From Pseudofrankia inefficax (lineage in GTDB: Bacteria > Actinomycetota > Actinomycetes > Frankiales > Frankiaceae), in the NCBI RefSeq assembly GCF_000166135.1, contig NC_014666.1:7874001-7938000 (forward strand): DNA of 64,000 nucleotides, in the 5' to 3' direction. The position numbers and the translations under genes are program-made. Positions 1-64,000 of this stretch are shown here, piece after piece; the first letter of the stretch is position 1, and every line of letters begins with the position of its first letter. The notes beneath the pieces were generated by a model that was not told where the DNA came from, searched no databases, and saw only the letters and a program-made list of their open reading frames with translations.

Positions 1-1
1 C

Positions 2-412
2 CGCGAGTTCGGTGCCACGGACGTCGTCGCCGAGCGCGGTGAGGCGGGGGTCGAGCGGGTCCGGGAGCTGACCGGCGGCGACGGCACCCACACGGTGCTC
101 GAGTGCGTCGGCCTGCGGCCGGCGATCGAGACCGCCCTGGGGGTCGTCCGGGCCGGTGGCGCCGTCAGCCGGGTCGGTGCACCCCAGTACACCGAGGTAC
201 CGATGGACTTCGACGCCTTCTTCCGCAATGTCACCCTCACCGGTGGGGTGGCGCCGGCCCGCGCCTACATCGAGGAACTCCTGCCGGACGTGCTCGACGG
301 CAAGATCGACCCCGGGCGCGTCTTCGACCGGGTCGTCGGCCTCGACGACACCCCGGCCGGCTACCGGGCGATGGCCGACCGAGAGGCGCTCAAGGTGCTC
401 ATCCGCCCCTGA
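2..412 (+). CDS. Zinc-type alcohol dehydrogenase (MDR family), C-terminal part, truncated by window start
   Basis: The reading frame is open from base 2 to a TGA at 410-412, so only the last ~136 residues are present. The visible part is the end of an MDR Rossmann domain followed by the C-terminal catalytic-domain strand: an AxG-A-T-D-V-V segment, then H-T-V-L-E-C-V-G (where MDR enzymes bind NADP/NAD), A-G-G-A-V-S-R-V-G and the final G-Y-R-A-M-A-D-R-E-A-L-K-V. That ending, in which the last helix carries A-M-x-x-R-x-A-x-K-V, is typical of zinc-dependent alcohol/threonine dehydrogenases. The catalytic zinc ligands lie upstream of the window, so the substrate cannot be judged. It does not look interrupted. 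Confidence 0.8.
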   Translation, partial: REFGATDVVAERGEAGVERVRELTGGDGTHTVLECVGLRPAIETALGVVRAGGAVSRVGAPQYTEVPMDFDAFFRNVTLTGGVAPARAYIEELLPDVLDGKIDPGRVFDRVVGLDDTPAGYRAMADREALKVLIRP

Positions 413-517
413 CCGGCCAACGGGGGTCACCGGCGACTTACCGTCCCCGGACCCACCGGCACAGGCCAGGCGCCCTCGCCTCGTCCGGCTGGCCCGCCGT
501 GCCCTAGGGTCGCCGGC

Positions 518-1129
518 ATGACCTCTCCTGGGCTCGCGCTCGGGCCCCTTCGGCCGAGCTACCCGATCGAGACCAGACGGCTCCTGCTGCGGCCCATCGA
601 CCCGGTCGGCGACCTCGATGCCATGCACGCCTACCTCTCCCGGGAGGACGTGTGCCGGTACATCCCGCCGGAGCCGAGGAGCCGGGAGCAGGTCGCCGAG
701 CGGCTCGCCAATCCCGAGCTCGTCCGGTCGGAACTGGACACCGAGGGGCAGTGCCTGGCGCTCGCCGTCGTGCTGCGGGAGTCGGGGGACCTGATCGGCG
801 ACCTGATCTTCTTCTGGCACAGCGCCCTGCACCGCAGCGGCGAGATCGGCTACGTCGTCAATCCCGAGTACCACGGGCAGGGCTACGCCACGGAGGCCGC
901 GCGGGCCCTCCTCGGCCTGCTGTTCGACGAGTTCGGGCTGCACCGGGTGACGGCTCGCATCGACGCCGAAAACCCGGCCTCGGCCGCGGTGCTGACCAAG
1001 CTCGGCATGCGGCAGGAGGCCCTGCTGGTCGAGAACGAATGGTTCAAAGGACGGTGGAGCACCGAGATCGACTTCGCGATCCTCGATCGGGAATGGCGCG
1101 GACGGGCCGGCCTCGGCTCTGATTCGTGA
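518..1129 (+). CDS. GNAT N-acetyltransferase (RimJ/RimL-like)
   Basis: A 203-aa protein that would transfer an acetyl group from acetyl-CoA to an amine. It opens with I-E-T-R-R-L-L-L-R-P, the usual first strand of RimJ-like GNAT proteins. The central strand E-I-G-Y-V-V-N-P-E-Y-H-G-Q-G-Y-A-T-E-A carries the acetyl-CoA pyrophosphate loop (Q-G-Y-A-T). A-R-I-D-A-E-N-P-A-S-A-A-V-L-T-K-L-G-M follows, as in the ribosomal-protein acetyltransferase subgroup. Length is normal for the family. No clear Shine-Dalgarno sequence precedes the ATG, so it may be leaderless. The natural substrate cannot be inferred; antibiotic- or protein-acetylating roles both occur in this subgroup. Confidence 0.85.
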   Translation: MTSPGLALGPLRPSYPIETRRLLLRPIDPVGDLDAMHAYLSREDVCRYIPPEPRSREQVAERLANPELVRSELDTEGQCLALAVVLRESGDLIGDLIFFWHSALHRSGEIGYVVNPEYHGQGYATEAARALLGLLFDEFGLHRVTARIDAENPASAAVLTKLGMRQEALLVENEWFKGRWSTEIDFAILDREWRGRAGLGSDS

Positions 1130-1208
1130 CCCTGGCGCCGGACCACCTCCGACCCGCCCATACCGGCCCGGCCGCAGGAGGCCGACCCGTCCGGCGAGGT
1201 CATCCGGA

Positions 1209-2108
1209 TCAGCTGGGCTGGCCGCTCTCGCGGTGCTCCAGCGCCTCGGCAAGCAGGTCCGCCACCCGCGCGACGCCTGTCGCATTCGGGTGGTAATAGA
1301 TGCCGTAGGTGTCGGAACCATTGAGCCAGCGGTCGGTGGAGCTGGCGCACACGTCATGGCCGACGCTCGCGGTGTAGACATCGACAAAGGAGACGTCGGT
1401 GTCCGCGGCCGACCGCCGCAAGGTTGCGTCGAGCACCAGCCCGATCGACGTCAGCCGACCGGTGTCCGCCGCGGAAATAATATTGTCAGTGCAAGTTGCA
1501 GGCGGGTCCGGAAATATGCGCGGATAGCCGAGGATGTAGATGCGCGCATCCGGCGCATCCGCCCTCAGCGCACCGATGAGCCGAACGAGACCGGAATGCA
1601 GGGCCACCGCGGCCTGTCCCAGATCGGTCGCGGCGGGCAGCCCGGGGCATGGCTTGCTCGCGCGGGCGGCCTCCATGCAGCGCTGGATGGCGGCGCTGTA
1701 GTCGAGGTCGTTCCCACCGGCCGTGATCGTCACCAGGCGGGTGTCCGGGGTGACCGCGTCGAGCTGCGCGGGACGGCCGTCCTGCGGTGTGTCGAACAGG
1801 TTCGCGATAGTCGCGCCGGCGCAGGTGACGTCGACCAGGTTGAGCCCGAAGCGCTTGGCCACGACGTGCGGATAGTTGTCCGCCGCGCGCTGACAGCCCG
1901 ACCCGATGTCGGGACCGGTTCCGGAACCGGCGGCGAACGAGCTGCCCATGGCGACGTAGCGACCGGTCAGCGGCACGGGGGAACTGCTCGGAGAGGTGGT
2001 CGTCCCGCCGCCTGGGATCCCGGTCGTGCCACAACCAGCCATCGCGACCGCTCCAGCGAGGCCGGCGAGAACAACGACCAATGACCGGCGGGGCCGTCGG
2101 GAGTGCAT
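1209..2108 (-). CDS. Secreted SGNH/GDSL-family esterase lipoprotein
   Basis: The chosen ATG at 2108 gives a 299-aa protein. It begins M-H-S-R-R-P-R-R, then a hydrophobic stretch and the lipobox A-M-A-G-C at about residue 25, so it should be lipid-anchored outside the membrane. The longer open frame up to 2258 has no signal-like start and was not used. SGNH blocks are visible: G-S-S-F-A-A-G (catalytic Ser) near residue 50, G-G-N-D near residue 120 (Asn block), and Y-Y-H-P-N near the C-terminus (His, with the Asp usually three residues before; here the spacing differs slightly). Related actinobacterial secreted lipases (the Streptomyces SGNH lipase type) hydrolyse ester lipids. It is transcribed divergently from the DUF72 gene. 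Confidence 0.85.
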   Translation of the reverse strand: MHSRRPRRSLVVVLAGLAGAVAMAGCGTTGIPGGGTTTSPSSSPVPLTGRYVAMGSSFAAGSGTGPDIGSGCQRAADNYPHVVAKRFGLNLVDVTCAGATIANLFDTPQDGRPAQLDAVTPDTRLVTITAGGNDLDYSAAIQRCMEAARASKPCPGLPAATDLGQAAVALHSGLVRLIGALRADAPDARIYILGYPRIFPDPPATCTDNIISAADTGRLTSIGLVLDATLRRSAADTDVSFVDVYTASVGHDVCASSTDRWLNGSDTYGIYYHPNATGVARVADLLAEALEHRESGQPS

Positions 2109-2299
2109 CCATGCACCTTTCACTGAGCGCTCTCTGACTGGGCGCCATTTCGATAAGGCGCACCGGATAGTCAACATGCGCGCCAATCGACCAGGCCGCG
2201 GGCAGTTCGCGACGTGGCACACCGAATCCACATCAGGGGTCACCGTCGCGGGTGTCACCCGCGCTCGGCCATCCTACAACAGCCGATTTTTACGAACAA

Positions 2300-2328
2300 T
2301 TGATACGAGCGCTCGGCATGTGCATAAC
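2300..2328 (+). promoter_or_regulatory. Candidate sigma-70-type promoter for the DUF72 gene
   Basis: TTGATA at 2300-2305 and CATAAC at 2323-2328 are separated by 17 bases, in an AT-richer patch between two divergent genes. This would give a leader of about 180 bases before the ATG at 2516. Prediction only. The 2109-2515 interval holds no other recognisable feature. Confidence 0.35.
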
Positions 2329-2515
2329 ACACATGCGGGACGAGTCCGCCGGGCGCGGCCAACCACGCCTTACCGCCCCGTCCGGGCACAACCGCCGCGG
2401 CACCAGGCAGGACGTATCCCGGCGACCGCCATATACGGTGCGATCGTCGCGCCCGCGGCCCGGCGGCGCGATCCGGAGGCCGCCTCCGGCGGTCGGTCGA
2501 CGGAGGGCTCGGGGC

Positions 2516-3367
2516 ATGCACCTGCACGTGGGCTGCGCGATGTGGTCACACAAGTCGTGGCAAGGCCGCTTTCTCCCGCACCCGCTACCGGCGCATGAGC
2601 GGCTGCGGCACTACGCCAGCTGGTGCACCGCGGTCGAGGGGAACACCACGTTCTACGCGACGCCGGCCAAGGACACCGTCACCTCCTGGTCCGCGCAGAC
2701 CGACCCGGCCTTCCGCTTCGTCGTCAAGCTACCGAAGATCATCACGCACGAGCGGTGCCTCACCGACGTCGACGAGCCGCTGCGGCTGTTCCTGGACGCG
2801 ATCGAGCCGCTCGGCCCGCGGGCCGACGCGCTCTGGATTCAGTTGCCGGCGGCGTTCGGCCCGGCCGACGTCCCGCTGCTCGCCGGTTTCCTACGCCGGC
2901 TCAGCTCGTCCTACCGGTACGCCGTCGAGGTCCGCCATCTGGCGTTCTTCGAGGACCCGCGGGCGGCCCGGCTGTTGGAGGAGACCCTCACCGCCGCCGG
3001 CGCCGAGTGGATTCCGTTCGACACCACCGTGTTCTTCCAGAGCCCGCCGGCCAGTGCCGCGGAGCGGGACGCCTGGGTCAAGAAGCCAAGGGTGCCGGCG
3101 CGGCTGGTGGCGCTGACCGAGCGGCCGATCGTCCGCTACCTCGGCCGCGACGACGCCGCGCGCACGGTCGACGGGTGGGCGCGGTGGGTCGACATCGTCG
3201 CCGCCTGGCTGCGTGAGGGCCGGTCCCCGACCGTCTTCGTCCACACTCCCGACAACGCCGACGCGCCCGAGCTGGCCCGGCGCTTCCACGATGAGGTCCG
3301 GGCCCGGGTGCCCGCGCTGGAACCGCTTCCCGCGCCGATCCCGGCCGCGCCGCTCACCCTTTTCTAG
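2516..3367 (+). CDS. DUF72 family protein (YecE-like)
   Basis: A 283-aa protein starting M-H-L-H-V-G-C-A-M-W. The G-x-x-x-W start and N-T-T-F-Y-A-T-P near residue 45 are hallmarks of DUF72/YecE TIM-barrel proteins. F-V-V-K-L-P-K-I-I-T-H, A-V-E-V-R-H and the late strand with V-F-V-H-T-P-D-N also fit this family. The function of DUF72 is not established. The frame is open back to 2252, but those upstream residues are low-complexity and unlike the family, so the ATG at 2516 was chosen. The gene stands alone; no operon partner is seen. Confidence 0.85.
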   Translation: MHLHVGCAMWSHKSWQGRFLPHPLPAHERLRHYASWCTAVEGNTTFYATPAKDTVTSWSAQTDPAFRFVVKLPKIITHERCLTDVDEPLRLFLDAIEPLGPRADALWIQLPAAFGPADVPLLAGFLRRLSSSYRYAVEVRHLAFFEDPRAARLLEETLTAAGAEWIPFDTTVFFQSPPASAAERDAWVKKPRVPARLVALTERPIVRYLGRDDAARTVDGWARWVDIVAAWLREGRSPTVFVHTPDNADAPELARRFHDEVRARVPALEPLPAPIPAAPLTLF

Positions 3368-3494
3368 CGCCCCGACCGCCAGGGCCAGCCGTAACCGCCG
3401 AGGTCAGGCGGCGCCTGGCCGCCGAGGCCAGCGGCTGGCCTGGTCGCCGGTGGACGCGGTCGGGCCAGACTGTCGGACCTCCGGCGCATGCTAG

Positions 3495-4010
3495 GGAACC
3501 GAGCGGGGCAGCCACAGCCGCCTCCGCGCCGACATCGAGGTCGCCGACGGCCGCGTCGTCACGGCCGCCGTGGCCTCCACCCAACGTCGGCGAACCGCCC
3601 GGATCATCGCCAACGCGCTCGACACCGCCGGCGGGACCGACTGGAACGCTGACGTCGCCGTCGAGGTCCGGCTGACCGACGCGCCCCTGACGCTGCGCCG
3701 CCCGGATGTCGTCGTCTACCGGGCCGACGCGGTCGCGCTGACCCCGATGCGCGCCCAGCACGTGTTGTGCGTCGTCGAGCTGGTCTCCCGCGCGTCACAG
3801 GCCACCGGTCGGATCGTCGGCGTGCACCGTTACGTTCGCGCGGGCATTCGTCACTACTGGCGGATCGAATGGTCGGCGACCGGCGTTCCGGTCGCCTGCA
3901 CCTACGTCCTGGACCCGGTCAGCCAGGCCTACCGCGAGGAAGCCATCTGCAACGGCATCGTGCATGTCACCGAGCCGTTCCCGGTAACCATCGACCTCAC
4001 CCGGATCTAG
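3495..4010 (+). pseudogene. Uma2-family (DUF820) endonuclease-like gene, 5' end lost
   Basis: The usable open frame starts at a GTG at 3570 (146 aa), but Uma2 family proteins are usually about 180-200 aa. The same frame read back to the stop at 3492 still encodes family-like sequence (A-D-I-E-V-A-D-G-R-V-V-T-A), yet contains no start codon. The core is intact: R-R-P-D-V-V-V-Y, then V-L-C-V-V-E-L-V-S-R, and G-I-R-H-Y-W-R-I-E, matching the P-D, E-V and Y-W motifs of this PD-(D/E)XK-like fold. The Lys usual after the E-V-x-S block is not obvious. I read this as a decayed or 5'-truncated member. A short functional version starting at 3570 is possible but less likely. Confidence 0.6.
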
Positions 4011-4181
4011 GGACCTGTCCGCCGAGGTCGACCTCGTCCCGAGATCGGCAAGATCACTGATTTCGCCCTCGCGTAGCTGTACCCACAGCGGTTTTGTGAC
4101 CACTTGAAGGCTAAAACGGCGATCATGCCAACAGGCCGACCTTGCCGGAGACGGCGCTGGGGACGCTTCCGGGACGCTCCG

Positions 4182-4607
4182 TCAGTGGCCGCCGGTCCAC
4201 GGGCCGATTCCGCCGACGCGGTCGACGGAGATCGAGAGGACGTAGCCTTCGGGCGGGTTCGGCATCGGCGGGTAGGTGGCGTCCGGGCCGAGGTAGACCT
4301 TCGCGAGCCGGTTGAGCAGGGCGGGCGCTCCGCCGTCGTTGACCGTGGCCGTCCCGTGCACGATCAGGTACTCGGTCATGCCGGCGGCGTTCAGCACGCC
4401 GGTCTCGATCGTCAGCACCACCCGCGGGTCGCGCCGGATGTTACGGATCTTCTGGTACTCGGCCAGGTGAGCGGTGACGATGGCGTCCCCGTCCAGCCCG
4501 ATCCACACCACGCTTGCCTGCGGGCTGCCATCCGGATTCAGGGTGACCAGGTGGCCCAGATTGCCCCCGGTGATCACCGATCGCGCCTCGTCAGTCAATG
4601 CGGCCAC
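4182..4607 (-). CDS. PPOX-class F420-dependent oxidoreductase
   Basis: A 141-aa split-barrel flavin/F420-binding protein. The GTG at 4607 was chosen because GAGGGGG lies six bases before it and because the protein then begins A-A-L-T-D-E-A-R-S-V-I, as in the family; the frame stays open to 4670. Visible features are G-H-L-V-T-L-N-P-D-G-S-P-Q-A-S-V-V-W, then K-I-R-N-I-R-R-D-P-R-V-V-L-T-I-E and Y-L-I-V-H-G-T-A, which are the standard PPOX/FDOR-B strands. Members reduce small substrates with F420H2 or bind flavin; the substrate is unknown. It is a single gene close to the left end of the integrated element. Confidence 0.85.
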   Translation of the reverse strand: MAALTDEARSVITGGNLGHLVTLNPDGSPQASVVWIGLDGDAIVTAHLAEYQKIRNIRRDPRVVLTIETGVLNAAGMTEYLIVHGTATVNDGGAPALLNRLAKVYLGPDATYPPMPNPPEGYVLSISVDRVGGIGPWTGGH

Positions 4608-4831
4608 GCAGAGCCCCCTCGGTGTCAGACAGAACGCGGCGTCCGGATCAGCGGGCGCCGCTGTCCCCACAACCTAGAGCGCAGCGCCCGCGTTCCCGAC
4701 CAGCCGAGCCGCCTCATCCACCGCCTACTCGCCGCCCCTGGCGAGATCCTGTCGAAGGGCCTATCCGTTCGCAGATGGAGCCGGCCGCGGGGCACTCGGC
4801 CGGGTCCGGCGGGCCCGCAGCCGCTCGGCGC

Positions 4832-4981
4832 CTATCGACGGCCTACCCGGCGGCCGGCGCGGGCTGTCCGCCCGAGGCCGCAGAAGTACCGACGGTGGAT
4901 CTCCAGCAGGCTGGCGGCCTCGGCGCGCGACGCGACCTTCTCGGACTTGGTCTTGCAGTCAGGGCACAAGTAGTGGGCCAT
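4832..4981 (-). CDS. Small zinc-ribbon-like protein, 49 aa
   Basis: Starts at an ATG preceded by GAGGAG at seven bases. The protein begins M-A-H-Y-L-C-P-D-C-K-T-K-S, a C-x-x-C knuckle, followed by an amphipathic helix and a third Cys (Y-F-C-G). Only three cysteines are present, so a complete zinc ribbon is not certain; H30/H31 near R-R-Y could supply a ligand. The good ribosome binding site argues that it is real. Function unknown. Confidence 0.45.
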   Translation of the reverse strand: MAHYLCPDCKTKSEKVASRAEAASLLEIHRRYFCGLGRTARAGRRVGRR

Positions 4982-5169
4982 AGCGCTGCTCCTCGCTCGT
5001 CGATCCCCGGCGTGGCCGTCCTTGGCAGAGCTATTCCACCATCTCGGACCTCTCAGACCTCGGATACCCGGACAAACGTGGTTCTCGTCATGATCGACAC
5101 CTAGACGATCGGCTCGATTTCGCTCCGCGACCGTCGGCGAGCGCGGCGGCCATGGCGCCGGAGACGACA

Positions 5170-5225
5170 CAGGGGCCCGATCCGAAGATCCACTCTTTCG
5201 AGTGAACCAGCAGACCAGGCCCCTG
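5170..5225. terminator. Inverted repeat at the chromosomal side of attL
   Basis: CAGGGGCC at 5170-5177 pairs with GGCCCCTG at 5218-5225. A smaller hairpin, CACT...AGTG, sits in the loop (5191-5204). It lies immediately outside the left copy of the 61-bp att repeat. It could be a terminator of chromosomal transcription; no T-run follows on either strand. The rest of 4982-5229 shows no gene. Confidence 0.35.
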
Positions 5226-5229
5226 ATCA

Positions 5230-5290
5230 GGAGCGGAGGCTCGGGGATTTGAACCCCGGATGGGCTGTAGACCCAAACCGCATTAGCAGT
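5230..5290. repeat. attL: 61-bp copy of the tRNA-Ser 3' end
   Basis: Base-for-base identical to 24651-24711. It holds the anticodon loop, variable arm, T arm and 3' acceptor strand of tRNA-Ser on the minus strand, but the sequence beyond 5290 diverges, so the 5' half is missing and this is not a functional tRNA. The identity boundaries are sharp: A versus G outside the left end, C versus G outside the right end. Confidence 0.93.
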
Positions 5291-5402
5291 CCTCTCGCGT
5301 CCGTCCTCGCCGGTCCGGGGCGTGGTCTGCCGACGGATACAGCCAGGTCAGAGAGGGTGTCTCGTCTGGCTCGGTCCGGCTGGACGCCTTGCGTCCGTGC
5401 AT

Positions 5403-5433
5403 TTGGTGCCAGCGCTGTGCCAGCAGTGCCAGC
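5403..5433. repeat. Candidate left arm-type integrase sites (three GTGCCAGC copies)
   Basis: GTGCCAGC occurs at 5406-5413, 5417-5424 and 5426-5433, 113 bp inside attL. Positions 5403-5425 match 24562-24584, 67 bp inside attR, at 21 of 23 bases in the same orientation. Short repeats with near-helical spacing just inside both ends of an element are what tyrosine integrases use as arm sites. Inferred from position and repetition only. Confidence 0.5.
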
Positions 5434-5454
5434 GCGCGACCGTGCTCGCTGCGG

Positions 5455-5646
5455 TCACCCTGCCGCCTTGTCTGGCCGGTGCTCGCCTATCCACTGCTCG
5501 ACGTCGGCAGGCCTCCAGAGGCGCACCTTGCCGTGCGCTACCGACGGCGCTGGGAAGCCGTCGCGGTGGGAGAGCTGGCGGGCGCGCTCGGCTGAGATGC
5601 CGAGTCGGCGGCCGATGTCGCCGGTAGTCCACACGTCGTCGCTCAC
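5455..5646 (-). CDS. AlpA/MerR-type helix-turn-helix protein (excisionase-like)
   Basis: A 63-aa protein with one winged helix-turn-helix: V-W-T-T-G-D-I-G-R-R-L-G-I-S-A-E-R-A-R-Q, then F-P-A-P-S-V-A-H-G-K-V-R-L-W and D-V-E-Q-W-I. The 'domain, G-F-P-x-P, R-L-W, D-V-x-x-W' order is typical of AlpA and Xis-like factors of integrative elements. It begins at a GTG at 5646 with no clear ribosome binding site, so it may be leaderless. It lies next to attL and is divergent from the 5797-9852 operon; the operator region 5659-5718 lies between them. It may act as recombination directionality factor, as repressor of the transfer operon, or both. Confidence 0.75.
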   Translation of the reverse strand: MSDDVWTTGDIGRRLGISAERARQLSHRDGFPAPSVAHGKVRLWRPADVEQWIGEHRPDKAAG

Positions 5647-5658
5647 GAGGACAGGGTA

Positions 5659-5687
5659 TTGCGTTACCCCAACCCCGTGTCTAGTAT
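5659..5687 (+). promoter_or_regulatory. Predicted promoter of the transfer operon
   Basis: TTGCGT (5659-5664), 17-base spacer, TAGTAT (5682-5687). The expected start of transcription falls inside the 12-8-12 palindrome at 5687-5718, about 100 bases before the first gene (GTG at 5797). Confidence 0.5.
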
Positions 5688-5718
5688 TGGGTCACCCCAA
5701 CCCCTTGGGGTGACCCAA
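5687..5718. promoter_or_regulatory. 12-8-12 perfect palindrome, probable operator
   Basis: TTGGGTCACCCC at 5687-5698 and GGGGTGACCCAA at 5707-5718 are perfect inverted repeats with an 8-base centre. A near copy of the left half plus centre lies 28 bases upstream (5663-5676 versus 5691-5704, 13 of 14 bases identical). It sits between the divergent AlpA-like gene and the transfer operon, over the predicted start point, which suits a repressor site. A transcribed hairpin is the alternative. Confidence 0.55.
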
Positions 5719-5796
5719 ATGTAGGCGGGCCCGGTCGGAGTTGCCTCTCCGGCCAGGCCCTAACGGAACCGACCTGACTCACCAGGGGGACCCGCT

Positions 5797-6249
5797 GTGA
5801 CAGACCTTCTCACCCCGACCCGCGATCCCTTCGCGGGCCTGGACCCGTTCGGCGCCGACACCGACGAGATGGCGGCCCGGTTCGCCGCCGTCGTCGCCGA
5901 CTTCACCCCGGCGCCCGCGCCGACCTGCCTGGGCTGCGGCCGGGCGCTGCGCTCGGCCCGGTCGATCGCGGCTGGCATGGGCCCGACCTGCCTGCGCAAC
6001 GCCCGCCGCCGTGCCGCCCTGCTGGCCGGCTCGTTCACGGACCGCCAGATCGAGGCCGCGGTCGAGGCCGTCGAGGACGGCGCCGTGATCCCGGCCGAGA
6101 CCCCTCGCGTCTGGCTCATCGTCGGCTCCAAGGGCGACGAGATCTACACGACCGACGGCGCGGTCTGCGACTGCCTCGCCGGACAGAACGGCCGCGCGTG
6201 CTGGCACCTGGCCGCGACCGCGCTCGTCACCCCGGCGGTGGCAGCGTGA
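5797..6249 (+). CDS. DUF6011/SWIM-type zinc-binding protein, first gene of the transfer operon
   Basis: A 150-aa protein starting at a GTG with AGGGGGA about six bases upstream. Two cysteine clusters are visible. The first is C-L-G-C-G-R-A-L-R-S-A-R-S-I-A-x-G-M-G-P-T-C at residues 46-68, matching the DUF6011 pattern found in many actinobacterial element and phage proteins. The second is C-D-C-L-A-G-Q-N-G-R-A-C-W-H near the C-terminus, a SWIM-like C-x-C...C-x-H zinc motif. It is likely a nucleic-acid or protein-binding accessory factor; its precise role is unknown. The stop overlaps the next start (GTGA), so the two are translationally coupled. Confidence 0.75.
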   Translation: MTDLLTPTRDPFAGLDPFGADTDEMAARFAAVVADFTPAPAPTCLGCGRALRSARSIAAGMGPTCLRNARRRAALLAGSFTDRQIEAAVEAVEDGAVIPAETPRVWLIVGSKGDEIYTTDGAVCDCLAGQNGRACWHLAATALVTPAVAA

Positions 6250-6611
6250 GCGCCGCGACGGCCACCCCGGCCCACATCCTGTCCGGACCATCGGTCGAAC
6301 GACGCTTGAGCGTCCTCAGCGACTTCGCCCGCGTCGCCACGATGGTCGGCAACACCCTGGACTTCGAGATCTTGTCCGACAAGTCGGTCGAGGTGCTCGC
6401 GACCCTGGCCGAGGTCGCCTACGGCGTCGCTGAGGCGCTGCTGGAGCGCGACGCGCTCGCCCAGTACGAGCGCGAGGGGATCTCGGCGGACGACGTCCCG
6501 GCGTCGGGCAGTCTGCCGGCGAAGGCCTGCGAGCGGCTCGCGGAGGCGTGCTACCTGCTCTATAGGGGCGAGATGCGCGCCCACTTCGCCGCCATTGAGG
6601 CCACCCGGTGA
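6246..6611 (+). CDS. Hypothetical protein of the transfer operon, 121 aa
   Basis: Begins at the GTG that overlaps the previous stop codon by four bases; the frame is open further upstream, but the coupled start is far more plausible. The protein is mainly helical with acidic and Leu/Ala-rich stretches (for example L-S-V-L-S-D-F-A-R-V-A and the E-V-L-A-T-L-A-E-V-A segment), with no recognisable catalytic motif or membrane segment. It is coupled to the following gene by another GTGA overlap. Function not recognised. Confidence 0.65.
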   Translation: MSAATATPAHILSGPSVERRLSVLSDFARVATMVGNTLDFEILSDKSVEVLATLAEVAYGVAEALLERDALAQYEREGISADDVPASGSLPAKACERLAEACYLLYRGEMRAHFAAIEATR

Positions 6612-6997
6612 GCGCCGCCGACCCGCGTCTTACCCTCGCGCTCGCCTGGGGCTCGGCCGTCCGCGCCGCCGACGTCGTCTCGCTGGGCCTCGGCCTGTGG
6701 GCCGGCCGCGGCGACTGGGCGAGCTGCTCGGTCGAGGCGCGCAACACGGCCGGCATCGAGGCTCTCGCGAACATCGACAAGGCGCTCGCCGAGCTGGCGG
6801 CCGTCCGAGACCAGATCCGCGACGAGGTCGACCGGGCCGAGGTGCCCCGGCGGATCGCGGCCGATGAGCGGTACCTCGCCGAGGCCGAGGAGCGCGGCGA
6901 TCAGCCGATGATCGGCTACTACTCGCACTACCTGACCGTGAACCGGGCCCGGCTCGCCGAGCTGGACCGGGCGGCGCGCGCCGGTGGTGTCCGGTGA
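6608..6997 (+). CDS. Hypothetical protein of the transfer operon, 129 aa
   Basis: Starts at a GTG overlapping the previous stop. Residues 50-115 are strongly helical and charged (A-N-I-D-K-A-L-A-E-L-A-A-V-R-D-Q-I-R-D-E-V and A-E-A-E-E-R-G-D), consistent with a short coiled coil. There is no cysteine cluster, signal peptide or transmembrane segment. The coupled arrangement suggests a small accessory protein made together with the translocase. Not recognised. Confidence 0.6.
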   Translation: MSAADPRLTLALAWGSAVRAADVVSLGLGLWAGRGDWASCSVEARNTAGIEALANIDKALAELAAVRDQIRDEVDRAEVPRRIAADERYLAEAEERGDQPMIGYYSHYLTVNRARLAELDRAARAGGVR

Positions 6998-7176
6998 GCG
7001 CCTCGCTGTTCTGCCGGGAGCGGGTGTGTCGCCGCTGTGCGGCACCGGCCGACCCGGCGCTGTCCGAGGCGGCCGGCTGGTGCACGCCCGGCTGCCGGGA
7101 CGCCGGCCGGGCCGACATGCGCCGACGGGCCGCCGGTCGGGCGCGGCGTCGGCGGATGCGGACGGCCGGCCGGTGA
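6994..7176 (+). CDS. Small cysteine-rich basic protein, 60 aa
   Basis: Coupled to both neighbours by GTGA overlaps. It contains C-R-E-R-V-C-R-R-C, then C-T-P-G-C, a five-cysteine arrangement that could form a small zinc knuckle, followed by a very basic tail (R-R-R-A-A-G-R-A-R-R-R-R). A nucleic-acid-binding role is plausible from charge and cysteines alone. No named family recognised. Confidence 0.5.
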   Translation: MSASLFCRERVCRRCAAPADPALSEAAGWCTPGCRDAGRADMRRRAAGRARRRRMRTAGR

Positions 7177-7355
7177 TCCGCATCCTGGCCGCTCTGGCCG
7201 TCCTCGCTGTCCTGCTGCCCCTGCCGGGCGTCGCCCTGGCCCTGGTCGTCCTCGCGGCGACCGTGGCCGTGGGCGCGTTCGCCCGGTGGTCCTACCGGGC
7301 GGATCCGCCCGTCTGGCGGTCGCCCGGCCCGAACTGGTCCGGGAGGTTCGTGTGA
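7173..7355 (+). CDS. Small membrane protein, 60 aa (Spd-like position)
   Basis: Starts at the GTG overlapping the previous stop. Residues 3-45 form one long or two short hydrophobic helices (I-L-A-A-L-A-V-L-A-V-L-L-P, then L-V-V-L-A-A-T-V-A-V-G-A-F-A), followed by a short polar tail. Small hydrophobic proteins encoded immediately before the FtsK-type translocase are typical of Streptomyces plasmids and AICEs, where Spd proteins help intramycelial spread; that role is inferred from position and topology, not sequence match. Confidence 0.6.
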   Translation: MIRILAALAVLAVLLPLPGVALALVVLAATVAVGAFARWSYRADPPVWRSPGPNWSGRFV

Positions 7356-7783
7356 GCGCACGCGTGAAGCACGTGATCGTGCTGCCGATGCCGTGCACCG
7401 CCGGCCAGCTGCGCGCAGCCCTTGCCGGTCTCATCGACGACGCCCCGCTCGTCGATGTCGCCCTTGCTGGCAACGACGGCAAGCCGATCACGGTCGAGGG
7501 CCTGGCCGACGTCGCGCTGGTCATCGGCACGGCCGGCGGCGACCCGGTGGCGACGGTGGCGACCCCGGGCGGCGATCCTGTCGCTAGCCGGGCGCTGGCG
7601 CCGGCCGCCGCCGCGGCGCGGCCGACGGGCCGGAGCAAGCTGGCCGGCCTGGTCGCCGAGCTGCCCGCCGACGACGGGCGCAGCGCCCGCCAGCTCGCCG
7701 AGGATCTCGCCGCCGAGGCGGGCATCAAGCCGGCGTCGGCACGCCGGTACCTGACCGGCCTGCGGGCGGGTGGCGCCTCATGA
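7352..7783 (+). CDS. Hypothetical protein with C-terminal HTH-like region, 143 aa
   Basis: The GTG at 7352 overlaps the previous stop. The N-terminal ~70 residues look like a compact alpha/beta domain. The last 50 residues (K-L-A-G-L-V-A-E-L-P-A-D-D-G-R-S-A-R-Q-L, then A-G-I-K-P-A-S-A-R-R-Y-L) have the spacing of a helix-turn-helix of the replication-initiator or ParB-accessory kind. Its stop overlaps the ATG of the translocase gene, so it is likely to act with it. A DNA-binding partner of the translocase is a reasonable guess only. Confidence 0.6.
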   Translation: MSARVKHVIVLPMPCTAGQLRAALAGLIDDAPLVDVALAGNDGKPITVEGLADVALVIGTAGGDPVATVATPGGDPVASRALAPAAAAARPTGRSKLAGLVAELPADDGRSARQLAEDLAAEAGIKPASARRYLTGLRAGGAS

Positions 7784-9852
7784 CCGAGGCGACCACCGAC
7801 GTCGACACCCCGCCCGGCGGCCTGCTCGTCCCGGGCCCGTGGACGCCCGCACCAGTCGCCGAGCCGGATCCGCCAGCACCAGCACCAGCGGTGACGCGGC
7901 CGCCGCCGCGGCGGCCGGCGCTGGCCGCCGAGCCGCTCACCCTGCCGGCGTGGACCCGCGATGCCACGGTCGCCCGTGCGCGCGCCGCGCACGGTGCCCG
8001 CGTCGCCGGCCGCCTGGCCGCCCGCGGCACCGTGCGTTCCGTGCCGTCGGTGGTCGGCGGCGGGGTCCGGGCCGGCCGGGGCTGGTGGCGTTGGGTGCAG
8101 GCCGACGATCTCGCCGACGAGCTGCGCGGCCCGGACGGGAAGCTCGGCGAGAAGGTGTTCGTCATCCGCGACCACCGCAAGGCGCGCTGGTACCTGACCG
8201 GTGGGCTGCTGCTGACCGCCAGCGTCGGCGAGACGGTCGCCGCCTACACGGTGGGCGACGTCATCCCGGCCGTGTCGGGGCTGGTCGTCGCCGGGGCGTT
8301 CGCGATCGCCGGCCGACGCCGGGGCGGTACCGCCCCGGCCCTGCTCGGCGGCATCGAGCGGGACGTCCGGTTGGAGCTCGCGCCCGAGCACCTGAACGCC
8401 GCGTTCCGCGCGGCCGGGATGCTCAGGGCGGACGCGGCGCTGATCCTGCGCTCCCCCGTCGTGCGCGACCGGGCCGGACGGGGCTGGGAGGCCGTCTTCG
8501 ACCTGCCGATGGGTGGCGGGAAGACCGCGGCTCACGCGATCGCGAAGCGGGACGTCATCGCCGCCGAGCTGGGCGTCGACGAGATCCAGCTCATCATGAG
8601 CCGGATCCGCGCCAGGCAGGGCGGCAACGGCAAGCGCATCGCGTTCTGGGTCTGCGACGACGATCCCTACCTGGGGAAGCCGGTCGTCTCCCCGCTCGTC
8701 GACCTGGAGTCGTTCGACTTCTGGGGCCTGGTGCCGTTTGGCCAGGACGCCCGCGCCGAACGGATCGAGGTCGGCCTGCTCTGGCAATCCGCCTTCTTCG
8801 GCGGCCTGCCCCGGCGCGGGAAGACGTTCTCCATGCGGCTGCTCGTCGCCGCCGCCGTTCTGGACCCGTGGTGCCGCCTCTACGTCGCCGACGGCAAGGG
8901 CGGCGCGGACTTCCGCTCACTGGCCGGGGTCGCCCACCGCTACGTTCGCGGCGCCGACGAGGCCGACCTCGAGGCCTTCGAGGCGATGCTCGACGAGCTG
9001 ATCGCCGAGATGTCACGGCGGTTCGCACTGTTCGCGACGCTGCCCACGGCGGTCTGCCCGGAGGGCAAGCTGACGCCGGACATCATGCGGCGGTACAACC
9101 TGCCGCTGATCCCGGTGGTGATCGACGAGCTGCAGGAGTACTTCGAGGCGCTGGAGACCGAGAAGGACCGCGCCCGGATCATCGGGAAGCTGGCCCGGAT
9201 CGCCCGGCGCGGCCCGGCCGCTGGGTTCATCCCGGTGTACGCCAGCCAGCGGCCCGACGCGAAGTCGGTCCCGACCAAGCTGCGCGAGATCGTGACCTAC
9301 CGGTACTGCACGCAGGTCACGGACAAGACCAGCAGCGACATGGTGCTCGGCGACGGCAAGGCCGCGGCCGGCGCTGACGCTTCGATGCTGTCGGAGGATC
9401 ACGTGGGCGTCGGCGTGCTGGTCACCGGGCCGGCGTCGTTCGTCACCGTGAAGGCGGACCTGCTCGACAACCCGGCGTTCGAGGTGATCTGCCAGCGCGG
9501 CCGGAAGCTGCGGATCGCCGCGGGCACGCTGACCGGGCAGGCCTTCGGCGACATCGGGGCCGCCGCGTTCGAGGTCGGCTACGCCATCCCGCAGATCATC
9601 GGCGACGTGATGGAGGCATTCGGGTCCCGCACCCGCATCTGGACAGAAGACCTGCTCGCCGCCCTGGTCAACCTCGACGAGGACACGTACGGCGACTGGG
9701 ACGCCGACCGCCTGGCCGCCGAGCTGGCGGACGCTGGCGTGGTCCGCCACTCCAAGCAGGTGAAGATCGACGGGGTGAACCGGGCGGGCTACCTGCTGCG
9801 CGACGTCGAGGGCGCGATCCCGCCCGAGGTGCTCGCCGCCCGGCCGGTATAG
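7780..9852 (+). CDS. FtsK/SpoIIIE-type conjugative DNA translocase (TraB/TraSA-like)
   Basis: A 690-aa protein whose family forms a hexameric pump moving double-stranded DNA between mycelial cells. Residues ~1-60 are Pro-rich and flexible; residues ~140-185 hold two hydrophobic segments (W-Y-L-T-G-G-L-L-L-T and V-S-G-L-V-V-A-G-A-F-A-I). The Walker A motif G-G-L-P-R-R-G-K-T-F-S lies near residue 348 and Walker B V-V-I-D-E-L-Q-E-Y near 444, with an FtsK-type A-S-Q-R-P sensor region after it. The last ~75 residues (W-T-E-D-L-L-A-A-L onwards) resemble a winged helix, as in the DNA-recognition end of TraB. It closes a cluster of seven genes joined by four-base overlaps. No relaxase is nearby, as expected for this transfer type. 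Confidence 0.88.
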   Translation: MTEATTDVDTPPGGLLVPGPWTPAPVAEPDPPAPAPAVTRPPPRRPALAAEPLTLPAWTRDATVARARAAHGARVAGRLAARGTVRSVPSVVGGGVRAGRGWWRWVQADDLADELRGPDGKLGEKVFVIRDHRKARWYLTGGLLLTASVGETVAAYTVGDVIPAVSGLVVAGAFAIAGRRRGGTAPALLGGIERDVRLELAPEHLNAAFRAAGMLRADAALILRSPVVRDRAGRGWEAVFDLPMGGGKTAAHAIAKRDVIAAELGVDEIQLIMSRIRARQGGNGKRIAFWVCDDDPYLGKPVVSPLVDLESFDFWGLVPFGQDARAERIEVGLLWQSAFFGGLPRRGKTFSMRLLVAAAVLDPWCRLYVADGKGGADFRSLAGVAHRYVRGADEADLEAFEAMLDELIAEMSRRFALFATLPTAVCPEGKLTPDIMRRYNLPLIPVVIDELQEYFEALETEKDRARIIGKLARIARRGPAAGFIPVYASQRPDAKSVPTKLREIVTYRYCTQVTDKTSSDMVLGDGKAAAGADASMLSEDHVGVGVLVTGPASFVTVKADLLDNPAFEVICQRGRKLRIAAGTLTGQAFGDIGAAAFEVGYAIPQIIGDVMEAFGSRTRIWTEDLLAALVNLDEDTYGDWDADRLAAELADAGVVRHSKQVKIDGVNRAGYLLRDVEGAIPPEVLAARPV

Positions 9853-9930
9853 GGGCCCGCCCCTGCCTCGCCGTCGCCGTCGTCCCTGCCGGCGGTGACG
9901 TTCGCCAACGCCACCCAGTAGACGCCCCTC

Positions 9931-10213
9931 TCTACGGCTGTAGACGGCCCGGTAGTGCCCGCTGACCTGCGACGTAGCGGCCGTAGAGGGGAGGCAGTGC
10001 CGTACACCTACGGCCCCTCAGAGGCTCTCGACGCCCACGACATCAGCCGCGAGCGGAGATCACCATGCCCAAGACCACGACCACGCACCACCAGCCCGAG
10101 ACGGTCGAGGAGTTCAGCGAGCGCGTCCTCTACGGCCCCGGCGGCTTCTACACGACGGGCGGCTGGACACCCGAGCGGCGCGCCCGCCTGGCCCCGATCA
10201 TCGCGGCCGTAGA
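9931..10213. repeat. Four copies of TCTACGGC/GCCGTAGA, candidate transfer-recognition region
   Basis: TCTACGGC occurs at 9931-9938 and 10129-10136, and its complement GCCGTAGA at 9980-9987 and 10206-10213. The first pair forms an inverted repeat over a 41-base loop in the gene-free stretch directly after the translocase gene. The other two lie in the following small ORF. TraB-type pumps recognise short 8-bp repeats in a clt locus, often near the tra gene, so this is a candidate; an operator is the alternative. The rest of 9853-10064 shows nothing else. Confidence 0.4.
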
Positions 10214-10247
10214 GGCGCGGCAGGCCGTCGCCGCACAGCCCCGCTAG
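10065..10247 (+). CDS. Small hypothetical protein, 60 aa
   Basis: An ATG start with GGAG seven bases upstream. The protein is polar, with a His/Thr-rich start (T-T-T-T-H-H-Q-P-E) and a short helical C-terminus (R-A-R-L-A-P-I-I-A-A-V-E-A-R-Q). No domain recognised. It follows the translocase after ~210 bases containing repeated TCTACGGC motifs, two of which lie inside this gene. Confidence 0.5.
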   Translation: MPKTTTTHHQPETVEEFSERVLYGPGGFYTTGGWTPERRARLAPIIAAVEARQAVAAQPR

Positions 10248-10251
10248 GGCC

Positions 10252-10890
10252 CTAGCCCGGGTGATCGAAGGCGGCCGGCCAGGTCTTGCGTCGGACGAGC
10301 TTGCCGGCCTCACCTTCGCGGTAGACGGTGATCACGCCGTCGCTGTTGCGAAGCACGGCGTAGCCGATGCCCTTGTCGATCTCGACCGTCGAGCTGGCAC
10401 GGTCCACCACGTCGGGTGTGAAGCCCTCCCGGTCGGCGCGACGCAGGTAGGCACTGCGGGCCCGCAGCAGCATGCGATCCGCATAGAGATCGGACTCGTC
10501 CGGACGGGGAAGCCGGTCGCCGGCCGGTGGTGACTCGCTGGTGCTGATCTCGGCCAGGTCGCGGTTCAGGATCCTGGCCACGGCGGCGCGCAGTCCGTAG
10601 GGAAGTGAGGCCACCGTCGGCGACGGGCGTGGCGCGTTCCAGCCCAGCCCATGCTGCCAAGCGACCGCGCGCCCGAGCAGAACCCAGACCTCGTGCTGAC
10701 TCTTTCGGGGTCCCCTTTTCCAGCCGCGCACCCAGGTGTTGATCAGCCACGGATCGGCGGTCGGAACCTCAAAGACGAGGCAGGGGGTGTCAGGCCGGAC
10801 GGCGCCGCTGTACGTCGGCGGCAACGGCTTCGCGACGTATGCGGGCGGCTCTGGGCGGCGGCGCTGGTACCGGCTCCTACCGAAGCTCAC
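10252..10890 (-). CDS. Hypothetical protein, 212 aa
   Basis: No family recognised. The N-terminus is basic (S-R-Y-Q-R-R-R-P-E-P-P). The middle contains W-L-I-N-T-W-V-R-G-W-K-R-G-P, a helical region with A-A-V-A-R-I-L-N-R-D-L-A, and a C-terminal segment that could form a small beta domain (G-Y-A-V-L-R-N-S-D-G-V-I-T-V-Y). It overlaps the HTH gene 10887-11150 by four bases and is transcribed with it, convergent to the transfer operon. The HTH partner suggests an accessory role in regulation or excision; this is inference. Confidence 0.6.
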   Translation of the reverse strand: MSFGRSRYQRRRPEPPAYVAKPLPPTYSGAVRPDTPCLVFEVPTADPWLINTWVRGWKRGPRKSQHEVWVLLGRAVAWQHGLGWNAPRPSPTVASLPYGLRAAVARILNRDLAEISTSESPPAGDRLPRPDESDLYADRMLLRARSAYLRRADREGFTPDVVDRASSTVEIDKGIGYAVLRNSDGVITVYREGEAGKLVRRKTWPAAFDHPG

Positions 10891-11150
10891 GACGCATCCG
10901 TCGGCGCCTCGTCCCGCGGCTGACGGTTCTCGGCGATCCAGGCCGCGACCTTGTCTTCATCCCATAGCCGGCCGGTGCGCCCTGTCTGCTCGGGCGCCGG
11001 GAACGACGGACGGCGGCTGATCTGGTCCGCGCGCTCTCTGGAGACCGTGCCAGTGGGCGACGTCGGCACGAGTAGATCCGCGACGTCAGAGATCGAGATG
11101 AGCCTTCCCACCCCTTGCACCCTGTGGGGTTCACACATGGGGATTGGCAC
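10887..11150 (-). CDS. Helix-turn-helix protein, excisionase-like
   Basis: An 87-aa frame; the real start may be one of the GTG codons about 11-14 residues in, because family-like sequence begins at R-L-I-S-I-S-D-V-A-D-L-L. The order S-D-V-A-D-L-L, E-R-A-D-Q-I, F-P-A-P and L-W-D-E-D-K-V-A-A-W-I matches MerR/AlpA-type DNA-binding proteins of integrative elements. It is coupled to the 212-aa gene downstream and is divergent from the 11262-11913 genes, with the 11126-11172 control region between them. It may autoregulate or act as a recombination factor. Confidence 0.7.
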   Translation of the reverse strand: MPIPMCEPHRVQGVGRLISISDVADLLVPTSPTGTVSRERADQISRRPSFPAPEQTGRTGRLWDEDKVAAWIAENRQPRDEAPTDAS

Positions 11151-11172
11151 CCCGGAACCCCGCGTGTAACGT
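11126..11172 (+). promoter_or_regulatory. Promoter with overlapping inverted repeat
   Basis: TTGGCA (11144-11149), 17-base spacer, TAACGT (11167-11172) reads toward the small genes at 11262-11913. GGGGTTC (11126-11132) and GAACCCC (11155-11161) form an inverted repeat spanning the -35 element. The divergent HTH protein is an obvious candidate regulator, but nothing in the sequence proves it. Confidence 0.5.
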
Positions 11173-11196
11173 CACGGACCGGCCACAAAGAGAAAA

Positions 11197-11229
11197 GGCC
11201 CGCCCGGTGTGTCACCACCGGAACGGGCC
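11197..11229 (+). promoter_or_regulatory. Leader hairpin before the small-gene trio
   Basis: GGCCCG at 11197-11202 pairs with CGGGCC at 11224-11229, and CCGGTG with CACCGG inside. It sits between the predicted promoter and the ribosome binding site GCAGGAGGG before 11262. It could attenuate transcription or stabilise the leader. Confidence 0.4.
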
Positions 11230-11261
11230 ACGGACGAACGCCGCAGGAGGGCGAACGCCGT

Positions 11262-11444
11262 ATGAGCACGAGCATGCCCGAGCCGGGCCAAGACGTCGAG
11301 CCGGGTGCCGGCGACGACTGGCCGTGTAGCTGGGACTTCACGAGCGTCGCCACCGACGACGACCTACCGCCCTCCGCGCAGCACCATCGGGTATCCATCG
11401 ACCCGGCCGCCCTGCGCGCCCTGGACCGCGGGGCCGGCCAGTGA
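11262..11444 (+). CDS. Small acidic hypothetical protein, 60 aa
   Basis: The ATG at 11262 follows a strong AGGAGGG, although about ten bases away. The protein is acidic (G-D-D-W-P-C, A-T-D-D-D-L-P-P) with no recognised domain. It is coupled by GTGA to the next gene and is the first of three co-transcribed small genes convergent on the whiB-like gene. Its size and acidity would fit an inhibitor or mimic protein, but there is no direct evidence. Confidence 0.55.
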   Translation: MSTSMPEPGQDVEPGAGDDWPCSWDFTSVATDDDLPPSAQHHRVSIDPAALRALDRGAGQ

Positions 11445-11656
11445 CCGACGAGCAGCGGGCCCGGCTGCTGCACCAGATGGCGACGAGCTACGCCAGCCGG
11501 CAGAACCCGCGCGACCGGCACGTACTCGTGCGCCTGGTCGGCGGCGAGCCCGTGGACGCGGTGATCTGCCTAACGCCCGAGGCCGCGTTGCTCGTCGCGG
11601 ACGCGATGGAGCTCCAGCCGAGCGACTTCACGATCGTCATCGGGCGGGAGATGTAG
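11441..11656 (+). CDS. Hypothetical protein, 71 aa
   Basis: The GTG start overlaps the previous stop. The protein has an N-terminal helix rich in Gln/Arg (E-Q-R-A-R-L-L-H-Q-M) and a C-terminal hydrophobic half (V-I-C-L-T-P-E-A-A-L-L-V-A-D-A-M-E-L). No family recognised. It sits in the middle of the three-gene cluster. Confidence 0.5.
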   Translation: MTDEQRARLLHQMATSYASRQNPRDRHVLVRLVGGEPVDAVICLTPEAALLVADAMELQPSDFTIVIGREM

Positions 11657-11658
11657 CC

Positions 11659-11913
11659 GTGGACGTCACGCTCGTCGGCAAGCCGACGGAAGTGCAGCTA
11701 GCGCTCGACGCGCTGAACCTGATCATGAGCGTCGAGCAGTCGTCCGTGCCCGAGCCGGCTGGAGACGGCCTGTTTCGGGTGCATGCGGTCGTCATCGACC
11801 CGGATGACCCGCGGTATCAGATCAGCGACGACGTGCTCGCGGCTGAACTCGGCCTCACGCTGCCGCCCGCGCAGGCGGCACGGCGTGACGAAACCCGTGA
11901 CGGAACTCCCTAG
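11659..11913 (+). CDS. Hypothetical protein, 84 aa
   Basis: A GTG start two bases after the previous stop. The protein begins V-D-V-T-L-V-G-K-P-T-E-V-Q-L-A-L-D-A-L and has a short acidic middle (I-D-P-D-D-P-R-Y). The pattern suggests a small alpha/beta fold, without a named family. Its 3' end overlaps the 3' end of the convergent whiB-like gene by four bases. Confidence 0.5.
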   Translation: MDVTLVGKPTEVQLALDALNLIMSVEQSSVPEPAGDGLFRVHAVVIDPDDPRYQISDDVLAAELGLTLPPAQAARRDETRDGTP

Positions 11914-12209
11914 GCTTGCGCGACGAGCGCCACGCCGAGGCCAGCCGCGACAGCGTCCTCGCGCTGCTGCGCGGACAGGCCGCCGGCGGTGCCGTGCCGG
12001 CCGCCGATCGCGTGCGCCTCGAACACCAGGACCGCGGCCAGGCAGGGCACCCGGACCGGGCACGGGCCACACACGGCCCGCGCAAGGGCGGCCTGCCGCC
12101 TGGGGTCGCCGTAGAACGCGTCGGTGTCCATCCCCGCGCAGGCGGCGCGGGTGCGCCAGGCGTTGTCACCCAGCGGGAATCCGCCCCGGAATTTCTTGCG
12201 CGTCGTCAC
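11910..12209 (-). CDS. WhiB-family iron-sulfur protein
   Basis: A 99-aa protein starting at a GTG that overlaps the tape measure stop by four bases. The four cluster-binding cysteines are present in WhiB spacing: the first in R-A-A-C-A-G-M-D-T-D-A-F-Y-G-D, then V-C-G-P-C-P-V-R-V-P-C, which gives C-x2-C-x5-C. The turn after the cluster reads I-G-G-R-H-G-T-A-G-G-L-S rather than the chromosomal G-V-W-G-G type. Known WhiB proteins bind [4Fe-4S] and sigma factor regions to alter transcription, and phages such as TM4 carry versions that affect the host. Translational coupling to a phage tail gene makes phage descent likely. Confidence 0.88.
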   Translation of the reverse strand: MTTRKKFRGGFPLGDNAWRTRAACAGMDTDAFYGDPRRQAALARAVCGPCPVRVPCLAAVLVFEAHAIGGRHGTAGGLSAQQREDAVAAGLGVALVAQA

Positions 12210-15200
12210 CTGCCGACCCCGGCGCGGACGTGCGAGACGACCTTCGCCAGCGTGCGCTGAACCGCGGCTTCGACGACTGCGCCTGTCTCGGCGTTCGTCA
12301 TGCCGCCCGTCACGGCGACGTTGACGGCGCCGACGCTCAGCACCGGGCCCGAGTAGCCGGCGCTCGCCGAGACCATCCCGCCGTAGGCGTAGCCGGGCGG
12401 GCGGACGACGCCGACCGGGCCGCCGAGGGCATAACCCGGCGTCGGGATGACGGTCGCCGTGCCCGCGTTGATCGACGCCATCGCCGTCGGGCCGTACTTC
12501 GCGGCGGCCGACGCCTGGATCACCCACTCACGGTCCGAGAGGCGCGCCAGGATGCTGTCCGACGTCGTCGAGCCGGGGCCGCGGATCTCGCCGCCGGTCG
12601 CAGCGCCCTGAAGGCTCGACGTCAGCGCCGGGGAGTTCGGGCTGGTCGCCGAGTAGTACGCGTACTCGACGACCTGCCGCTGCGTCGTCGTGATTGTGAT
12701 GCTCTTGTCGTGCAGCGCGTCCACAGCGGCGCGCAATGCGTCGACCTGTGCCTTCGCCTCGACCGAACCTGGAGCGGCGATCTCGGTGTCCTTACTGACC
12801 ACCATCGCCGCCACGGTGTTGATGAATTCCTGCGTCTGGCCCGTCGCTTCCGTCGCTCCCGGAGCGGAAATCATCGTCCACTGCCAGGGGGGCACATGGC
12901 CCGTTGTGTCGATGAACTGCTGAACGAGGCCCGTGGATTCGACCGCACCTGGCGTGGTTATGGTCGTCGATTCCACCTGCGGTGTGCGCGAGAGTATTCC
13001 GTTCAGGTCGTCCATTCTCTGCATCGCTTCCATCGCGCCCGGGGTCACAACGGATGTCGATACGGAGGCCGGCATCCGGCTCAGGATTCCGGATGTCTGG
13101 TCCAGCTCTCGCAGTGCGTCCACCGCTCCGGGTACCGATACGGTCGTGGAGACGGCTGACGGCAGTCGGCTGAGAATGCCCGACGTCTGGTCGAGGTCGT
13201 TCATCGCCTGCAGAGCGCCGGGTGTAGAGATGTCGATGCGGGCGAACTTCGGCAGCGACGAGATCCGGCCGTTCATCGCGTCGAGGTCGCCTTCGGCGTC
13301 CGGAATGCCCTGGATCAGGTAGGCGGTCTGGACCGACTTCGGCATCGTCGCGAGGTTGCCCGAGATCTGCTCGATCGAGTCCCTGGTCGACGCGGCGCCG
13401 GGCGCGTCCACCGGGATCGACACGCCGCCGATCGCGGCCAGGGCCTGCGCCGAGCCGGACGTCTCGTCGATCGCCTGGCCGTACCCGTCGACCTGCGTCT
13501 TCGCGACCCCGCTCGCCTCGGCGGTGGCCTGGACCTGGCCCGTCAGCGCCGAGGACGCGCTCTGCGCCGCGCTGGCGTCGCCGGTGAACGTCGCCAGGCT
13601 CTCGCCGTAGGCGCCGGCCGCCGTCAGGGCGTCGTTGTACGCCTTGCGGTTGTCGCGGGCCGCCTGCGTGTTCCCGACCAGGCCGTCGTGGTTCGACGCG
13701 AGCTGCGTCTTCAGGTTCACCAGCGACTCGGCGAAGTTGTCCTGTGCGCGGATGACGCTGAGGCCGTTGCCCTGCAGCAGGCCGAGGGTGTCGTCGAAGC
13801 CCTCCAGCGCCTCTTTCGCGCCCGTCGTCGACTTCGTCAGGGCGTCCATGGCCCGTGCCATGTTGGTCGTGTCGATACCGGCGTTTCGCGCCTTCGTCTG
13901 CGAGTCGTCGAGGAACTGTGTGAACTTGCTTCCGTCGACCTTCGCGAGCCCCTGCGTCAGGTCGACGCCGTAGGCCGTGGCCAGGTTCTCGACCGCGGCC
14001 TCGGTGAGGCCGTACTGCGCCGCCAGGCCCTTCGCCGTGTCGACGCCCGTCTTGAGCGCCTCGGTGGTGTTCTTGATGTCGTCGGCCTGCGCCTTGCGGT
14101 TCTGTCGCACCGACGCGTCCTGCGTCAGCATCCCGTCGAGGCTGGAGTTGTACGCCTGCTGCTGCGCGGTCAGCTGCGTCAGGGCGCTGCGCAGCGTGTC
14201 CAGGTTCGTCGGGTCGACGCTCTGGTTCACCCGCGTCAGGCCCTGCTGAACCCGCTCCTGCTCCTGGTCCATCAGCCGGTAGGAGACGGCGAGCGCGGCC
14301 AGGACAACGCCCATCGCGCCCAGCGCGGTGCCGGCGCTCGCCAGCGCAACGCGAAGCACCGTCGTGCCCTCGGCCGCGGCGACGGCGCCCAGCCGGTACT
14401 GCGCCCACAGGCCGATCGCGGTCGGCAGGTAGGTGACGCTGGAGACGACGGACGCGCCGAGGGTCGTGACCCTCGCGGCCAGTGTCGTGACCGACGTGGC
14501 GATCGCCTCGGCCCTGAACGCGGCCCACGCGAGCGCCAGGGCGATGACGGCGGCCCGGTTGCCCCCGAGGACGCCGGTCGTCGTGCTCACCGCGGCGGCC
14601 AGCGCTTCGAAGCCACCGATCGCGACGGTCAGGCCGAGGTGGGCCAGGTCAGCCGCCAGCCCGTCGAGGTGCACGCTGTGCGCGATCTCGGCGACGTTCC
14701 CGATCGAGCTGGCCAGCGCGTCAAGCCCCGGCTTGACGTCGCCGAGCACCTCCGAACCGACCTTCTTCACCCCGCCGAGGAACGTCGTCAGGCCAGCCAG
14801 CGCCTGGTTCAGATACGGCAGCAGAGACGCGCCGATCTCGATGCCCGTCGCCGAGACCTTGTTCTTCAGGATGTCGAACTGCGCCGAGGTCGCCTTCATC
14901 TGCTCGGCGAACACCCGCTGAGTGGCGCCCGCGTTCTCCTGGGCGGTGCCCATCTCGCCGATGATCCTGGTGTAGTTGGCCCCGTCGCCGGCCATGAGGG
15001 CGAGAGCGCCACGAACGGCCCGGATCTCCGGGAACCACCGGAGCATTGTCTGCAGGTTCGCGTCGCCGCTGTTCTGCAGCTTCATCATCACGCCATACAG
15101 ACCGATACCCGTGTCGGACAGGTCCGACTGCGATATGCCGAGCTTCGTGAACTCCTGCCCGAGCGCCGCCGACGGCTTGATCAGCTTGCTGATCAGGTTG

Positions 15201-16258
15201 TTCAGCGACACGCCCGCGTTGCTTGCGGACATGCCGGACAGGGTCATCGTGGCCAGGGCCGATCCAAGCTGCTCGATACCGACGCCCGCCTGCGCGGCGT
15301 TCCCGACCGAGTTCGCGACAGCGCTCGTGAGCGCTTCGAACGAGATGACGCCGTAGTTGACCGTCTGGAACAGGGCGTCCGACACCCTGGTGGCCGAGTC
15401 CGCGCCGAGGCCGTAGGCATTCAGGGAGGCGACGATCGCCTTCGAGGCCGTGTCAGTACTCGTCAGACCAGCGGACGCGGCCTGCGCCGAAACACCCAGG
15501 ATCGACATGGCGTCTGCGCCGTAGAAGCCAGACGACGCGATGTTGTACAAGCCCTCGGCGAGCGTCTGAGCGGACTGCGGGAGCGTCCGCGACATGGCCA
15601 GGATCTGCTGCTCGGTCGCACCGAAGTTCGCGCCGACCTCCGCGTCGATGCTGGCCACGTTGTGCATTTCCGCGTCGAACTTCGCCGCCGCGCCCACCGA
15701 CGCGATCAGGCCCACCGCCAGCGCCGCCAGGCCCACCTGCCCGGCGAACTGCGCCGCGTTCCCCATCGCGTTCGCGCCCAGCGCCGCCGACGTCGTCGTG
15801 CCAGCCATGCCCGCGAGGCGCCCCTCGGCGACCCCGGCCGCCGTCGCCATCGACCCCGCCGAGCGCTCGGCCGACGCCAGCGTCGAGGCGAAGCCCGCCG
15901 TCTCCGCGCGGGCTGCTGCCGTCGTCGACGCGCCGGCAGCCGCCGCCGACGAGGACGCCCGGATACCAGCGGCGCTCGCATCCGACGCCGCGCCCAGCCG
16001 GGCGAAACTCGCCGCCGACGTGGTGAGGCTCGCGTCCATCCGCGCCGCGCTCGTCGCCATCAGGTCCGCCGCCGCCGAAGCCCGAGCCAGCGACCCCGCC
16101 AGAGCCGCGGCACCGCCATCCAGCCGCACCGACGCCTGCGCCCCGGCGGACATCTCCCGCGTGAACGCCTGCGTCGCCTCCGACGCCTGCGCGTAGGCCC
16201 GCACCAGCGGCGACGCGTCACCCGAGATGACGACGGAGATGTTCCGAAAGGCGCTCAC
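12206..16258 (-). CDS. Phage tail tape measure protein (TP901-type), 1350 aa
   Basis: In siphophages this protein sets tail length and passes through the tail tube. The N-terminal ~180 residues are Ala/Ser-rich helices. The conserved TP901 core begins near residue 200 (A-A-K-F-D-A-E-M-H-N-V-A-S) and includes A-E-G-L-Y-N-I-A-S-S-G-F, L-N-A-Y-G-L-G-A and S-A-S-N-A-G-V-S-L-N-N-L. Residues ~560-690 hold hydrophobic segments. Residues ~950-1180 contain six or seven imperfect ~30-aa repeats centred on T-P-G-A-x-E-A and G-I-L-S-R-x-P. No other tail, capsid or portal gene is visible in the element, so tail assembly from this DNA alone is impossible. It starts at a GTG at 16258, close to an operator-like inverted repeat. 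Confidence 0.88.
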   Translation of the reverse strand: MSAFRNISVVISGDASPLVRAYAQASEATQAFTREMSAGAQASVRLDGGAAALAGSLARASAAADLMATSAARMDASLTTSAASFARLGAASDASAAGIRASSSAAAAGASTTAAARAETAGFASTLASAERSAGSMATAAGVAEGRLAGMAGTTTSAALGANAMGNAAQFAGQVGLAALAVGLIASVGAAAKFDAEMHNVASIDAEVGANFGATEQQILAMSRTLPQSAQTLAEGLYNIASSGFYGADAMSILGVSAQAASAGLTSTDTASKAIVASLNAYGLGADSATRVSDALFQTVNYGVISFEALTSAVANSVGNAAQAGVGIEQLGSALATMTLSGMSASNAGVSLNNLISKLIKPSAALGQEFTKLGISQSDLSDTGIGLYGVMMKLQNSGDANLQTMLRWFPEIRAVRGALALMAGDGANYTRIIGEMGTAQENAGATQRVFAEQMKATSAQFDILKNKVSATGIEIGASLLPYLNQALAGLTTFLGGVKKVGSEVLGDVKPGLDALASSIGNVAEIAHSVHLDGLAADLAHLGLTVAIGGFEALAAAVSTTTGVLGGNRAAVIALALAWAAFRAEAIATSVTTLAARVTTLGASVVSSVTYLPTAIGLWAQYRLGAVAAAEGTTVLRVALASAGTALGAMGVVLAALAVSYRLMDQEQERVQQGLTRVNQSVDPTNLDTLRSALTQLTAQQQAYNSSLDGMLTQDASVRQNRKAQADDIKNTTEALKTGVDTAKGLAAQYGLTEAAVENLATAYGVDLTQGLAKVDGSKFTQFLDDSQTKARNAGIDTTNMARAMDALTKSTTGAKEALEGFDDTLGLLQGNGLSVIRAQDNFAESLVNLKTQLASNHDGLVGNTQAARDNRKAYNDALTAAGAYGESLATFTGDASAAQSASSALTGQVQATAEASGVAKTQVDGYGQAIDETSGSAQALAAIGGVSIPVDAPGAASTRDSIEQISGNLATMPKSVQTAYLIQGIPDAEGDLDAMNGRISSLPKFARIDISTPGALQAMNDLDQTSGILSRLPSAVSTTVSVPGAVDALRELDQTSGILSRMPASVSTSVVTPGAMEAMQRMDDLNGILSRTPQVESTTITTPGAVESTGLVQQFIDTTGHVPPWQWTMISAPGATEATGQTQEFINTVAAMVVSKDTEIAAPGSVEAKAQVDALRAAVDALHDKSITITTTQRQVVEYAYYSATSPNSPALTSSLQGAATGGEIRGPGSTTSDSILARLSDREWVIQASAAAKYGPTAMASINAGTATVIPTPGYALGGPVGVVRPPGYAYGGMVSASAGYSGPVLSVGAVNVAVTGGMTNAETGAVVEAAVQRTLAKVVSHVRAGVGR

Positions 16259-16266
16259 ATGCCCAT

Positions 16267-16285
16267 TTTGGCACCGAGTGCCAAA
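16267..16285. promoter_or_regulatory. Inverted repeat upstream of the tape measure gene
   Basis: TTTGGCAC (16267-16274) and GTGCCAAA (16278-16285), with a 3-base centre, lie 9 bases before the GTG of the tape measure gene. Its size and position suit an operator or a structure controlling translation. The remaining 16286-16514 sequence has runs of C/G and CG repeats but no gene. Confidence 0.45.
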
Positions 16286-16514
16286 TCATCCGCGCAGGCA
16301 CGCCGAGAGGAGATGATCTTGCAGAAGGGAGTGCCTGACCAGGGAAATTGCGCGAGGGGGCCTCGCGCCGATCAAGATCGAAAAAATCGGGCATACCCCC
16401 CCGGGTACGTGCCCGCCTGCCCTCGCGCGCGCCCGCGCGAGGCTGCGAACGAGCGCGCGAGCATGAGCAACGAACGCCACGTGAACGCACTCACGCGGCC
16501 GTGAGTGGCCGTCA

Positions 16515-16547
16515 GGCCCATACCAGTACCTGGTACCGGTATGGGCC
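16515..16547. terminator. 33-bp near-perfect palindrome downstream of the recombinase
   Basis: Sixteen-base arms at 16515-16530 and 16532-16547 pair with a single mismatch around one central base; the outer ten bases, GGCCCATACC and GGTATGGGCC, are perfect. It lies 44 bases after the stop of the leftward recombinase gene, so a terminator is the first guess, but there is no T-run. A protein-binding or recombination site is also possible. Confidence 0.45.
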
Positions 16548-16590
16548 ACCGGGCCCGGCAGCGTGGCGCTCAGGGCCGTGGCCTGGCCGC

Positions 16591-17523
16591 TCAGGCGTCG
16601 AGGTAGGCGACGAGCTGGTAGGTGCCTGCCCGGTCGAGGCTGCCGCGTGCCCGGTCGTATGCCCTGGTTGTCCGTGGGTCGGCGTGGCGGGCGTGGTCCT
16701 GGGCGTCACGGAGGCTTGCGCCAGCGTCCAGCAGCAGCGTGACGGACGTGGCCCGCAGGCTGTGCGGGCTGAGCTGCAGGTCGCCCAAGCCGGCGCGCTT
16801 GGCCAGGCGTCGGATCGTGCGCCACACCGCGGGCCGGTCGAGCCGGTTGCCCGTGGCCGTGACGAACAGCGGGCCGGCGGTGCGGCCGGCGAGGTAGGCG
16901 TCGATGGCGCGTGCGGTCGGCGGGGCCAGGACCACCGTGGCCGCCTTGCTGCCTTTGCCCACGATGCGGAGCACGCGGTGTCCGCGCTCGTGGCCGAGCT
17001 GGTCGACGTCCGCCTCGATGGCCTCGGACACGCGCAGCCCGTTGGCCAGCAGCAGCCGCATCAGTGCGGACGTGCGCGGCCCGTCGGCGTCGGCCGCGGC
17101 GAGGAACGCGCGGGCCTGGTCGAGCGTCATGCCCGGCGCCTGGTGACGGTCGGTCGTCTTGGGTCGCTTGACCTTCGCCAGCGGTGAGGCGTCGATCAGG
17201 TGCTCGTCGAGCGCGTAGGCGTACACCGAGGCGACCGAGGCGAGCTTGCGGCCGATCGTGGTGGACGCCTGCCCGGCCGCTTCGAGGTCGCGCGCCCAGC
17301 GGTCGGCGTGCGGTCGGCGGGCGTCAAGCGGGTGGATGCCCCATGCCTCGCATGCCCGGGTCCACTCGGCGACGGCCCGGCCGTAGGCCTCGCGGGTGCG
17401 CGGGCTGAATCCGCTGTCGAGCCAGAGCGCGACGAGTGCGGGCCATGGGTCGCGGTCACCGGCCAGAGCGACGGCGCCGGCGGCGGGCAGGACGTCGAGT
17501 GCGGTTCCGGGCACGTCAGGCAT
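16591..17523 (-). CDS. XerD-like tyrosine recombinase
   Basis: A 310-aa protein with the usual two-domain layout. An N-terminal SAM-like core-binding domain spans residues ~25-115 (F-S-P-R-T-R-E-A-Y-G-R-A-V-A-E-W). The catalytic domain has Arg in N-G-L-R-V-S-E-A, Lys in G-K-G-S-K-A, H-S-L-R in the third motif, His in H-A-R-H-A-D and the nucleophile Tyr in R-T-T-R-A-Y-D-R. All six catalytic positions are present. The ATG at 17523 was preferred to the TTG/GTG-type codons upstream, which would lie inside the 17532-17561 palindrome. It is distinct from the element integrase at 23070. Dimer resolution, or inversion at the adjacent palindrome, is the likeliest role. Confidence 0.88.
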   Translation of the reverse strand: MPDVPGTALDVLPAAGAVALAGDRDPWPALVALWLDSGFSPRTREAYGRAVAEWTRACEAWGIHPLDARRPHADRWARDLEAAGQASTTIGRKLASVASVYAYALDEHLIDASPLAKVKRPKTTDRHQAPGMTLDQARAFLAAADADGPRTSALMRLLLANGLRVSEAIEADVDQLGHERGHRVLRIVGKGSKAATVVLAPPTARAIDAYLAGRTAGPLFVTATGNRLDRPAVWRTIRRLAKRAGLGDLQLSPHSLRATSVTLLLDAGASLRDAQDHARHADPRTTRAYDRARGSLDRAGTYQLVAYLDA

Positions 17524-17531
17524 GATCGAAC

Positions 17532-17561
17532 GATACAACAGAATGCCCCTTCTGTTGTATC
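17532..17561. other. 11-8-11 palindrome, candidate recombinase core site
   Basis: GATACAACAGA (17532-17542) and TCTGTTGTATC (17551-17561) are perfect inverted repeats around an 8-base asymmetric centre (ATGCCCCT). It lies 8 bases before the start codon of the XerD-like recombinase. Two ~11-13 bp arms around a 6-8 bp crossover region is the standard architecture of tyrosine recombinase core sites (loxP 13-8-13, dif 11-6-11). Autoregulation by an operator is the alternative. Confidence 0.5.
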
Positions 17562-17587
17562 AGGCTAGCTGGCGACACCCGGCAACG

Positions 17588-17621
17588 CGACAGGCCCCGG
17601 CATCGTCGCCGGGGCCTGTCG
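17588..17621 (-). terminator. Strong hairpin terminator of the leftward phage-like operon
   Basis: CGACAGGCCCCGGC (17588-17601) and its perfect complement (17608-17621) enclose a 6-base loop. It starts 12 bases after the stop of the 17633 gene, the last of the leftward operon. There is no T-run, which is common for actinobacterial terminators. Confidence 0.7.
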
Positions 17622-17632
17622 AGGGTCTCGCG

Positions 17633-17842
17633 TCACACCAGCTCGGCGAGCCGGGCGTATAGCCGGGGCGGGAGCCACGGGCCGTGTTCGACCAGCAGCT
17701 CAGCCGCCGTCGCCGCGGGGTCAGACGGCGGGTGAATGAGGCAGTCCCGCAGCCACGTCTGTACCGCCTCGCACGCCGCCGTCCGGATGCTGGCGTCGGC
17801 CACCGCGAGGTCTGCCGCCGCAAGATCGGCCGCCGTCGTCAC
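17633..17842 (-). CDS. Small hypothetical protein, 69 aa
   Basis: Last gene of the leftward operon. Begins M-T-T-A-A-D-L-A-A-A-D and continues as Ala-rich helices with C-E-A-V-Q-T-W-L-R-D-C-L-I-H. It overlaps the previous gene by four bases. No family recognised. Its size and place after terminase-like genes recall small phage structural or assembly proteins, without proof. Confidence 0.5.
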   Translation of the reverse strand: MTTAADLAAADLAVADASIRTAACEAVQTWLRDCLIHPPSDPAATAAELLVEHGPWLPPRLYARLAELV

Positions 17843-18024
17843 GGCCCGGCCAACAGGCGGGCCACCGCGACGAGCTCGCCGCCGACCGTGAGATCGCCGG
17901 CCATGAACCGCTGGACCATGGCGTTGATCTCTCCGGATCGGGCGGCGATCACGGTCAGCGCCGCGCCGATCTCGTCCAGGGACGGCGACGGGTCAACCGG
18001 GCCGTCCGCGGCGGGCGTCATCAC
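17839..18024 (-). CDS. Small hypothetical protein, 61 aa
   Basis: Starts at an ATG overlapping the previous stop (ATGA) and ends overlapping the next start. Helical: L-D-E-I-G-A-A-L-T-V-I-A-A-R-S-G-E-I-N-A-M-V. No recognised domain. Confidence 0.5.
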   Translation of the reverse strand: MMTPAADGPVDPSPSLDEIGAALTVIAARSGEINAMVQRFMAGDLTVGGELVAVARLLAGP

Positions 18025-18428
18025 GAGCCGGTGAAGCCGAGGCCGGGCCGCGGCGTCGCCGTCCGGTTCAGCTCGCCGAGCTCGGCCGCGGCCCGGCGGC
18101 CCTCCGCCCAGCTCTCCGACGTCGCACGGGCCGCCGCGCCGTTGGTCGCCGCAGCCTTGGCCGCCGCTTCGGCGATGAACCGCCCCTGCTCGTCGCGCCG
18201 GGCCACCATGGCCGGGTCGGCCGCCTCGGCGGCGCGCCGAGCCAGCGCGGCCACGCCGCCGTCGACGAGAGCGCCGTGCACCTGCAGCTTGGCCAGTACC
18301 GCGCCTGCCTCCAGACCGCCCAGCGGCTCGGAACGGGCGAGGACATGCGCGGCCACGTCGGCGGTGGCCTGCTGGCGAGCGGCAGCCAGCGCGGCCGGGT
18401 CCGTCAGCAGCTTGTAGTCGAACGCCAT
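18021..18428 (-). CDS. Hypothetical phage-like protein, 135 aa
   Basis: The ATG at 18428 has GGAAG about seven bases upstream and was preferred to an upstream in-frame start. The protein begins M-A-F-D-Y-K-L-L-T-D-P-A-A-L-A-A-A-R and is almost wholly Ala-rich helix, with E-A-A-A-K-A-A-A-T-N-G at residues ~90-100. Composition fits a coiled-coil or scaffold-like protein, but no family was recognised. It is coupled to the two small genes after it. Confidence 0.55.
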   Translation of the reverse strand: MAFDYKLLTDPAALAAARQQATADVAAHVLARSEPLGGLEAGAVLAKLQVHGALVDGGVAALARRAAEAADPAMVARRDEQGRFIAEAAAKAAATNGAAARATSESWAEGRRAAAELGELNRTATPRPGLGFTGS

Positions 18429-18494
18429 CAGTAGGCTTCCTTTCGGATCATGGTCATGCGGCCGGCGCCCCGATGCGGGCGCCGGCCGCATCCG

Positions 18495-18833
18495 TCAGCG
18501 GCCTCGCCGCCGGGTCGAGCTACGCGGAGCGGGCCGCGGCGTGCTGGTCGTACCGGCCGGCAGGAACGTGCCGTTCGCCGCGCCGTTCACGAGCGCGTTG
18601 CGGTCGACCTGCGTCAGGCCCTGCGCGCTGCCGAGGACGGCCAGGCCGCCATCGCCCTGCGCAGTCGCGCCCCGGGTCCTGCTCACCGGGCTACCGGCCT
18701 GCGCCGCGTTGGCCACGACGGCCAGGCTGGACGGCCGCGCCGTCCCGGGCAGGCCGCCCGGCGTGGTCGGAGAGATCGTTCCCTCCGGCAGGTACCGCCT
18801 GGCCGGCTTCGCGGGCTTGCGTGGTGTCGCCAT
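18495..18833 (-). CDS. Hypothetical basic protein, 112 aa
   Basis: The ATG at 18833 has an upstream AGGGGG about ten bases away. Both ends are very basic (P-R-K-P-A-K-P-A-R-R-Y at the start, R-S-S-T-R-R-R-G-R at the end) around a Gly/Ala/Thr-rich low-complexity middle. It is probably disordered and nucleic-acid-binding. It lies between the terminase-like gene and the 135-aa gene, in the same direction. The 18834-18960 interval is gene-free. Confidence 0.5.
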   Translation of the reverse strand: MATPRKPAKPARRYLPEGTISPTTPGGLPGTARPSSLAVVANAAQAGSPVSRTRGATAQGDGGLAVLGSAQGLTQVDRNALVNGAANGTFLPAGTTSTPRPAPRSSTRRRGR

Positions 18834-18960
18834 GATCTTTTCACCCCCTCTCGTCGGTGTCTTGGGCTCTGAGTCCCGGGCCGGCCGGGTCCGTCGTGCG
18901 GTGGTGCTCCCGCAGGTCGGGCGGGTCCGAATCCCGGAAGCGCCGGGTCGCAGTCTGTGA

Positions 18961-19701
18961 TCAGCTTGACATGATCGCTTCGAGTGGCAAGGCGTCCAGC
19001 TCGGCGCCGACCGCCGCATTGATCGCGGGCAGATCGATGTTCCAGCCCAAGCGCCGGGCAGCGCCCGCCAGAACCTGGATCCACAGGTCGGCGCGCATCT
19101 CGGCCAGCCGCACCTGACGCTCCGCGATCCCGGCCGCGACCGCCTTCGTCGCCAGGTCGGCGGCGAGCTTGCGCTCGCTCTGCTCCAGCGCGGCCAGGGC
19201 GCGGATCTGCTCGCCCGTGTCGACCGTGCCGCCGCGGCCGTCGCTCGCGCGTGTCCGCCCGACGAGCACGGCCACACCACCGGTCGCCAGCACCTGCCGC
19301 AGCGCCGCACGCGCAGCCTCGACACCAGCGCTCCCGTCGACCAGCTCGTCCAGCTCGCCCTCAAGCGCGGGCGCAGACTCGGCACGGGCCAGCGCTTCGG
19401 CAGCGTCATACGCGCGCTGCAGCAGATCAGCGAGCATCCGGGCGCGGGCGTAGGTCACCGTCAGCAGCCGCAGCAGCGTTTCCCCCGGGTCCACCAGCGG
19501 TTGATCTAGGTCCCACGCCAGCACCGTGCGCCGAACCTCCACCTTCGCGCGGATCTTGGCGGTCGACTGACCGCCATGCGAGCGGCACCGCTTCGTGCCC
19601 GACAGCACGACCTGGCCGCACGGCTCGCCGCGCTTGTTGTGGCCGCCGAACTCGCCGCAGCGGGGCGGCTTGCCGAACTCTCGGACGGTGGCCTGACTCA
19701 T
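18961..19701 (-). CDS. Terminase small subunit-like protein
   Basis: A 246-aa protein whose N-terminus carries the Cys/His pattern found in many actinophage small terminases: C-G-E-F-G-G-H-N-K-R-G-E-P-C-G, then R-C-R-S-H-G-G. After it come V-D-P-G-E-T-L-L-R-L-L, a long helix, T-G-E-Q-I-R-A-L-A-A-L-E-Q-S-E-R and K-A-V-A-A-G-I-A-E-R-Q-V-R-L-A-E, the typical C-terminal half of those proteins. In phages the small subunit selects the packaging site for the large terminase; no large subunit is present here. Phage satellites use such proteins to redirect helper packaging, which is a possibility rather than a conclusion. The start overlaps the previous stop (ATGA). Confidence 0.65.
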   Translation of the reverse strand: MSQATVREFGKPPRCGEFGGHNKRGEPCGQVVLSGTKRCRSHGGQSTAKIRAKVEVRRTVLAWDLDQPLVDPGETLLRLLTVTYARARMLADLLQRAYDAAEALARAESAPALEGELDELVDGSAGVEAARAALRQVLATGGVAVLVGRTRASDGRGGTVDTGEQIRALAALEQSERKLAADLATKAVAAGIAERQVRLAEMRADLWIQVLAGAARRLGWNIDLPAINAAVGAELDALPLEAIMSS

Positions 19702-19937
19702 GAGCCCGCCTCACCCGACTTCTGCCGCTGGGCGCCGAGCCTGAGCAGCGCGCAGATGTCGCCCAGCCGGTGGGTGAGCCCCGCGCGGTCGGCGGCGACG
19801 ACGATGACGTGTCCGACGGCTTGGCTGAGTTCGGTCTCGGTCGTCGGTCGTGGGTCCTGGTGTTCGAGGGCGGCTATCCCGGTGGTCAGCTCGGCACAGA
19901 AGATCACGAACTCGGTTTCGGGGATCGGCTCCGACAC
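19698..19937 (-). CDS. Small hypothetical protein before the terminase-like gene
   Basis: The GTG at 19937 gives 79 aa. The frame is open up to 20111, and the ATG at 20069 would give 123 aa, but that version would read through a hairpin and a tandem TGGGACT region and overlap the helicase gene. The last ~75 residues look like a folded helical domain (E-F-V-I-F-C-A-E-L-T-T-G-I-A-A-L and L-G-D-I-C-A-L-L-R-L-G). Function not recognised. Confidence 0.5.
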   Translation of the reverse strand: MSEPIPETEFVIFCAELTTGIAALEHQDPRPTTETELSQAVGHVIVVAADRAGLTHRLGDICALLRLGAQRQKSGEAGS

Positions 19938-19952
19938 GTCCCGTGGTTCCCG

Positions 19953-20282
19953 AGTCCCATGTCCCACCCCCTTAAAGAAGGGGGGGTGGGACGGGACTGG
20001 ACTGCGGTCCCATGGGACTGGTTGGGACTGGTGGGACTGGGGTTCAGGCAACGGTGCCTCCGAGGACATAGAAGGGGCGTTGCTGGGTGCCGTCGTTGCG
20101 TAGCGCGCCACGGCTGACCAGCAGGTTCAGCGCACGGTAGAAGGTCGTCCGGGGCATTTCGGCGACGTCGCGGAGCTGGGTTCCGGTGGCGCCGGTAGTC
20201 CCAAACGAGTCCCGAACGATCTTCAGTAGCCGTGTCTCGGACTCGGCGAGTTCGCGATCAGTCCCAAGATCGAAATGGGACT
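19953..20282. repeat. Cluster of seven TGGGACT/AGTCCCA repeats with a hairpin
   Basis: TGGGACT is at 20013-20019, 20023-20029, 20032-20038 and 20276-20282; AGTCCCA is at 19953-19959, 20197-20203 and 20260-20266. The three central copies are spaced 9-10 bases apart like iterons. A ten-base stem, TCCCACCCCC (19962-19971) with its complement at 19982-19991, lies beside them. The cluster spans the 3' end of the helicase gene and the gap after it, where a replication origin or a regulator site could lie. Confidence 0.45.
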
Positions 20283-21495
20283 CGATCGTGACTGAATCCG
20301 CACTGGCCACTAGACGGAGCGTGAGTTCGTCCTCGCGCGGCCCTTCCTTGCGCTTGCTCCTGGTCATCTTGATCAGCGCCGCGTCGCCGTCGACTCCGTA
20401 CACCGTGTCGACGGCCGCCTCCAGCGCGCTGGAGCCGCGGACGGTCGACCGGTCCTTGCCGGTGTGGTGGACCAGAAGCACCGCGGTGTCGTCGGTCGCG
20501 CGGCGCACCAGTTCGAGCGCATCGACGGCGATGCCGACGTCGCGGGCCGAGTTCTCGTCTGCGCCGACGATCGAGCGGGCGAACGTGTCGACGACGACCA
20601 GGCGGTACCGCTCGGCTGCGACCAGATCGACGAGTCCGTCGACCGCGGCGGCATCCAGCAGCTGCACCGGCTCGGGTAGCACGTCGAGCCATCCATCGTC
20701 GACCGTGACGCCGTTGGCGGCCTCCCACGCGCCGATCCGCGCGTCCAGGCCGAACGCGCCCTCGGCGGCGACGTACAGCACCCGCGCGCAGTCGACGGCT
20801 CGGCCGAGCCACGGCGTTCCGGTCGCGACGCAGCAGGCCCATGACAGGGCGACGAAGGACTTGCCGACGGCGGGCGCGCCGGCCAGCAGTGCGACGGTGC
20901 GGCGGTCGATCGTGTTCTTGATCAGCGACTGGGGACGGGGCAGCCTCGCCAGAGCGGACCGGTCGAGCACCTTGGCGCGCAGCACGGGCGTCGCTGGGCC
21001 GTCCGCCGCGTCGAGTTCGTCGAGCGTCGCGCGATGCTGCCGGAGGGCCTCGTCCATGTCGCCACCGGTCGCGATGACCTGGCGGAGCCGATCGGCCGCT
21101 TCGATCGAGCGCCGCCGCTTGGCCAGCGCCCGGACTACGCGGGCGTAGTAGCCGCCGTTCTCCCGGCTCGGCGTCGATTCGAGAAGGGTGTGCAGATAGG
21201 CCGCGCTGCCGATGCGGTCCAGCTCGCCGCGGGCGATGAGTTCGGCCGCAACCGTAATCGCGTCGACCGGCGTCTCGTCACGGGAAAGGCCGAGCATGAC
21301 GCCGTAGATGGTCGCGTGGCGCGACTGGTAGAAGTCGTCCGCGGTGAGCCCGCATTCGTGGATCCTGTCGAACCCCTGGCGGTCGCCGCTGTACTGCAAG
21401 AGCGCGCCGAGGGTCGCTCTTTCGGCGTCGAGGTCGTGGGGCAGTAGGGCGCCCAGATCGATGGATGGCGCGGCCCGCACCGGAGCAAGGCTCAC
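20044..21495 (-). CDS. DnaB-N / RepA-type AAA helicase with C-terminal winged helix, 483 aa
   Basis: Starts at the GTG at 21495, with GAGGAG eight bases upstream. Residues ~15-125 match the DnaB N-terminal domain (L-L-P-H-D-L-D-A-E-R-A-T-L-G-A-L-L-Q and D-A-I-T-V-A-A-E-L). Residues ~185-390 form a RecA-like AAA domain of the RepA/AAA_25 type, with Walker A G-A-P-A-V-G-K-S near 205, Walker B L-V-V-V-D-T-F near 300 and L-L-V-H-H-T-G-K-D. The last ~60 residues (E-S-E-T-R-L-L-K-I-V onwards) form a winged helix. It is probably the replication helicase/initiator of the element, replacing the RepSA or primase-polymerase of better known AICEs. It lies in a leftward operon after the HTH genes. Confidence 0.82.
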   Translation of the reverse strand: MSLAPVRAAPSIDLGALLPHDLDAERATLGALLQYSGDRQGFDRIHECGLTADDFYQSRHATIYGVMLGLSRDETPVDAITVAAELIARGELDRIGSAAYLHTLLESTPSRENGGYYARVVRALAKRRRSIEAADRLRQVIATGGDMDEALRQHRATLDELDAADGPATPVLRAKVLDRSALARLPRPQSLIKNTIDRRTVALLAGAPAVGKSFVALSWACCVATGTPWLGRAVDCARVLYVAAEGAFGLDARIGAWEAANGVTVDDGWLDVLPEPVQLLDAAAVDGLVDLVAAERYRLVVVDTFARSIVGADENSARDVGIAVDALELVRRATDDTAVLLVHHTGKDRSTVRGSSALEAAVDTVYGVDGDAALIKMTRSKRKEGPREDELTLRLVASADSVTIESHFDLGTDRELAESETRLLKIVRDSFGTTGATGTQLRDVAEMPRTTFYRALNLLVSRGALRNDGTQQRPFYVLGGTVA

Positions 21496-21722
21496 CCGCA
21501 GGTCTCCTCGTTGACCGGCAGGTCGGCGAGAACGGCCGCGCTGATCGGGTTGTCCAGCCCGCAGCGGCACAGGTGCAACCACACGAGCCGGGCCGAGCGG
21601 CGGCGCCGGTAGGTGTCGAGGTCCGCAACGGTTGCGCTACCTTGGTCCCGACCCCGCCGCCCAGCTAGGTCACCGTTCCCCGCCCCGGTCTCCGACTGGG
21701 GCGGTGGCGTTTCTGCGGTCAT
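21492..21722 (-). CDS. Small hypothetical protein, 76 aa
   Basis: Overlaps the helicase start by four bases and the preceding HTH gene likewise. The N-terminal half is polar; the C-terminal half has L-V-W-L-H-L-C-R-C-G-L-D-N-P-I-S and a last Cys, so a zinc site is conceivable. It is tightly coupled to the helicase, suggesting a replication accessory role. No family recognised. Confidence 0.55.
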   Translation of the reverse strand: MTAETPPPQSETGAGNGDLAGRRGRDQGSATVADLDTYRRRRSARLVWLHLCRCGLDNPISAAVLADLPVNEETCG

Positions 21723-21973
21723 CCGGCGGCCCGCTCCCCCGCGCCTTCCTCACTCGACGGCGAGGTCGGGTAGAGCAGCGCGATCAGGTCATGGGTCGGG
21801 ATGCGGATACGCCGTCCGACCTTCAGCACGCGGGTCAACGTCCACGTGCCGGTGCGGATCGCGTCATAGATCGACGACTCGGCGAATCCGGTGATCTGCG
21901 CGGTGTGCGGAACATCGGTCGTGGGCCCGAGCGCGGCGATCCCCTGGGGCCCGGTCAGGCCGGGCGGGGTCAT
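21719..21973 (-). CDS. Helix-turn-helix protein, excisionase-like
   Basis: The ATG at 21973 gives 84 aa. It contains T-A-Q-I-T-G-F-A-E-S-S-I-Y-D-A-I-R-T-G-T-W, then V-G-R-R-I-R-I-P-T-H-D-L-I-A-L-L-Y, the standard AlpA/MerR wing and 'R-I-P-x-x-D-L' end. It sits just after another HTH gene and before the helicase gene, with four-base overlaps. Candidate excisionase or copy-number regulator. Confidence 0.75.
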   Translation of the reverse strand: MTPPGLTGPQGIAALGPTTDVPHTAQITGFAESSIYDAIRTGTWTLTRVLKVGRRIRIPTHDLIALLYPTSPSSEEGAGERAAG

Positions 21974-22233
21974 GCCGGCACCTTCTCGCCGCCTTGGTCC
22001 TGGGCAGCCAGCCACGCGGCGACCTCAGTCCGGCGGTACCGGACGATGCGCCGGCCGGCCCGGTACCAAGGCGGGCCCTCCCCGCGGTGTCGCCACTGCC
22101 GCACGGTGTCCGGCGCCGCCCCGATGGCTCGGGCGACGGCCAGGGTATCCATCGGCTCGTCGTCCAGGACTGCCGAGAGACGTCCCGTGGGATCGGCCAT
22201 GGTCGGACCATGGGGTCGGAAATCTGTGACCAT
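21970..22233 (-). CDS. Helix-turn-helix protein, AlpA-like
   Basis: An 87-aa frame from the ATG at 22233; an internal ATG at 22200 is equally possible and lies inside the 22197-22213 palindrome. Helix-turn-helix: T-L-A-V-A-R-A-I-G-A-A-P-D-T-V-R-Q-W, then G-P-P-W-Y-R-A-G-R-R-I-V-R-Y-R-R-T-E-V-A-A-W-L. This is the classical MerR-like element regulator pattern. It is first in the leftward operon and divergent from the XRE regulator gene, so the two may control each other. Confidence 0.75.
   Translation of the reverse strand: MVTDFRPHGPTMADPTGRLSAVLDDEPMDTLAVARAIGAAPDTVRQWRHRGEGPPWYRAGRRIVRYRRTEVAAWLAAQDQGGEKVPA
22197..22213. promoter_or_regulatory. 17-bp near-perfect palindrome between divergent regulators
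   Basis: CCATGGTC and GACCATGG flank a central G (22197-22213). It lies between the divergent HTH and XRE genes, a natural operator position. It is just upstream of the leftward gene if that starts at 22200 or 22233. Confidence 0.4.
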
Positions 22234-22314
22234 GACTCGGCACCATACACGGACCTGGCATGCAAGTTGATGCCGTGGGGTCAGATATTCGGACCGTGCG
22301 CTACTGTGCTAGTT

Positions 22315-23058
22315 GTGACAGATCCCGCGACCGCGAGACCGCTGCGCTTCGTGATCGGCGAAGGGGTTCGTCGCGTGCGCGAGGCACACGGCGTCCGCCA
22401 GGAAGAGGTGTCACGGGCCGCACGCGCCTACGGCCTGGCTTGGGCCCGGTCTCGCATCGCGGCGCTTGAGCGAGGCGATAAGGCGGTGAGCGCCGACGAA
22501 CTGACCTTGCTCCCACTGATCATGAGCGCCGCCTGCACCCGTCCAGTGGCTTTGTCCGAGCTAGTCGCACCGGACGTCTGGGTGCGGGTTGGCGACCGGG
22601 CGATGCCAGGTAGCGACATTGCTGCCATCTGGGCAGGAGGGATGCCACTACGCGGCAGGAACGTGCCCGGAACGCTGCAGGACCTGATCAGCGAGCAAGC
22701 AGATGCCGAGGCGGCCCGACCTGACTTCGATCGTCTCGTCGCCCTAGGAGCGTTCGGCGAACACGATGGCGAAGAACTGCGCGGCCTTTGGGCGACCGGC
22801 GCAAGCCTGGCCGAAGAGCGGGCCGCAACGAGACTGAGCGAACGACCGCGGGTCGTCGCCTACCTCGCCCGCGCGGTCTGGGGCGCGTCGCTGGACGAAG
22901 AGCGCGATCGCATCGTCGCCGAACGCGATCCAGACGCCAGCCCGGACCGCCGCCGCGCCTTGCGCGGCCAGGTGAACCGCGAGCTTGTCGAGGTACTCGC
23001 TGCCGAGATCGCCCGGCGAGAGAAGCCCGCAACCGAGAGCGCCGCCCCGACGACGTAG
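22315..23058 (+). CDS. XRE-family transcriptional regulator
   Basis: A 247-aa protein from a GTG at 22315. A helix-turn-helix of the XRE type spans residues ~12-70: I-G-E-G-V-R-R-V-R-E-A-H-G-V-R-Q-E-E-V-S-R-A-A, then A-R-S-R-I-A-A-L-E-R-G-D-K. The rest is helical, with a long charged C-terminus (D-E-E-R-D-R-I-V-A-E-R-D-P). There is no clear ribosome binding site, and TACTGT seven bases before the GTG could be a -10 of a leaderless message. It lies directly upstream of the integrase (12-bp gap), so it probably controls integration or replication genes. Confidence 0.8.
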   Translation: MTDPATARPLRFVIGEGVRRVREAHGVRQEEVSRAARAYGLAWARSRIAALERGDKAVSADELTLLPLIMSAACTRPVALSELVAPDVWVRVGDRAMPGSDIAAIWAGGMPLRGRNVPGTLQDLISEQADAEAARPDFDRLVALGAFGEHDGEELRGLWATGASLAEERAATRLSERPRVVAYLARAVWGASLDEERDRIVAERDPDASPDRRRALRGQVNRELVEVLAAEIARREKPATESAAPTT

Positions 23059-23069
23059 CAGGGGGGAAC

Positions 23070-24605
23070 GTGAGCAAGCCGTTCCGGAAGTGCTGGTGCC
23101 GCGACCCGCAGACCAAGCGCGAGTACCGCCGTGGCCAGTGCCCGGACTACGACCGCAAGGGCCACGCGAAGTGGTACGGCCGCCTGGAGGCGCCGAAGGG
23201 CGCGACCGGCCGGCGTCGTCAGCCGCTGATCGGCCCGTTCGACAGCGAGAAGGAAGCAAAGCTCAAGCTCGCCGCTGCAGTCGGCCGGACGGCCGGCGGT
23301 ACCTACTCGGATGACCAGAAGATCACGTTCGCGCAGTACGCCGACCGGCGCCTTGAGTGGCGCGAGGCGACGGCGGCCACGGGTGAAGGGCTGAAGCGCT
23401 CCACGCTGGACGCCGAGCATGAAGCGCTCACGCTCTACCTGAAGCCCGGTCTCGGGCACCTGCGGCTGGTGGAGATCCGCGATCGTCACGTACGCGATCT
23501 GTACGCGGCGATGCGTCTGCTGAACCGAGACGAGGCCGCGGCAGGCGAACTCGCCGAGCTCGTGCGGCGCCTCGCCGACGCCCGCGCCGTCCGCGATGGC
23601 AAGCGCATCCACAACCGGCCACTGTCCGAGTCACGCATCCGCCGGATCCACGCGGTGTTGACCGGCATCCTGAACGACGCGGTGAAGCTGGCGAAGATCC
23701 TGGACGCCAACCCGGCAGAGGACATCTTCCGCAGCGCGGGCGGCGCGAAGCGGCGCGGCCGGGCTCGGCCGCTGCTGTGGTCGGCCGAGCGGACCGAGCG
23801 GTGGGTCGAGACTGGCCACGTCCCGGGCAAGGTGATGGTCTGGGCGCCCGCGCAATGTGGCGCGTTCCTGGACTTCAGCGAGGCCAGCGGCGAGCGCCTG
23901 CACGCTCTGTTTCACCTGGACGCCTACTACGGCCCGCGGCGCGGCGAACTCGTCGGCCTGGAGCGCTCCGACCTCTCGATCGAACGGCGCCGGCTACACG
24001 TCCGCCAGGCGGACACCGACGGCGACCTCGACGAGGGCAAGACGGAGAACGCCGACCGGATGATCGTTTTTGACGAGGACACGGCCGCCGTTCTGAAGGC
24101 CGAGCGCAAGCGCCAGGCCGCCGAGCGCCTCCACTGGGGCGAGGCGTACGAGGACTCCGGCCGGGTGTTCACTCGCGAGGACGGCACCGCGCTGCGGCCG
24201 GCCAACGTGTCCGAGCGGTTCGCCGCGCTGGTGACCCGATACGGCGCGATCCGGACCCGACTCGCCAAGCCTGGCTGGACGCCGGAGCGCACCGCCGCGC
24301 AGTTCCGGGTGCCGATCGAGGCGGTACAGATCGCCGCCGAGTCGGGGCCGCTGCCGCCGATCCGCTTCCACGACCTGCGGCACGGCGCGGCGACGATGCT
24401 GCTCGCCTCTGGCGCCGAGATGAAGCTCGTCTCCGACGTCCTCGGGCACGCGTCCGCGGCGTTCACGAGCGACGTGTACGCGGTCGTCGCCGAGGAACTG
24501 GCCGAGGCCGCAGCCGTGCGCATCGCGGCGTTCGTGCCGCGCCACAACAAGATCAAAGCCGTTGGTGCCAGCAATGTGCCAGCACGGGGCATCAACGGAT
24601 CTTGA
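23070..24605 (+). CDS. Site-specific tyrosine integrase
   Basis: A 511-aa protein starting at a GTG after GGGGGG. The N-terminal ~60 residues are basic with C-W-C-R-D-P and K-G-H-A-K-W-Y-G, as in AICE integrases whose arm-binding domain precedes the core. The catalytic domain contains Y-Y-G-P-R-R-G-E-L-V-G-L (Arg), R-F-H-D-L-R-H-G-A-A-T-M-L-L, and V-L-G-H-A-S-A-A-F-T-S-D-V-Y (nucleophile Tyr). All key residues are present. Its 3' end lies 45 bases from attR in tRNA-Ser, and the second arm-type repeat (24562-24584) is inside its coding sequence. It is presumably active on the 61-bp att repeat. Confidence 0.93.
   Translation: MSKPFRKCWCRDPQTKREYRRGQCPDYDRKGHAKWYGRLEAPKGATGRRRQPLIGPFDSEKEAKLKLAAAVGRTAGGTYSDDQKITFAQYADRRLEWREATAATGEGLKRSTLDAEHEALTLYLKPGLGHLRLVEIRDRHVRDLYAAMRLLNRDEAAAGELAELVRRLADARAVRDGKRIHNRPLSESRIRRIHAVLTGILNDAVKLAKILDANPAEDIFRSAGGAKRRGRARPLLWSAERTERWVETGHVPGKVMVWAPAQCGAFLDFSEASGERLHALFHLDAYYGPRRGELVGLERSDLSIERRRLHVRQADTDGDLDEGKTENADRMIVFDEDTAAVLKAERKRQAAERLHWGEAYEDSGRVFTREDGTALRPANVSERFAALVTRYGAIRTRLAKPGWTPERTAAQFRVPIEAVQIAAESGPLPPIRFHDLRHGAATMLLASGAEMKLVSDVLGHASAAFTSDVYAVVAEELAEAAAVRIAAFVPRHNKIKAVGASNVPARGINGS
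24562..24584. repeat. Candidate right arm-type integrase site
   Basis: Two GTGCCAGC copies (24565-24572, 24576-24583) spaced 11 bases apart. The whole 23-bp stretch matches 5403-5425 near attL at 21 of 23 bases, in the same orientation. It lies inside the last codons of the integrase gene. Confidence 0.5.
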
Positions 24606-24613
24606 AACGACAA

Positions 24614-24645
24614 CAGGGCTCCCGCGCCGTAGCGCGAAAGCCCTG
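24614..24645 (+). terminator. Hairpin after the integrase gene
   Basis: CAGGGCT (24614-24620) pairs with AGCCCTG (24639-24645), with an inner CGCG stem. It lies between the integrase stop and attR and probably ends integrase transcription before the antisense tRNA gene. Confidence 0.6.
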
Positions 24646-24650
24646 GTCAG

Positions 24651-24711
24651 GGAGCGGAGGCTCGGGGATTTGAACCCCGGATGGGCTGTAGACCCAAACC
24701 GCATTAGCAGT
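24651..24711. repeat. attR: 61-bp repeat overlapping tRNA-Ser
   Basis: Identical to 5230-5290. Runs from four bases outside the tRNA 3' end to the 5' side of the anticodon loop. The intact gene at this end means the element restored the tRNA on integration. Confidence 0.93.
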
Positions 24712-24744
24712 GCGGCGCCATAGACCGGACTAGGCGAAGCCTCC
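24655..24744 (-). tRNA. tRNA-Ser(GCT)
   Basis: A 90-base tRNA on the minus strand with acceptor GGAGGCT/AGCCTCC, discriminator G, anticodon stem CCGCA/TGCGG around loop C-T-G-C-T-A-A (anticodon GCT), a long variable arm typical of serine tRNA, and a T arm with GGTTCAAATCC. No CCA is encoded. It carries the element insertion at its 3' end and should remain functional. Confidence 0.93.
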
Positions 24745-24905
24745 CAGCGGTGCCCGCCAACTATAGCGTCTCGGACAGGGAGTGTGGCAGCCGGCGGGCG
24801 GCCGGTCACCGCGCACGGCGGACCCGAGTCTGTCAAGCGGGGGGCCGGTGCGGGGGCGTCCGGCCTGGTTGGGTTCCGGTTGGCTTGGCCATAGCGTGCG
24901 CGGCC
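24745..24905. other. Gene-free stretch before the secretion-like locus
   Basis: About 160 bases between tRNA-Ser and the EccC-like gene. The frame of the ATPase gene is open through it, but there is no good start before the ATG at 24906. No clear promoter boxes seen; the divergent tRNA promoter must lie here. Confidence 0.5.
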
Positions 24906-27900
24906 ATGAGGGTGGCACTGACCGCGGTCGACCCGCTTCGTGGCGTCGGCGGGGACGTCCTGGTGGACACGGACGACGACACGACCGTCGGCGAGGTCGG
25001 ACGGGCGCTCGCCCGCTGTCTGCGTCCGGGCGCCGTCATCGACGCGCCGGCGGACACGGTTGGCGGCGGCGATCCCTGGGCGGTCTTCGTCCACGGGCGG
25101 GCGGTCGACGCCGGCCTCAGCCTGCGGCGGTCGCCGCTGGTCGAGGGCTCGCAGGTGAGCCTCGGGTCGCCGGCGGGCTGCGCGCCGTCCGGCGAGCCCC
25201 TCGGCCTGATCGAGGTCCGCGTGGTCGGCGGTCCTGGCGCCGGGGTGGTGCATCGCCTCGGGCCCGGGCAGTTCCTGGTCGGGACCGGCCGCGACTGCGC
25301 CGTGCGGCTGGCCGATCCCACGGTCGCCGACGCGGCCCTGACGCTCGTCGTCGGCGCGGATGGCTCGTGCGCGGTTCGCCCGGCCGGGGTGGGAGCCGGC
25401 TTCGACGAGGTGCTCCTCGACGGCCTGCCGCTGCGCGCGGCCGGGCGGCTGCTGGCCCTGCCGGGCGCCGAGCCCGGCGGGCGCGACCCGGGCGAGGGGG
25501 GTCAGTCGCACGCAGGGGTCCGCGCCGCTCCCCTGCTGGCGGTAGGCGCCGTGCTGCTCGCCGTCGCGCTGCCGGAGCCACCCGACCTCGCGACCCGGCC
25601 GGCGACGGAGGGGCGCTGGCTCGAGATGAACCGCCCACCCCGGCTGTCGGCCTCGCGGCCCACGGCCAGGCATCGGCTGCCGGCCCGCCCCGAGCGGCCC
25701 GAGCGACACCCGGTCGGGATCCTGATGGCGCTCGTTCCGGCGGCCGGTGCCGCGGCGATGGCATTTGTGCTGCACACCTACTACGGGCTGCTGTTCGCGT
25801 TGCTGACCCCGCTGGGCCTCGTCGGCGCGCGGCTCAGCGGTGGGCGGCGAACGCGGAAGGCCTACCGGCGGGCGCTCGCCCGCCACCGGCGCGAGCTGGC
25901 GGACGTCGAACGGGCTGTCACGGCCGAACTGGCGGCGGAGTACGCGGCGCGTCGGGCCGCCGCTCCGGACCCGGCCGAGCTGCTGCTGACGGCCGTCGGC
26001 CCACGACGCCGGCTGTGGGAGCGCCGCCGGACCGACCACGACTACCTGCGGCTGCGGCTCGGCACTGCCGACCTGCCCAGCGAGCTGACGACCCTGGACC
26101 CCACAGCCCAGGAGGACCAGCGAGAACAGCACCGCACCGCGCCCGACGTGCCGGTCACCGTGTCGCTCGCGGAGCGTGGGGTGCTCGGGGTGGCGGGCCA
26201 CGGCGCGTTTCCCCGGGCACTCGGCTGTTGGCTGCTCGCCCAGGCGGCGGTGCTGCACAGCCCGCGAGATCTCGTCGTCTACCTGCTCACCTGGTCGGGC
26301 GGGGAGGCCGACTGGGGCTGGGTGCGCTGGCTGCCGCACGCCCGCGCGGCCGACGACGCGACCGTCCTGGTGGGCGCGGACGAGGAGAGCAGAGCGGCCC
26401 GGATCGGCGAGCTGGTCCGGTTGATCGTGGACCGGAGAGCCGATCGGGGTAGTCAGCCGGACGGCTCCCGCGCCGGCGATCCGGACGTGCTCGTCGTCCT
26501 GGACGGGGCGAGAGCGCTGCGCGGGTTGCCCGGCCTGGTGACGGTGCTGCGCGACGGGCCGGCCGTCGGGGTGTACAGCGTCTGTCTGGACCATGACGTC
26601 CGGCTGCTTCCGGCCGAATGCCAGGCAGTGGTGGAGCAGTCGGTCGGCGGGCTACGGATCAGCGAGGCGGGCAAGGCGAGCGTCGAGGACGTCCGGCCCG
26701 ACCTCGTCGGCACGGCCGGGTCGGAGCCGGCGACGCAGGGGCTCGGTCAACCGGCCGTCGCCGACGCGGCGGCGTGGTGCGTCCAGGTCGCGCGGGCGTT
26801 GGCGCCACTGCGCGACCCGCGGGGCGACCAGGACGAGGCGGCGCTGCCCGAGTCGGCCCGGCTGTTGGACCTGCTGGATCTCGACGCGCCGACGGCCACC
26901 GCGATCGCGGCTGGCTGGGCGGCGGCGCCCGGCGGCCGCATGTCCGTACCGATCGGGTCCGGCCGGGAGGGACCGTTCACGCTGGATCTGTGCCGCGACG
27001 GACCACACGGCCTGATCGCGGGCACGACGGGCTCGGGAAAGTCAGAGCTGCTGCAGTCGATCGTCGCGTCGCTCGCGGTCGCCAACCCACCGGACGCGCT
27101 GACGTTCGTGCTGGTCGACTACAAGGGCGGCGCCGCCTTCGCGGCCTGCGCCCAGCTCCCGCACTGCGTGGGGCTCGTGACGGACCTGGACAGCCACCTG
27201 GTCACCCGGGCGCTGGCTTCGCTGGGGGCCGAGCTGCGCCGCCGGGAACGGCTGCTCGCCGGGGTAGGCGCCAGGGACCACGAGGCCTACCAGCGCGAGC
27301 GGGCACGGACGGCGGTGGGCGACACGTCACCCCCGCTGCCCCGGCTGGTCATCGTGATCGACGAATTCGCGTCGCTGGCTCGGGACCTGCCCGACTTCGT
27401 CACCGGCCTGGTCGGGCTCGCCCAGCGGGGCCGCTCCCTGGGCGTGCACCTGCTGCTCGCGACGCAACGGCCCGGTGGGGTGGTCTCGCCGGAGATCCGG
27501 GCGAACACCAATCTGCGGATCGCGCTGCGCATGACCGATGCCGCCGAGAGCATCGACGTGATCGACGCGCCGGACGCGGCGCGGATCTCCAGAGCGGCTC
27601 CGGGCCGCGCCCTCGCCCGGCTGGGCCACACGTCGCTGGTGCCGTTTCAGACCGGACGCGTCAGCGGCCGGGCCGCGCCGCCGAACTCACCCGCGCCGCC
27701 GGTCCAGCTCGGGGGCCAGGCCGGCCCGGCGACGGGTCGCGGGCCGCGCCGAGTGCCGCCGCGGGTGACCGAGTGGCCGTGGGCCGCGCTGGGCATGCCG
27801 CTCGGGCACCGGTCAGGACCGGCCGCGGCCGACGAGGACGGTGCCTGCGATCTGACGGTGCTGGTCGAGCGGATCCGCGCGGCGGGCGCGGTGGCCGGCG

Positions 27901-29861
27901 TGCCTCGCCAGCGCGCGCCCTGGCTACCGCCCCTGCCCGAACGGATCACACTCGACACGCTGCTCGACGGACACCCCGACCTGTCCCCACCCACAGGGCT
28001 GGCGCCGGTCCTGCTCGGGCTGTCGGACATCCCCGGTGAGCAGGAGCAACGTCCCTTCCAGGTCGAGCTGGAGTCGTCCGGCCATCTGATGATCGTCGGG
28101 TCGGCCCGGTCCGGCCGGTCGACGGCGCTGCGGACCTTCGCCGGGGCCCTCGCTGCCCGCGTCTCGGCGTTCGACGCCCACCTGTACGGCGTCGACTGTG
28201 GAAACAGCGCGCTGCGGGCGCTCGCCGCGCTGCCGCACACCGGAGCCGTGGTCAACGCCGGCGAGCCAGACCGGGTGGAACGGCTCCTGCGTCGGCTGGG
28301 CGCTGAGATCGCCGCCCGGCAGGAGGCCTTCGCCGGCCGCGGCTACGCGGATCTCGGCGAGCAGCGGGCGGCCGAGCCCGGTGCGGCGCTGCCTTACCTG
28401 ATCGTGCTAGTCGATCGGTACGAGGGGTTCCTGGCGGCGTTCGAGACCCTGGACGGCGGACGGCTGGTCGACGAGCTCGCCCGGTTGATCCGCGAGGGCC
28501 CCGCGGTCGGGCTGCGGGTGGTGCTGACGACGGACCGCCGCGGCCTCATCGGCCAGGTGGCCTCGGCCATCGAGAACCGGCTGGTGCTGCGGCTCGCCGA
28601 TCGGGCCGACTACCCGCTGGTCGGCCTTTCCGGCGGAGCGGTCCCGGACGGGCTGCCGCCCGGCCGTGGCTTCCGGATCGGCGACGCCGCGACGGAACCG
28701 GGGCTGGCCGGGAGCACCCACGGCGGAGTCAGCCCGCCGGTCGAGACCCAGGTCGCGCTACTCGACCCGGATCCGTCCGGACGCGCGCAGGTCGCGGCGC
28801 TCATCCGGCTGGGCACGGCGGCCGCGCTCCGCGACGGGCTCGCGCCCGGACTCGCGACCGGGCCCCGCACCGACCCACGCCGGCCGATGCGGATCGACCT
28901 GCTCCCCGCGCGGCTCACCTTCGGGGACGCCATGGCCCTCACCGCCACGCCAGAGACCGCTCCGCTCACGCCGACGGCTTCGCCGCGGGCGCCGCGGCCG
29001 CTGGTGGGCCTGGTCGGAGTCGGCGGCGACGAACTCACCGCGCTCAGCGTCGACCTGACAGCGGACAGTCCGGGCTTCACGGTCGCCGGGCCGCCCGGAT
29101 CGGGCCGCAGCACGGCCCTGGTCACCCTGGCGTGGACGCTGCTGGTGGGGGGAACACGGCTGGTGCTCATCGCCCCTCGGCCGTCGCCGCTGCGTTCGCT
29201 CGCCGACGCCGCCCGGGTCCTCGGCTGCCTGGACGCGGACGCCAGTCCGGACGACCTGGCCCAGCTGCTGCCCGCCGGCCGTGGGAACCACGAGCCGACG
29301 GCGGTGGTGATCGACGATGCGGAACTCCTCGCCGACGGGCCGCTCGCCGCCCCGGTCGGGGCATTCCTGCGGACCGCCCGTGACCGGCGAGGCGCACTGG
29401 TCATCGCCGGCACCACGGAGGAGCTGCTCGGCCAGTTCCGCGGCTTCCTGCTCGACGCGCGACGCGGTCAGAGCGGGCTGCTGCTGTGGCCGGGAGGCCC
29501 GGCCGACGGTGAGCTGTTCGGACGGCGCCTCTCGGCCTGGGCCGGCGGACCGAGACGGCCAGGCCGTGGCCTCTTCTTCCGGCGTGGCACAGCGATCCAG
29601 GTCCAGGTCCCCGAACCACCGACACCGGTGACCGAGGCGCACACCCGGATGACACCGCGCCACGACACCCCGACGCTCGCCCCTCGACGCACCCCGGCGG
29701 CTCAGATCGGGCCCCCCTCGCGTGGCCGGTCCAACAACCCTCCGACCACCGGCCCCGCGCTCCACCGGACACGTCCCGAACCCGACGCGCCAGTCCGCAC
29801 CCCGACGATCACCCAGCCCGGACCGACCCGCAGGCCCAGAACGACCAAGGAGCGGCCATGA
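24906..29861 (+). CDS. EccC/FtsK-type ATPase with FHA domain (type VII secretion-like)
   Basis: A 1651-aa protein of the motor family that drives type VII secretion. After an N-terminal ubiquitin-like region (~1-95), residues ~100-170 resemble an FHA domain (G-Q-F-L-V-G-T-G-R-D-C-A-V-R-L-A-D). Two membrane segments lie at ~270-305. Three ATPase modules follow. Walker A motifs are G-T-T-G-S-G-K-S near 705, G-S-A-R-S-G-R-S near 1062 and G-P-P-G-S-G-R-S near 1392. Only the first has the catalytic Lys, as in EccC, where the first module hydrolyses ATP and the others bind substrates. The C-terminal ~130 residues are Pro/Thr-rich and probably disordered. Its stop overlaps the first WXG100 start. 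EccB, EccD, EccE and mycosin genes are not nearby. Confidence 0.88.
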   Translation: MRVALTAVDPLRGVGGDVLVDTDDDTTVGEVGRALARCLRPGAVIDAPADTVGGGDPWAVFVHGRAVDAGLSLRRSPLVEGSQVSLGSPAGCAPSGEPLGLIEVRVVGGPGAGVVHRLGPGQFLVGTGRDCAVRLADPTVADAALTLVVGADGSCAVRPAGVGAGFDEVLLDGLPLRAAGRLLALPGAEPGGRDPGEGGQSHAGVRAAPLLAVGAVLLAVALPEPPDLATRPATEGRWLEMNRPPRLSASRPTARHRLPARPERPERHPVGILMALVPAAGAAAMAFVLHTYYGLLFALLTPLGLVGARLSGGRRTRKAYRRALARHRRELADVERAVTAELAAEYAARRAAAPDPAELLLTAVGPRRRLWERRRTDHDYLRLRLGTADLPSELTTLDPTAQEDQREQHRTAPDVPVTVSLAERGVLGVAGHGAFPRALGCWLLAQAAVLHSPRDLVVYLLTWSGGEADWGWVRWLPHARAADDATVLVGADEESRAARIGELVRLIVDRRADRGSQPDGSRAGDPDVLVVLDGARALRGLPGLVTVLRDGPAVGVYSVCLDHDVRLLPAECQAVVEQSVGGLRISEAGKASVEDVRPDLVGTAGSEPATQGLGQPAVADAAAWCVQVARALAPLRDPRGDQDEAALPESARLLDLLDLDAPTATAIAAGWAAAPGGRMSVPIGSGREGPFTLDLCRDGPHGLIAGTTGSGKSELLQSIVASLAVANPPDALTFVLVDYKGGAAFAACAQLPHCVGLVTDLDSHLVTRALASLGAELRRRERLLAGVGARDHEAYQRERARTAVGDTSPPLPRLVIVIDEFASLARDLPDFVTGLVGLAQRGRSLGVHLLLATQRPGGVVSPEIRANTNLRIALRMTDAAESIDVIDAPDAARISRAAPGRALARLGHTSLVPFQTGRVSGRAAPPNSPAPPVQLGGQAGPATGRGPRRVPPRVTEWPWAALGMPLGHRSGPAAADEDGACDLTVLVERIRAAGAVAGVPRQRAPWLPPLPERITLDTLLDGHPDLSPPTGLAPVLLGLSDIPGEQEQRPFQVELESSGHLMIVGSARSGRSTALRTFAGALAARVSAFDAHLYGVDCGNSALRALAALPHTGAVVNAGEPDRVERLLRRLGAEIAARQEAFAGRGYADLGEQRAAEPGAALPYLIVLVDRYEGFLAAFETLDGGRLVDELARLIREGPAVGLRVVLTTDRRGLIGQVASAIENRLVLRLADRADYPLVGLSGGAVPDGLPPGRGFRIGDAATEPGLAGSTHGGVSPPVETQVALLDPDPSGRAQVAALIRLGTAAALRDGLAPGLATGPRTDPRRPMRIDLLPARLTFGDAMALTATPETAPLTPTASPRAPRPLVGLVGVGGDELTALSVDLTADSPGFTVAGPPGSGRSTALVTLAWTLLVGGTRLVLIAPRPSPLRSLADAARVLGCLDADASPDDLAQLLPAGRGNHEPTAVVIDDAELLADGPLAAPVGAFLRTARDRRGALVIAGTTEELLGQFRGFLLDARRGQSGLLLWPGGPADGELFGRRLSAWAGGPRRPGRGLFFRRGTAIQVQVPEPPTPVTEAHTRMTPRHDTPTLAPRRTPAAQIGPPSRGRSNNPPTTGPALHRTRPEPDAPVRTPTITQPGPTRRPRTTKERP

Positions 29862-30127
29862 GAACAGTGACGACCCCGGCGGCACAGACCGCGGCTCGCG
29901 GACTCGGCGACGAACTACCCAGCCTCACCACCACGACCGCGGACCTTCGCCGGTACTGCGACACGTTGGCGAGCCCGCAGAACTGGGACGGCCCCAAGGC
30001 GCGGGCGTTCCGCACCCAGGTGTGGCCGGACGTCGAGACGACGCTGACGAACCTGCGGGGCAACCTCGACGAGCTCGCTCGCTCTGTCGCCGAAGTCAAC
30101 CGCCGCATCGCCGACGCGGGCGCCTGA
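29858..30127 (+). CDS. WXG100-size protein (N-W-D-G variant)
   Basis: An 89-aa helical hairpin protein. The central turn reads N-W-D-G at residues ~43-46, flanked by two long helices (L-T-T-T-T-A-D-L-R-R-Y-C-D-T-L and L-T-N-L-R-G-N-L-D-E-L-A-R-S-V-A-E-V-N), as in ESAT-6-like secretion substrates. The ATG overlaps the ATPase stop (ATGA). No Y-x-x-x-D/E secretion tail is obvious at the C-terminus. Likely substrate or partner of the ATPase, paired with the next gene. Confidence 0.82.
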   Translation: MRTVTTPAAQTAARGLGDELPSLTTTTADLRRYCDTLASPQNWDGPKARAFRTQVWPDVETTLTNLRGNLDELARSVAEVNRRIADAGA

Positions 30128-30146
30128 GCACTCACAAGGAGAACCG

Positions 30147-30431
30147 ATGTCCAGCTCGGGTTCGACAGTCCGCAGCACGCCGGAGGCTGTCGCGGCAGTC
30201 AACGGTCTCGGCGCCCTCGTCAACGGGCCGCTGCTCCGCAACTTCGACGCGCTGCGCCGCCATGCCGCCGTGCTCACCGACCCGGAGAACTGGGACGGCC
30301 GCGCCGCCGCCGACTTCCGCTCGACGATCTGGCCGTCCTACCAGCGAACCCTCACCGATCTGCACACCCAACTCGACCGGTTGCGCGTCCGACTGGGTGA
30401 AATCCAGGACGACATCCAGAACGCGGGCTGA
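30147..30431 (+). CDS. Second WXG100-size protein
   Basis: 94 aa with E-N-W-D-G at ~51-55 between two helices (N-F-D-A-L-R-R-H-A-A-V-L and T-D-L-H-T-Q-L-D-R-L-R-V-R-L-G-E-I). Preceded by AAGGAGAA at six bases. Similarity to the first WXG protein around the turn suggests they form a heterodimer. The following ~170 bases to 30603 include a possible second start for the BTAD gene. Confidence 0.82.
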   Translation: MSSSGSTVRSTPEAVAAVNGLGALVNGPLLRNFDALRRHAAVLTDPENWDGRAAADFRSTIWPSYQRTLTDLHTQLDRLRVRLGEIQDDIQNAG

Positions 30432-30603
30432 GCGCGATGAGGCACCGGTCGGGTTCGGACGTCTCGCGGGCGGGGTTCGGAACGGGTGTCGACGCGACGG
30501 TTCGACGATGAGCGTCAAGTCGGCCCCACCAAGGCCGAACCCCCTCTTGTCCACGGATAGCGGGACGACGCACAGTAGTCAGAGCGTGAGAGGAGGGTGG
30601 CCA

Positions 30604-33600
30604 GTGGCCGTCTGGGGTGGGAGTGGGCCGGCCGGCGGCCGCCATGCCCGACCAGCCCGGCCCGAGCCCCAGCCGGCGCCGCCCGGGCCGCCGGCACCCG
30701 CGGACGCGACGCCGCCGATGCTTCTCGGCGAGGCGGACCCGGCCGCCGCCGAGCGCATGTGGGCCTGGCTCGCCCGCCCCGCGACCGGCCCGACGCCACT
30801 GCTGCCGCGGCCTCCCGAGTCCTGGCGATGGTGGCGCCGGTCCTCCACCGGAGAACCGGCGGGTCGGTCGCCAACCGGACGGCCGGTCCGGCGGCCACCT
30901 TTGGCGGACGTGCGCCGCCCCAGCACGACCCGACCTGGCGGGGGCCCGAAACAGGACGCCGGCGGCTCCGGCGCGATCCAACGAACCGATGCCGCGCCCT
31001 CGGCGAGTCGGCAGCCAGCTACCAGCGCCGCACGACGAACAGGCGAGCAGCCAGGCCGGCCGGACCGCCCGAAGGCTGGCGCATCGCTGCTCGCGGCCGG
31101 CCTGTTGGCCGAGCTGACCGGACGACGGCCGGCGCTGCCCGCCTCGTGGTTCCGTGGGCGCCAGGAGGAACTGCGCCTGGCCGCCGACGCCGACGGCGCA
31201 CGCTTCCTGGATTGCGCCACCCGGCTGCTGTCCGCCGAGCTGGCGGCACTGGGCCGGCCGCTACCACCAGTGTTCGCGGCGACGCTGACCGAGGACGCGC
31301 TGGTCCTGCACCTGGCGCCCGCCCCGGCCGAGCCACCCCCGGCACCCTGGTGGAAGGCCGCGGCCGGGACCTGGCGAGTCGACAGGCTGGCCGACGCCCC
31401 AGACGGCCTGTCCCCCGGCGTGGCCGCCTCGATCCCGCCGGCGACCCCGGCGCCGTTTCCCGGGCTCGCGACCGTGGGGTTCGCCGCCGAGCGGGCCAGA
31501 GTTCTGGTCGACATCGAGGGCGCGCCGGGCACGATCGCGATCGGCGGCCACCCGGCGCGGGCGAGGGAGACAGCGGTCTCGATCGCCGTCGAGCTGGCGA
31601 CCAACCGCTGGTCGGACGCGCTACGGGTCTACCTGGTCGGATTCGGGGATGACCCGTCGGTGATCGCGCCGGGCCGGCTGCGGACGGTGGAGACCGTCGA
31701 GGCGGCGCTGGCCGAGCTCGCGACCCACCAGCGGCAGCGGGTGAACGCCCAGGTGTCGGGCGGCGACTGGGACGGCGGCCAGGCAGGACCGGTGTTGCTC
31801 GGCCGGCAGGCGGCCAGGACCCAGGCACTGTGGACGCCGGATCTGCTGGTGCTGGCCGAGCCACCGGACGAAGCCACGGCACAGGTGCTCGCCCGGTACG
31901 CGCACGGCCGGGATCGCGCCGTGGGCGTACTGGTGGTCGGCGAGACCCCGGCCGCGCGCTGGGTGTTCACCGCGTCGCGCGACGGCCGGCTCTCCCTGGG
32001 CGTCCTGGGCCTCGATGTGACGGCACAACGCCTACCCGCGCAGGCCTATGCGTCGATCATCGACATGTTCCGTTCCCTCGATCCCTGGAACGAGGCGCCG
32101 GCCGACGCCCTCCCCGTCGGGGGGAACGACGTCGGTCCGGCCAACGTCGCCCGGCCGCCGCTGGCAGGCTGGACGGTCGCGGCCAGCCGAGCGAACCACC
32201 CCCCTGCGTCCGACCCGGTCGTTCAGCTACCCACCGCGCGACGCGCGGCAGGTGCTCCCAGCCGGCAACCACCGACGACTCCTGGCCCGTTCCTGCTGGT
32301 CCCGACGGCGCCCAGCGCACCACCACAACCGCCCACACCGCCAGCCCCGGTAGCTCCGCCGCCACGAGCCGCTCCGCCGGAGCCGTTCCTTCCCGTTCTC
32401 CCGGAAGCCGGTCAGACCAGTCCGGTGCCGCCGGCCGGCCGCCGGCCCGCCACGCCAGATCCGTCGAGCGCCCCCGTAGCGGTCTGGCCGCTGCCGGACT
32501 CGTCCCCTCCGCACGCGTCCCCGCCGAACTCGTCGCCGCGGACGGTGCCCGGTGCCGTCGCTCCAGCGACACCGCCACCGACGCGGTTCCCCCGCCCAGG
32601 ACAGCCCGCCGCCCGCGGACCGATCTCGATCCTGGTCCCGGCGCCGTCGCAGAGGTCCAGGCCGCCGGGACAGGACGACTCCGCCGTCCGGCCGCCTCCG
32701 GCGCCCCCGGCCGCGCGGCCACGACCGTCGCCCGCCGGTCCGGCCTCACCCCTCCAGCTGCCCTGGGTCGCGACCCCGGCACCCTCGCCGCCGGAAGCCG
32801 CCTGGGCCCAGCCTCCGGAGCCCTCGGCCGAGGTGGAGATCAAGGTGCTGGGCCGACCCGTGGTCAGCGCTCCCGGCCGGCTGCCTGCGGATCAGGTCGA
32901 CGAGCTGACCGAACTCGTCGTCTACCTCGCGTTGAACCCGGCCGACCCACCGATGCGCATCCTGGCCGCCGCGCTCTGGCCAGGCGGCGCCACGGACGCG
33001 GTCGTCGCCGACGCGATCCGCCGAGCTCAGGCCTGGCTCGGCGCGGATCCGGTCGGCCGCCCTCGGCTACTGCTCAGCGGCGACGGCCGGCCTCGCCTCG
33101 ACCCGGGTGTCCGCTGCGACTGGCGGCTGTTCACCGCCTGGGCGCGCCGGGCTGTGTCCCGCGGGGAGACGCCCGGCACCGGGGGTCAGGCCGTCAGCGC
33201 GACGGGAACCACTGCCGACGGACCGGCGGCCGACCTCGTGGCGGCGCTGCGCCTGGTCTCAGGCCCGGTCCTGGCTGATCTCCCGGACGGGCGATACGGC
33301 TGGCTGCTGGCCTCTGGGCTCGCCGAACGGATCCGCGCGGCGGTCGTGGACGTGGCCCACCGCCTGGCCGGCCTCAGCCTCACCGCTGGCGACACGGCCA
33401 CGGCGATGGCGGCCTGCCGGACGGGCCTGCGGGCCGTCCCGACGGCGGAACCGCTGTGGCGGGACCTGTTGCGCACCGTCGCGGCGCGCGGCGACCGGCA
33501 TGCGCTCCAGGCGGTCGCCGCCGAGATGTATCGAGCGCTGCCACCCGCGGCCACGCCCCAGCGGGATCACCCGGCGGCTCTGGGCCGCCGTCGCGTCGAA

Positions 33601-33666
33601 GCAGGCGCCGAGCCGGAGACGAACGAACTGGTCCAGAGCCTGCTGCCCGGCTACCGCCCCCACTGA
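30604..33666 (+). CDS. Large BTAD-containing protein of the secretion-like locus, 1020 aa
   Basis: The GTG at 30604 is preceded by AGGAGGG at six bases; an ATG at 30508 is in frame but lacks a ribosome binding site. Residues ~1-160 are Pro/Arg-rich. Residues ~165-480 form an alpha/beta region found in actinobacterial proteins of this kind (R-V-L-V-D-I-E-G-A-P-G-T-I, then L-L-V-L-A-E-P-P-D-E-A). A long Pro-rich linker spans ~520-740. The C-terminus is a DNA-binding plus TPR-type bacterial transcriptional activator domain: E-I-K-V-L-G-R-P-V-V near 745, A-L-W-P-G-G, then D-L-P-D-G-R-Y-G-W and helical repeats. It lies downstream of the ATPase and WXG100 genes and probably belongs with them; whether it regulates or is structural is not known. 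Confidence 0.75.
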   Translation: MAVWGGSGPAGGRHARPARPEPQPAPPGPPAPADATPPMLLGEADPAAAERMWAWLARPATGPTPLLPRPPESWRWWRRSSTGEPAGRSPTGRPVRRPPLADVRRPSTTRPGGGPKQDAGGSGAIQRTDAAPSASRQPATSAARRTGEQPGRPDRPKAGASLLAAGLLAELTGRRPALPASWFRGRQEELRLAADADGARFLDCATRLLSAELAALGRPLPPVFAATLTEDALVLHLAPAPAEPPPAPWWKAAAGTWRVDRLADAPDGLSPGVAASIPPATPAPFPGLATVGFAAERARVLVDIEGAPGTIAIGGHPARARETAVSIAVELATNRWSDALRVYLVGFGDDPSVIAPGRLRTVETVEAALAELATHQRQRVNAQVSGGDWDGGQAGPVLLGRQAARTQALWTPDLLVLAEPPDEATAQVLARYAHGRDRAVGVLVVGETPAARWVFTASRDGRLSLGVLGLDVTAQRLPAQAYASIIDMFRSLDPWNEAPADALPVGGNDVGPANVARPPLAGWTVAASRANHPPASDPVVQLPTARRAAGAPSRQPPTTPGPFLLVPTAPSAPPQPPTPPAPVAPPPRAAPPEPFLPVLPEAGQTSPVPPAGRRPATPDPSSAPVAVWPLPDSSPPHASPPNSSPRTVPGAVAPATPPPTRFPRPGQPAARGPISILVPAPSQRSRPPGQDDSAVRPPPAPPAARPRPSPAGPASPLQLPWVATPAPSPPEAAWAQPPEPSAEVEIKVLGRPVVSAPGRLPADQVDELTELVVYLALNPADPPMRILAAALWPGGATDAVVADAIRRAQAWLGADPVGRPRLLLSGDGRPRLDPGVRCDWRLFTAWARRAVSRGETPGTGGQAVSATGTTADGPAADLVAALRLVSGPVLADLPDGRYGWLLASGLAERIRAAVVDVAHRLAGLSLTAGDTATAMAACRTGLRAVPTAEPLWRDLLRTVAARGDRHALQAVAAEMYRALPPAATPQRDHPAALGRRRVEAGAEPETNELVQSLLPGYRPH

Positions 33667-33773
33667 CGACCCCGCGCCGAGCCGGCGCACCGCCCCATCG
33701 CGCACGGACAAGGCACGATAGAACGCGCACTCTGGCATCACCCCGCGCCAGCCGCTCTCTGGGAGGTACCCAC

Positions 33774-35273
33774 GTGAACGTGCACGGCCTGCTCGGCACC
33801 GCCGGCGCCGGGGCCACCGGTCACGCCGACAGCGCGCGTCCGGCGGTGCGGCTCGCCGACGCGGCCCTGCGGCGCGACGAGCTGTGGGCCGCCGCGACGG
33901 CGGTCGCGGACGAGGTCGCCGGCGCGGCGGTGGTCGCGGTGCACGGGTCCGCGAGCCTGCGGACCGTCGTCGGCATCGTCGGCTGCCTGCTGGCCGGCGT
34001 CCCGGTCGTCCCGGTGCCAGCCGACGCGGGCCCGCGCGAACGAGCGCACATCCTGGCCGATTCGAGGGCCGAGCTCTGGCTCGGAGACCCACCCGCCAAC
34101 GGGGACCGGCTTGACGAGGGCAGCCGCGCCCTGACCGTCGTCCCGATCGACCCGGCCCGCAGGTCTGACACGTCCTACCCTGAGCCAGATCCCAGCACCA
34201 CCGCCATGATCATGTACACGTCCGGCACAACCGGCGCTCCCAAGGGCGTCGTGATCTCCCGACGCGCGATCGCCTCCTGCCTGGACGGACTGGCGAACGC
34301 CTGGGCCTGGACCGCAGATGACGTACTGGTCCACGGACTGCCGCTGTTCCATGTGCATGGCCTCGTGCTTGGCGTTCTCGGCGCCCTGCGCGTCGGAAGC
34401 CCGCTGGTGCACACCGGCCGGCCGCGTCCCGCCGAGTACGCCACCGCGGCCGAGCGGCATGGCGGAAGCCTCTTCTTCGGCGTGCCCACGGTCTGGTCGC
34501 GGATGTGCGACGAGCCAGCGGCCGCCGCGTCGCTCGGCCAGGCCCGGCTGTTGGTGTCCGGCAGCGCGCCACTCCCGGTCCCGGTCGCCGAGCGGCTGCG
34601 TGGCCTGACCGGCCTGGTGCCGGTCGAGCGGTACGGCATGACCGAATCCCTGATCACCGTCGCGGTGCGGTCCGACGGCGAGCGCCGGCCCGGGTGGGTC
34701 GGCCTGAGCCTGCCCGGCGTCGAGACCCGGCTCCGCCCGCTGCCCGACGCCAGCGACACCCCCGCGGCCACCAGCCCGGCCGCGGACAAGGATGTGCCGT
34801 GGGATGGCGAGTCGGTCGGCGAACTCCAGGTGCGAGGCGGGTCGCTGTTCGACGGGTATCTGGGCCTAGCCGAGGTGACGGCCGCCAGCTGGACCCCGGA
34901 CGGTTGGTTCCGCACAGGCGACGCGGCGGTCATCGACCCGGCCGGCTGGCACCGCATCGTCGGCCGGACCTCCGTCGACCTGATCAAGAGCGGCGGCTAC
35001 CGCATCGGCGCCGGCGAGGTCGAGGCGGCACTGCTCGCCCATCCCACGATCGTCGAGGCGGCCGTCGTCGGCGTGCCGGACCCCGACCTGGGCCAGCGCA
35101 TCGTCGCCTATGTCGTCGGCGACGGCACAACACCGGTCGACCCGGCCACGGTGGCCGACTTCGTCGCCACGCAGCTGTCCGTCCACAAGCGCCCGCGTGA
35201 GGTCCGCGTCGTCGAGGATCTGCCACGCAACGCGATGGGCAAGGTCCAGAAGAAGCTCCTCACGAGATCCTGA
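33774..35273 (+). CDS. matB: Malonyl-CoA synthetase (MatB-like acyl-CoA ligase)
   Basis: A 499-aa ANL-superfamily enzyme that activates malonate (or a methylmalonate-like acid) with ATP and CoA. The GTG at 33774 follows GGGAGG at seven bases. The P-loop M-Y-T-S-G-T-T-G-A-P-K-G lies near residue 145. L-P-L-F-H-V-H-G-L-V-L-G-V-L-G near 188 is the MatB signature. Y-G-M-T-E-S near 284, the hinge G-R-T-S-V-D-L-I-K-S-G-G-Y-R-I-G-A-G-E near 405 and the catalytic Lys in R-N-A-M-G-K-V-Q-K near 490 complete the fold. Every expected motif is present. It supplies extender units for polyketide or fatty acid pathways, but no polyketide synthase is in the window. Confidence 0.9.
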   Translation: MNVHGLLGTAGAGATGHADSARPAVRLADAALRRDELWAAATAVADEVAGAAVVAVHGSASLRTVVGIVGCLLAGVPVVPVPADAGPRERAHILADSRAELWLGDPPANGDRLDEGSRALTVVPIDPARRSDTSYPEPDPSTTAMIMYTSGTTGAPKGVVISRRAIASCLDGLANAWAWTADDVLVHGLPLFHVHGLVLGVLGALRVGSPLVHTGRPRPAEYATAAERHGGSLFFGVPTVWSRMCDEPAAAASLGQARLLVSGSAPLPVPVAERLRGLTGLVPVERYGMTESLITVAVRSDGERRPGWVGLSLPGVETRLRPLPDASDTPAATSPAADKDVPWDGESVGELQVRGGSLFDGYLGLAEVTAASWTPDGWFRTGDAAVIDPAGWHRIVGRTSVDLIKSGGYRIGAGEVEAALLAHPTIVEAAVVGVPDPDLGQRIVAYVVGDGTTPVDPATVADFVATQLSVHKRPREVRVVEDLPRNAMGKVQKKLLTRS

Positions 35274-35468
35274 CCAGGCGCTGGGGAGACGCTGCGACCC
35301 AGACCCAGCCTGGCCACGACGAGGGACGGTGGGACGGGCGGTACCCGCCGCCGCGCAGCCGATACTGGCTCGTTCGGCCCGTCCTCCGTGCTGTAAGGTA
35401 GCTCCAGTCGCCTGCGGGAGCGGGCGACGGCAGCACGTGACAGTGACAGCAAGCGACAACTGAACAAT

Positions 35469-35544
35469 GCGCTCGTAGCTCAACGGATAGAGCATCTGAC
35501 TACGGATCAGAAGGTTGGGGGTTCGAGTCCCTCCGAGCGCACCA
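35469..35544 (+). tRNA. tRNA-Arg(ACG)
   Basis: A 73-base body plus encoded CCA. Acceptor GCGCTCG pairs with CGAGCGC, the D arm has A-G-C-T-C-A-A-C-G-G, the anticodon stem CTGA/TCAG surrounds the loop with anticodon ACG, and the T arm reads GGGTTCGAGTCCC-like. No frameshift or insertion; no att-like duplication was seen downstream. Confidence 0.95.
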
Positions 35545-36131
35545 AACATGCTCTGACCTGCATGTTCACATTTTCACAAGCACCAGAACCTTCTGACCTG
35601 CTATCAGATGGTCCATCCGCACGACATAGGCGACGCGTCTGGTCCGTCACCTCGGCGGACGGCACGGCACTCATTGGCATCGTACGGCACCAGCAACGCT
35701 TTCTGATCTTCATGCGGTTCGCGTGTGCGCGAGGTGTGCGCGAGCGCCCCGGGAGAGCGCCTCTGCTCTGGCGATTCTGGCCACTTTCCGACGAGAGTTG
35801 GCCCGCGCATGTGAGCCGCGCGGCCTCGGCCTCAGGCAGGGCCTGGGGAGCGCTTCAAGATCTTGAAGCGCTCCCTCCCGCCAGGCCGGCACGGTCCATC
35901 GGTCGCAGGCGATGGACTAGATGGACGGTCGGAGGGGTGTTCACCAGCCAAGTCGTCCAGTGCTGTCGCTCCCCGGCGATGTTCCGGTGTCCGGTGCCGC
36001 CGCGGACCTGATGCTCGCGGTGGTGCGCTGCATCCCCGGCGACGACCGTCTTTGTGGTTTCCGGCCCGGCCGGGATCGTCTGGGAGCAGCGCCACGGCAC
36101 CGGCCGACCTTGAGACGGTGAGACTTCCCTT
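35545..36131. other. Gene-free stretch after tRNA-Arg
   Basis: No convincing gene on either strand; the short open frames present have shadow-type composition. The first ~150 bases are AT-richer than the neighbourhood and repeat CTGACCTGC twice. The 30-bp perfect palindrome described separately lies here. The region could hold the remains of an old element beside the tRNA. Confidence 0.5.
35846..35875. other. 30-bp perfect palindrome
   Basis: GGGAGCGCTTCAAGA followed immediately by its own reverse complement, with no spacer. The flanking bases (G at 35845, T at 35876) break the symmetry exactly. It lies in a gene-free region and is about 305 bases from tRNA-Arg. As RNA it would be a 13-bp stem with a tight loop; as DNA it could bind a symmetrical dimer. 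Confidence 0.8.
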
Positions 36132-36581
36132 CTACAGGAGCAGATTGAAAATTCGGCTGGCGCGGGCCCACTCCTCGGTACCAGGGTTGCGCACGTCCGG
36201 CTCCAGGATCGTGAAGGCCTCGGCGAGCGCGAGGCTCAGACCACCGGCGATGAGAGGCAGCCGGGTGGATGTGTCCTCGCTCAGGGCGATCTCGAGCGGG
36301 GGCCGGGCGGCGATCTGTTCCAGGATGGGGCTCAGCTCGATCTCCTCATCGAGGCGCCGGAAGCGGTGGATGCTCTCCTGAAGGCCCTTGGTGATCGGTA
36401 GATCCCATGGCTCGATGACATCACGAAGATTCGCCTTCGCTGTCGCCCGCGCGATCACCAGCAGGTCGTACAACTTGTCGTTGACGAACTCGTTGTGTCG
36501 TTTCAGGTCGTTTTTGTCGACGTCCAGTCCCGCGGCGGTCCGGAAAAACCGTTCGAACCTACTGACGCCCATGACCGGCAT
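36132..36581 (-). CDS. DUF1931 bacterial histone-fold protein
   Basis: A 149-aa protein, full length for the family, starting M-P-V-M-G-V-S-R-F-E-R-F-F-R. Two histone-like folds are visible: residues ~5-70 (D-V-D-K-N-D-L-K-R-H-N-E-F-V-N-D-K-L-Y-D-L-L) and ~85-145 (P-L-I-A-G-G-L-S-L-A-L-A-E-A-F). D-V-I-E-P-W-D-L-P-I-T-K-G-L-Q connects them. Structures of this family show a pseudo-dimer histone fold; DNA binding is disputed. It lies 150 bases beyond clpB in the same direction and is probably part of the heat-shock cluster. Confidence 0.9.
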   Translation of the reverse strand: MPVMGVSRFERFFRTAAGLDVDKNDLKRHNEFVNDKLYDLLVIARATAKANLRDVIEPWDLPITKGLQESIHRFRRLDEEIELSPILEQIAARPPLEIALSEDTSTRLPLIAGGLSLALAEAFTILEPDVRNPGTEEWARASRIFNLLL

Positions 36582-36733
36582 GGCTGTCGTCCCCCGATCT
36601 TCCGTGACGCGAGGCCGGTACGCGGTGACGCGCACCGCCGCCTCGCATCCGCTTCAGCGCGGACATACCTTTCTACCGAATCGGCATTGCCCACCGAGTG
36701 ATCCGTACACGTCCCAGACGCCGGCCAACACGC

Positions 36734-39360
<2,627 letters not shown>

Positions 39361-39370
<10 letters not shown>

Positions 39371-39819
39371 AGTCGTCCGCTCCTCGCGTTGCTGGCTTCC
39401 AGCACCGACCGGACCCGCGGGGAGGTGCTGCCGCCGAGGGCGGCTTCCAGCGCGTCGATGCGGTCGAGCAGATCGAGCACGAGGCCGATGGCGGCGTAAT
39501 TCAGGCCGAGACCGGCCCGTAGCCGCCGGATCCGGGCGATGGTCGCTGGAGCGTCCGGCGGGAACCACAGGGTGCCGGCGGCGTCGCGGGAGGTGTCCAG
39601 CAGGCTGAGCGTGGCGAACTGGCGGACCAGTTCGGGATGCAGCCCGGCCCGGTCGGCGACCGTCTCCAACGTGAGCCAGTTGGCGACGCCGAACCGTGGT
39701 TGGGCCTGGCTTCTCGCGCTTACGGTGCCGCGGCGCGGGCGGCGGACCAGCGCCAGCGGGTAGCGGCGGGAGGCATCGGGCCGGGACCCCCCACTCTCCG
39801 GTTGGCAACGGGTGCTCAT
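39361..39819 (-). CDS. CbpM-like chaperone modulator (MerR-type)
   Basis: 152 aa from the ATG with AAGGAGG five bases upstream. An N-terminal basic, disordered ~60 residues is followed by a MerR-like helix-turn-helix ([20 protein letters not shown]) and a helical tail ([15 protein letters not shown]). The absence of the MerR wing pattern and the position directly between dnaJ and clpB match actinobacterial CbpM/chaperone modulators, which bind the DnaJ/CbpA J-domain. HspR, the other MerR member of chaperone operons, is an alternative; no HAIR element was seen. Confidence 0.75.
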
Positions 39820-39912
39820 CCTCGCCTCCTTACTGTCACGCCCGGACACAAGTCCCGCCGTGAGTCACGGCTGGCCACCTGGCCCCGATCGCGTTCTGAT
39901 CAGGTGCGGCGT

Positions 39913-40866
39913 CTATGTCCGCGGATCGAACGTGGAGATCGCGGCCAGTTCTTCGAACAGCGCGCGTTCGCGGTCAGTCAGCTTCGCCGGGACCATCACG
40001 CTGACCTCGGCATACAGGTCCCCGGGCGAACCCCGCGGGTTGGGCATGCCCTCACCGCGCAGGCGCAGCCGCCGGCCGGACGACGAACCGGCCGGGACGT
40101 GGACCTTGACCTCGCCGCCTGGAGTGGCGACGGGGACGGTCGCACCGAGCGCAGCCTCCCAGGGCGAGACCGCCACGGTCAGGTGGATGTCCCGCCCAGA
40201 CAGCCGATAACGCGGATGCGGCATGATGCGCACCCGCAGGTACAGATCCCCGGCCGGGCCCTCGCCGCTGGCGCGCCCGCCCTGCCCGGCCAGCCGGATC
40301 CGCTGCCCGTCCACCACCCCGGGCGGGACGGTCACGGTGTAGCCCCGCGCGCCCTCAGCGCCAGCGAGGGTCACCTGACGGCGGCCGCCCCGGTACGCCT
40401 CCTCGACGCTCAGCGCCAGCTCGGCCTCCTGATCGGCGCCGGGAATCGGACCGCTCGCCCCCCGTGCGCCGCGACCCGCTCCGAACAGGTCTCCGAACAG
40501 GTCCTCGAAGCCACCGCCACCGCCGAAGCCCGCCTCGAAGCCCGGCGTCACCCGGACCCGCTGGCCCGAGCCCCCGCGTCCGGCGCCGGCACCCCCGAAG
40601 CCAGCGCCGACGCCGGCGGCCACCCGTTCGTCGTAGTCCTCGGGTATGCGCCGGAAGTCCGGCCCGAACCGGTCGTACCGGCCCCGGGTCTTCGGGTCCG
40701 ACAGCACCTGGTAGGCGTCGTTGATCTCCTTGAAACGCTCCTCCGCTGCCGGATCCTTGTTCACATCCGGGTGGTAGCGGCGGGCCAGCTTCCGGTAGGC
40801 CTGCTGGATCTCCTCCGTCGACGCGTCGCGGCTGACGCCGAGAGCCTCGTAATAATCCTGGGCCAC
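39913..40866 (-). CDS. dnaJ: DnaJ/CbpA co-chaperone (no zinc finger)
   Basis: 317 aa starting at GTG 40866, with GGAG eight bases upstream. The J domain spans residues ~1-65 with H-P-D (Y-H-P-D-V-N) and helices I-IV. A Gly/Phe-rich region with G-G-A-G-A-G-R-G-G at ~90-145 follows. Two C-terminal beta domains include the client-binding segment [15 protein letters not shown]. The zinc-finger cysteines of type I DnaJ are missing, so it is the CbpA-like class II type. It lies four bases after grpE. Confidence 0.9.
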
Positions 40867-40870
40867 GGCG

Positions 40871-41491
40871 TCACTCCGAGGGCTTGCTGACGGCGACGCC
40901 TACCGGGCGCAGCTGCCGGCCGGGCTCGCCGTAGCCGGGCCGGAGCACGGTGACCACTGTGCCCGGCGGCTTGCCCGGCTCGTCGACGAGGCTCACCACG
41001 TCATGCCTGGCAGGGTCGAAGGGCACGCCGACCTCGTCGTGGCGTGGGTAGCCGAGCCGGGCCAGCACGTCGACCGCCTGGTCGCGCACGGCCTGGACGC
41101 CGGTCAGGATCGATTCCGGGTCGGCCCCGGCATGGGCCAGCGCGAGCTCGAGGTGGTCGAGCACCGGGAGCCAGGCCGTGGCCGCCCGGACGCGCTCGGC
41201 CTCCCGTTCCCGTTCCACCTCCCGGGCGCACCACTTACGTTGGTTGTCGAGGTCTGCGAGGGCTTGCCGCCAGCGGGCCATGAGCTCCTCGATCCGCGCG
41301 GCGAGCGCCGCCGGCTCCTCTTGCCGGTCGACTCCGGCGGGATGCTCCACCCCGGCCGGCTGCTCGCCGCCAGCAGGCCGCGCCTCGCCTACCGGCCGAT
41401 CGACGGCTGCCGACGGGTCCGCGCCCGTGGGACGGTTCCCACGTGGATGATCCTCTCCGGTTCCTGATGGTGGCCGAGGGGCAGACGTCAT
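40871..41491 (-). CDS. grpE: GrpE nucleotide exchange factor
   Basis: 206 aa with GGAGGA nine bases before the ATG. A long Pro/Ala-rich, disordered start (~1-65) precedes the coiled-coil helix ([22 protein letters not shown]) and the beta wing [13 protein letters not shown]. It releases ADP from DnaK. dnaK is directly upstream. Confidence 0.9.
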
Positions 41492-41578
41492 CGCTCAGTC
41501 CTCCGCTCGCTCAACGCTCCCGGTCGCCTCGTTCGCCCGTTCGCCTCGCGGGACGGTTCCGCGCGCCCGCTCCTAGGC

Positions 41579-43492
<1,914 letters not shown>

Positions 43493-43889
43493 GAACCTGC
43501 CCCTAGCTGGGAGCGAGCGGAAACGGTCAGAAATCGAACGCGGCCACCACGGGCCGTCCAAAGATCCCGGTTAGGGATGTCCTGACTAAGCCAGTCAGAC
43601 GAAGCCGGTCACACCGCCCGATATCGGCCTAGCGGGTGTTACCCGCGGGTTCGCCATGCACTGCCCTCCCCAGCTCGGCGACACCCAAACTTTGAGCCAG
43701 ATCGCGCATCGTCGATAGACATGACGCCGGTCCGCGGCCCAAGTGGATCCCGTTTCGATGAGCGCCCGGCCACGGCCTCGCGCCGGGGGGCGCCGAGTCG
43801 ATCGGAGCCGCCGCGTTTTGTGGACGGTGGGCACGGAACCCCCCAAGTGGAGGGCTCACGCCGCCGGTGGCACAAAGGCAGGAGAAATC
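43493..43889. other. Divergent region between dnaK and the SRPBCC gene
   Basis: About 400 bases without a gene. It holds the likely dnaK promoter, the short inverted repeat at 43582-43598 described separately, and the leader of the rightward gene. No CIRCE or HAIR repeat was recognised. Confidence 0.5.
43582..43598. promoter_or_regulatory. Short inverted repeat upstream of dnaK
   Basis: CTGACT and AGTCAG flank a five-base centre, ~90 bases before the dnaK ATG. It does not match HAIR (CTTGAGT) or CIRCE (TTAGCACTC), so the regulator is unknown. Confidence 0.3.
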
Positions 43890-44891
43890 ATGAACACTCG
43901 GCTGCCGCACCACGACGGGCAATTCCCGAGCAGCGCGAGCAGCCGGAGCGGACAGGCGAGCCAGCCTGGACGGCCCGGGGCGGAGTCGCTTCGCAGCGCG
44001 CTCGGCTGGTTCAGCCTGGGGCTCGGCGCCGCCGAGATCAGCGCCCCGCACTCGCTGGCCAGAACGCTCGGCGTCCACAACTCGGCCACGAACCGGTCCA
44101 TCCTCCGGCTGTTCGGCGTCCGGGAGGTCTCAGCCGGGGTCGGGGTCTTCGTCAGCCGACGCCCGGCACGGGCGCTGTGGGGTCGGGTCGCGGGAGACGT
44201 GCTGGATCTCTCGGCGCTCGGGCTCGCGTTGAGCCGGTACCGCCTCCATCCGCGGAGCGCGGCTCGGCTGAGCGTCGCCACCGCGGCGGTTGTCGGCTGC
44301 ACGGTGCTGGATGTGATCGCCGCCTGTAAGCAGGCCGCCATGACCGAGGCGGAACGCAGGACGGGTGGGAACAGGCGCCCGGTGCACGGGACGGCGACCG
44401 CGACCATCCGGCGGTCTCCGGCGGAGCTCTACAAGGCCTGGCATGACTTCGAGCGCCTGCCGAGGTTCATGTACCACCTGGACTCGGTGCGCGTCGTCGA
44501 CGGGCATTCGCACTGGAAGGCCAAGGGTCCGGCGGGGACCCACGTCGAGTGGGACGCCGAGGTTGTCGAAGACCGCCCGGACACCCTGATCGCCTGGCGT
44601 TCCGTCAACGGGTCGCAGATCGACAACGCCGGCTGCGTGCGGTTCGTCCCGGCACCCGGCGACCGGGGCACCGAGGTCCACGTCAGCCTCGATTACCACG
44701 CGCCCGGTGGCCCCGCCGCCGTGGCGGTGGCGAAGCTTCTCGGCGAGGAGCCCGGCCAACAGATCGCCGATGACCTGCGCCGGTTCAAGCAGATCATGGA
44801 AGTCGGCGAGATCGTCCGGTCCGAGGGGAGCCCGGCGGGTGCTCGGGCGTCCAACCAGCTCCACCAGCGTCCGGCCCAGCCGATTGGCTGA
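43890..44891 (+). CDS. Membrane-associated SRPBCC (START-like) protein
   Basis: 333 aa from the ATG with AGGAGA five bases upstream. Residues ~45-155 contain hydrophobic segments (A-L-G-W-F-S-L-G-L-G-A-A-E, A-A-V-V-G-C-T-V-L-D-V-I-A-A), consistent with a short membrane domain. The C-terminal half (~165-305) has the SRPBCC order: A-T-I-R-R-S-P-A-E-L-Y-K-A-W-H-D-F-E-R-L-P-R-F-M, then W-K-A-K-G-P-A-G, R-S-V-N-G-S and the helix G-Q-Q-I-A-D-D-L-R-R-F-K. Such combinations occur in actinobacterial and other stress loci; the ligand is unknown. It precedes the zinc dehydrogenase with an 80-base gap. Confidence 0.8.
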   Translation: MNTRLPHHDGQFPSSASSRSGQASQPGRPGAESLRSALGWFSLGLGAAEISAPHSLARTLGVHNSATNRSILRLFGVREVSAGVGVFVSRRPARALWGRVAGDVLDLSALGLALSRYRLHPRSAARLSVATAAVVGCTVLDVIAACKQAAMTEAERRTGGNRRPVHGTATATIRRSPAELYKAWHDFERLPRFMYHLDSVRVVDGHSHWKAKGPAGTHVEWDAEVVEDRPDTLIAWRSVNGSQIDNAGCVRFVPAPGDRGTEVHVSLDYHAPGGPAAVAVAKLLGEEPGQQIADDLRRFKQIMEVGEIVRSEGSPAGARASNQLHQRPAQPIG

Positions 44892-44972
44892 TGGCGCAGA
44901 AAGCCCTGGACCGGTTCCTGGACCCCGAACCGGCTCCGGACTGTCCGGTACGCCAGACAAGAGGGGAACATC

Positions 44973-46145
44973 ATGCGCGCCAACTGCTGGCTGGGAAAGG
45001 GCAACGTCGACGTTCTGGACGTGCCCGAACCGCGAATCCTGAACAACCACGACGCGATCGTCAAGGTCACGAGCACCGCGATCTGCGGATCAGACCTCCA
45101 TCTGTTCAACGGCTTCATCCCGACGATGAAGAAGGGCGACGTCCTCGGTCACGAGTTCATGGGCGAGGTGGTCGAGGTCGGTCGCGAGGTGAAGAACCTC
45201 GCGGTCGGTGACAGGGTCGTCGTCCCGTTCCCCATCGCGTGCGGCCGGTGCAACGCCTGCCACGAAGGGGCATACTCAGTCTGCGAGAACTCGAATCCCA
45301 ACGCCGGTCTGGCCGAAAAGATCCTCGGGCATGCGCCGGCGGGAATCTTCGGCTACTCGCACATGCTGGGCGGCTATCCGGGCGGCCAGGCCGAGTACGC
45401 TCGCGTCCCGTTCGCCGATGTGGGGCCAGTCAAGGTCCCAGCCGGGCTGGATGACGAGCAGGTTCTCTTCCTGTCGGATATTCTCCCGACCGGCTACATG
45501 GGCGCCGAGATGTGTGACATCAGCCCAGGCGACGTCGTCGCCGTCTGGGGGGCCGGCCCGGTGGGCCAGTTCGCCATCGCGAGCGCGTTCCTCCTGGGCG
45601 CCGAGCGGGTCATCGCGATCGACCGCCTGCCCTACCGGCTCCAGATGGCTCAGGAGAAGTCGGGTGCCGAGCCGGTCAACTACGCGCACAGCGACGTCCG
45701 GGAGGAGCTGCTCGAACTGACCGGCGGGCGCGGCCCGGACGCCTGCATCGACGCCGTCGGTCTCGAGGCGCACCATGCGTCGCCGCCGGCCTACGCCTAC
45801 GACCGCGCGAAGCAGGCGACCCGCCTGGAGACCGACCGCCCCTTCGCGCTCCGGCAGGCGATCCGCAACTGCCGCAACGGCGGAACGGTCTCCGTCATCG
45901 GCGTGTACGGCGGCTTCGTCGACAAGTTCCCGATGGGATCGCTGATGAATCGTGGGCTGACCCTGCGGGCGGGGCAGTGCCACGTTCAGCGGTACACCAA
46001 GCCGCTACTCGAACGTATTCAGGCCGGTCAGCTCGACCCGAGCTTCGTCATCACCCACCGGATGGCCCTTGACGACGCGCCTTCCGGGTTCGAGACCTTC
46101 CTCAACAAGGAGGACAAGTGCGTCAAGGTTGTCCTGACGCCCTGA
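44973..46145 (+). CDS. Zinc-dependent dehydrogenase, formaldehyde-dehydrogenase type
   Basis: 390 aa, in the MDR subgroup of glutathione-independent formaldehyde dehydrogenases. Zinc and catalytic motifs: C-G-S-D-L-H at ~38-43, G-H-E-F-M-G near 58, structural zinc C-G-R-C-N-A-C and later C-E-N, then the Rossmann G-A-G-P-V-G-Q near 192 and D-A-V-G-L-E near 260. The insertion [16 protein letters not shown], typical of this subgroup, is present. It oxidises an alcohol or aldehyde with NAD; the actual substrate cannot be read from sequence. It lies 85 bases before the kinase/dehydrogenase fusion and may be co-transcribed. Confidence 0.85.
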
Positions 46146-46230
46146 CCGCCGCCACACGGCGCGTCCCGCCCGGCGACGCAGGAACTCGCCGGCTCACCCA
46201 CACCTGAGACACATTCCAAAGGGATCCGCC

Positions 46231-48834
46231 ATGACCACGACCCGGTCGCCGACCACCGGACCGGACCCGGTCGTCCTGGTCTGTGACCCGGGGTCGTCTA
46301 GCCTGCGGCTGGTCCTGGCCGGGCCCGAGGACAAAGTCGTCGCCAGCCGCCACATCGAACAGCCGCCTGGATCGCCGGCAGTGGCCGTGGCGGTCGACGA
46401 ATTCCTCAACAAGGTCGTCGCGCGGCCGGTGCGCGCTGTGGGCTACCGGCTGGTGCACGGCGGCCCGGCGCTGACCAGGCCAGCTCTGGTGGACGACGAG
46501 GTGCTGCGTGCGGTCAGGGCGGTCGCCGGCCTGGCGCCGCTTCACCTGCCGCCCACGCTCGACCTGCTGGACGACCTGCGGCGCAGGCTGCCGGACGTGC
46601 CGCACGTGGTCTGCCCGGACACCGCGTTCCACCGGGGGCTGCCGGTGGTAGCGGCCACGCTGGCGCTGCCCGCCCCCTGGCGGGAGAAGTACCACCTGCG
46701 CCGTTACGGTTTCCACGGGCTGTCCTACGCCTGGGCGCTGCGGCGCACGGGGGACCTGCTGGGTCGGCGGCCGGATGGATTGCACCTCGTCATGGCCCAC
46801 CTGGGGGGTGGCGCGTCGGTGACCGCGGTCCGGGACGGCCGCAGTGTCGACACGTCGATGTCGATGACGCCGCTGGATGGCGTGCCCATGTGTACCCGGT
46901 CGGGCGCGATCGACCCCGGTGTGCTGCTGTGGCTACTCGAGGACGACCGGCTGACCCTGCGGGAGGTCACCGACGGCCTCTACCACCGGTCGGGTCTGCT
47001 CGGCCTGTCCGGCCTCTCGGACGACACCCGGGACCTGGTCGTCGCCGCGGACTCTGGCGACGAGGCAGCGTGCCTGGCGCTTGATCACTACACCCACCGG
47101 CTCTGTCGCGAGATCGCGGCGGCGAGCGCCAGTCTCGACCGCCTCGACGCTCTCGTCCTCACCGGCGAGATCGGATGGGACCAGCCCGAGATCCGCACCG
47201 TTGTGTGCGCGGGCCTGGGCATTCTCGGGGTCCAGCCGCCCGTCCGCGACCGGCTCGACGCCGATGGACCGGTAAGCGCGCCGGACGCCCCCATCCCCGT
47301 GCTGGTCATCGAACCCCGCGAAGACCTCGAACTCGCACGCGAGACCTTCGCCGCCCTCGATGCCCGTGAGGATCGGGGCGCCCCTAGAACGTCGAGGAGG
47401 GAACAGCCCGTGCCTACCGCTACCGCCGTCCGGCACAGTCCAATTGCCAGCATAAACCCATATAACAACGAAATAATGCGCGAATTCCCTCCCATGCCCG
47501 AGCAGGCCGTCGACCACGCGGTCCGGGAGGCGCATCAGGCATTCCCGTCCTGGCGCGATACCAGCGTTGACGAACGCGCCGCGCTGGTCGGTCGAGCCGC
47601 ACAGCTGATGCGTGAGCGCGCCGAGCAGTTGGCCCGGCTGGTGACCCGTGAGATGGGCAAGCTCATCCGGCACAGCCGCGTCGAGATTGACCTTTCGGCG
47701 CGGATCCTGCAGTACTACGCCGACAAGGCCCCCGTGCTGCTCGCCGACGATCCTTTGGATTTCAAGGATGGTTCGGCCACCATCATCAATGACCCACTGG
47801 GGGTGATCCTTGGCGTCCAGCCCTGGAACTTCCCGGTTTACCAGACCGTCCGGTTCGCGGCGCCCAACCTGGTGCTGGGGAATACCGTTCTACTCAAGCC
47901 CGCAAGCAATACGCCACAGTCGGCGCTAGCCCTCGAGCAGCTGTTCGCGGACGCGGGCGCGCCACGGGGCGTGTACACCACCCTCCTGGTTCCCGGGCGC
48001 GAGGTCTACCGGGTGATCGAGTCTGAGGTCGTTCGGGGCGCGTCGCTGACCGGAAGCGACCGGGCCGGCGTCAGCGTGGGTGAGACCGCCGGGCGAAACG
48101 TGAAGAAGAGCGTCCTCGAGCTGGGCGGCAGCGACCCGTTCATCGTGCTCGATGACGACAACCTGGACCGCAGCGTCGAGGCGGCGCTGGTCGGCCGTCT
48201 GCACAACATGGGCCAAAGCTGCGTGAGCGCCAAGCGGATGATCGTGATATCCGAGGTCTTCGACCGGTTCGTGACCGCGCTGGCCGAACGGATGCGCGGG
48301 CTGGTTCCAGGTGACCCCGTCGACGAGGCCACCACGCTGGCACCGGTGTGCTCCGAGCAGGCCGCCCAGACGCTGGTGGACCAGGTCCGCGACGCGCTGG
48401 ACAAGGGAGCGACCGCGGTCGTCGGCGGCGGGCACGCCGACCACCCCGGAGCCTTCGTACAACCCACGGTCCTCGTCGGCGTGACGCCGACCATGCGCGC
48501 GTTTCGCGAGGAGCTGTTCGGACCCATCGCGGTCGTCTATCGCGTACAAGACGATGACGAGGCGGTCTCCCTGGCGAACGACTCCCCTTACGGTCTCGGC
48601 GGTGCGGTGTTCAGCAGCGACATCCCCCGGGCGCGGGCAGTCGCCAGCCGGATCGAGAGCGGGATGGTGTGGATCAACCATCCGACGTCCTCCGAGCCGG
48701 AACTGCCCTTCGGCGGCATCAAGCGGTCCGGCTACGGCCGGGAGTTGTCCCACCTCGGCATCAAGGAGTTCGCCAACCGGAAGCTGATCGTGACGATGGG
48801 GACGGACGCGCCGATCACCGACGCCCTGGGCTGA
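46231..48834 (+). CDS. Acetate kinase-like / aldehyde dehydrogenase fusion, 867 aa
   Basis: Two enzymes in one uninterrupted frame. Residues ~10-385 match acetate/propionate kinase: [41 protein letters not shown] and [11 protein letters not shown]. Two usual residues differ: N of N-x-G-S-S-S is D, and H-L-G-N-G is H-L-G-G-G, so activity is uncertain. Residues ~405-862 are an aldehyde dehydrogenase of the succinate-semialdehyde type with Glu in L-E-L-G-G-S and Cys in G-Q-S-C-V-S. Inside the junction a strong GAGGAGGG (47394-47401) precedes an in-frame GTG at 47410, which would start a normal 474-aa dehydrogenase. So a free dehydrogenase may also be made. Confidence 0.85.
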
Positions 48835-48898
48835 TGCCCGCTCGGGCGGTGCGCCCCTGCTCACTATCTCGGCCTGACTCTCCTTGTGGGAGAACATG

Positions 48899-49162
48899 AT
48901 GACCACCATCAGTGATCCGCATCTCCGTCTGGTGCGTCCCGTCGAACCGCTCACCCCACAGGGGTGCGCCGAATGCCTGCGGATCGGCTCTGCCTGGGTG
49001 CACCTGAGGCTCTGCCTGACCTGCGGTCATGTCGGATGCTGCGACTCGTCGCCGCTGCGGCATGCGCGGGCCCACGCGCACGCGATCGGGCATCCCGTCG
49101 TGCAGTCGTTCGAACCGGGCGAGGACTGGCGGTGGTGCTACGTCGACGAGGTCTACGTCTGA
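48899..49162 (+). CDS. UBP-type zinc finger protein, 87 aa
   Basis: Starts at the ATG at 48899 with GGGAG seven bases before; the ATG at 48896 is the other option. Zinc ligands: C-A-E-C, C-L-T-C-G-H-V-G-C-C-D-S-S and three histidines in H-A-R-A-H-A-H-A-I-G-H-P, the UBP finger order. In eukaryotes this finger binds the ubiquitin tail. In actinobacteria small free versions lie beside the flavoprotein encoded next, with unknown role. The two genes are separated by 65 bases. Confidence 0.88.
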   Translation: MTTISDPHLRLVRPVEPLTPQGCAECLRIGSAWVHLRLCLTCGHVGCCDSSPLRHARAHAHAIGHPVVQSFEPGEDWRWCYVDEVYV

Positions 49163-49186
49163 CGACGAGGACCACTGTGGGTGAAA

Positions 49187-49200
49187 GGGACAGGGGTCAC
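49187..49200. promoter_or_regulatory. DosR-box-like half-palindrome
   Basis: GGGAC, four bases, GTCAC lies 27 bases before the flavoprotein ATG; a full DosR-type site would read GTCCC. One mismatch in a short motif has a substantial chance of occurring by accident, so this is weak. Confidence 0.2.
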
Positions 49201-49227
49201 CGACTCTAATCGCGAACGGGGGATCCG

Positions 49228-50949
49228 ATGCAGCCGAGCCAGGAGAACACCGGAGGCGCTGGGCCGGCGGGTGCCGGGCAGATCACCGAGACGCCGGACA
49301 CCCACGGGGCCTACCCGCGTCTGGGTGTCGACCAGCTCGCCTCGCTGGAGGCCGTCGGCCGGCGCCGTCCCACGGCGGTCGGGGACCTGCTGTTTCGGGA
49401 AGGCGACCGGACGACCGACTTCGTCGTGGTGCTATCCGGTCTGGTCGCTTCCGTCGATGGCTATGGGACTGCGCGGGAACGGCAGATCAGCCTGCACGGT
49501 GACCGTCGCTTCCTCGGTGAGCTGGGCCTTCTCTCCGGACAGACGGCCTTCACCTCGGTGGTGGTCCGGACAGCTGGCGAGATCCTCAGCGTCCCACTGG
49601 ACCGGCTGCGGCGGCTGGTAGCGACCGATCCCGGCCTGGGAGATCTGGTACTGCGGGCCTACCTGGTGCGCCGCTGGCTCCTCATCGGTCTGGGCGCGGG
49701 CCTGCGCATCATCGGGTCGCGCTACAGCACCCGGGCCCGCCTGCTACGGGATTTCGTCGCGCGCAACCGGCTGCCCCACCAGTGGGTCTGTCTGGAAAGC
49801 GACCCGTCCGCGGAGGAGTTGCTGCGTACCCTCGCCGTCGAACCGGCGGACACCCCGGTGGTCGTCTGGGGACGGCGGGTGCTGCGCAACCCGAGTATCG
49901 CGCAGCTCGCGCAGGCGGTCGGACTGCCGCCGCCCGCCCATCCGGGATCGACCTGGGATCTGATCGTCGTAGGCGCCGGCCCCGCCGGCCTGGCGGCATC
50001 GGTCTACGGCGCATCTGAAGGACTGGCGACCGTCACGCTGGACTACCTCGCCACTGGCGGGCAGGCCGCCACCTCCCCCCGGATCGAGAACTATCTCGGG
50101 TTCCCGTCCGGTATCTCCGGCGGTGACCTGGCCGAGCGGGCGGTCCTGCAGGCGGAGAAGTTCGGGGCCCGCCTCAGCGTGCCCTCCCGGGCCGTCGCCC
50201 TCGGCCGCAAGGACGGGCTGCACCAGGTAACCCTGGACAACGGCGAGACGCTGGCCGCGCGGGCCCTGGTGATCGCGACCGGAGCACGGTACCGGGAGTT
50301 GACCGTGCCCGGCCTGCAGGAGTTCGAAGGCACGTCCGTCTTCCGCGCGGCGACGCTGGTCGAAGCCCAGACCTGCCGGGGCGATCCCGTCGTCGTGATC
50401 GGCGGCGGCAACTCGGCCGGACAGGCGGCGCTGTATCTGGCCCAACACGCCGGCTTCGTGCGACTGTGCATCCGCCACAATGATCTGGGCCGCGACATGT
50501 CGCGGTACCTCGTCGACCAGATCGTCCGCACCCCGTCCATAGAGGTGCTCCCGCACCGAGAGATCAGCGGTCTGCGCGGAGAAGTCACTCTAGAGGCCGT
50601 GATCCTCGAGGACAAGCAGACCGGCACACAGGAGGAGGTGCCCGCCCGGGCCCTGTTCCTGTTCATCGGTGCCCAACCACACACGGACTGGCTCGCCAAT
50701 CAGGTCGCGCTCGACGACCGAGGATTCGTCCGCACGGGAGTGGACGCCGAAGCGGCCGCCGAACCGAGCATGGCCGGCGACGGATCGCCCGATCCCTGCC
50801 CCCTGGTGCTCGAGACCAGCCGGCGCGGGGTGTTCGCGGTCGGAGACGTGCGCAGCGGATCGGTAAAGCGGGTGGCCTCCGCGGTCGGCGAAGGCGCGAT
50901 GGCCGTCCGCCTCGTCCACGAACGGCTCTACCGGACCCGGCCATCCTGA
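49228..50949 (+). CDS. Cyclic-nucleotide-binding domain fused to thioredoxin reductase-like flavoprotein
   Basis: 573 aa. A cNMP-binding-like beta roll spans residues ~30-145 (L-F-R-E-G-D, then G-E-L-G-L-L-S-G-Q), though R in the PBC is not obvious. A linker region at ~150-240 follows. The FAD domain starts near 250 with V-V-G-A-G-P-A-G-L-A-A, continues with the NADPH motif V-I-G-G-G-N-S-A-G-Q near 390 and ends with V-F-A-V-G-D-V-R-S-G-S. The redox C-x-x-C of true thioredoxin reductases is absent; one Cys remains in A-Q-T-C-R-G. This is the usual form of this subgroup, so it may reduce another partner. It is paired with the UBP zinc-finger gene. Confidence 0.85.
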   Translation: MQPSQENTGGAGPAGAGQITETPDTHGAYPRLGVDQLASLEAVGRRRPTAVGDLLFREGDRTTDFVVVLSGLVASVDGYGTARERQISLHGDRRFLGELGLLSGQTAFTSVVVRTAGEILSVPLDRLRRLVATDPGLGDLVLRAYLVRRWLLIGLGAGLRIIGSRYSTRARLLRDFVARNRLPHQWVCLESDPSAEELLRTLAVEPADTPVVVWGRRVLRNPSIAQLAQAVGLPPPAHPGSTWDLIVVGAGPAGLAASVYGASEGLATVTLDYLATGGQAATSPRIENYLGFPSGISGGDLAERAVLQAEKFGARLSVPSRAVALGRKDGLHQVTLDNGETLAARALVIATGARYRELTVPGLQEFEGTSVFRAATLVEAQTCRGDPVVVIGGGNSAGQAALYLAQHAGFVRLCIRHNDLGRDMSRYLVDQIVRTPSIEVLPHREISGLRGEVTLEAVILEDKQTGTQEEVPARALFLFIGAQPHTDWLANQVALDDRGFVRTGVDAEAAAEPSMAGDGSPDPCPLVLETSRRGVFAVGDVRSGSVKRVASAVGEGAMAVRLVHERLYRTRPS

Positions 50950-50980
50950 CCGGTGGGAGGCTGGCGCCGGATTTCCGCTC

Positions 50981-52234
50981 CTAGCCGGGAGTCGGAAGGG
51001 TGTAACGCAGCAGCGCGCCGACCCGCTCGGTCGGCGATTCCGGCACATCGGCCGGGACGCTGTGGACGGCGGCTCCGGTGCCCACCGCGGCCCGGATGAG
51101 CGCATCCACCAGCCCAGCCCGAATCGGGTCGGCGACCGCCGGCAGGTCCGCGGGATCCAGCGCGACCTCGCTGAGATCTGGACCGATCCAGGCCGGCGCG
51201 CCGGCCGGAACCCCTTCGGCCAGCAGCAGGTCGCTCACCTGGGCCAGGCGCAGGGCCGCGGCCGTAGCCCGCGGCCCGTCAGCGGCATCCAACGCGATCC
51301 CCCCGGATCGCTGCCCACCCCCCGGCTCCGCGGAACCCGAGCCTTGCGGGTGGCCGGCGCCCGCCGCGGACACCGATCCGAGGGATCTCGGAGCTGTCCC
51401 GCTCGCCGCCCCGACCAGCGAGGTCGCGCGGCGGCGATACTGCTCGAACTCGCCCAGCAGGCTCGCCGTGCGCCTGGTCTGCTGCTCGGCGAGCACGTCC
51501 ATGACACGACCAGCCAGATGGTCGTCGGACCCATCCCGGGCGCGGCTACCCTCGACGACCACGACCCTGGTCGCGACCTCGACGGGCAGCTTCTCGCGGA
51601 CCAGCGAGAGCTCCTTCGGATCGCCGGCCAGGATCACCACCTCGGCGGCGATGTCGTGCGCGGCCCGGACGATGCGATCCGCGTCCTCCTTCGCCCCGTG
51701 CTTCCAGTGCTCCTCGACGCGGTTCTCATAGCGTCGGCGAGCCCAGCCTCCGGTACGTGCCTTGTGCCATGGCGGCCGGGTGGTGTCCTGAGAGACGCCA
51801 CCGGCCGGCAGCGGACCGTCGGTGTAGGCGAGGACATCGACCCCGCGCCGATCGACCAGGGCGATCACGTGCGGAATCCGACCTTCCGCCCAGTCCAGCA
51901 GCGGCAGCAGGTGCGGCAACGGTCCGACCGCGACGACGTCGACATCCGACCGGCCAGGAAGCCATCGCGCGAACGGGACATGCGCGGACCTGCCTTCGCC
52001 GACGGCCACGACCACCCGCGTCCCACCCTCACGGTAACGGGGGTCGCCCCGCTCGGCGAGCAACGCATCGCGGGTAGCCGGCCCGACACTCTGGCCTTCG
52101 AGATCGGCGAGGATGTCCCTCCACCGCAGGACGTAGAGACGGGCGGCGTTCTCACGGACCGGATCGGTACTGGCGTACACGGTCACGACCTGACCATCGA
52201 AGTCATACAGGCTGCGCAGCTCGCTCACGTCCAT
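50981..52234 (-). CDS. baeRF/Vms1-like protein (Rv2629 type)
   Basis: 417 aa; the ATG at 52234 follows GAGGAG six bases upstream, so the longer frame to 52471 was discarded. N-terminal motifs S-L-Y-D-F-D-G-Q-V-V-T-V-Y-A-S-T-D-P and R-N-P-like R-E-N-A-A-R fit the archaeal/bacterial eRF1-like (baeRF) family, which includes mycobacterial Rv2629. The middle has V-V-A-V-G-E-G-R-S-A and R-W-L-P-G-R-S-D-V; the C-terminal half is Ala/Gly-rich. Members are proposed ribosome-associated stress or peptidyl-tRNA hydrolases. It is convergent with the flavoprotein gene. Confidence 0.8.
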   Translation of the reverse strand: MDVSELRSLYDFDGQVVTVYASTDPVRENAARLYVLRWRDILADLEGQSVGPATRDALLAERGDPRYREGGTRVVVAVGEGRSAHVPFARWLPGRSDVDVVAVGPLPHLLPLLDWAEGRIPHVIALVDRRGVDVLAYTDGPLPAGGVSQDTTRPPWHKARTGGWARRRYENRVEEHWKHGAKEDADRIVRAAHDIAAEVVILAGDPKELSLVREKLPVEVATRVVVVEGSRARDGSDDHLAGRVMDVLAEQQTRRTASLLGEFEQYRRRATSLVGAASGTAPRSLGSVSAAGAGHPQGSGSAEPGGGQRSGGIALDAADGPRATAAALRLAQVSDLLLAEGVPAGAPAWIGPDLSEVALDPADLPAVADPIRAGLVDALIRAAVGTGAAVHSVPADVPESPTERVGALLRYTLPTPG

Positions 52235-52644
52235 GAGGCGCTCCTCGGCAGGCGACAGAAGCGGTAAACCGATTCGACGCTGCAGGCGAGCGCCTCGACA
52301 AGGACACCCGCGGGCAGCCCATCGGATACCTACCTGGAGAGGTGCGCCTTGAGCGCGGGCCCAAACCTGCCCGCCACGCTGGCCGGCCGGTCTGATCCGC
52401 CCCGGCTGCGTCACCCCGCTGCCATGCGCCGCCCGCGCAGTCGACAGCGCATGCCTCGGTCGGCCTCGCATCCCGAGATCGCCGCGCCGGCCGGCGGGTT
52501 GTGCCCCCGTCGGTCAGGGCAGGGCGTGGAAGGCATCGAGCAGCGTCATCCCGCCGGGCCTGGCCCGGCTGGTGTTGGCGTCCCGGCACATGATGATCAG
52601 CCAAGGTGCGGGCGGTGCCAGCCCCTGCGGTGCTCATGCTGCCA
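52235..52644. other. Gene-free stretch between the baeRF gene and the P60 pseudogene
   Basis: About 410 bases. The open frames here look like shadows. Some of this sequence may be the former 3' tail of the NlpC/P60 pseudogene. Nothing else recognised. Confidence 0.4.
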
Positions 52645-53342
52645 CTACGACCCGGCGACCGGCCTACTCGCTCCCAGGTAGACCTCGGATCCCCATCGCG
52701 CGCCCACAATCGTCGGGAACGGTTCGACGCGGACATCGGCGCCCACCTGGGGAGCGTCGACCATCGTCGCCTGCCGCCCCGCATGCCGAGGTAGATGCCT
52801 ACGTGCGTGACATTGTTCGCCGCACTACCGAAAAACACCAGGTCCCCCGATTGCAGCGGCGTCCCGCCCGGGAGAAGCGGTCCGGCGTCGTACTGGGTCT
52901 GCGCCGTACGTGGGATCTGGATGCCCGCGGCGGCGTAGGGCGCGTAGGTCAGGCCGGAGCAGTCGAATCCGGGATCGCCGTTGCCGCCCCAGACGTAGGG
53001 CTTGCCGATCTGCGCGCAGGCGAACTGGACCGCCGCGAGCGCCACGCTACTGAAATGATCGGCTCCGGACTGAAAGGTCGCCTGAAATGTCGAGCACGCT
53101 ACTGAAGTGTTCGGCGTCGGTTCAGAACTCAGCACGCAGAGCACTCGCGTGCTCGCTCCGACGGTCCTGGATGTTGCTCCACCGGCTAGACGCGAGCCGT
53201 CACGGTCGCCGAGCACCAGGACAGCCACGAACCCGAACACGATCGGGGCCACTGCGGCTGACTCGTGTTCAGCGGAGCGCCCGACTCGTCGGCGTCTCGG
53301 CCGGTCAGCGTCGAACATCCACAGTCCGCCGAGCCCAGACAC
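52645..53342 (-). pseudogene. NlpC/P60 endopeptidase, frameshifted, with a foreign 5' end
   Basis: A peptidoglycan hydrolase fragment. The catalytic core is visible: Y-V-W-G-G-N-G-D-P-G-F-D-C-S-G-L (catalytic Cys), then L-Q-S-G-D-L-V-F-F and H-V-G-I-Y-L-G (catalytic His). At about 52790 the frame breaks: the expected ending (M-V-D-A-P, R-V-E-P-F and Y-L-G-A-S-R-P) is in another frame and ends at a stop at 52645. The first ~70 codons do not belong; they come from the duplicated start of a TauE/SafE gene (53196-53300). No secretion signal precedes the core. Almost certainly non-functional. Confidence 0.75.
53196..53300. repeat. Duplicated fragment of the TauE/SafE gene start
   Basis: Matches 54116-54226 across about 100 bases with scattered differences and a one-base insertion (GTCGCCGAGCACC versus ATCGCGAGCACC). 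The shared piece encodes the first transmembrane strand and upstream codons (I-V-F-G-F-V-A). It is fused to the front of the P60 pseudogene in reverse orientation to the window. Confidence 0.75.
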
Positions 53343-53397
53343 CCCCAGCGCAGGGTGTCCGGGGCTCCTTTGTGCCAGAGCAGATTTCGCGACCGGG

Positions 53398-54216
53398 TCA
53401 GGTGGCCTCGGCCAGGTACAGGGTGGCGAGCGCGATCGCGAGGGCGCCGAGGGTCAGTTGCAGGGCGGTGTTGGGGAGTTTGGGCTGCAGGCGTGCCCCG
53501 AGGTAGCCGCCGGTGAGGCCGCCCGCGCCGCAGGCGAGGCCGAGTGCCCAGTGGGGGGCGATGTTGCCCGGGGTCGTGAGGGCCAGAGCGGCGTAGGTCG
53601 CGGCTCCGGCGATCGAGGTGACGAAGGTGGAGGCGAGGGTGGCGGGGGCGACCGTGGCGACGGGCATGCCGCGGCCGACGAGGATCGGGCCGAGGATTGA
53701 TCCGCCGCCGATGCCGTAGACGCCGCCGACGAAGCCGACGGCCAGTGCCAGCAGTGTGATGGCTCGGGGCCCGACGGGCGGCCGTTCGCGGCGGCGGGGG
53801 GCCCGCAGCGTGCGCGCGCACAGCCAGAGGCCGAGGGGCAGTAGCAGGCAGGCCAGCAGTACGTGGAACAGGGCGGCTCCTGGCGCGTAGCGGACTCGTA
53901 CGACCGCGCCGAGCACGACGCCGGGCAGCGTGCCCGCGACCAGCCGGCGGACGAGCGCACCGCCGAGCTGCCTCTGCTGGTGGTAGCGCAGCAACGATCC
54001 CGGTGTGGCGATCACGTTGTACAGCAGGTTCGTCGGGGTCACCGCCGGGCTGGGGACAGACAGCAGGTCGAGTTGGACCGGCAGCAGGAACACCGCGCCC
54101 GAGACCCCGACCGGCGCCGTCACTATCGCGAGCACCAGACCGGCCACGAACCCGAACACGATCGTCGTCAAACCGGCTGACTCCTCTCGAAGCGGACCCG
54201 ACCGAGTCGTCCGCAC
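53398..54216 (-). CDS. TauE/SafE (sulfite exporter) family permease
   Basis: 272 aa from the GTG at 54216; the frame is open further to 54498, but the extra N-terminus is Arg/Pro-rich and unlike the family. Eight or so hydrophobic helices are visible. The first conserved half has T-T-I-V-F-G-F-V-A-G-L-V-L-A-I-V-T and N-L-L-Y-N-V-I-A-T-P-G-S; the second half has the matching G-F-V-G-G-V-Y-G-I-G-G-G-S-I-L-G. The internal repeat is typical of the family. Transported substrate (sulfite, sulfoacetate or other anions) is unknown. A fragment of its 5' end is duplicated 900 bp away. Confidence 0.82.
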   Translation of the reverse strand: MRTTRSGPLREESAGLTTIVFGFVAGLVLAIVTAPVGVSGAVFLLPVQLDLLSVPSPAVTPTNLLYNVIATPGSLLRYHQQRQLGGALVRRLVAGTLPGVVLGAVVRVRYAPGAALFHVLLACLLLPLGLWLCARTLRAPRRRERPPVGPRAITLLALAVGFVGGVYGIGGGSILGPILVGRGMPVATVAPATLASTFVTSIAGAATYAALALTTPGNIAPHWALGLACGAGGLTGGYLGARLQPKLPNTALQLTLGALAIALATLYLAEAT

Positions 54217-54226
54217 CTCGGCATCT
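54116..54226. repeat. Source copy of the duplicated TauE/SafE fragment
   Basis: Partner of 53196-53300. Here the reading frame is intact and encodes the first transmembrane segment of the permease. Confidence 0.75.
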
Positions 54227-54744
54227 CGTCGCCGACCCTTCCACGGTCCGGCGAACAGTGGCGGTGTCGGAGGCGTCGCGCCGCCGGGTCCGACAGGTGT
54301 GTCCCGTACCCGAGGGAGGGCAACGGATCGCGCACGTAGGCGGCGCAGCCCGCCGAGCCGAGGAGGCGCTGCACGGGCAGCAACACGGGCCGCTCGCTTG
54401 CGGCCGGGTGACACCTCCGGCCCTGGGCCGCTGGACACACACCCGTCGGCCAGACCGGGCCGTGACCGGGGCGGCATTGACGACGGACAGACGCGCACTC
54501 GCCGGCGGTACCTCTACGACGGGACCGTACGGCTCTGGGATGTGGAAGGCGTTTTGACGATCGGATCTTGCTCGCTCTAGCTAGGCCTACGATGACCTCA
54601 GATCCCCTTGATCGTTACTTAGGGTATCCGATCTGTGCTGTTGGGTCATTTTCATGCGCGTTGGCCGGCCCGTGCGGGGAACGGCATTTGAAGAGCGGCG
54701 TTCGGCCGGGGTGGGCGTCGGCATGCTCGGGAGGGCGGGAGCGT

Positions 54745-57141
54745 ATGGGTATCGGCGTGCCCGTCGGACTGCTGGGTGATGGTCGAGCGGCGAGGTGGTT
54801 CGGCTTCGGGGTCGCCGCGTACGCCCTGGCGATGGCGGTCTGTGTGGTGGTGCTGCCAGCGGCTGCGCAGGACGTGGTGGTGCGGTACACCGGCTCGGTC
54901 GCGCTGGGGGTGTCGTGCTGGGTGTGCGTGGTGACGGCCCGGCGATGGCGTGGCGTGGAGCGGTGGTGGCGTGCGTTGATGGCCGCGACGCTGCTGGGTG
55001 GCGTGGCGGTGAGCGCGTTGCAGTTGCTGGGCTATCCGCGGTCGTCCCGGACGCTCGTGGAGCCAATCGGTCTGGCCGCGCTGGTGGTGCTGGCGTGGCT
55101 GGCGGCGCTGGTCGGCTTGCTGCTCTACCCGTCGGACCCGTTCGACGTGGCGATCCGCGGTCGGCAGGGACAGCGCGGCCAACGCCTCCACCTGATCACC
55201 ACTTTGGACGGCCTGCTGGTGGCCGGGGCCGTGTCGTTGCTGGCCTGGATCCTGATCCTGCGAGGGGCGGTCCACGCAAACACCGATGCGTCAATCTTGC
55301 TGTTCTACTTCGCGACGACCGCGGTCGGAACGGCGCTCGTCGTGGTGGTCTTCCTGATCGCGGCGTTCCGCCGCCCGCGGCGCCCCTTCGGCCTGCTGCT
55401 CCTGGGTACGGCGCAGGTCGCGTTCACGGTCTACTCCCTCGGCCAGGTCCGCGCGCAGATCGAGGGCCGGCCCGAGGATCTGGGCGTGGCCGATCTCGCG
55501 GTCGTCGTCGCGCCGCTGCTGGTCGCGTGGGCGACCTTGCTCCCACCGGTGACGGTCGCCGGTCGGGACGGGCGGGTGGCGGCGGGCCAAGGCCCGGTAC
55601 TGCGCCGTTGGTGGCATGTCCTGCTGCCGTATGTGCCGCTGGTCGCCGCGAGCGTCGTCACGCTGCTGGATCTGGACGCTAGACGTGGTCTGACCCCGGA
55701 ACTGTGGGCGATGCTGGGCCTGCTGGTCCTCGCCCTGGCCCGGCAGCTGACCACGTTGACGGACAACGTGCGGCTCATCGCCCGCGTCGAGCAGGACCAG
55801 ATCGCGCTGCGCCACCAGGCTTTTCACGATCCGCTGACGGGTCTGGCGAACCGGGCGCTGTTCAACGACAGGCTGGCTCAGGCGCTGGCCCAGCGGGCAC
55901 GCTCGCCGACCTCGGTCGCGGTGCTGTTCTGCGACCTGGACAACTTCAAGCACGTCAACGACGCGCTCGGCCACGCCGCCGGCGATGACCTGCTGTGCGC
56001 GACGGCCCGCCGACTCCTCGGATCCGTCCGCACCCGAGACACCGTCGCGCGGCTGGGCGGTGACGAGTTCGCGGTCCTGCTCGACGGGCAGACCGGCGAC
56101 CCGGTCGCCGTGGGGCGCCGGATCACCGACACCGTGTGCCGGCCGGTCAGCCTCGCCGGCTGCGATCACGCGGTGCGCGCCAGCGTCGGCCTCGTGATAG
56201 CAGACCGGGACGCCGGCCCGGTCGCCGCCGAGACACTGATCCACCGCGCCGATATCGCCATGTACGCGGCGAAAGCCGGGGGCACGGGCGGGCTGACGGT
56301 CTACGACCCGACCGCGATCGCGCCGGACAACACCTCGGCGCTGTACGCGGCGCTCGGCGCCGCCCTACGCGGCAACCCCGATGGCGGGGAGCTCGACGTC
56401 GACTACCGGCCCGTCGTCGCGCTCCCGGGGGGCGCGACCGTCGGGCAGCAGGCCCGGCTCACCTGGACCCACCCCAGGTTCGGCACGGTCGAGCCGAGCG
56501 ACATGCTGCCCACCACCCTCGCGGACGGTCTCGCGCCCACCCTGGAACAGCTGCTGCTGTCCCGCGCCTGCACCCACGCCGCCGACCACTGCCACCGCAC
56601 CGGCGACCTCCTACCGGTCCACGTCCCGGTCGCGGCCCGCCTGCTCGCCGACGACACGGTCACCGGCGAGATACGTGGGGCGCTCACGACCGCGCAGCTG
56701 ACGCCGCGGGCACTGGTCGTCGAGCTGTCCGCGACCACGAGGACCCGCGAGCTACGCACGGCCGCTCCCACGCTGCGTCACCTACGGCGCCTGGGTGTAC
56801 GGATCTCGCTCACCCGGCTGGGCGCACCCGACACCACCCTCGACGCGCTGCACCTCCTGCCCCTCGACCTCGCCGTCCTCGACACGTCCCTCACCCACCC
56901 GCCCAGCAGCACTGAGGAAGGCCGCCGGGCGGACCTGGTGCTCACTGCCCTGCTCGACCTTCTACGCGGCCTCGGGGTCGCCCTCGCCGCGACCGTCGAC
57001 AACGCACGCGCCGCCCACCGCGCCCACCAGCTCGGCTGCGCCTTTGCCACCGGCCCCCCGTTCGGCGACTGGCAACCCGACCCACACGACACCCGCGCGA
57101 CCAGCCGGCGGTGTACCGAGACAGAACCCCGTCGAACGTGA
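54745..57141 (+). CDS. Membrane diguanylate cyclase with degenerate EAL domain
   Basis: 798 aa from the ATG with GGGAGGGCGGGAG close upstream; the frame is open to 54568, but that section lacks a ribosome binding site. Residues ~15-350 contain about nine hydrophobic segments. The GGDEF domain spans ~360-520: D-P-L-T-G-L-A-N-R-A-L-F, F-C-D-L-D-N-F-K-H-V-N-D and the active R-L-G-G-D-E-F near 437. After it comes an EAL-like region (~540-780) without the E-A-L triad and with D-Y-R-P-V-V where catalytic residues should be, so it should not hydrolyse c-di-GMP. It probably makes c-di-GMP in response to a membrane or extracellular signal. Confidence 0.87.
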   Translation: MGIGVPVGLLGDGRAARWFGFGVAAYALAMAVCVVVLPAAAQDVVVRYTGSVALGVSCWVCVVTARRWRGVERWWRALMAATLLGGVAVSALQLLGYPRSSRTLVEPIGLAALVVLAWLAALVGLLLYPSDPFDVAIRGRQGQRGQRLHLITTLDGLLVAGAVSLLAWILILRGAVHANTDASILLFYFATTAVGTALVVVVFLIAAFRRPRRPFGLLLLGTAQVAFTVYSLGQVRAQIEGRPEDLGVADLAVVVAPLLVAWATLLPPVTVAGRDGRVAAGQGPVLRRWWHVLLPYVPLVAASVVTLLDLDARRGLTPELWAMLGLLVLALARQLTTLTDNVRLIARVEQDQIALRHQAFHDPLTGLANRALFNDRLAQALAQRARSPTSVAVLFCDLDNFKHVNDALGHAAGDDLLCATARRLLGSVRTRDTVARLGGDEFAVLLDGQTGDPVAVGRRITDTVCRPVSLAGCDHAVRASVGLVIADRDAGPVAAETLIHRADIAMYAAKAGGTGGLTVYDPTAIAPDNTSALYAALGAALRGNPDGGELDVDYRPVVALPGGATVGQQARLTWTHPRFGTVEPSDMLPTTLADGLAPTLEQLLLSRACTHAADHCHRTGDLLPVHVPVAARLLADDTVTGEIRGALTTAQLTPRALVVELSATTRTRELRTAAPTLRHLRRLGVRISLTRLGAPDTTLDALHLLPLDLAVLDTSLTHPPSSTEEGRRADLVLTALLDLLRGLGVALAATVDNARAAHRAHQLGCAFATGPPFGDWQPDPHDTRATSRRCTETEPRRT

Positions 57142-57260
57142 CACGGGCCGTCCGCGCACCGCTGTGGCAAAGGCCGAGACCGCGTCGTCGGGTCGTCGTC
57201 TTCGGGTCTGGCATCGTGGAGTGCAGGACGCCGCCTCGTGCCAGCCTCGGGAGAGTGATC

Positions 57261-57968
57261 GTGGGTTCTTCGCTCTACGCCGAGGTCGGTGGTCTGGACG
57301 GGCTGCGGCGGCTGTCCCCGGCGTTCTACGACCGGGTCCTGGCTGACGAACTGCTCGCACCCGTCTTCGCGCATTTCACGCCGACCCACCTCGATCACGT
57401 CGCGGTGTGGCTGGGCGAGGTGTTCGGCGGGCCGGAGGACTTCTCCGCGACACTCGGCGGCCATCAGGCCCTGTTGCGCAGCCACCTCGGCCTCGGGATC
57501 CGCGACGAGCATCGGCGGCGCTGGCTGGAGCTGATGGCGCACGCGATCAGCGAGATCCTGCCCGGCCAACCCGAGCTCGCCGCGACGCTGATGGCGTACT
57601 TCGAATGGGGCACGGCCATCGCCCCAGGACATCTCACAGAACCCGGCCGGCGCCGATCTCGGCGAACCCGGCCCCACCCCACGCTGGGGACACGAGGGCC
57701 TCGTCCACTGACCTGGCCGGCACCGCGATTGCGCCCGGCGCCGTGCCGCTGGCAGCAGGAACCCGCGCTGACTGCCGGCCGGGTTCCCTACGACGAGGGC
57801 GGTTGCCGTACGACGTCGCCTATCCGTACGCGGCAGGAGACGGTTGCCGCTGGGTCCCTGCCCGTTCCTGGTCGGGTCGGATGCTGGCGGCGTCGAGGCG
57901 GAATGAAAACGGACGGGCTGGGAGTTCGACGTTCATCGCAGTCTCGACCGCGGAGAGCAGATCATTGA
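57261..57968 (+). CDS. Truncated haemoglobin (group II-like) with C-terminal extension
   Basis: The GTG at 57261 has GGGAGA six bases upstream. Residues ~3-120 form the globin: L-Y-A-E-V-G-G-L-D-G-L-R-R-L, then F-Y-D-R-V-L-A-D-E-L-L-A-P-V-F, G-G-H-Q-A-L-L-R-S-H-L-G-L-G-I (proximal His in the R-S-H) and R-R-R-W-L-E-L-M. A group II haemoglobin binding O2 or NO for detoxification or redox sensing fits. The frame goes on for ~110 residues (Pro/Arg-rich, no family); either a real extension or the result of a lost stop codon. Confidence 0.82.
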   Translation: MGSSLYAEVGGLDGLRRLSPAFYDRVLADELLAPVFAHFTPTHLDHVAVWLGEVFGGPEDFSATLGGHQALLRSHLGLGIRDEHRRRWLELMAHAISEILPGQPELAATLMAYFEWGTAIAPGHLTEPGRRRSRRTRPHPTLGTRGPRPLTWPAPRLRPAPCRWQQEPALTAGRVPYDEGGCRTTSPIRTRQETVAAGSLPVPGRVGCWRRRGGMKTDGLGVRRSSQSRPRRADH

Positions 57969-58068
57969 GCCGGCCGCGGTGAAGGACGGCACCTGACGGA
58001 AGTGTCGCCCACCAGGCGGCCTCGTCTGGCGCGCGTCCGAACGGGACGACCGGCGGCTCAGGCATCTT
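57820..58068 (-). CDS. Small hypothetical protein, 82 aa (uncertain)
   Basis: An ATG at 58068 without a ribosome binding site; frame also open to 58227. Sequence such as E-A-A-W-W-A-T-L-P-S-G-A-V-L-H-R-G-R-L-N-D-L-L looks protein-like. It overlaps the 3' tail of the globin frame on the opposite strand, so one of the two is probably not real in that stretch. No family recognised. Confidence 0.35.
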   Translation of the reverse strand, partial: KMPEPPVVPFGRAPDEAAWWATLPSGAVLHRGRLNDLLSAVETAMNVELPARPFSFRLDAASIRPDQERAGTQRQPSPAAYG

Positions 58069-58282
58069 GTAAGCGTAGCGGCTTCGGCACGCTACGACTC
58101 GCGCAAGCGCCTGCTCTGCGATGGCCTGTGGCTGGGCCGCGGGCCGACCCTCCGTGGCGGGTGCGGCAGCACGGCGCGGCGGCCGAAGGCCGCCGCTGAA
58201 GCCGTACAGCAAGTTCGCGACGATCAAAGCCCGCGCGATTTGTCCGATCCCAGGTGATGCTTACTGGCCTGGGTCGGCCCGT

Positions 58283-60640
58283 TCACGGGGCGGTCTGGTG
58301 CAGGCGGTGAGCGAGGCGGGTGTAGCGGCGGCCCGCGGTGGCGGTGTGGACGGCGCGGCTGATGGCTTTGGTCGATCCGACGAGGACGACGAGTTTCTTG
58401 GCGCGGGTGATGGCGGTGTAGAGCAGGTTGCGTTGCAACATCATCCAGGCGCTCATCGTGACCGGGATGACAACGGCCGGGTATTCGCTGCCCTGGGAGC
58501 GGTGGATCGTCAGCGCGTACGCGTGGACGAGCTCATCAAGCTCGGTGAAGTCGTAGCTGATGGTCTCGCCTTCGTCGGTGCGTACGGTGAGGGTCTGCTC
58601 GACGGGGTCGAGGGCGGTGACGACGCCGAGGGTGCCGTTGAAGACACCGGCGGCGCCTTTGTCGTAGTTGTTGCGGATCTGGCTGACCTTGTCGCCGACC
58701 CGGAACACCCGCCCGCCGAACCGCCGCTCCGGCGTGCCGGGCCGGCCCGGGGTGAGCGCCTCCTGGAGCAGGCCGTTGAGCGTGCCGGCTCCGGCGTGGC
58801 CGCGGTGCATGGGCGCGAGGACCTGGACATCGGCGCGGGGATCGAGGCCGAACCGGCGCGGGATCCGGTTCGCGACCACGTCCACCGTCATGGCCGCGGC
58901 GTCCTCGGCTTCCTCGCAGGCGAACAGGAAGAAGTCCGCCATGCCCTTCACGTGGGGGAACTCGCCGGCGTTGATCCGGTGGGCGTTGGTGACGACGCCT
59001 GACTGGGCGGCCTGGCGAAACACCTGCGACAGCCGGACACGCGGCACGGGGGTGCCGTCGGCGAGCAGGTCACGCAGTACCTGGCCGGCACCGACGGACG
59101 GTAGCTGGTCGACGTCCCCGACGAGCAGCAGATGCGCTCCTGGCGCGACGGCGCGGGCGAGCTTGTTCGCCAGCAACAGGTCGAGCATGGAGGCCTCATC
59201 GACCACCACCAGGTCGGCGTCCAGGGGGCGGTCGCGGTCGTAGGCGGCGTCGCCGCCGGGGCGTAGCTCCAACAGGCGGTGCACGGTCGCCGCCGGGTGG
59301 CCGGTCAGTTCGGTGAGCCGTTTCGCGGCCCGACCGGTCGGCGCGGCCAGCAGCACCTTCGCCTTCTTCGCCGTCGCCATCTCCACGATCGCCCGGACCG
59401 TGAAACTCTTCCCGCAGCCCGGCCCCCCGGTCAGGACCGCGACCTTGCAGGTCAGGGCGAGGCGTACCGCCTCCCGCTGCGCCACAGCCAGCTCCACCCC
59501 CGTCCGGCCCTGCAGCCAGCGCCAGGCCGCGTCCCAGTCCACCGTGGTGAACACGCCGAGCCGGTCGGTGTCGGCGTGCAACAGACGCCGCAGCTGGCCG
59601 GCCAACGACACCTCGGCCCGGTGAAACGGCACCAGGTAGTAGCCGACGACCGGCACCGCCGGGTCCTCACCCGGCAGCTGTTCGCGCACGACCCCTTCCT
59701 CGGTGACGAGCTCGCCGAGGGCGTCGATCACCTGGGCGACCTCGACGGTGAGGATCTTCGCCGCGTCGGTGAGGAGCCGCTGCTCGGGCAGGTAGCAGTG
59801 CCCGTCGTTGGTCGACTCCGACAGCGTGTACTGCAACCCGGCCTTGATCCGCTCGGGGGCGTCGTGCGGGATACCGACGGCCTGGGCGATCGTGTCCGCG
59901 GTCTTGAACCCGATGCCCCACACCTCGCTCGCCAGCCGGTACGGCTCCCGGCGGACCACGTCCACCGACCCGTCCCGATACTTCTTGTAGATCTTCACGG
60001 CGAGAGACGTGGACACACCGACGCCTTGGAGGAAGACCATCACCTCTTTGATCGCCCGCTGCTCGTCCCAGGCGGCGGTGATCGCCTTCACCCGTTTCGG
60101 GCCGAGCTTGGGAACCTCGATCAGCCGGCCAGGCTCGGTGTCGATCACATCGAGGGCGTCGGCGCCGAAGTGGTCGACGATGTTCTCCGCGAGCCGCGGC
60201 CCGATCCCTTTGATCAGACCGGAGCCGAGATACCGGCGGATGCCCTGCACCGTCGCTGGCAGGACCGTCGTGTAGTCCTCGACCTGGAACTGCCGGCCAT
60301 GCTGGGGATGACTACCCCACCGGCCCCGCATCCGCAGGAACTCACCCGGCGCCGCCCCCAACAGCGACCCGACGACCGTGACCAGATCACCACCCCGGCC
60401 AGGATCGACCTTCGCGACCGTGTACCCGGTCTCCTCACTGGCGAACGTCACCCGTTCCAACGTCGCGTCCAACAACGTCCACCGCGCACCATCCGACCCC
60501 GGCACACCAGCCCCACCAGGCCGCCCACCACGACGCTGCGGCGACGGACCCGCCACGCCCGCCGCAGGGGCCGGGGGCCGCACCGCAGGCCCCACCGACG
60601 CCAACCCGGCCTCCAAACCCTCCGACACCCTCCGAATCAT
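58283..60640 (-). CDS. recD2: ATP-dependent RecD2-like DNA helicase
   Basis: 785 aa from the ATG at 60640; the frame is open upstream to 60730. An N-terminal RecD2 domain with the helix-hairpin-helix G-L-I-K-G-I-G-P-R-L-A-E-N near residue 140 precedes two SF1 helicase modules. Motifs: I, T-G-G-P-G-C-G-K-S-F-T near 410; Ia, A-A-P-T-G-R-A-A-K-R-L; II, D-E-A-S-M-L-D; III, L-L-V-G-D-V-D-Q-L-P-S; IV, R-L-S-Q-V-F-R; VI, Y-T-A-I-T-R-A-K. It unwinds DNA 5'-3' independently of RecBC. It appears complete and single-gene. Confidence 0.92.
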   Translation of the reverse strand: MIRRVSEGLEAGLASVGPAVRPPAPAAGVAGPSPQRRGGRPGGAGVPGSDGARWTLLDATLERVTFASEETGYTVAKVDPGRGGDLVTVVGSLLGAAPGEFLRMRGRWGSHPQHGRQFQVEDYTTVLPATVQGIRRYLGSGLIKGIGPRLAENIVDHFGADALDVIDTEPGRLIEVPKLGPKRVKAITAAWDEQRAIKEVMVFLQGVGVSTSLAVKIYKKYRDGSVDVVRREPYRLASEVWGIGFKTADTIAQAVGIPHDAPERIKAGLQYTLSESTNDGHCYLPEQRLLTDAAKILTVEVAQVIDALGELVTEEGVVREQLPGEDPAVPVVGYYLVPFHRAEVSLAGQLRRLLHADTDRLGVFTTVDWDAAWRWLQGRTGVELAVAQREAVRLALTCKVAVLTGGPGCGKSFTVRAIVEMATAKKAKVLLAAPTGRAAKRLTELTGHPAATVHRLLELRPGGDAAYDRDRPLDADLVVVDEASMLDLLLANKLARAVAPGAHLLLVGDVDQLPSVGAGQVLRDLLADGTPVPRVRLSQVFRQAAQSGVVTNAHRINAGEFPHVKGMADFFLFACEEAEDAAAMTVDVVANRIPRRFGLDPRADVQVLAPMHRGHAGAGTLNGLLQEALTPGRPGTPERRFGGRVFRVGDKVSQIRNNYDKGAAGVFNGTLGVVTALDPVEQTLTVRTDEGETISYDFTELDELVHAYALTIHRSQGSEYPAVVIPVTMSAWMMLQRNLLYTAITRAKKLVVLVGSTKAISRAVHTATAGRRYTRLAHRLHQTAP

Positions 60641-60999
60641 CCCGGCATAGACGCAGGTCACCGGAAGCGGGTGCGTGTCGAGGCTGCCGCCGTCGACCGC
60701 ACGCCGAGCCCGGGGGCTGTCCGCACGCACGAGGGGTGGCAGCCTTCGTGTTGCTCATAAGAAAAGAGGCCGCATTCGTCCAAAGCAGCGCAGATTCGCA
60801 TCTTGGTGAGACCGTCCGGCCGGGGACGCCCAGCAATGCGGGTTACCGCGAGCCGGGACAGCGGCCGGCGCCGCCTCACTCTTGCGGAATCTGTGGTGCC
60901 TAGCGGGCCAGTTGCCCGCGATCGATAGTTCGGGCGGGCAGCGAGCGGCTGTGAGCTTGGCCCCTGAGCACGGACACCTTTGAGGGCGCCCCCGTTGCC
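60641..60999. other. Gene-free stretch between recD2 and the IS element
   Basis: About 360 bases. Open frames here have shadow-type composition. The recD2 promoter is probably here. Nothing else recognised. Confidence 0.5.
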
Positions 61000-62239
61000 T
61001 GGACACGCTGGTCAGGAGTTCGCGGTCGGCTGGTGGGTCGCGGTTTCGAACTGTAGCGGGGTCTGCCAGTGGAGGGCGGAGTGGCGTCGGCGGCGGTTAC
61101 AGAACCCCTCGATGTACTCGAAGATGGCGTTGGCGAGTTCGACGCGGGTGTTCCAGCGTTGCCGGTTGAGCAGCTCGGTCTGCATGCGCCCCCAGAACGC
61201 CTCCGCGACCGCGTTGTCGTAGGCATCCCCGACAGTGCCCAATGACGGTAGGAGCCCGGCGCGATGGGCCCGTTCGGTGAAGGTCCACGAGGTGAACTGG
61301 GTGCCGTGGTCGGCGTGGATGATCCCGCCGGGGATCTGCCCGTCGCCGCTGCTGCGGGATTCGATCGCCATCCCGAGCGCCGAGGTCGCCAGTTCGGCGC
61401 GGGCTCGTGAGTCGATAGCCCAGCCGACGACGCGGCGGGAGAAGACGTCCAACACGACGCAGCAGAAGACCTTGCCTTCCCGGGTCGGGTGTTCGGTGAT
61501 GTCGGTAACCCACAGCTCGTTCGGCCCATCGCGGTGGAAGTCGCGCGCCACCAGGTCCGAGACCGTCACCGACGACGGCACCTTCTTCGCAGCCCGGCGC
61601 AGTGGCAGCCCGGCGAGGCCGGCTCTGCGCATCAGGACCGCGACCGTCTTACGGGACACGACCAAGCCCTGGCCGAGCACGAGCTCGGCGCGGACGCGGG
61701 GCGCCCCGTAGGTTTGCCGTGGCGCCTCGAACACGGCGGTGATCTGGTCGGTCAGCCAGGCCTGGCGGATCGCCCGGGCCGACGGCGGCCTGTTCTTCGC
61801 GTCGTAGAACCCGGAACGCGACACGCCGAGGATCAGGCAGGCCTGTTTCACCGGCACGCCCTCAGCGGCGAGTTCCGCCGCGAGAGCGAACCGTACTTTT
61901 GGGGGCACCACCTGCTCCACCGCGGCCGCCGCCTTCCGCAGAATCCTCACCTCGTTCTCCAACTCGACAATCCGCGCCTCGGCGGCACGCAGTGCGGCGG
62001 ACTCGACCGCCTTCGCCGACCGCGGCGCCACGCCGGCCTCGATCAGCTGCTGCGTTCTCCAGCCATGCAGGCAGGACTCGGACATGCCCAGCGACGCGGC
62101 GACCTGCGCCACGGAGCGGCCCGAGGCGACCAAGTCCAAGGCACGACGGCGGACCTCCGGCGGATACGGCTTCGGCACGATCAACAGCCTCCAACAAGCA
62201 GGCAGCCGAACCGCCGAACTCCTCACAGGCGTGTCCGCA
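61000..62239. mobile_element. IS3-family insertion sequence, about 1.24 kb
   Basis: TGGACACGC...AGGAGTTCG at the left end (61000-61022) matches TGCGGACACGC...AGGAGTTCG read inward from the right end (62239 leftward), giving imperfect terminal inverted repeats of about 23 bp. The left repeat includes the transposase stop codon. Length and gene layout fit IS3. No target-site duplication of 3-4 bases could be fixed, so the ends are accurate only within a few bases. Confidence 0.72.
61012..62178 (-). CDS. IS3-family transposase, OrfA and OrfB in one frame
   Basis: 388 aa from the GTG at 62178, with GGAGG eight bases upstream. Residues ~1-95 are the OrfA-type HTH and leucine zipper (Y-P-P-E-V-R-R-R-A-L-D-L-V-A-S-G-R-S-V-A-Q-V and E-L-E-N-E-V-R-I-L-R-K). 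Residues ~105-380 are the OrfB integrase with H-T-H-21-like and rve parts: W-V-T-D-I-T-E-H-P-T (first Asp), I-I-H-A-D-H-G-T-Q-F-T-S (second Asp) and N-A-V-A-E-A-F-W-G-R-M-Q-T-E-L (Glu). IS3 elements normally join OrfA and OrfB by a programmed frameshift; here they are already continuous. Confidence 0.9.
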   Translation of the reverse strand: MPKPYPPEVRRRALDLVASGRSVAQVAASLGMSESCLHGWRTQQLIEAGVAPRSAKAVESAALRAAEARIVELENEVRILRKAAAAVEQVVPPKVRFALAAELAAEGVPVKQACLILGVSRSGFYDAKNRPPSARAIRQAWLTDQITAVFEAPRQTYGAPRVRAELVLGQGLVVSRKTVAVLMRRAGLAGLPLRRAAKKVPSSVTVSDLVARDFHRDGPNELWVTDITEHPTREGKVFCCVVLDVFSRRVVGWAIDSRARAELATSALGMAIESRSSGDGQIPGGIIHADHGTQFTSWTFTERAHRAGLLPSLGTVGDAYDNAVAEAFWGRMQTELLNRQRWNTRVELANAIFEYIEGFCNRRRRHSALHWQTPLQFETATHQPTANS

Positions 62240-62984
62240 GAACAGGGGCAACATCAGTCCGGCCCACATCCACCAGGTTCGAGCCGGCTCTGCGTTTTGA
62301 AGGACGTAGACGTCGGTTCCTCGCGTACTCCTCTCCAACTCGCTCGCCAGGCCCGCACCATCTGGCAGTGCTGACACGTCCTGGCTTTGTCAGTGCTGCT
62401 CCCACCCTCCCCGGCACCACCCGGACCAGGCTGCCCCCAGCTACAATCAGCCTGCTGCGACAGGCCAAAGGCGAAGGTCTTTCACCCCCACTCGAAACAC
62501 AGCGCCTCGTGGCGCACAAAGCCAAACAAGAACGTCAGACCCACCACCGCAGCCATGATCACCGTGACTGCGTGAAACGCAAGACCACGCGCCTCAACCC
62601 GCGGCGGCGCGGTCACCGCGCACGACCCGGGAGCTCGAAACCAGCCTCCAGGACCAGCGTCCCGACGGAAAGCGCCTGGTCAGCGCTACAACCTTCTACA
62701 GCGTGCCCCGCCGGGGGCACGCTGTAAATGATCTTCGTCTGAATATTTGTGCTGGTAAAACAGGGTGAGCGATATCGCGGCTAACCCTGGCCGCTCAGGC
62801 CCGCAGGGGACCGCATCGGTCGCCACCAGCGGTTTTGCTGACCACGAGCAGGCGCAGGTCCGTGCCCTACGGGGGTAACCCCAGCAAGCACCTTGACGGC
62901 CGGCCCGAAACGCCGACCTACTTCAGCCGCCAGCTGGCGCAGGATGCTGTTGCTCGACTCGTCACAAGAGAGCCCTATTACGCT
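62240..62984. other. Gene-free stretch between the IS element and the kinase gene
   Basis: About 745 bases. No convincing gene was found; a 60-aa open frame at 62835-63017 and others are likely chance. A strong hairpin lies at 62697-62726. The remainder has mixed composition, suggesting decayed sequence. Confidence 0.5.
62697..62726. terminator. Strong symmetric hairpin
   Basis: TACAGCGTGCCCC (62697-62709), a GCCG loop and the perfect complement (62714-62726) form a 13-bp stem. It is bracketed by T/A-rich ends on both sides, so it could terminate either strand. It is the most stable structure in this gene-free stretch. Confidence 0.65.
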
Positions 62985-64000
62985 TCAGTGCGGCTTCGGG
63001 GTCTTGGTTCGGGGTGACGCCCGTTGCTGCTGACCGTGCAAACCGGCCTTCGGTTGCGGGGCCGGGGGAAGGCCGGCTGAGCTCGGATGGACTGCGGCCG
63101 ATGGTCCCGGGCCGTGTGCATCAGGGTCGGTCTCGGGCGACGGCCTTGCGGGTGCCGCGGGATCGGTGATCTGATCGTCCACCTGGCCCGTTCCCGTAAC
63201 GCTCGTCGGGCCAGTCGTCGCCGGGGCGGGCGTCCCGGAGCCGGGGGAGGCCGGCCCCGCGGAGACCGGCCGCGGCGCCGGGGCCGCTCCGGAACCGTCC
63301 CGGGGCGCCTGCGCGATGAGCGCGGTTCCCGTGATGGCAAGTGCGGCGACCACTCCGGCAGCCGGGAGCAGGACGCGCTGCCTGCGAGGACGGGGCGCGG
63401 GTAGCCGTGGCGGTCGGGGATCGAGCCACCGGCCGGACGCGGTCGGGATCGAGCCCGCACGGGCGCGCGGCGATGCGGCGGTGAGTTCGTAAGCCAGGGA
63501 GGTTTCCCGGAGCTCGGCCAGGAGTTCCGCCGCGGTGGGGCGGCGCGCCGGAGCCTTGTCCAAAGCCGCGGCTACCAGACGGCGCAGGCCATTGGGGATG
63601 TCAGACAGGTCCGGGACGGAGTTGACGGTCCGGTAAAGCACAGCCTCGGCGGGACCGTCACCGAACGGCGCACGCCCGGTCGAGGCGAAGACCAGCGTGA
63701 GCGCCCACGAGAAGATGTCGACCTTGGACGTCGGACGGCCCCCGTCCAGCAGAAGTTCGGGGGCTATGTAGCCGACGCTTCCCAATACCAGACCGGACGC
63801 TGTCACGGTTTCCGGCAGGCCGGCCACAATGCCGAAATCGATGATCTTCGGGCCGTCGTCGGCCAGCATGATGTTGCTGGGTTTCAGGTCCCGGTGCACG
63901 ACCCCCACCTCGTGGACGGCACACAGCGCCTCGGCCGTGCCGACCGCCAGGGCGCGCAGCCGGCGGCCGGACAGCGGCCCATCCGCCGGGACCGAGGCCG
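62985..64000 (-). CDS. Membrane Ser/Thr protein kinase (PknB-like), N-terminus cut by the window end
   Basis: The frame is open from the stop at 62985 to the right edge of the window, so the ATP-binding lobe lies outside. Present are the catalytic loop H-R-D-L-K-P-S-N, D-F-G-I-V-A-G-L, an A-P-E-L-L, D-I-F-S-W-A-L-T-L-V-F, R-R-P-T-A-A-E-L-L. Beyond the kinase domain a transmembrane helix (L-L-P-A-A-G-V-V-A-A-L-A-I-T-G-T-A-L-I) is followed by a Pro/Ala/Thr-rich extracellular tail without PASTA repeats. The signal it senses cannot be inferred. Confidence 0.9.
   Translation of the reverse strand, partial: ASVPADGPLSGRRLRALAVGTAEALCAVHEVGVVHRDLKPSNIMLADDGPKIIDFGIVAGLPETVTASGLVLGSVGYIAPELLLDGGRPTSKVDIFSWALTLVFASTGRAPFGDGPAEAVLYRTVNSVPDLSDIPNGLRRLVAAALDKAPARRPTAAELLAELRETSLAYELTAASPRARAGSIPTASGRWLDPRPPRLPAPRPRRQRVLLPAAGVVAALAITGTALIAQAPRDGSGAAPAPRPVSAGPASPGSGTPAPATTGPTSVTGTGQVDDQITDPAAPARPSPETDPDAHGPGPSAAVHPSSAGLPPAPQPKAGLHGQQQRASPRTKTPKPH

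Follow-up and report, generated by a model that had tools for sequence, protein, structure and literature searches.

The PLE satellites of Vibrio cholerae carry tmp (tape measure) and tac genes and give rise to chimeric tails (PMC12987554, Nature 2026). When tmp is deleted, transduction falls by 96, 99, and about 99.9% in three PLEs, and according to that paper a tape measure had not been reported for any other satellites (PMC12987554, 2026). In the survey of actinomycete integrative and conjugative elements (AICEs), the term 'tape measure' is absent from the main text (PMC3218068). The soil actinomycete Pseudofrankia inefficax harbors a 19.4-kb mobile element that combines a conjugation-type DNA pump with a single phage tail-length protein, the tape measure protein (TMP). 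The element lies in the window, the whole stretch of 64,000 nucleotides analyzed here, and consists of the following features:

5230..5290, no strand, attL, 61-nt perfect direct repeat
5455..5646 (-), 63-aa protein with a sub-threshold HTH_17 match, probably an excisionase; related elements encode homologues
5797..6249 (+), DUF6011 protein with weak SWIM; a homologous protein is encoded by element G328
6246..6611 (+), small protein with a homologue (1e-31) in element G028
6608..6997 (+), small protein without an informative family match
7286..7783 (+), small protein adjoining FtsK, sub-threshold DUF6225/DUF4232
7780..9852 (+), FtsK/TraB-like DNA translocase, 690 aa; PF01580 FtsK/SpoIIIE, 31.1 bits, cut-off 24
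9929..10215, no strand, four GCCGTAGAGG copies directly past ftsK, three exact and one with one mismatch
10252..10890 (-), 212-aa protein, no family match in Pfam, PHROGs, or NCBIfam
10887..11150 (-), 87-aa HTH/excisionase-like protein, similar to homologues of the 63-aa protein; no Pfam match
11441..11656 (+), 71-aa protein with a homologue in element G033
11910..12209 (-), WhiB-family regulator; PF02467, 50.7 bits
12206..16258 (-), TMP, 1350 aa, no internal stop; PF10145, 1.8e-28
16342..16417, noncoding site of ~80 nt upstream of tmp, common to a phage contig (L011 6063-6137)
16591..17538 (-), XerC-like tyrosine recombinase, 315 aa, second recombinase of the element; Pfam, PHROG
17633..18491 (-), three small proteins, no assigned function
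18495..18833 (-), 112-aa protein, no assigned function
18961..19701 (-), phrog_3678 / HGGxSTG zinc-motif protein; PHROG 3678, 2.9e-22, labeled 'unknown function'
20044..21582 (-), DnaB-N + AAA_25 helicase, replication module; Pfam, PHROG
21719..22200 (-), two small HTH_17 proteins, one over the Pfam cut-off
22306..23058 (+), XRE-type regulator, HTH_3 sub-threshold
23070..24605 (+), tyrosine integrase adjoining the tRNA; Pfam, PHROG
24651..24711, no strand, attR, identical 61 nt, overlapping tRNA-Ser
24654..24744 (-), tRNA-Ser(GCT), site of integration

The boundaries and anatomy of the element are clear. The repeats at its two ends, the right one overlapping the tRNA gene beside the integrase, bear out the initial annotation of a tRNA-integrated element, and its calls of integrase, HTH, and WhiB-like genes were likewise confirmed. 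The second tyrosine recombinase (16591-17538) and the helicase (20044-21582) did not appear in that annotation. A PF00589 integrase with att sites and a PF01580 transfer protein, by which AICEs are recognized, are both present. The attributes of a satellite are found as well, namely an integrase, a regulator, and a replication gene of its own with an incomplete set of virion genes. As first annotated, no large terminase (TerL), portal, capsid, tube, or baseplate family was found among the proteins scanned with Pfam, PHROGs, and NCBIfam (PHROGs for ten reading frames, Pfam only for the small left-arm ORFs, a few ORFs below 90 aa lying outside the scans), and the TerL, portal, and capsid genes that define a prophage were thus not seen.

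The FtsK/TraB-type identity proposed for the translocase agrees with its PF01580 match, with a Walker A motif at residue 342, and with a Walker B-like motif at residue 446. The protein is ~70% identical to homologues in two related loci, G020 and G013, and matches 103 of 72,556 plasmid records versus 0 of 50,697 phage records, its best plasmid relative being on a circular Streptomyces decoyicus plasmid where a 14.6-kb unit is present twice. Homologues of the small adjoining protein lie near FtsK in G020 and in a more distant locus, G023. The GCCGTAGAGG repeats that follow ftsK are suggestive of clt-like transfer-site repeats.

The 1350-aa TMP was also correctly recognized at the outset, as tape measures account for 16 of the 17 PHROG matches it has. 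It contains six PG[AS] motifs at 30-residue spacing and three hydrophobic segments, and the window element thus encodes its own TMP in the manner of PLEs. Family scans, a weak means of detecting such genes, recognized no tail chaperone or baseplate hub gene in the window. In IMG/VR, the TMP (53%) and the phrog_3678 protein (67% identical) each had their only returned relative on the same siphophage contig, IMGVR_UViG_3300005937_000073. This contig shares these two proteins and the noncoding site with the element and, unlike it, has TerL, tail, and head decoration genes and a weak match to a portal; searches covering all but 1.4 kb of the contig gave no match for 25 of the 27 proteins of the element. 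Of the two sets of IMG/VR contigs with an exact block of the noncoding site (19 and 26 contigs), it alone belongs to both, the blocks have like order and orientation in window and phage contig (47 and 48 nt apart), and 1 of 500 shuffled controls matched equally well. At the level of sequence, three parts of the window element resemble one phage lineage.

For the gene called terminase-small-subunit-like in the initial annotation, the open reading frame at 18961-19701 stands and the name proved weaker than claimed. Its zinc motif is sub-threshold (25.4 bits against an NCBIfam cut-off of 29), its PHROG carries no function, and its fold model scores poorly (pLDDT 65). The family is located near phage packaging genes, and its member directly precedes TerL in two prophage-like loci. 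Between the phrog_3678 gene and TerL lie an annotated small terminase in LuckyBarnes, a DNA-binding protein gene in Montesquieu, and an HTH gene in BIM BV-113; in TripleJ the phrog_3678 gene is followed by an HTH gene, and the displayed stretch of Crosby around it contains no TerL. The protein is a candidate small terminase only and may have another identity.

The element type recurs: a survey returned seven further elements from two actinobacterial families, each with a lone, uninterrupted TMP. Both ends are visible in three of them, G328 (23.8 kb, 43-nt repeat with tRNA-Lys), G009 (32.5 kb, 27-nt repeat with tRNA-Ser), and G028 (about 14 kb), the last by a 17-nt repeat only, which another repeat of that stretch, probably a chance one, equals or exceeds in length; in G012, G002, G011, and G033 an end is unseen. 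Integrases vary among the TMP carriers, being of tyrosine type in G009 and G012; G002 and G011 carry genes that fall by similarity into the serine-recombinase group. Homologues of the XRE-type regulator occur in five of eight other elements in protein clustering, and phrog_3678 is matched in six of the seven relatives, covering only positions 11-83 of 213 in G328 and 12-56 of 213 in G033. A close homologue of the window FtsK is present in G012 and a distant FtsK-like gene in G328. The relatives envisaged at the outset, keeping translocase, TMP, and terminase-like gene together, were thus found in the sense that three elements (the window element, G012, and G328) unite them, with the qualification that the FtsK-like gene of G328 is from another family and that phrog_3678 is matched there in its N-terminal part only.

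We propose, with a probability of about 0.5, that the window element is one of a group of satellite-like actinobacterial integrative elements that insert their own TMP into helper-phage tails. The build of the group would be that of a satellite, with integrase, excisionase, repressor, its own helicase/primase, usually a phage packaging-region gene, no capsid, and a TMP in addition. Entry or induction of a helper siphophage would be followed by excision and replication of the element, whose DNA would be packaged into helper heads by way of the phrog_3678 protein, the common noncoding site, or both, as the means of recognition. The element TMP would replace that of the helper within the helper-made tail tube, setting tail length and supplying an ejected protein, and the outcome would be chimeric particles bearing element DNA. 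The retention of lone TMPs suggests that such elements may travel inside another virus while building part of its tail. A resident helper of the PF10145-TMP type was not seen in the host genome, as its sole PF10145 match is the element's own TMP.

In the window element, also in G012 and perhaps in G328, the FtsK/TraB-type translocase could additionally move DNA between hyphae. An extended form of the proposal, a dual-route family, is possible but doubtful: the TraB-type pump would serve transfer between hyphae and a helper phage, its tail rebuilt around the element TMP, would serve transfer between colonies, with TMPs acquired from different phages on more than one occasion. The initial annotation, which conceived of a hybrid moving by conjugation or by a helper phage tail, is as a whole partly supported.

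Among explanations without a helper, the TMP (with or without a 159-aa gene that precedes it in four relatives and has no fold or phage match) could be an anti-phage weapon that poisons or mis-measures the tails of invaders, protecting the host with no role in transfer. PLE11 Rta acts on the helper TMP (PMC12987554), the Tai family blocks tail assembly (PMC11364771), the G033 element also encodes a TIR-NACHT gene, and G028 has a TMP without a phrog_3678 match. We nonetheless find this unlikely: a decoy would not need a full-length TMP that has repeats, hydrophobic segments and, in the relatives, matches to phage lytic families, and the known blocker Rta has only 80 aa (PMC12987554).

Less likely still is the plain alternative of the initial annotation, a decayed prophage merged with an AICE, in which the TMP is neutral debris. 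Related loci do include fuller prophages, among them G023, where an FtsK-like module accompanies head, connector, and TMP genes, and an ancestor may therefore have had more of the virion genes. The full tail and capsid set that the annotation had envisaged in other copies is approached in this distant locus; inside the TMP elements no other virion gene was recognized by family scans covering part of their genes. That annotation would also have read as debris a TMP and terminase-like gene kept by no relative, but seven more elements keep a lone TMP, which argues against it. Estimates of dN/dS for two TMP pairs (0.17/0.61 and 0.29/1.08) are near 0.27 and indicate constraint on the gene in both. 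On the TMP tree, which carries a long-branch warning, at least two state changes are required to account for the 'lone' label, most simply two captures; the G328 TMP has no phmmer link to those of other elements. Recurrence, the long open frames in eight elements, the dN/dS values, and the att repeats that flank three elements (a short repeat flanking a fourth) all disfavor debris.

An ordinary AICE-like element, its phage gene being passing cargo or, coupled to a regulator, serving some function in the host, is more improbable again. The whiB start and tmp stop overlap by 4 nt (GTGA) in the window, and a 4-nt overlap recurs in G028 with the gene order reversed, which ties tmp to element or host regulation, but why the same virion gene recurs on its own, and why the noncoding site is shared, is left unexplained. 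Least likely of all is recruitment of the TMP to conjugation, its membrane and wall-lytic parts aiding passage of DNA through the cell wall by the TraB-like pump, for the co-occurrence of TMP and FtsK-like genes in the window, G012, and G328 is not obligate: the stretches read of G009, G002, G011, G033, and G028 (ends of G002, G011, and G033 unseen) hold a TMP and no homologue of the window FtsK, and G020 and G013 (left end of G013 unseen) hold FtsK and phrog_3678 without TMP.

Among described systems, the Streptomyces satellites Mulch and Flayer are likewise part of satellite-helper systems of actinomycete phages, but they encode encapsidation genes (PMC10690885), none of which was recognized in the present element. 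The cf-PICIs and PLE-like elements are satellites with putative tmp genes, of which the cf-PICIs are capsid-forming (PMC12987554), unlike the present element, where no capsid gene was recognized. AICEs of Frankia and other actinobacteria share tyrosine-recombinase integration, excisionase-like genes, and a PF01580 FtsK/SpoIIIE transfer gene (PMC3218068), whereas the window element adds a TMP and has a DnaB-N/AAA_25 replication gene, neither RepAM (DUF3631) nor Prim-pol appearing in its Pfam scans. The PLEs, compared by gene content and not by sequence, are also integrated elements without a full virion of their own that possess a TMP and lack most other tail genes (PMC12987554). They differ in adding a tail chaperone, and in PLE11 a baseplate hub gene, and in parasitizing the contractile phage ICP1 (PMC12987554), while the elements described here have actinomycete hosts, a TMP nearest to siphophages in the window, and in some cases a conjugation-type translocase. 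If the proposal is true, tail piracy would extend to another phylum and conjugative elements would be linked to phage satellites; piracy by an element's own TMP is already known from the Vibrio PLEs, and the conjugation-type translocase would be the addition made here.

A tape measure gene standing apart from other recognised virion genes (a lone tape measure) is carried by the window element and recurs in relatives. The element, part of one 8,815,781-bp contig, ends at tRNA-Ser(GCT), where a perfect 61-nt repeat marks its bounds with a start-to-start distance of 19,421 bp. The initial annotation had described a 1350-aa tape measure in a tRNA-integrated element with a translocase, integrase, HTH and WhiB genes, and this is confirmed by the repeat, a PF10145 match at 100.2 bits and matches to 16 PHROG tape measure families. 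The genes are arranged as follows:

Left arm, in order: excisionase-like gene; DUF6011 and small genes; FtsK/TraB-like translocase (FtsK; 7780-9852, plus strand); small genes
Minus-strand block, in order: WhiB; tape measure protein (TMP; 12206-16258); noncoding site (16342-16417); XerC-like recombinase; small genes; phrog_3678 gene (18961-19701); DnaB-N/AAA_25 helicase; HTH genes
Right end, plus strand: XRE regulator and integrase, reaching the tRNA

The 1350 codons of tmp contain no stop, and WhiB and tmp share a four-base overlap, GTGA. The protein has three hydrophobic segments and six PG[AS] motifs spaced exactly 30 residues apart (1013 to 1163). No tail chaperone was recognised in the window, and PF10145 found no TMP in the host genome besides this one. 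A long palindrome, CCCATACCaGTACCtGGTACcGGTATGGG (16517-16545), stands in the gap separating tmp from the XerC-like recombinase gene and is a candidate operator or recombination site. Outside the element, directly beside the tRNA-Ser, 24750-29861 encodes a 1703-aa FtsK-domain protein (PF01580, 190 bits; sub-threshold YscD-like match) that is perhaps EccC-like.

Relatives were surveyed, as the initial annotation had proposed, using gene calls from our own script. The phrog_3678 family is present in 11/35 genomes of the order; of eleven contexts retrieved there in addition to the window's, five contain a TMP (those of the actinobacterial genomes G011, G002, G012, G009 and G033, whose numbers also denote their elements). 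Class-wide, it occurs in 39/393 genomes. Outside the order, 20 of the 28 contexts were covered, with TMPs sought by gene size and similarity and four giant genes scanned with PHROGs; the giants of loci L087, L088 and L084, TMP-like by size, were not TMPs. A second clean case is found in another family, where G328 holds a 23.8-kb element at tRNA-Lys containing DUF6011, an FtsK-like gene (phrog_31069 at 5e-7; the strongest match, phrog_24831, is a family of unknown function), a 1505-aa TMP, DnaB and an integrase. A third copy of its tRNA-Lys att site, 4 kb to the left with a recombinase-like gene between (G328:C19:29411, L099), may reflect tandem integration.

PF10145 itself marks 17 places in 16/35 genomes of the order, of which 7 read as lone, 9 lie in larger gene clusters and one (G017) is on a 4.8-kb contig. 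Four larger-cluster places were checked with PHROGs: G023 and G024 have virion genes, G001 a weak minor-tail match, and G025 no virion match in the one gene tried. The same search added G028, of the same genus, in which a 17-nt repeat flanks 14 kb of DNA with genes for an integrase, an XRE regulator, a primase, WhiB and a TMP of 727 aa, the last two overlapping by four bases. The lone TMP thereby recurs in eight elements, the window's included. Both ends are clear in the window, G328 and G009, G028 is bounded by its short repeat only, and one end is unseen in G012, G002, G011 and G033. Genes of at least 400 aa in the window, G328, G009 and G028 elements comprise integrase, helicase, TMP, FtsK-like genes, an HTH-TPR regulator (in G009, assigned by similarity to a G020 protein) and two unknowns, of 405 aa in G328 and of 402 aa in G028, that lack a PHROG match.

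Several features accompany these and related loci. The G033 stretch with the TMP also encodes an 808-aa TIR-NACHT protein, probably a defence gene (L044:3358-5784). Its TMP and phrog_3678 genes are separated by a series of unknown genes (L034, G033:C111:107316-110772), two of them lacking any PHROG match, and the genes of this series may be tail genes that escaped recognition. Dense CACCG-type repeats, with 9-12 copies of an 8-mer within 300 nt, occur close to the far end in both the G009 and G002 elements (G009:C221 ~39080-39460; G002:C154 ~36890-38020) and are candidates for an origin or for a packaging or transfer site. At the left att site in G020 the integrase end is partly duplicated (G020:C257:138424-138863, L047), which may be left over from an earlier tandem element. 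Short loci in other actinobacterial genomes (L089, L090, L092-L095, L098) combine a phrog_3678 match with genes similar to a small serine recombinase and to tyrosine recombinases; a large unassigned gene is often present, no TMP was seen, and they possibly represent a widespread satellite type.

The tape measure genes of two pairs of elements appear to be under constraint. By NG86, dN and dS are 0.17 and 0.61 for G011-G012 and 0.29 and 1.08 for G002-G009; the pair formed by the window TMP and its phage relative described below (0.45 and 0.77) gives a weaker sign of constraint. The G012 TMP has a tryptophan every 11 residues, fourteen times, a spacing typical of tape measures. A tree built on the PF10145 region groups the window TMP with that phage TMP (100/96) and places the G028 TMP within a set from larger gene clusters (100/99). 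Supported branches require at least two changes of the ‘lone’ label, with a long-branch warning from the tool, and two changes could alternatively be one gain and one loss. No phmmer link was detectable between the G328 TMP and those of other elements. A gene seemingly useless alone has been kept open across elements with different integrases, probably after separate captures.

In a phage collection, 225/50,697 records match the window TMP; those listed stand at 25-30% and cover no more than a quarter of the protein. The TMP has a 53% relative on the siphophage contig IMGVR_UViG_3300005937_000073 (the phage contig), which carries tail genes, TerL, head decoration and a weak portal match. An independent search with the phrog_3678 protein reached the same contig (67%), and in the parts searched these two alone among 27 element proteins match it. 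A TMP profile returned only this already known contig from viral contigs and nothing from genome contigs (133 pattern matches, 0 confirmed); DnaB had no match in viral contigs.

A third match to the phage contig, at the nucleotide level, is the noncoding site upstream of tmp (74% over 80 columns); on the contig as in the window, the site and the phrog_3678 gene follow one another in the same order and orientation. The score of the match was equalled by 1/500 dinucleotide shuffles. Two exact blocks of 15 and 14 bases, with a spacing of 48 nt in the window and of 47 nt in the phage contig, occur in 19 and 26 IMG/VR contigs (44 altogether), and the phage contig is the sole one common to both lists. 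The 14-base block is absent from every related element fetched to that point. The predicted fold of the stretch around the site is stronger than that of any of 200 shuffled versions (z -4.2), and the site could be a packaging site, origin or promoter. Two more nucleotide matches to the phage contig are short (24 and 31 nt, E ~9e-4).

The phrog_3678 protein, which the initial annotation had called terminase-small-subunit-like, is a candidate small terminase or packaging gene product. The window protein has no match among the 50,697 phage records; its G129 relative matches 20. The family lies directly before TerL in G129 and G116, followed in G129 by a portal gene. In the phage LuckyBarnes an annotated small terminase sits between the phrog_3678 relative and TerL, a position taken by a DNA-binding protein in Montesquieu and by an HTH gene in BIM BV-113. 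An HTH gene also follows the relative in TripleJ, and no TerL lies within the stretch shown around that of Crosby. The structure model is poor (pLDDT 65); G328 and G033 match phrog_3678 in the N-terminal part only, and G028 has no match.

A conserved 159-aa gene precedes the TMP in G011, G002, G012 and G009. Its profile finds 7/393 class genomes, those four strongly and the other three at ~7e-4 only, and nothing in the phage collection. The best structure model has pLDDT 83.8 (four others, 44-52). Because no fold match was obtained at E <= 0.001 in a viral or a PDB library, the idea of a tail chaperone comes from gene position alone.

FtsK matches 103/72,556 plasmid records, the best being a circular 29,140-bp plasmid of Streptomyces decoyicus (61.8% over 71%) with a 14.6-kb unit present twice, primase genes and no annotated TMP. 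Homologues occur in G020, G013 and, once its contig stretch was extended, G012. A phage origin of FtsK is weakened by 0/50,697 matches in the phage collection, yet the prophage-like locus of G023 has a homologue (1.6e-65). With one mismatch allowed, GCCGTAGAGG has 15 copies in the window (6.1 expected). Because the other elements searched hold no cluster (one copy in G011, none in seven others) and 1/100 shuffles reached as many, these repeats are only suggestive as possible transfer-site (clt) repeats.

A TMP that comes without a tube would most simply serve in the tail of another phage. A serious competing reading is that the TMP acts against phages. A decayed prophage draws on G023, where a prophage-like region (major head protein, connector, TMP; L111 and L120; G023:C92:79174-98229) runs unidirectionally into a module that has homologues of FtsK and of the window gene at 7286-7783 and lies next to three tRNA genes, possibly joining virion genes and a TraB-like pump in one element; set against this fuller prophage, the eight elements with a lone TMP weaken that reading.

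The literature searched, mostly at title level, yielded no account of a TMP in elements resembling the actinomycete integrative and conjugative elements (AICEs), and titles on Frankia and tape measures, or on tape measures, integrative and conjugative elements and tails, concerned no such elements. The nearest comparison for TMP use within another phage's tail is with PLEs, phage satellites of Vibrio cholerae. PLE11 virions are reported to contain a satellite-encoded TMP, and tmp deletion in three PLEs to lower transduction by 96, 99 and ~99.9% (PMC12987554). The elements described here likewise combine a TMP with satellite-like cores. Unlike PLEs, the window element also encodes an FtsK/TraB-like pump, together with repeats that may serve transfer, and because of these may have two transfer routes, a hypothesis in which conjugation would stand beside carriage in a phage tail.
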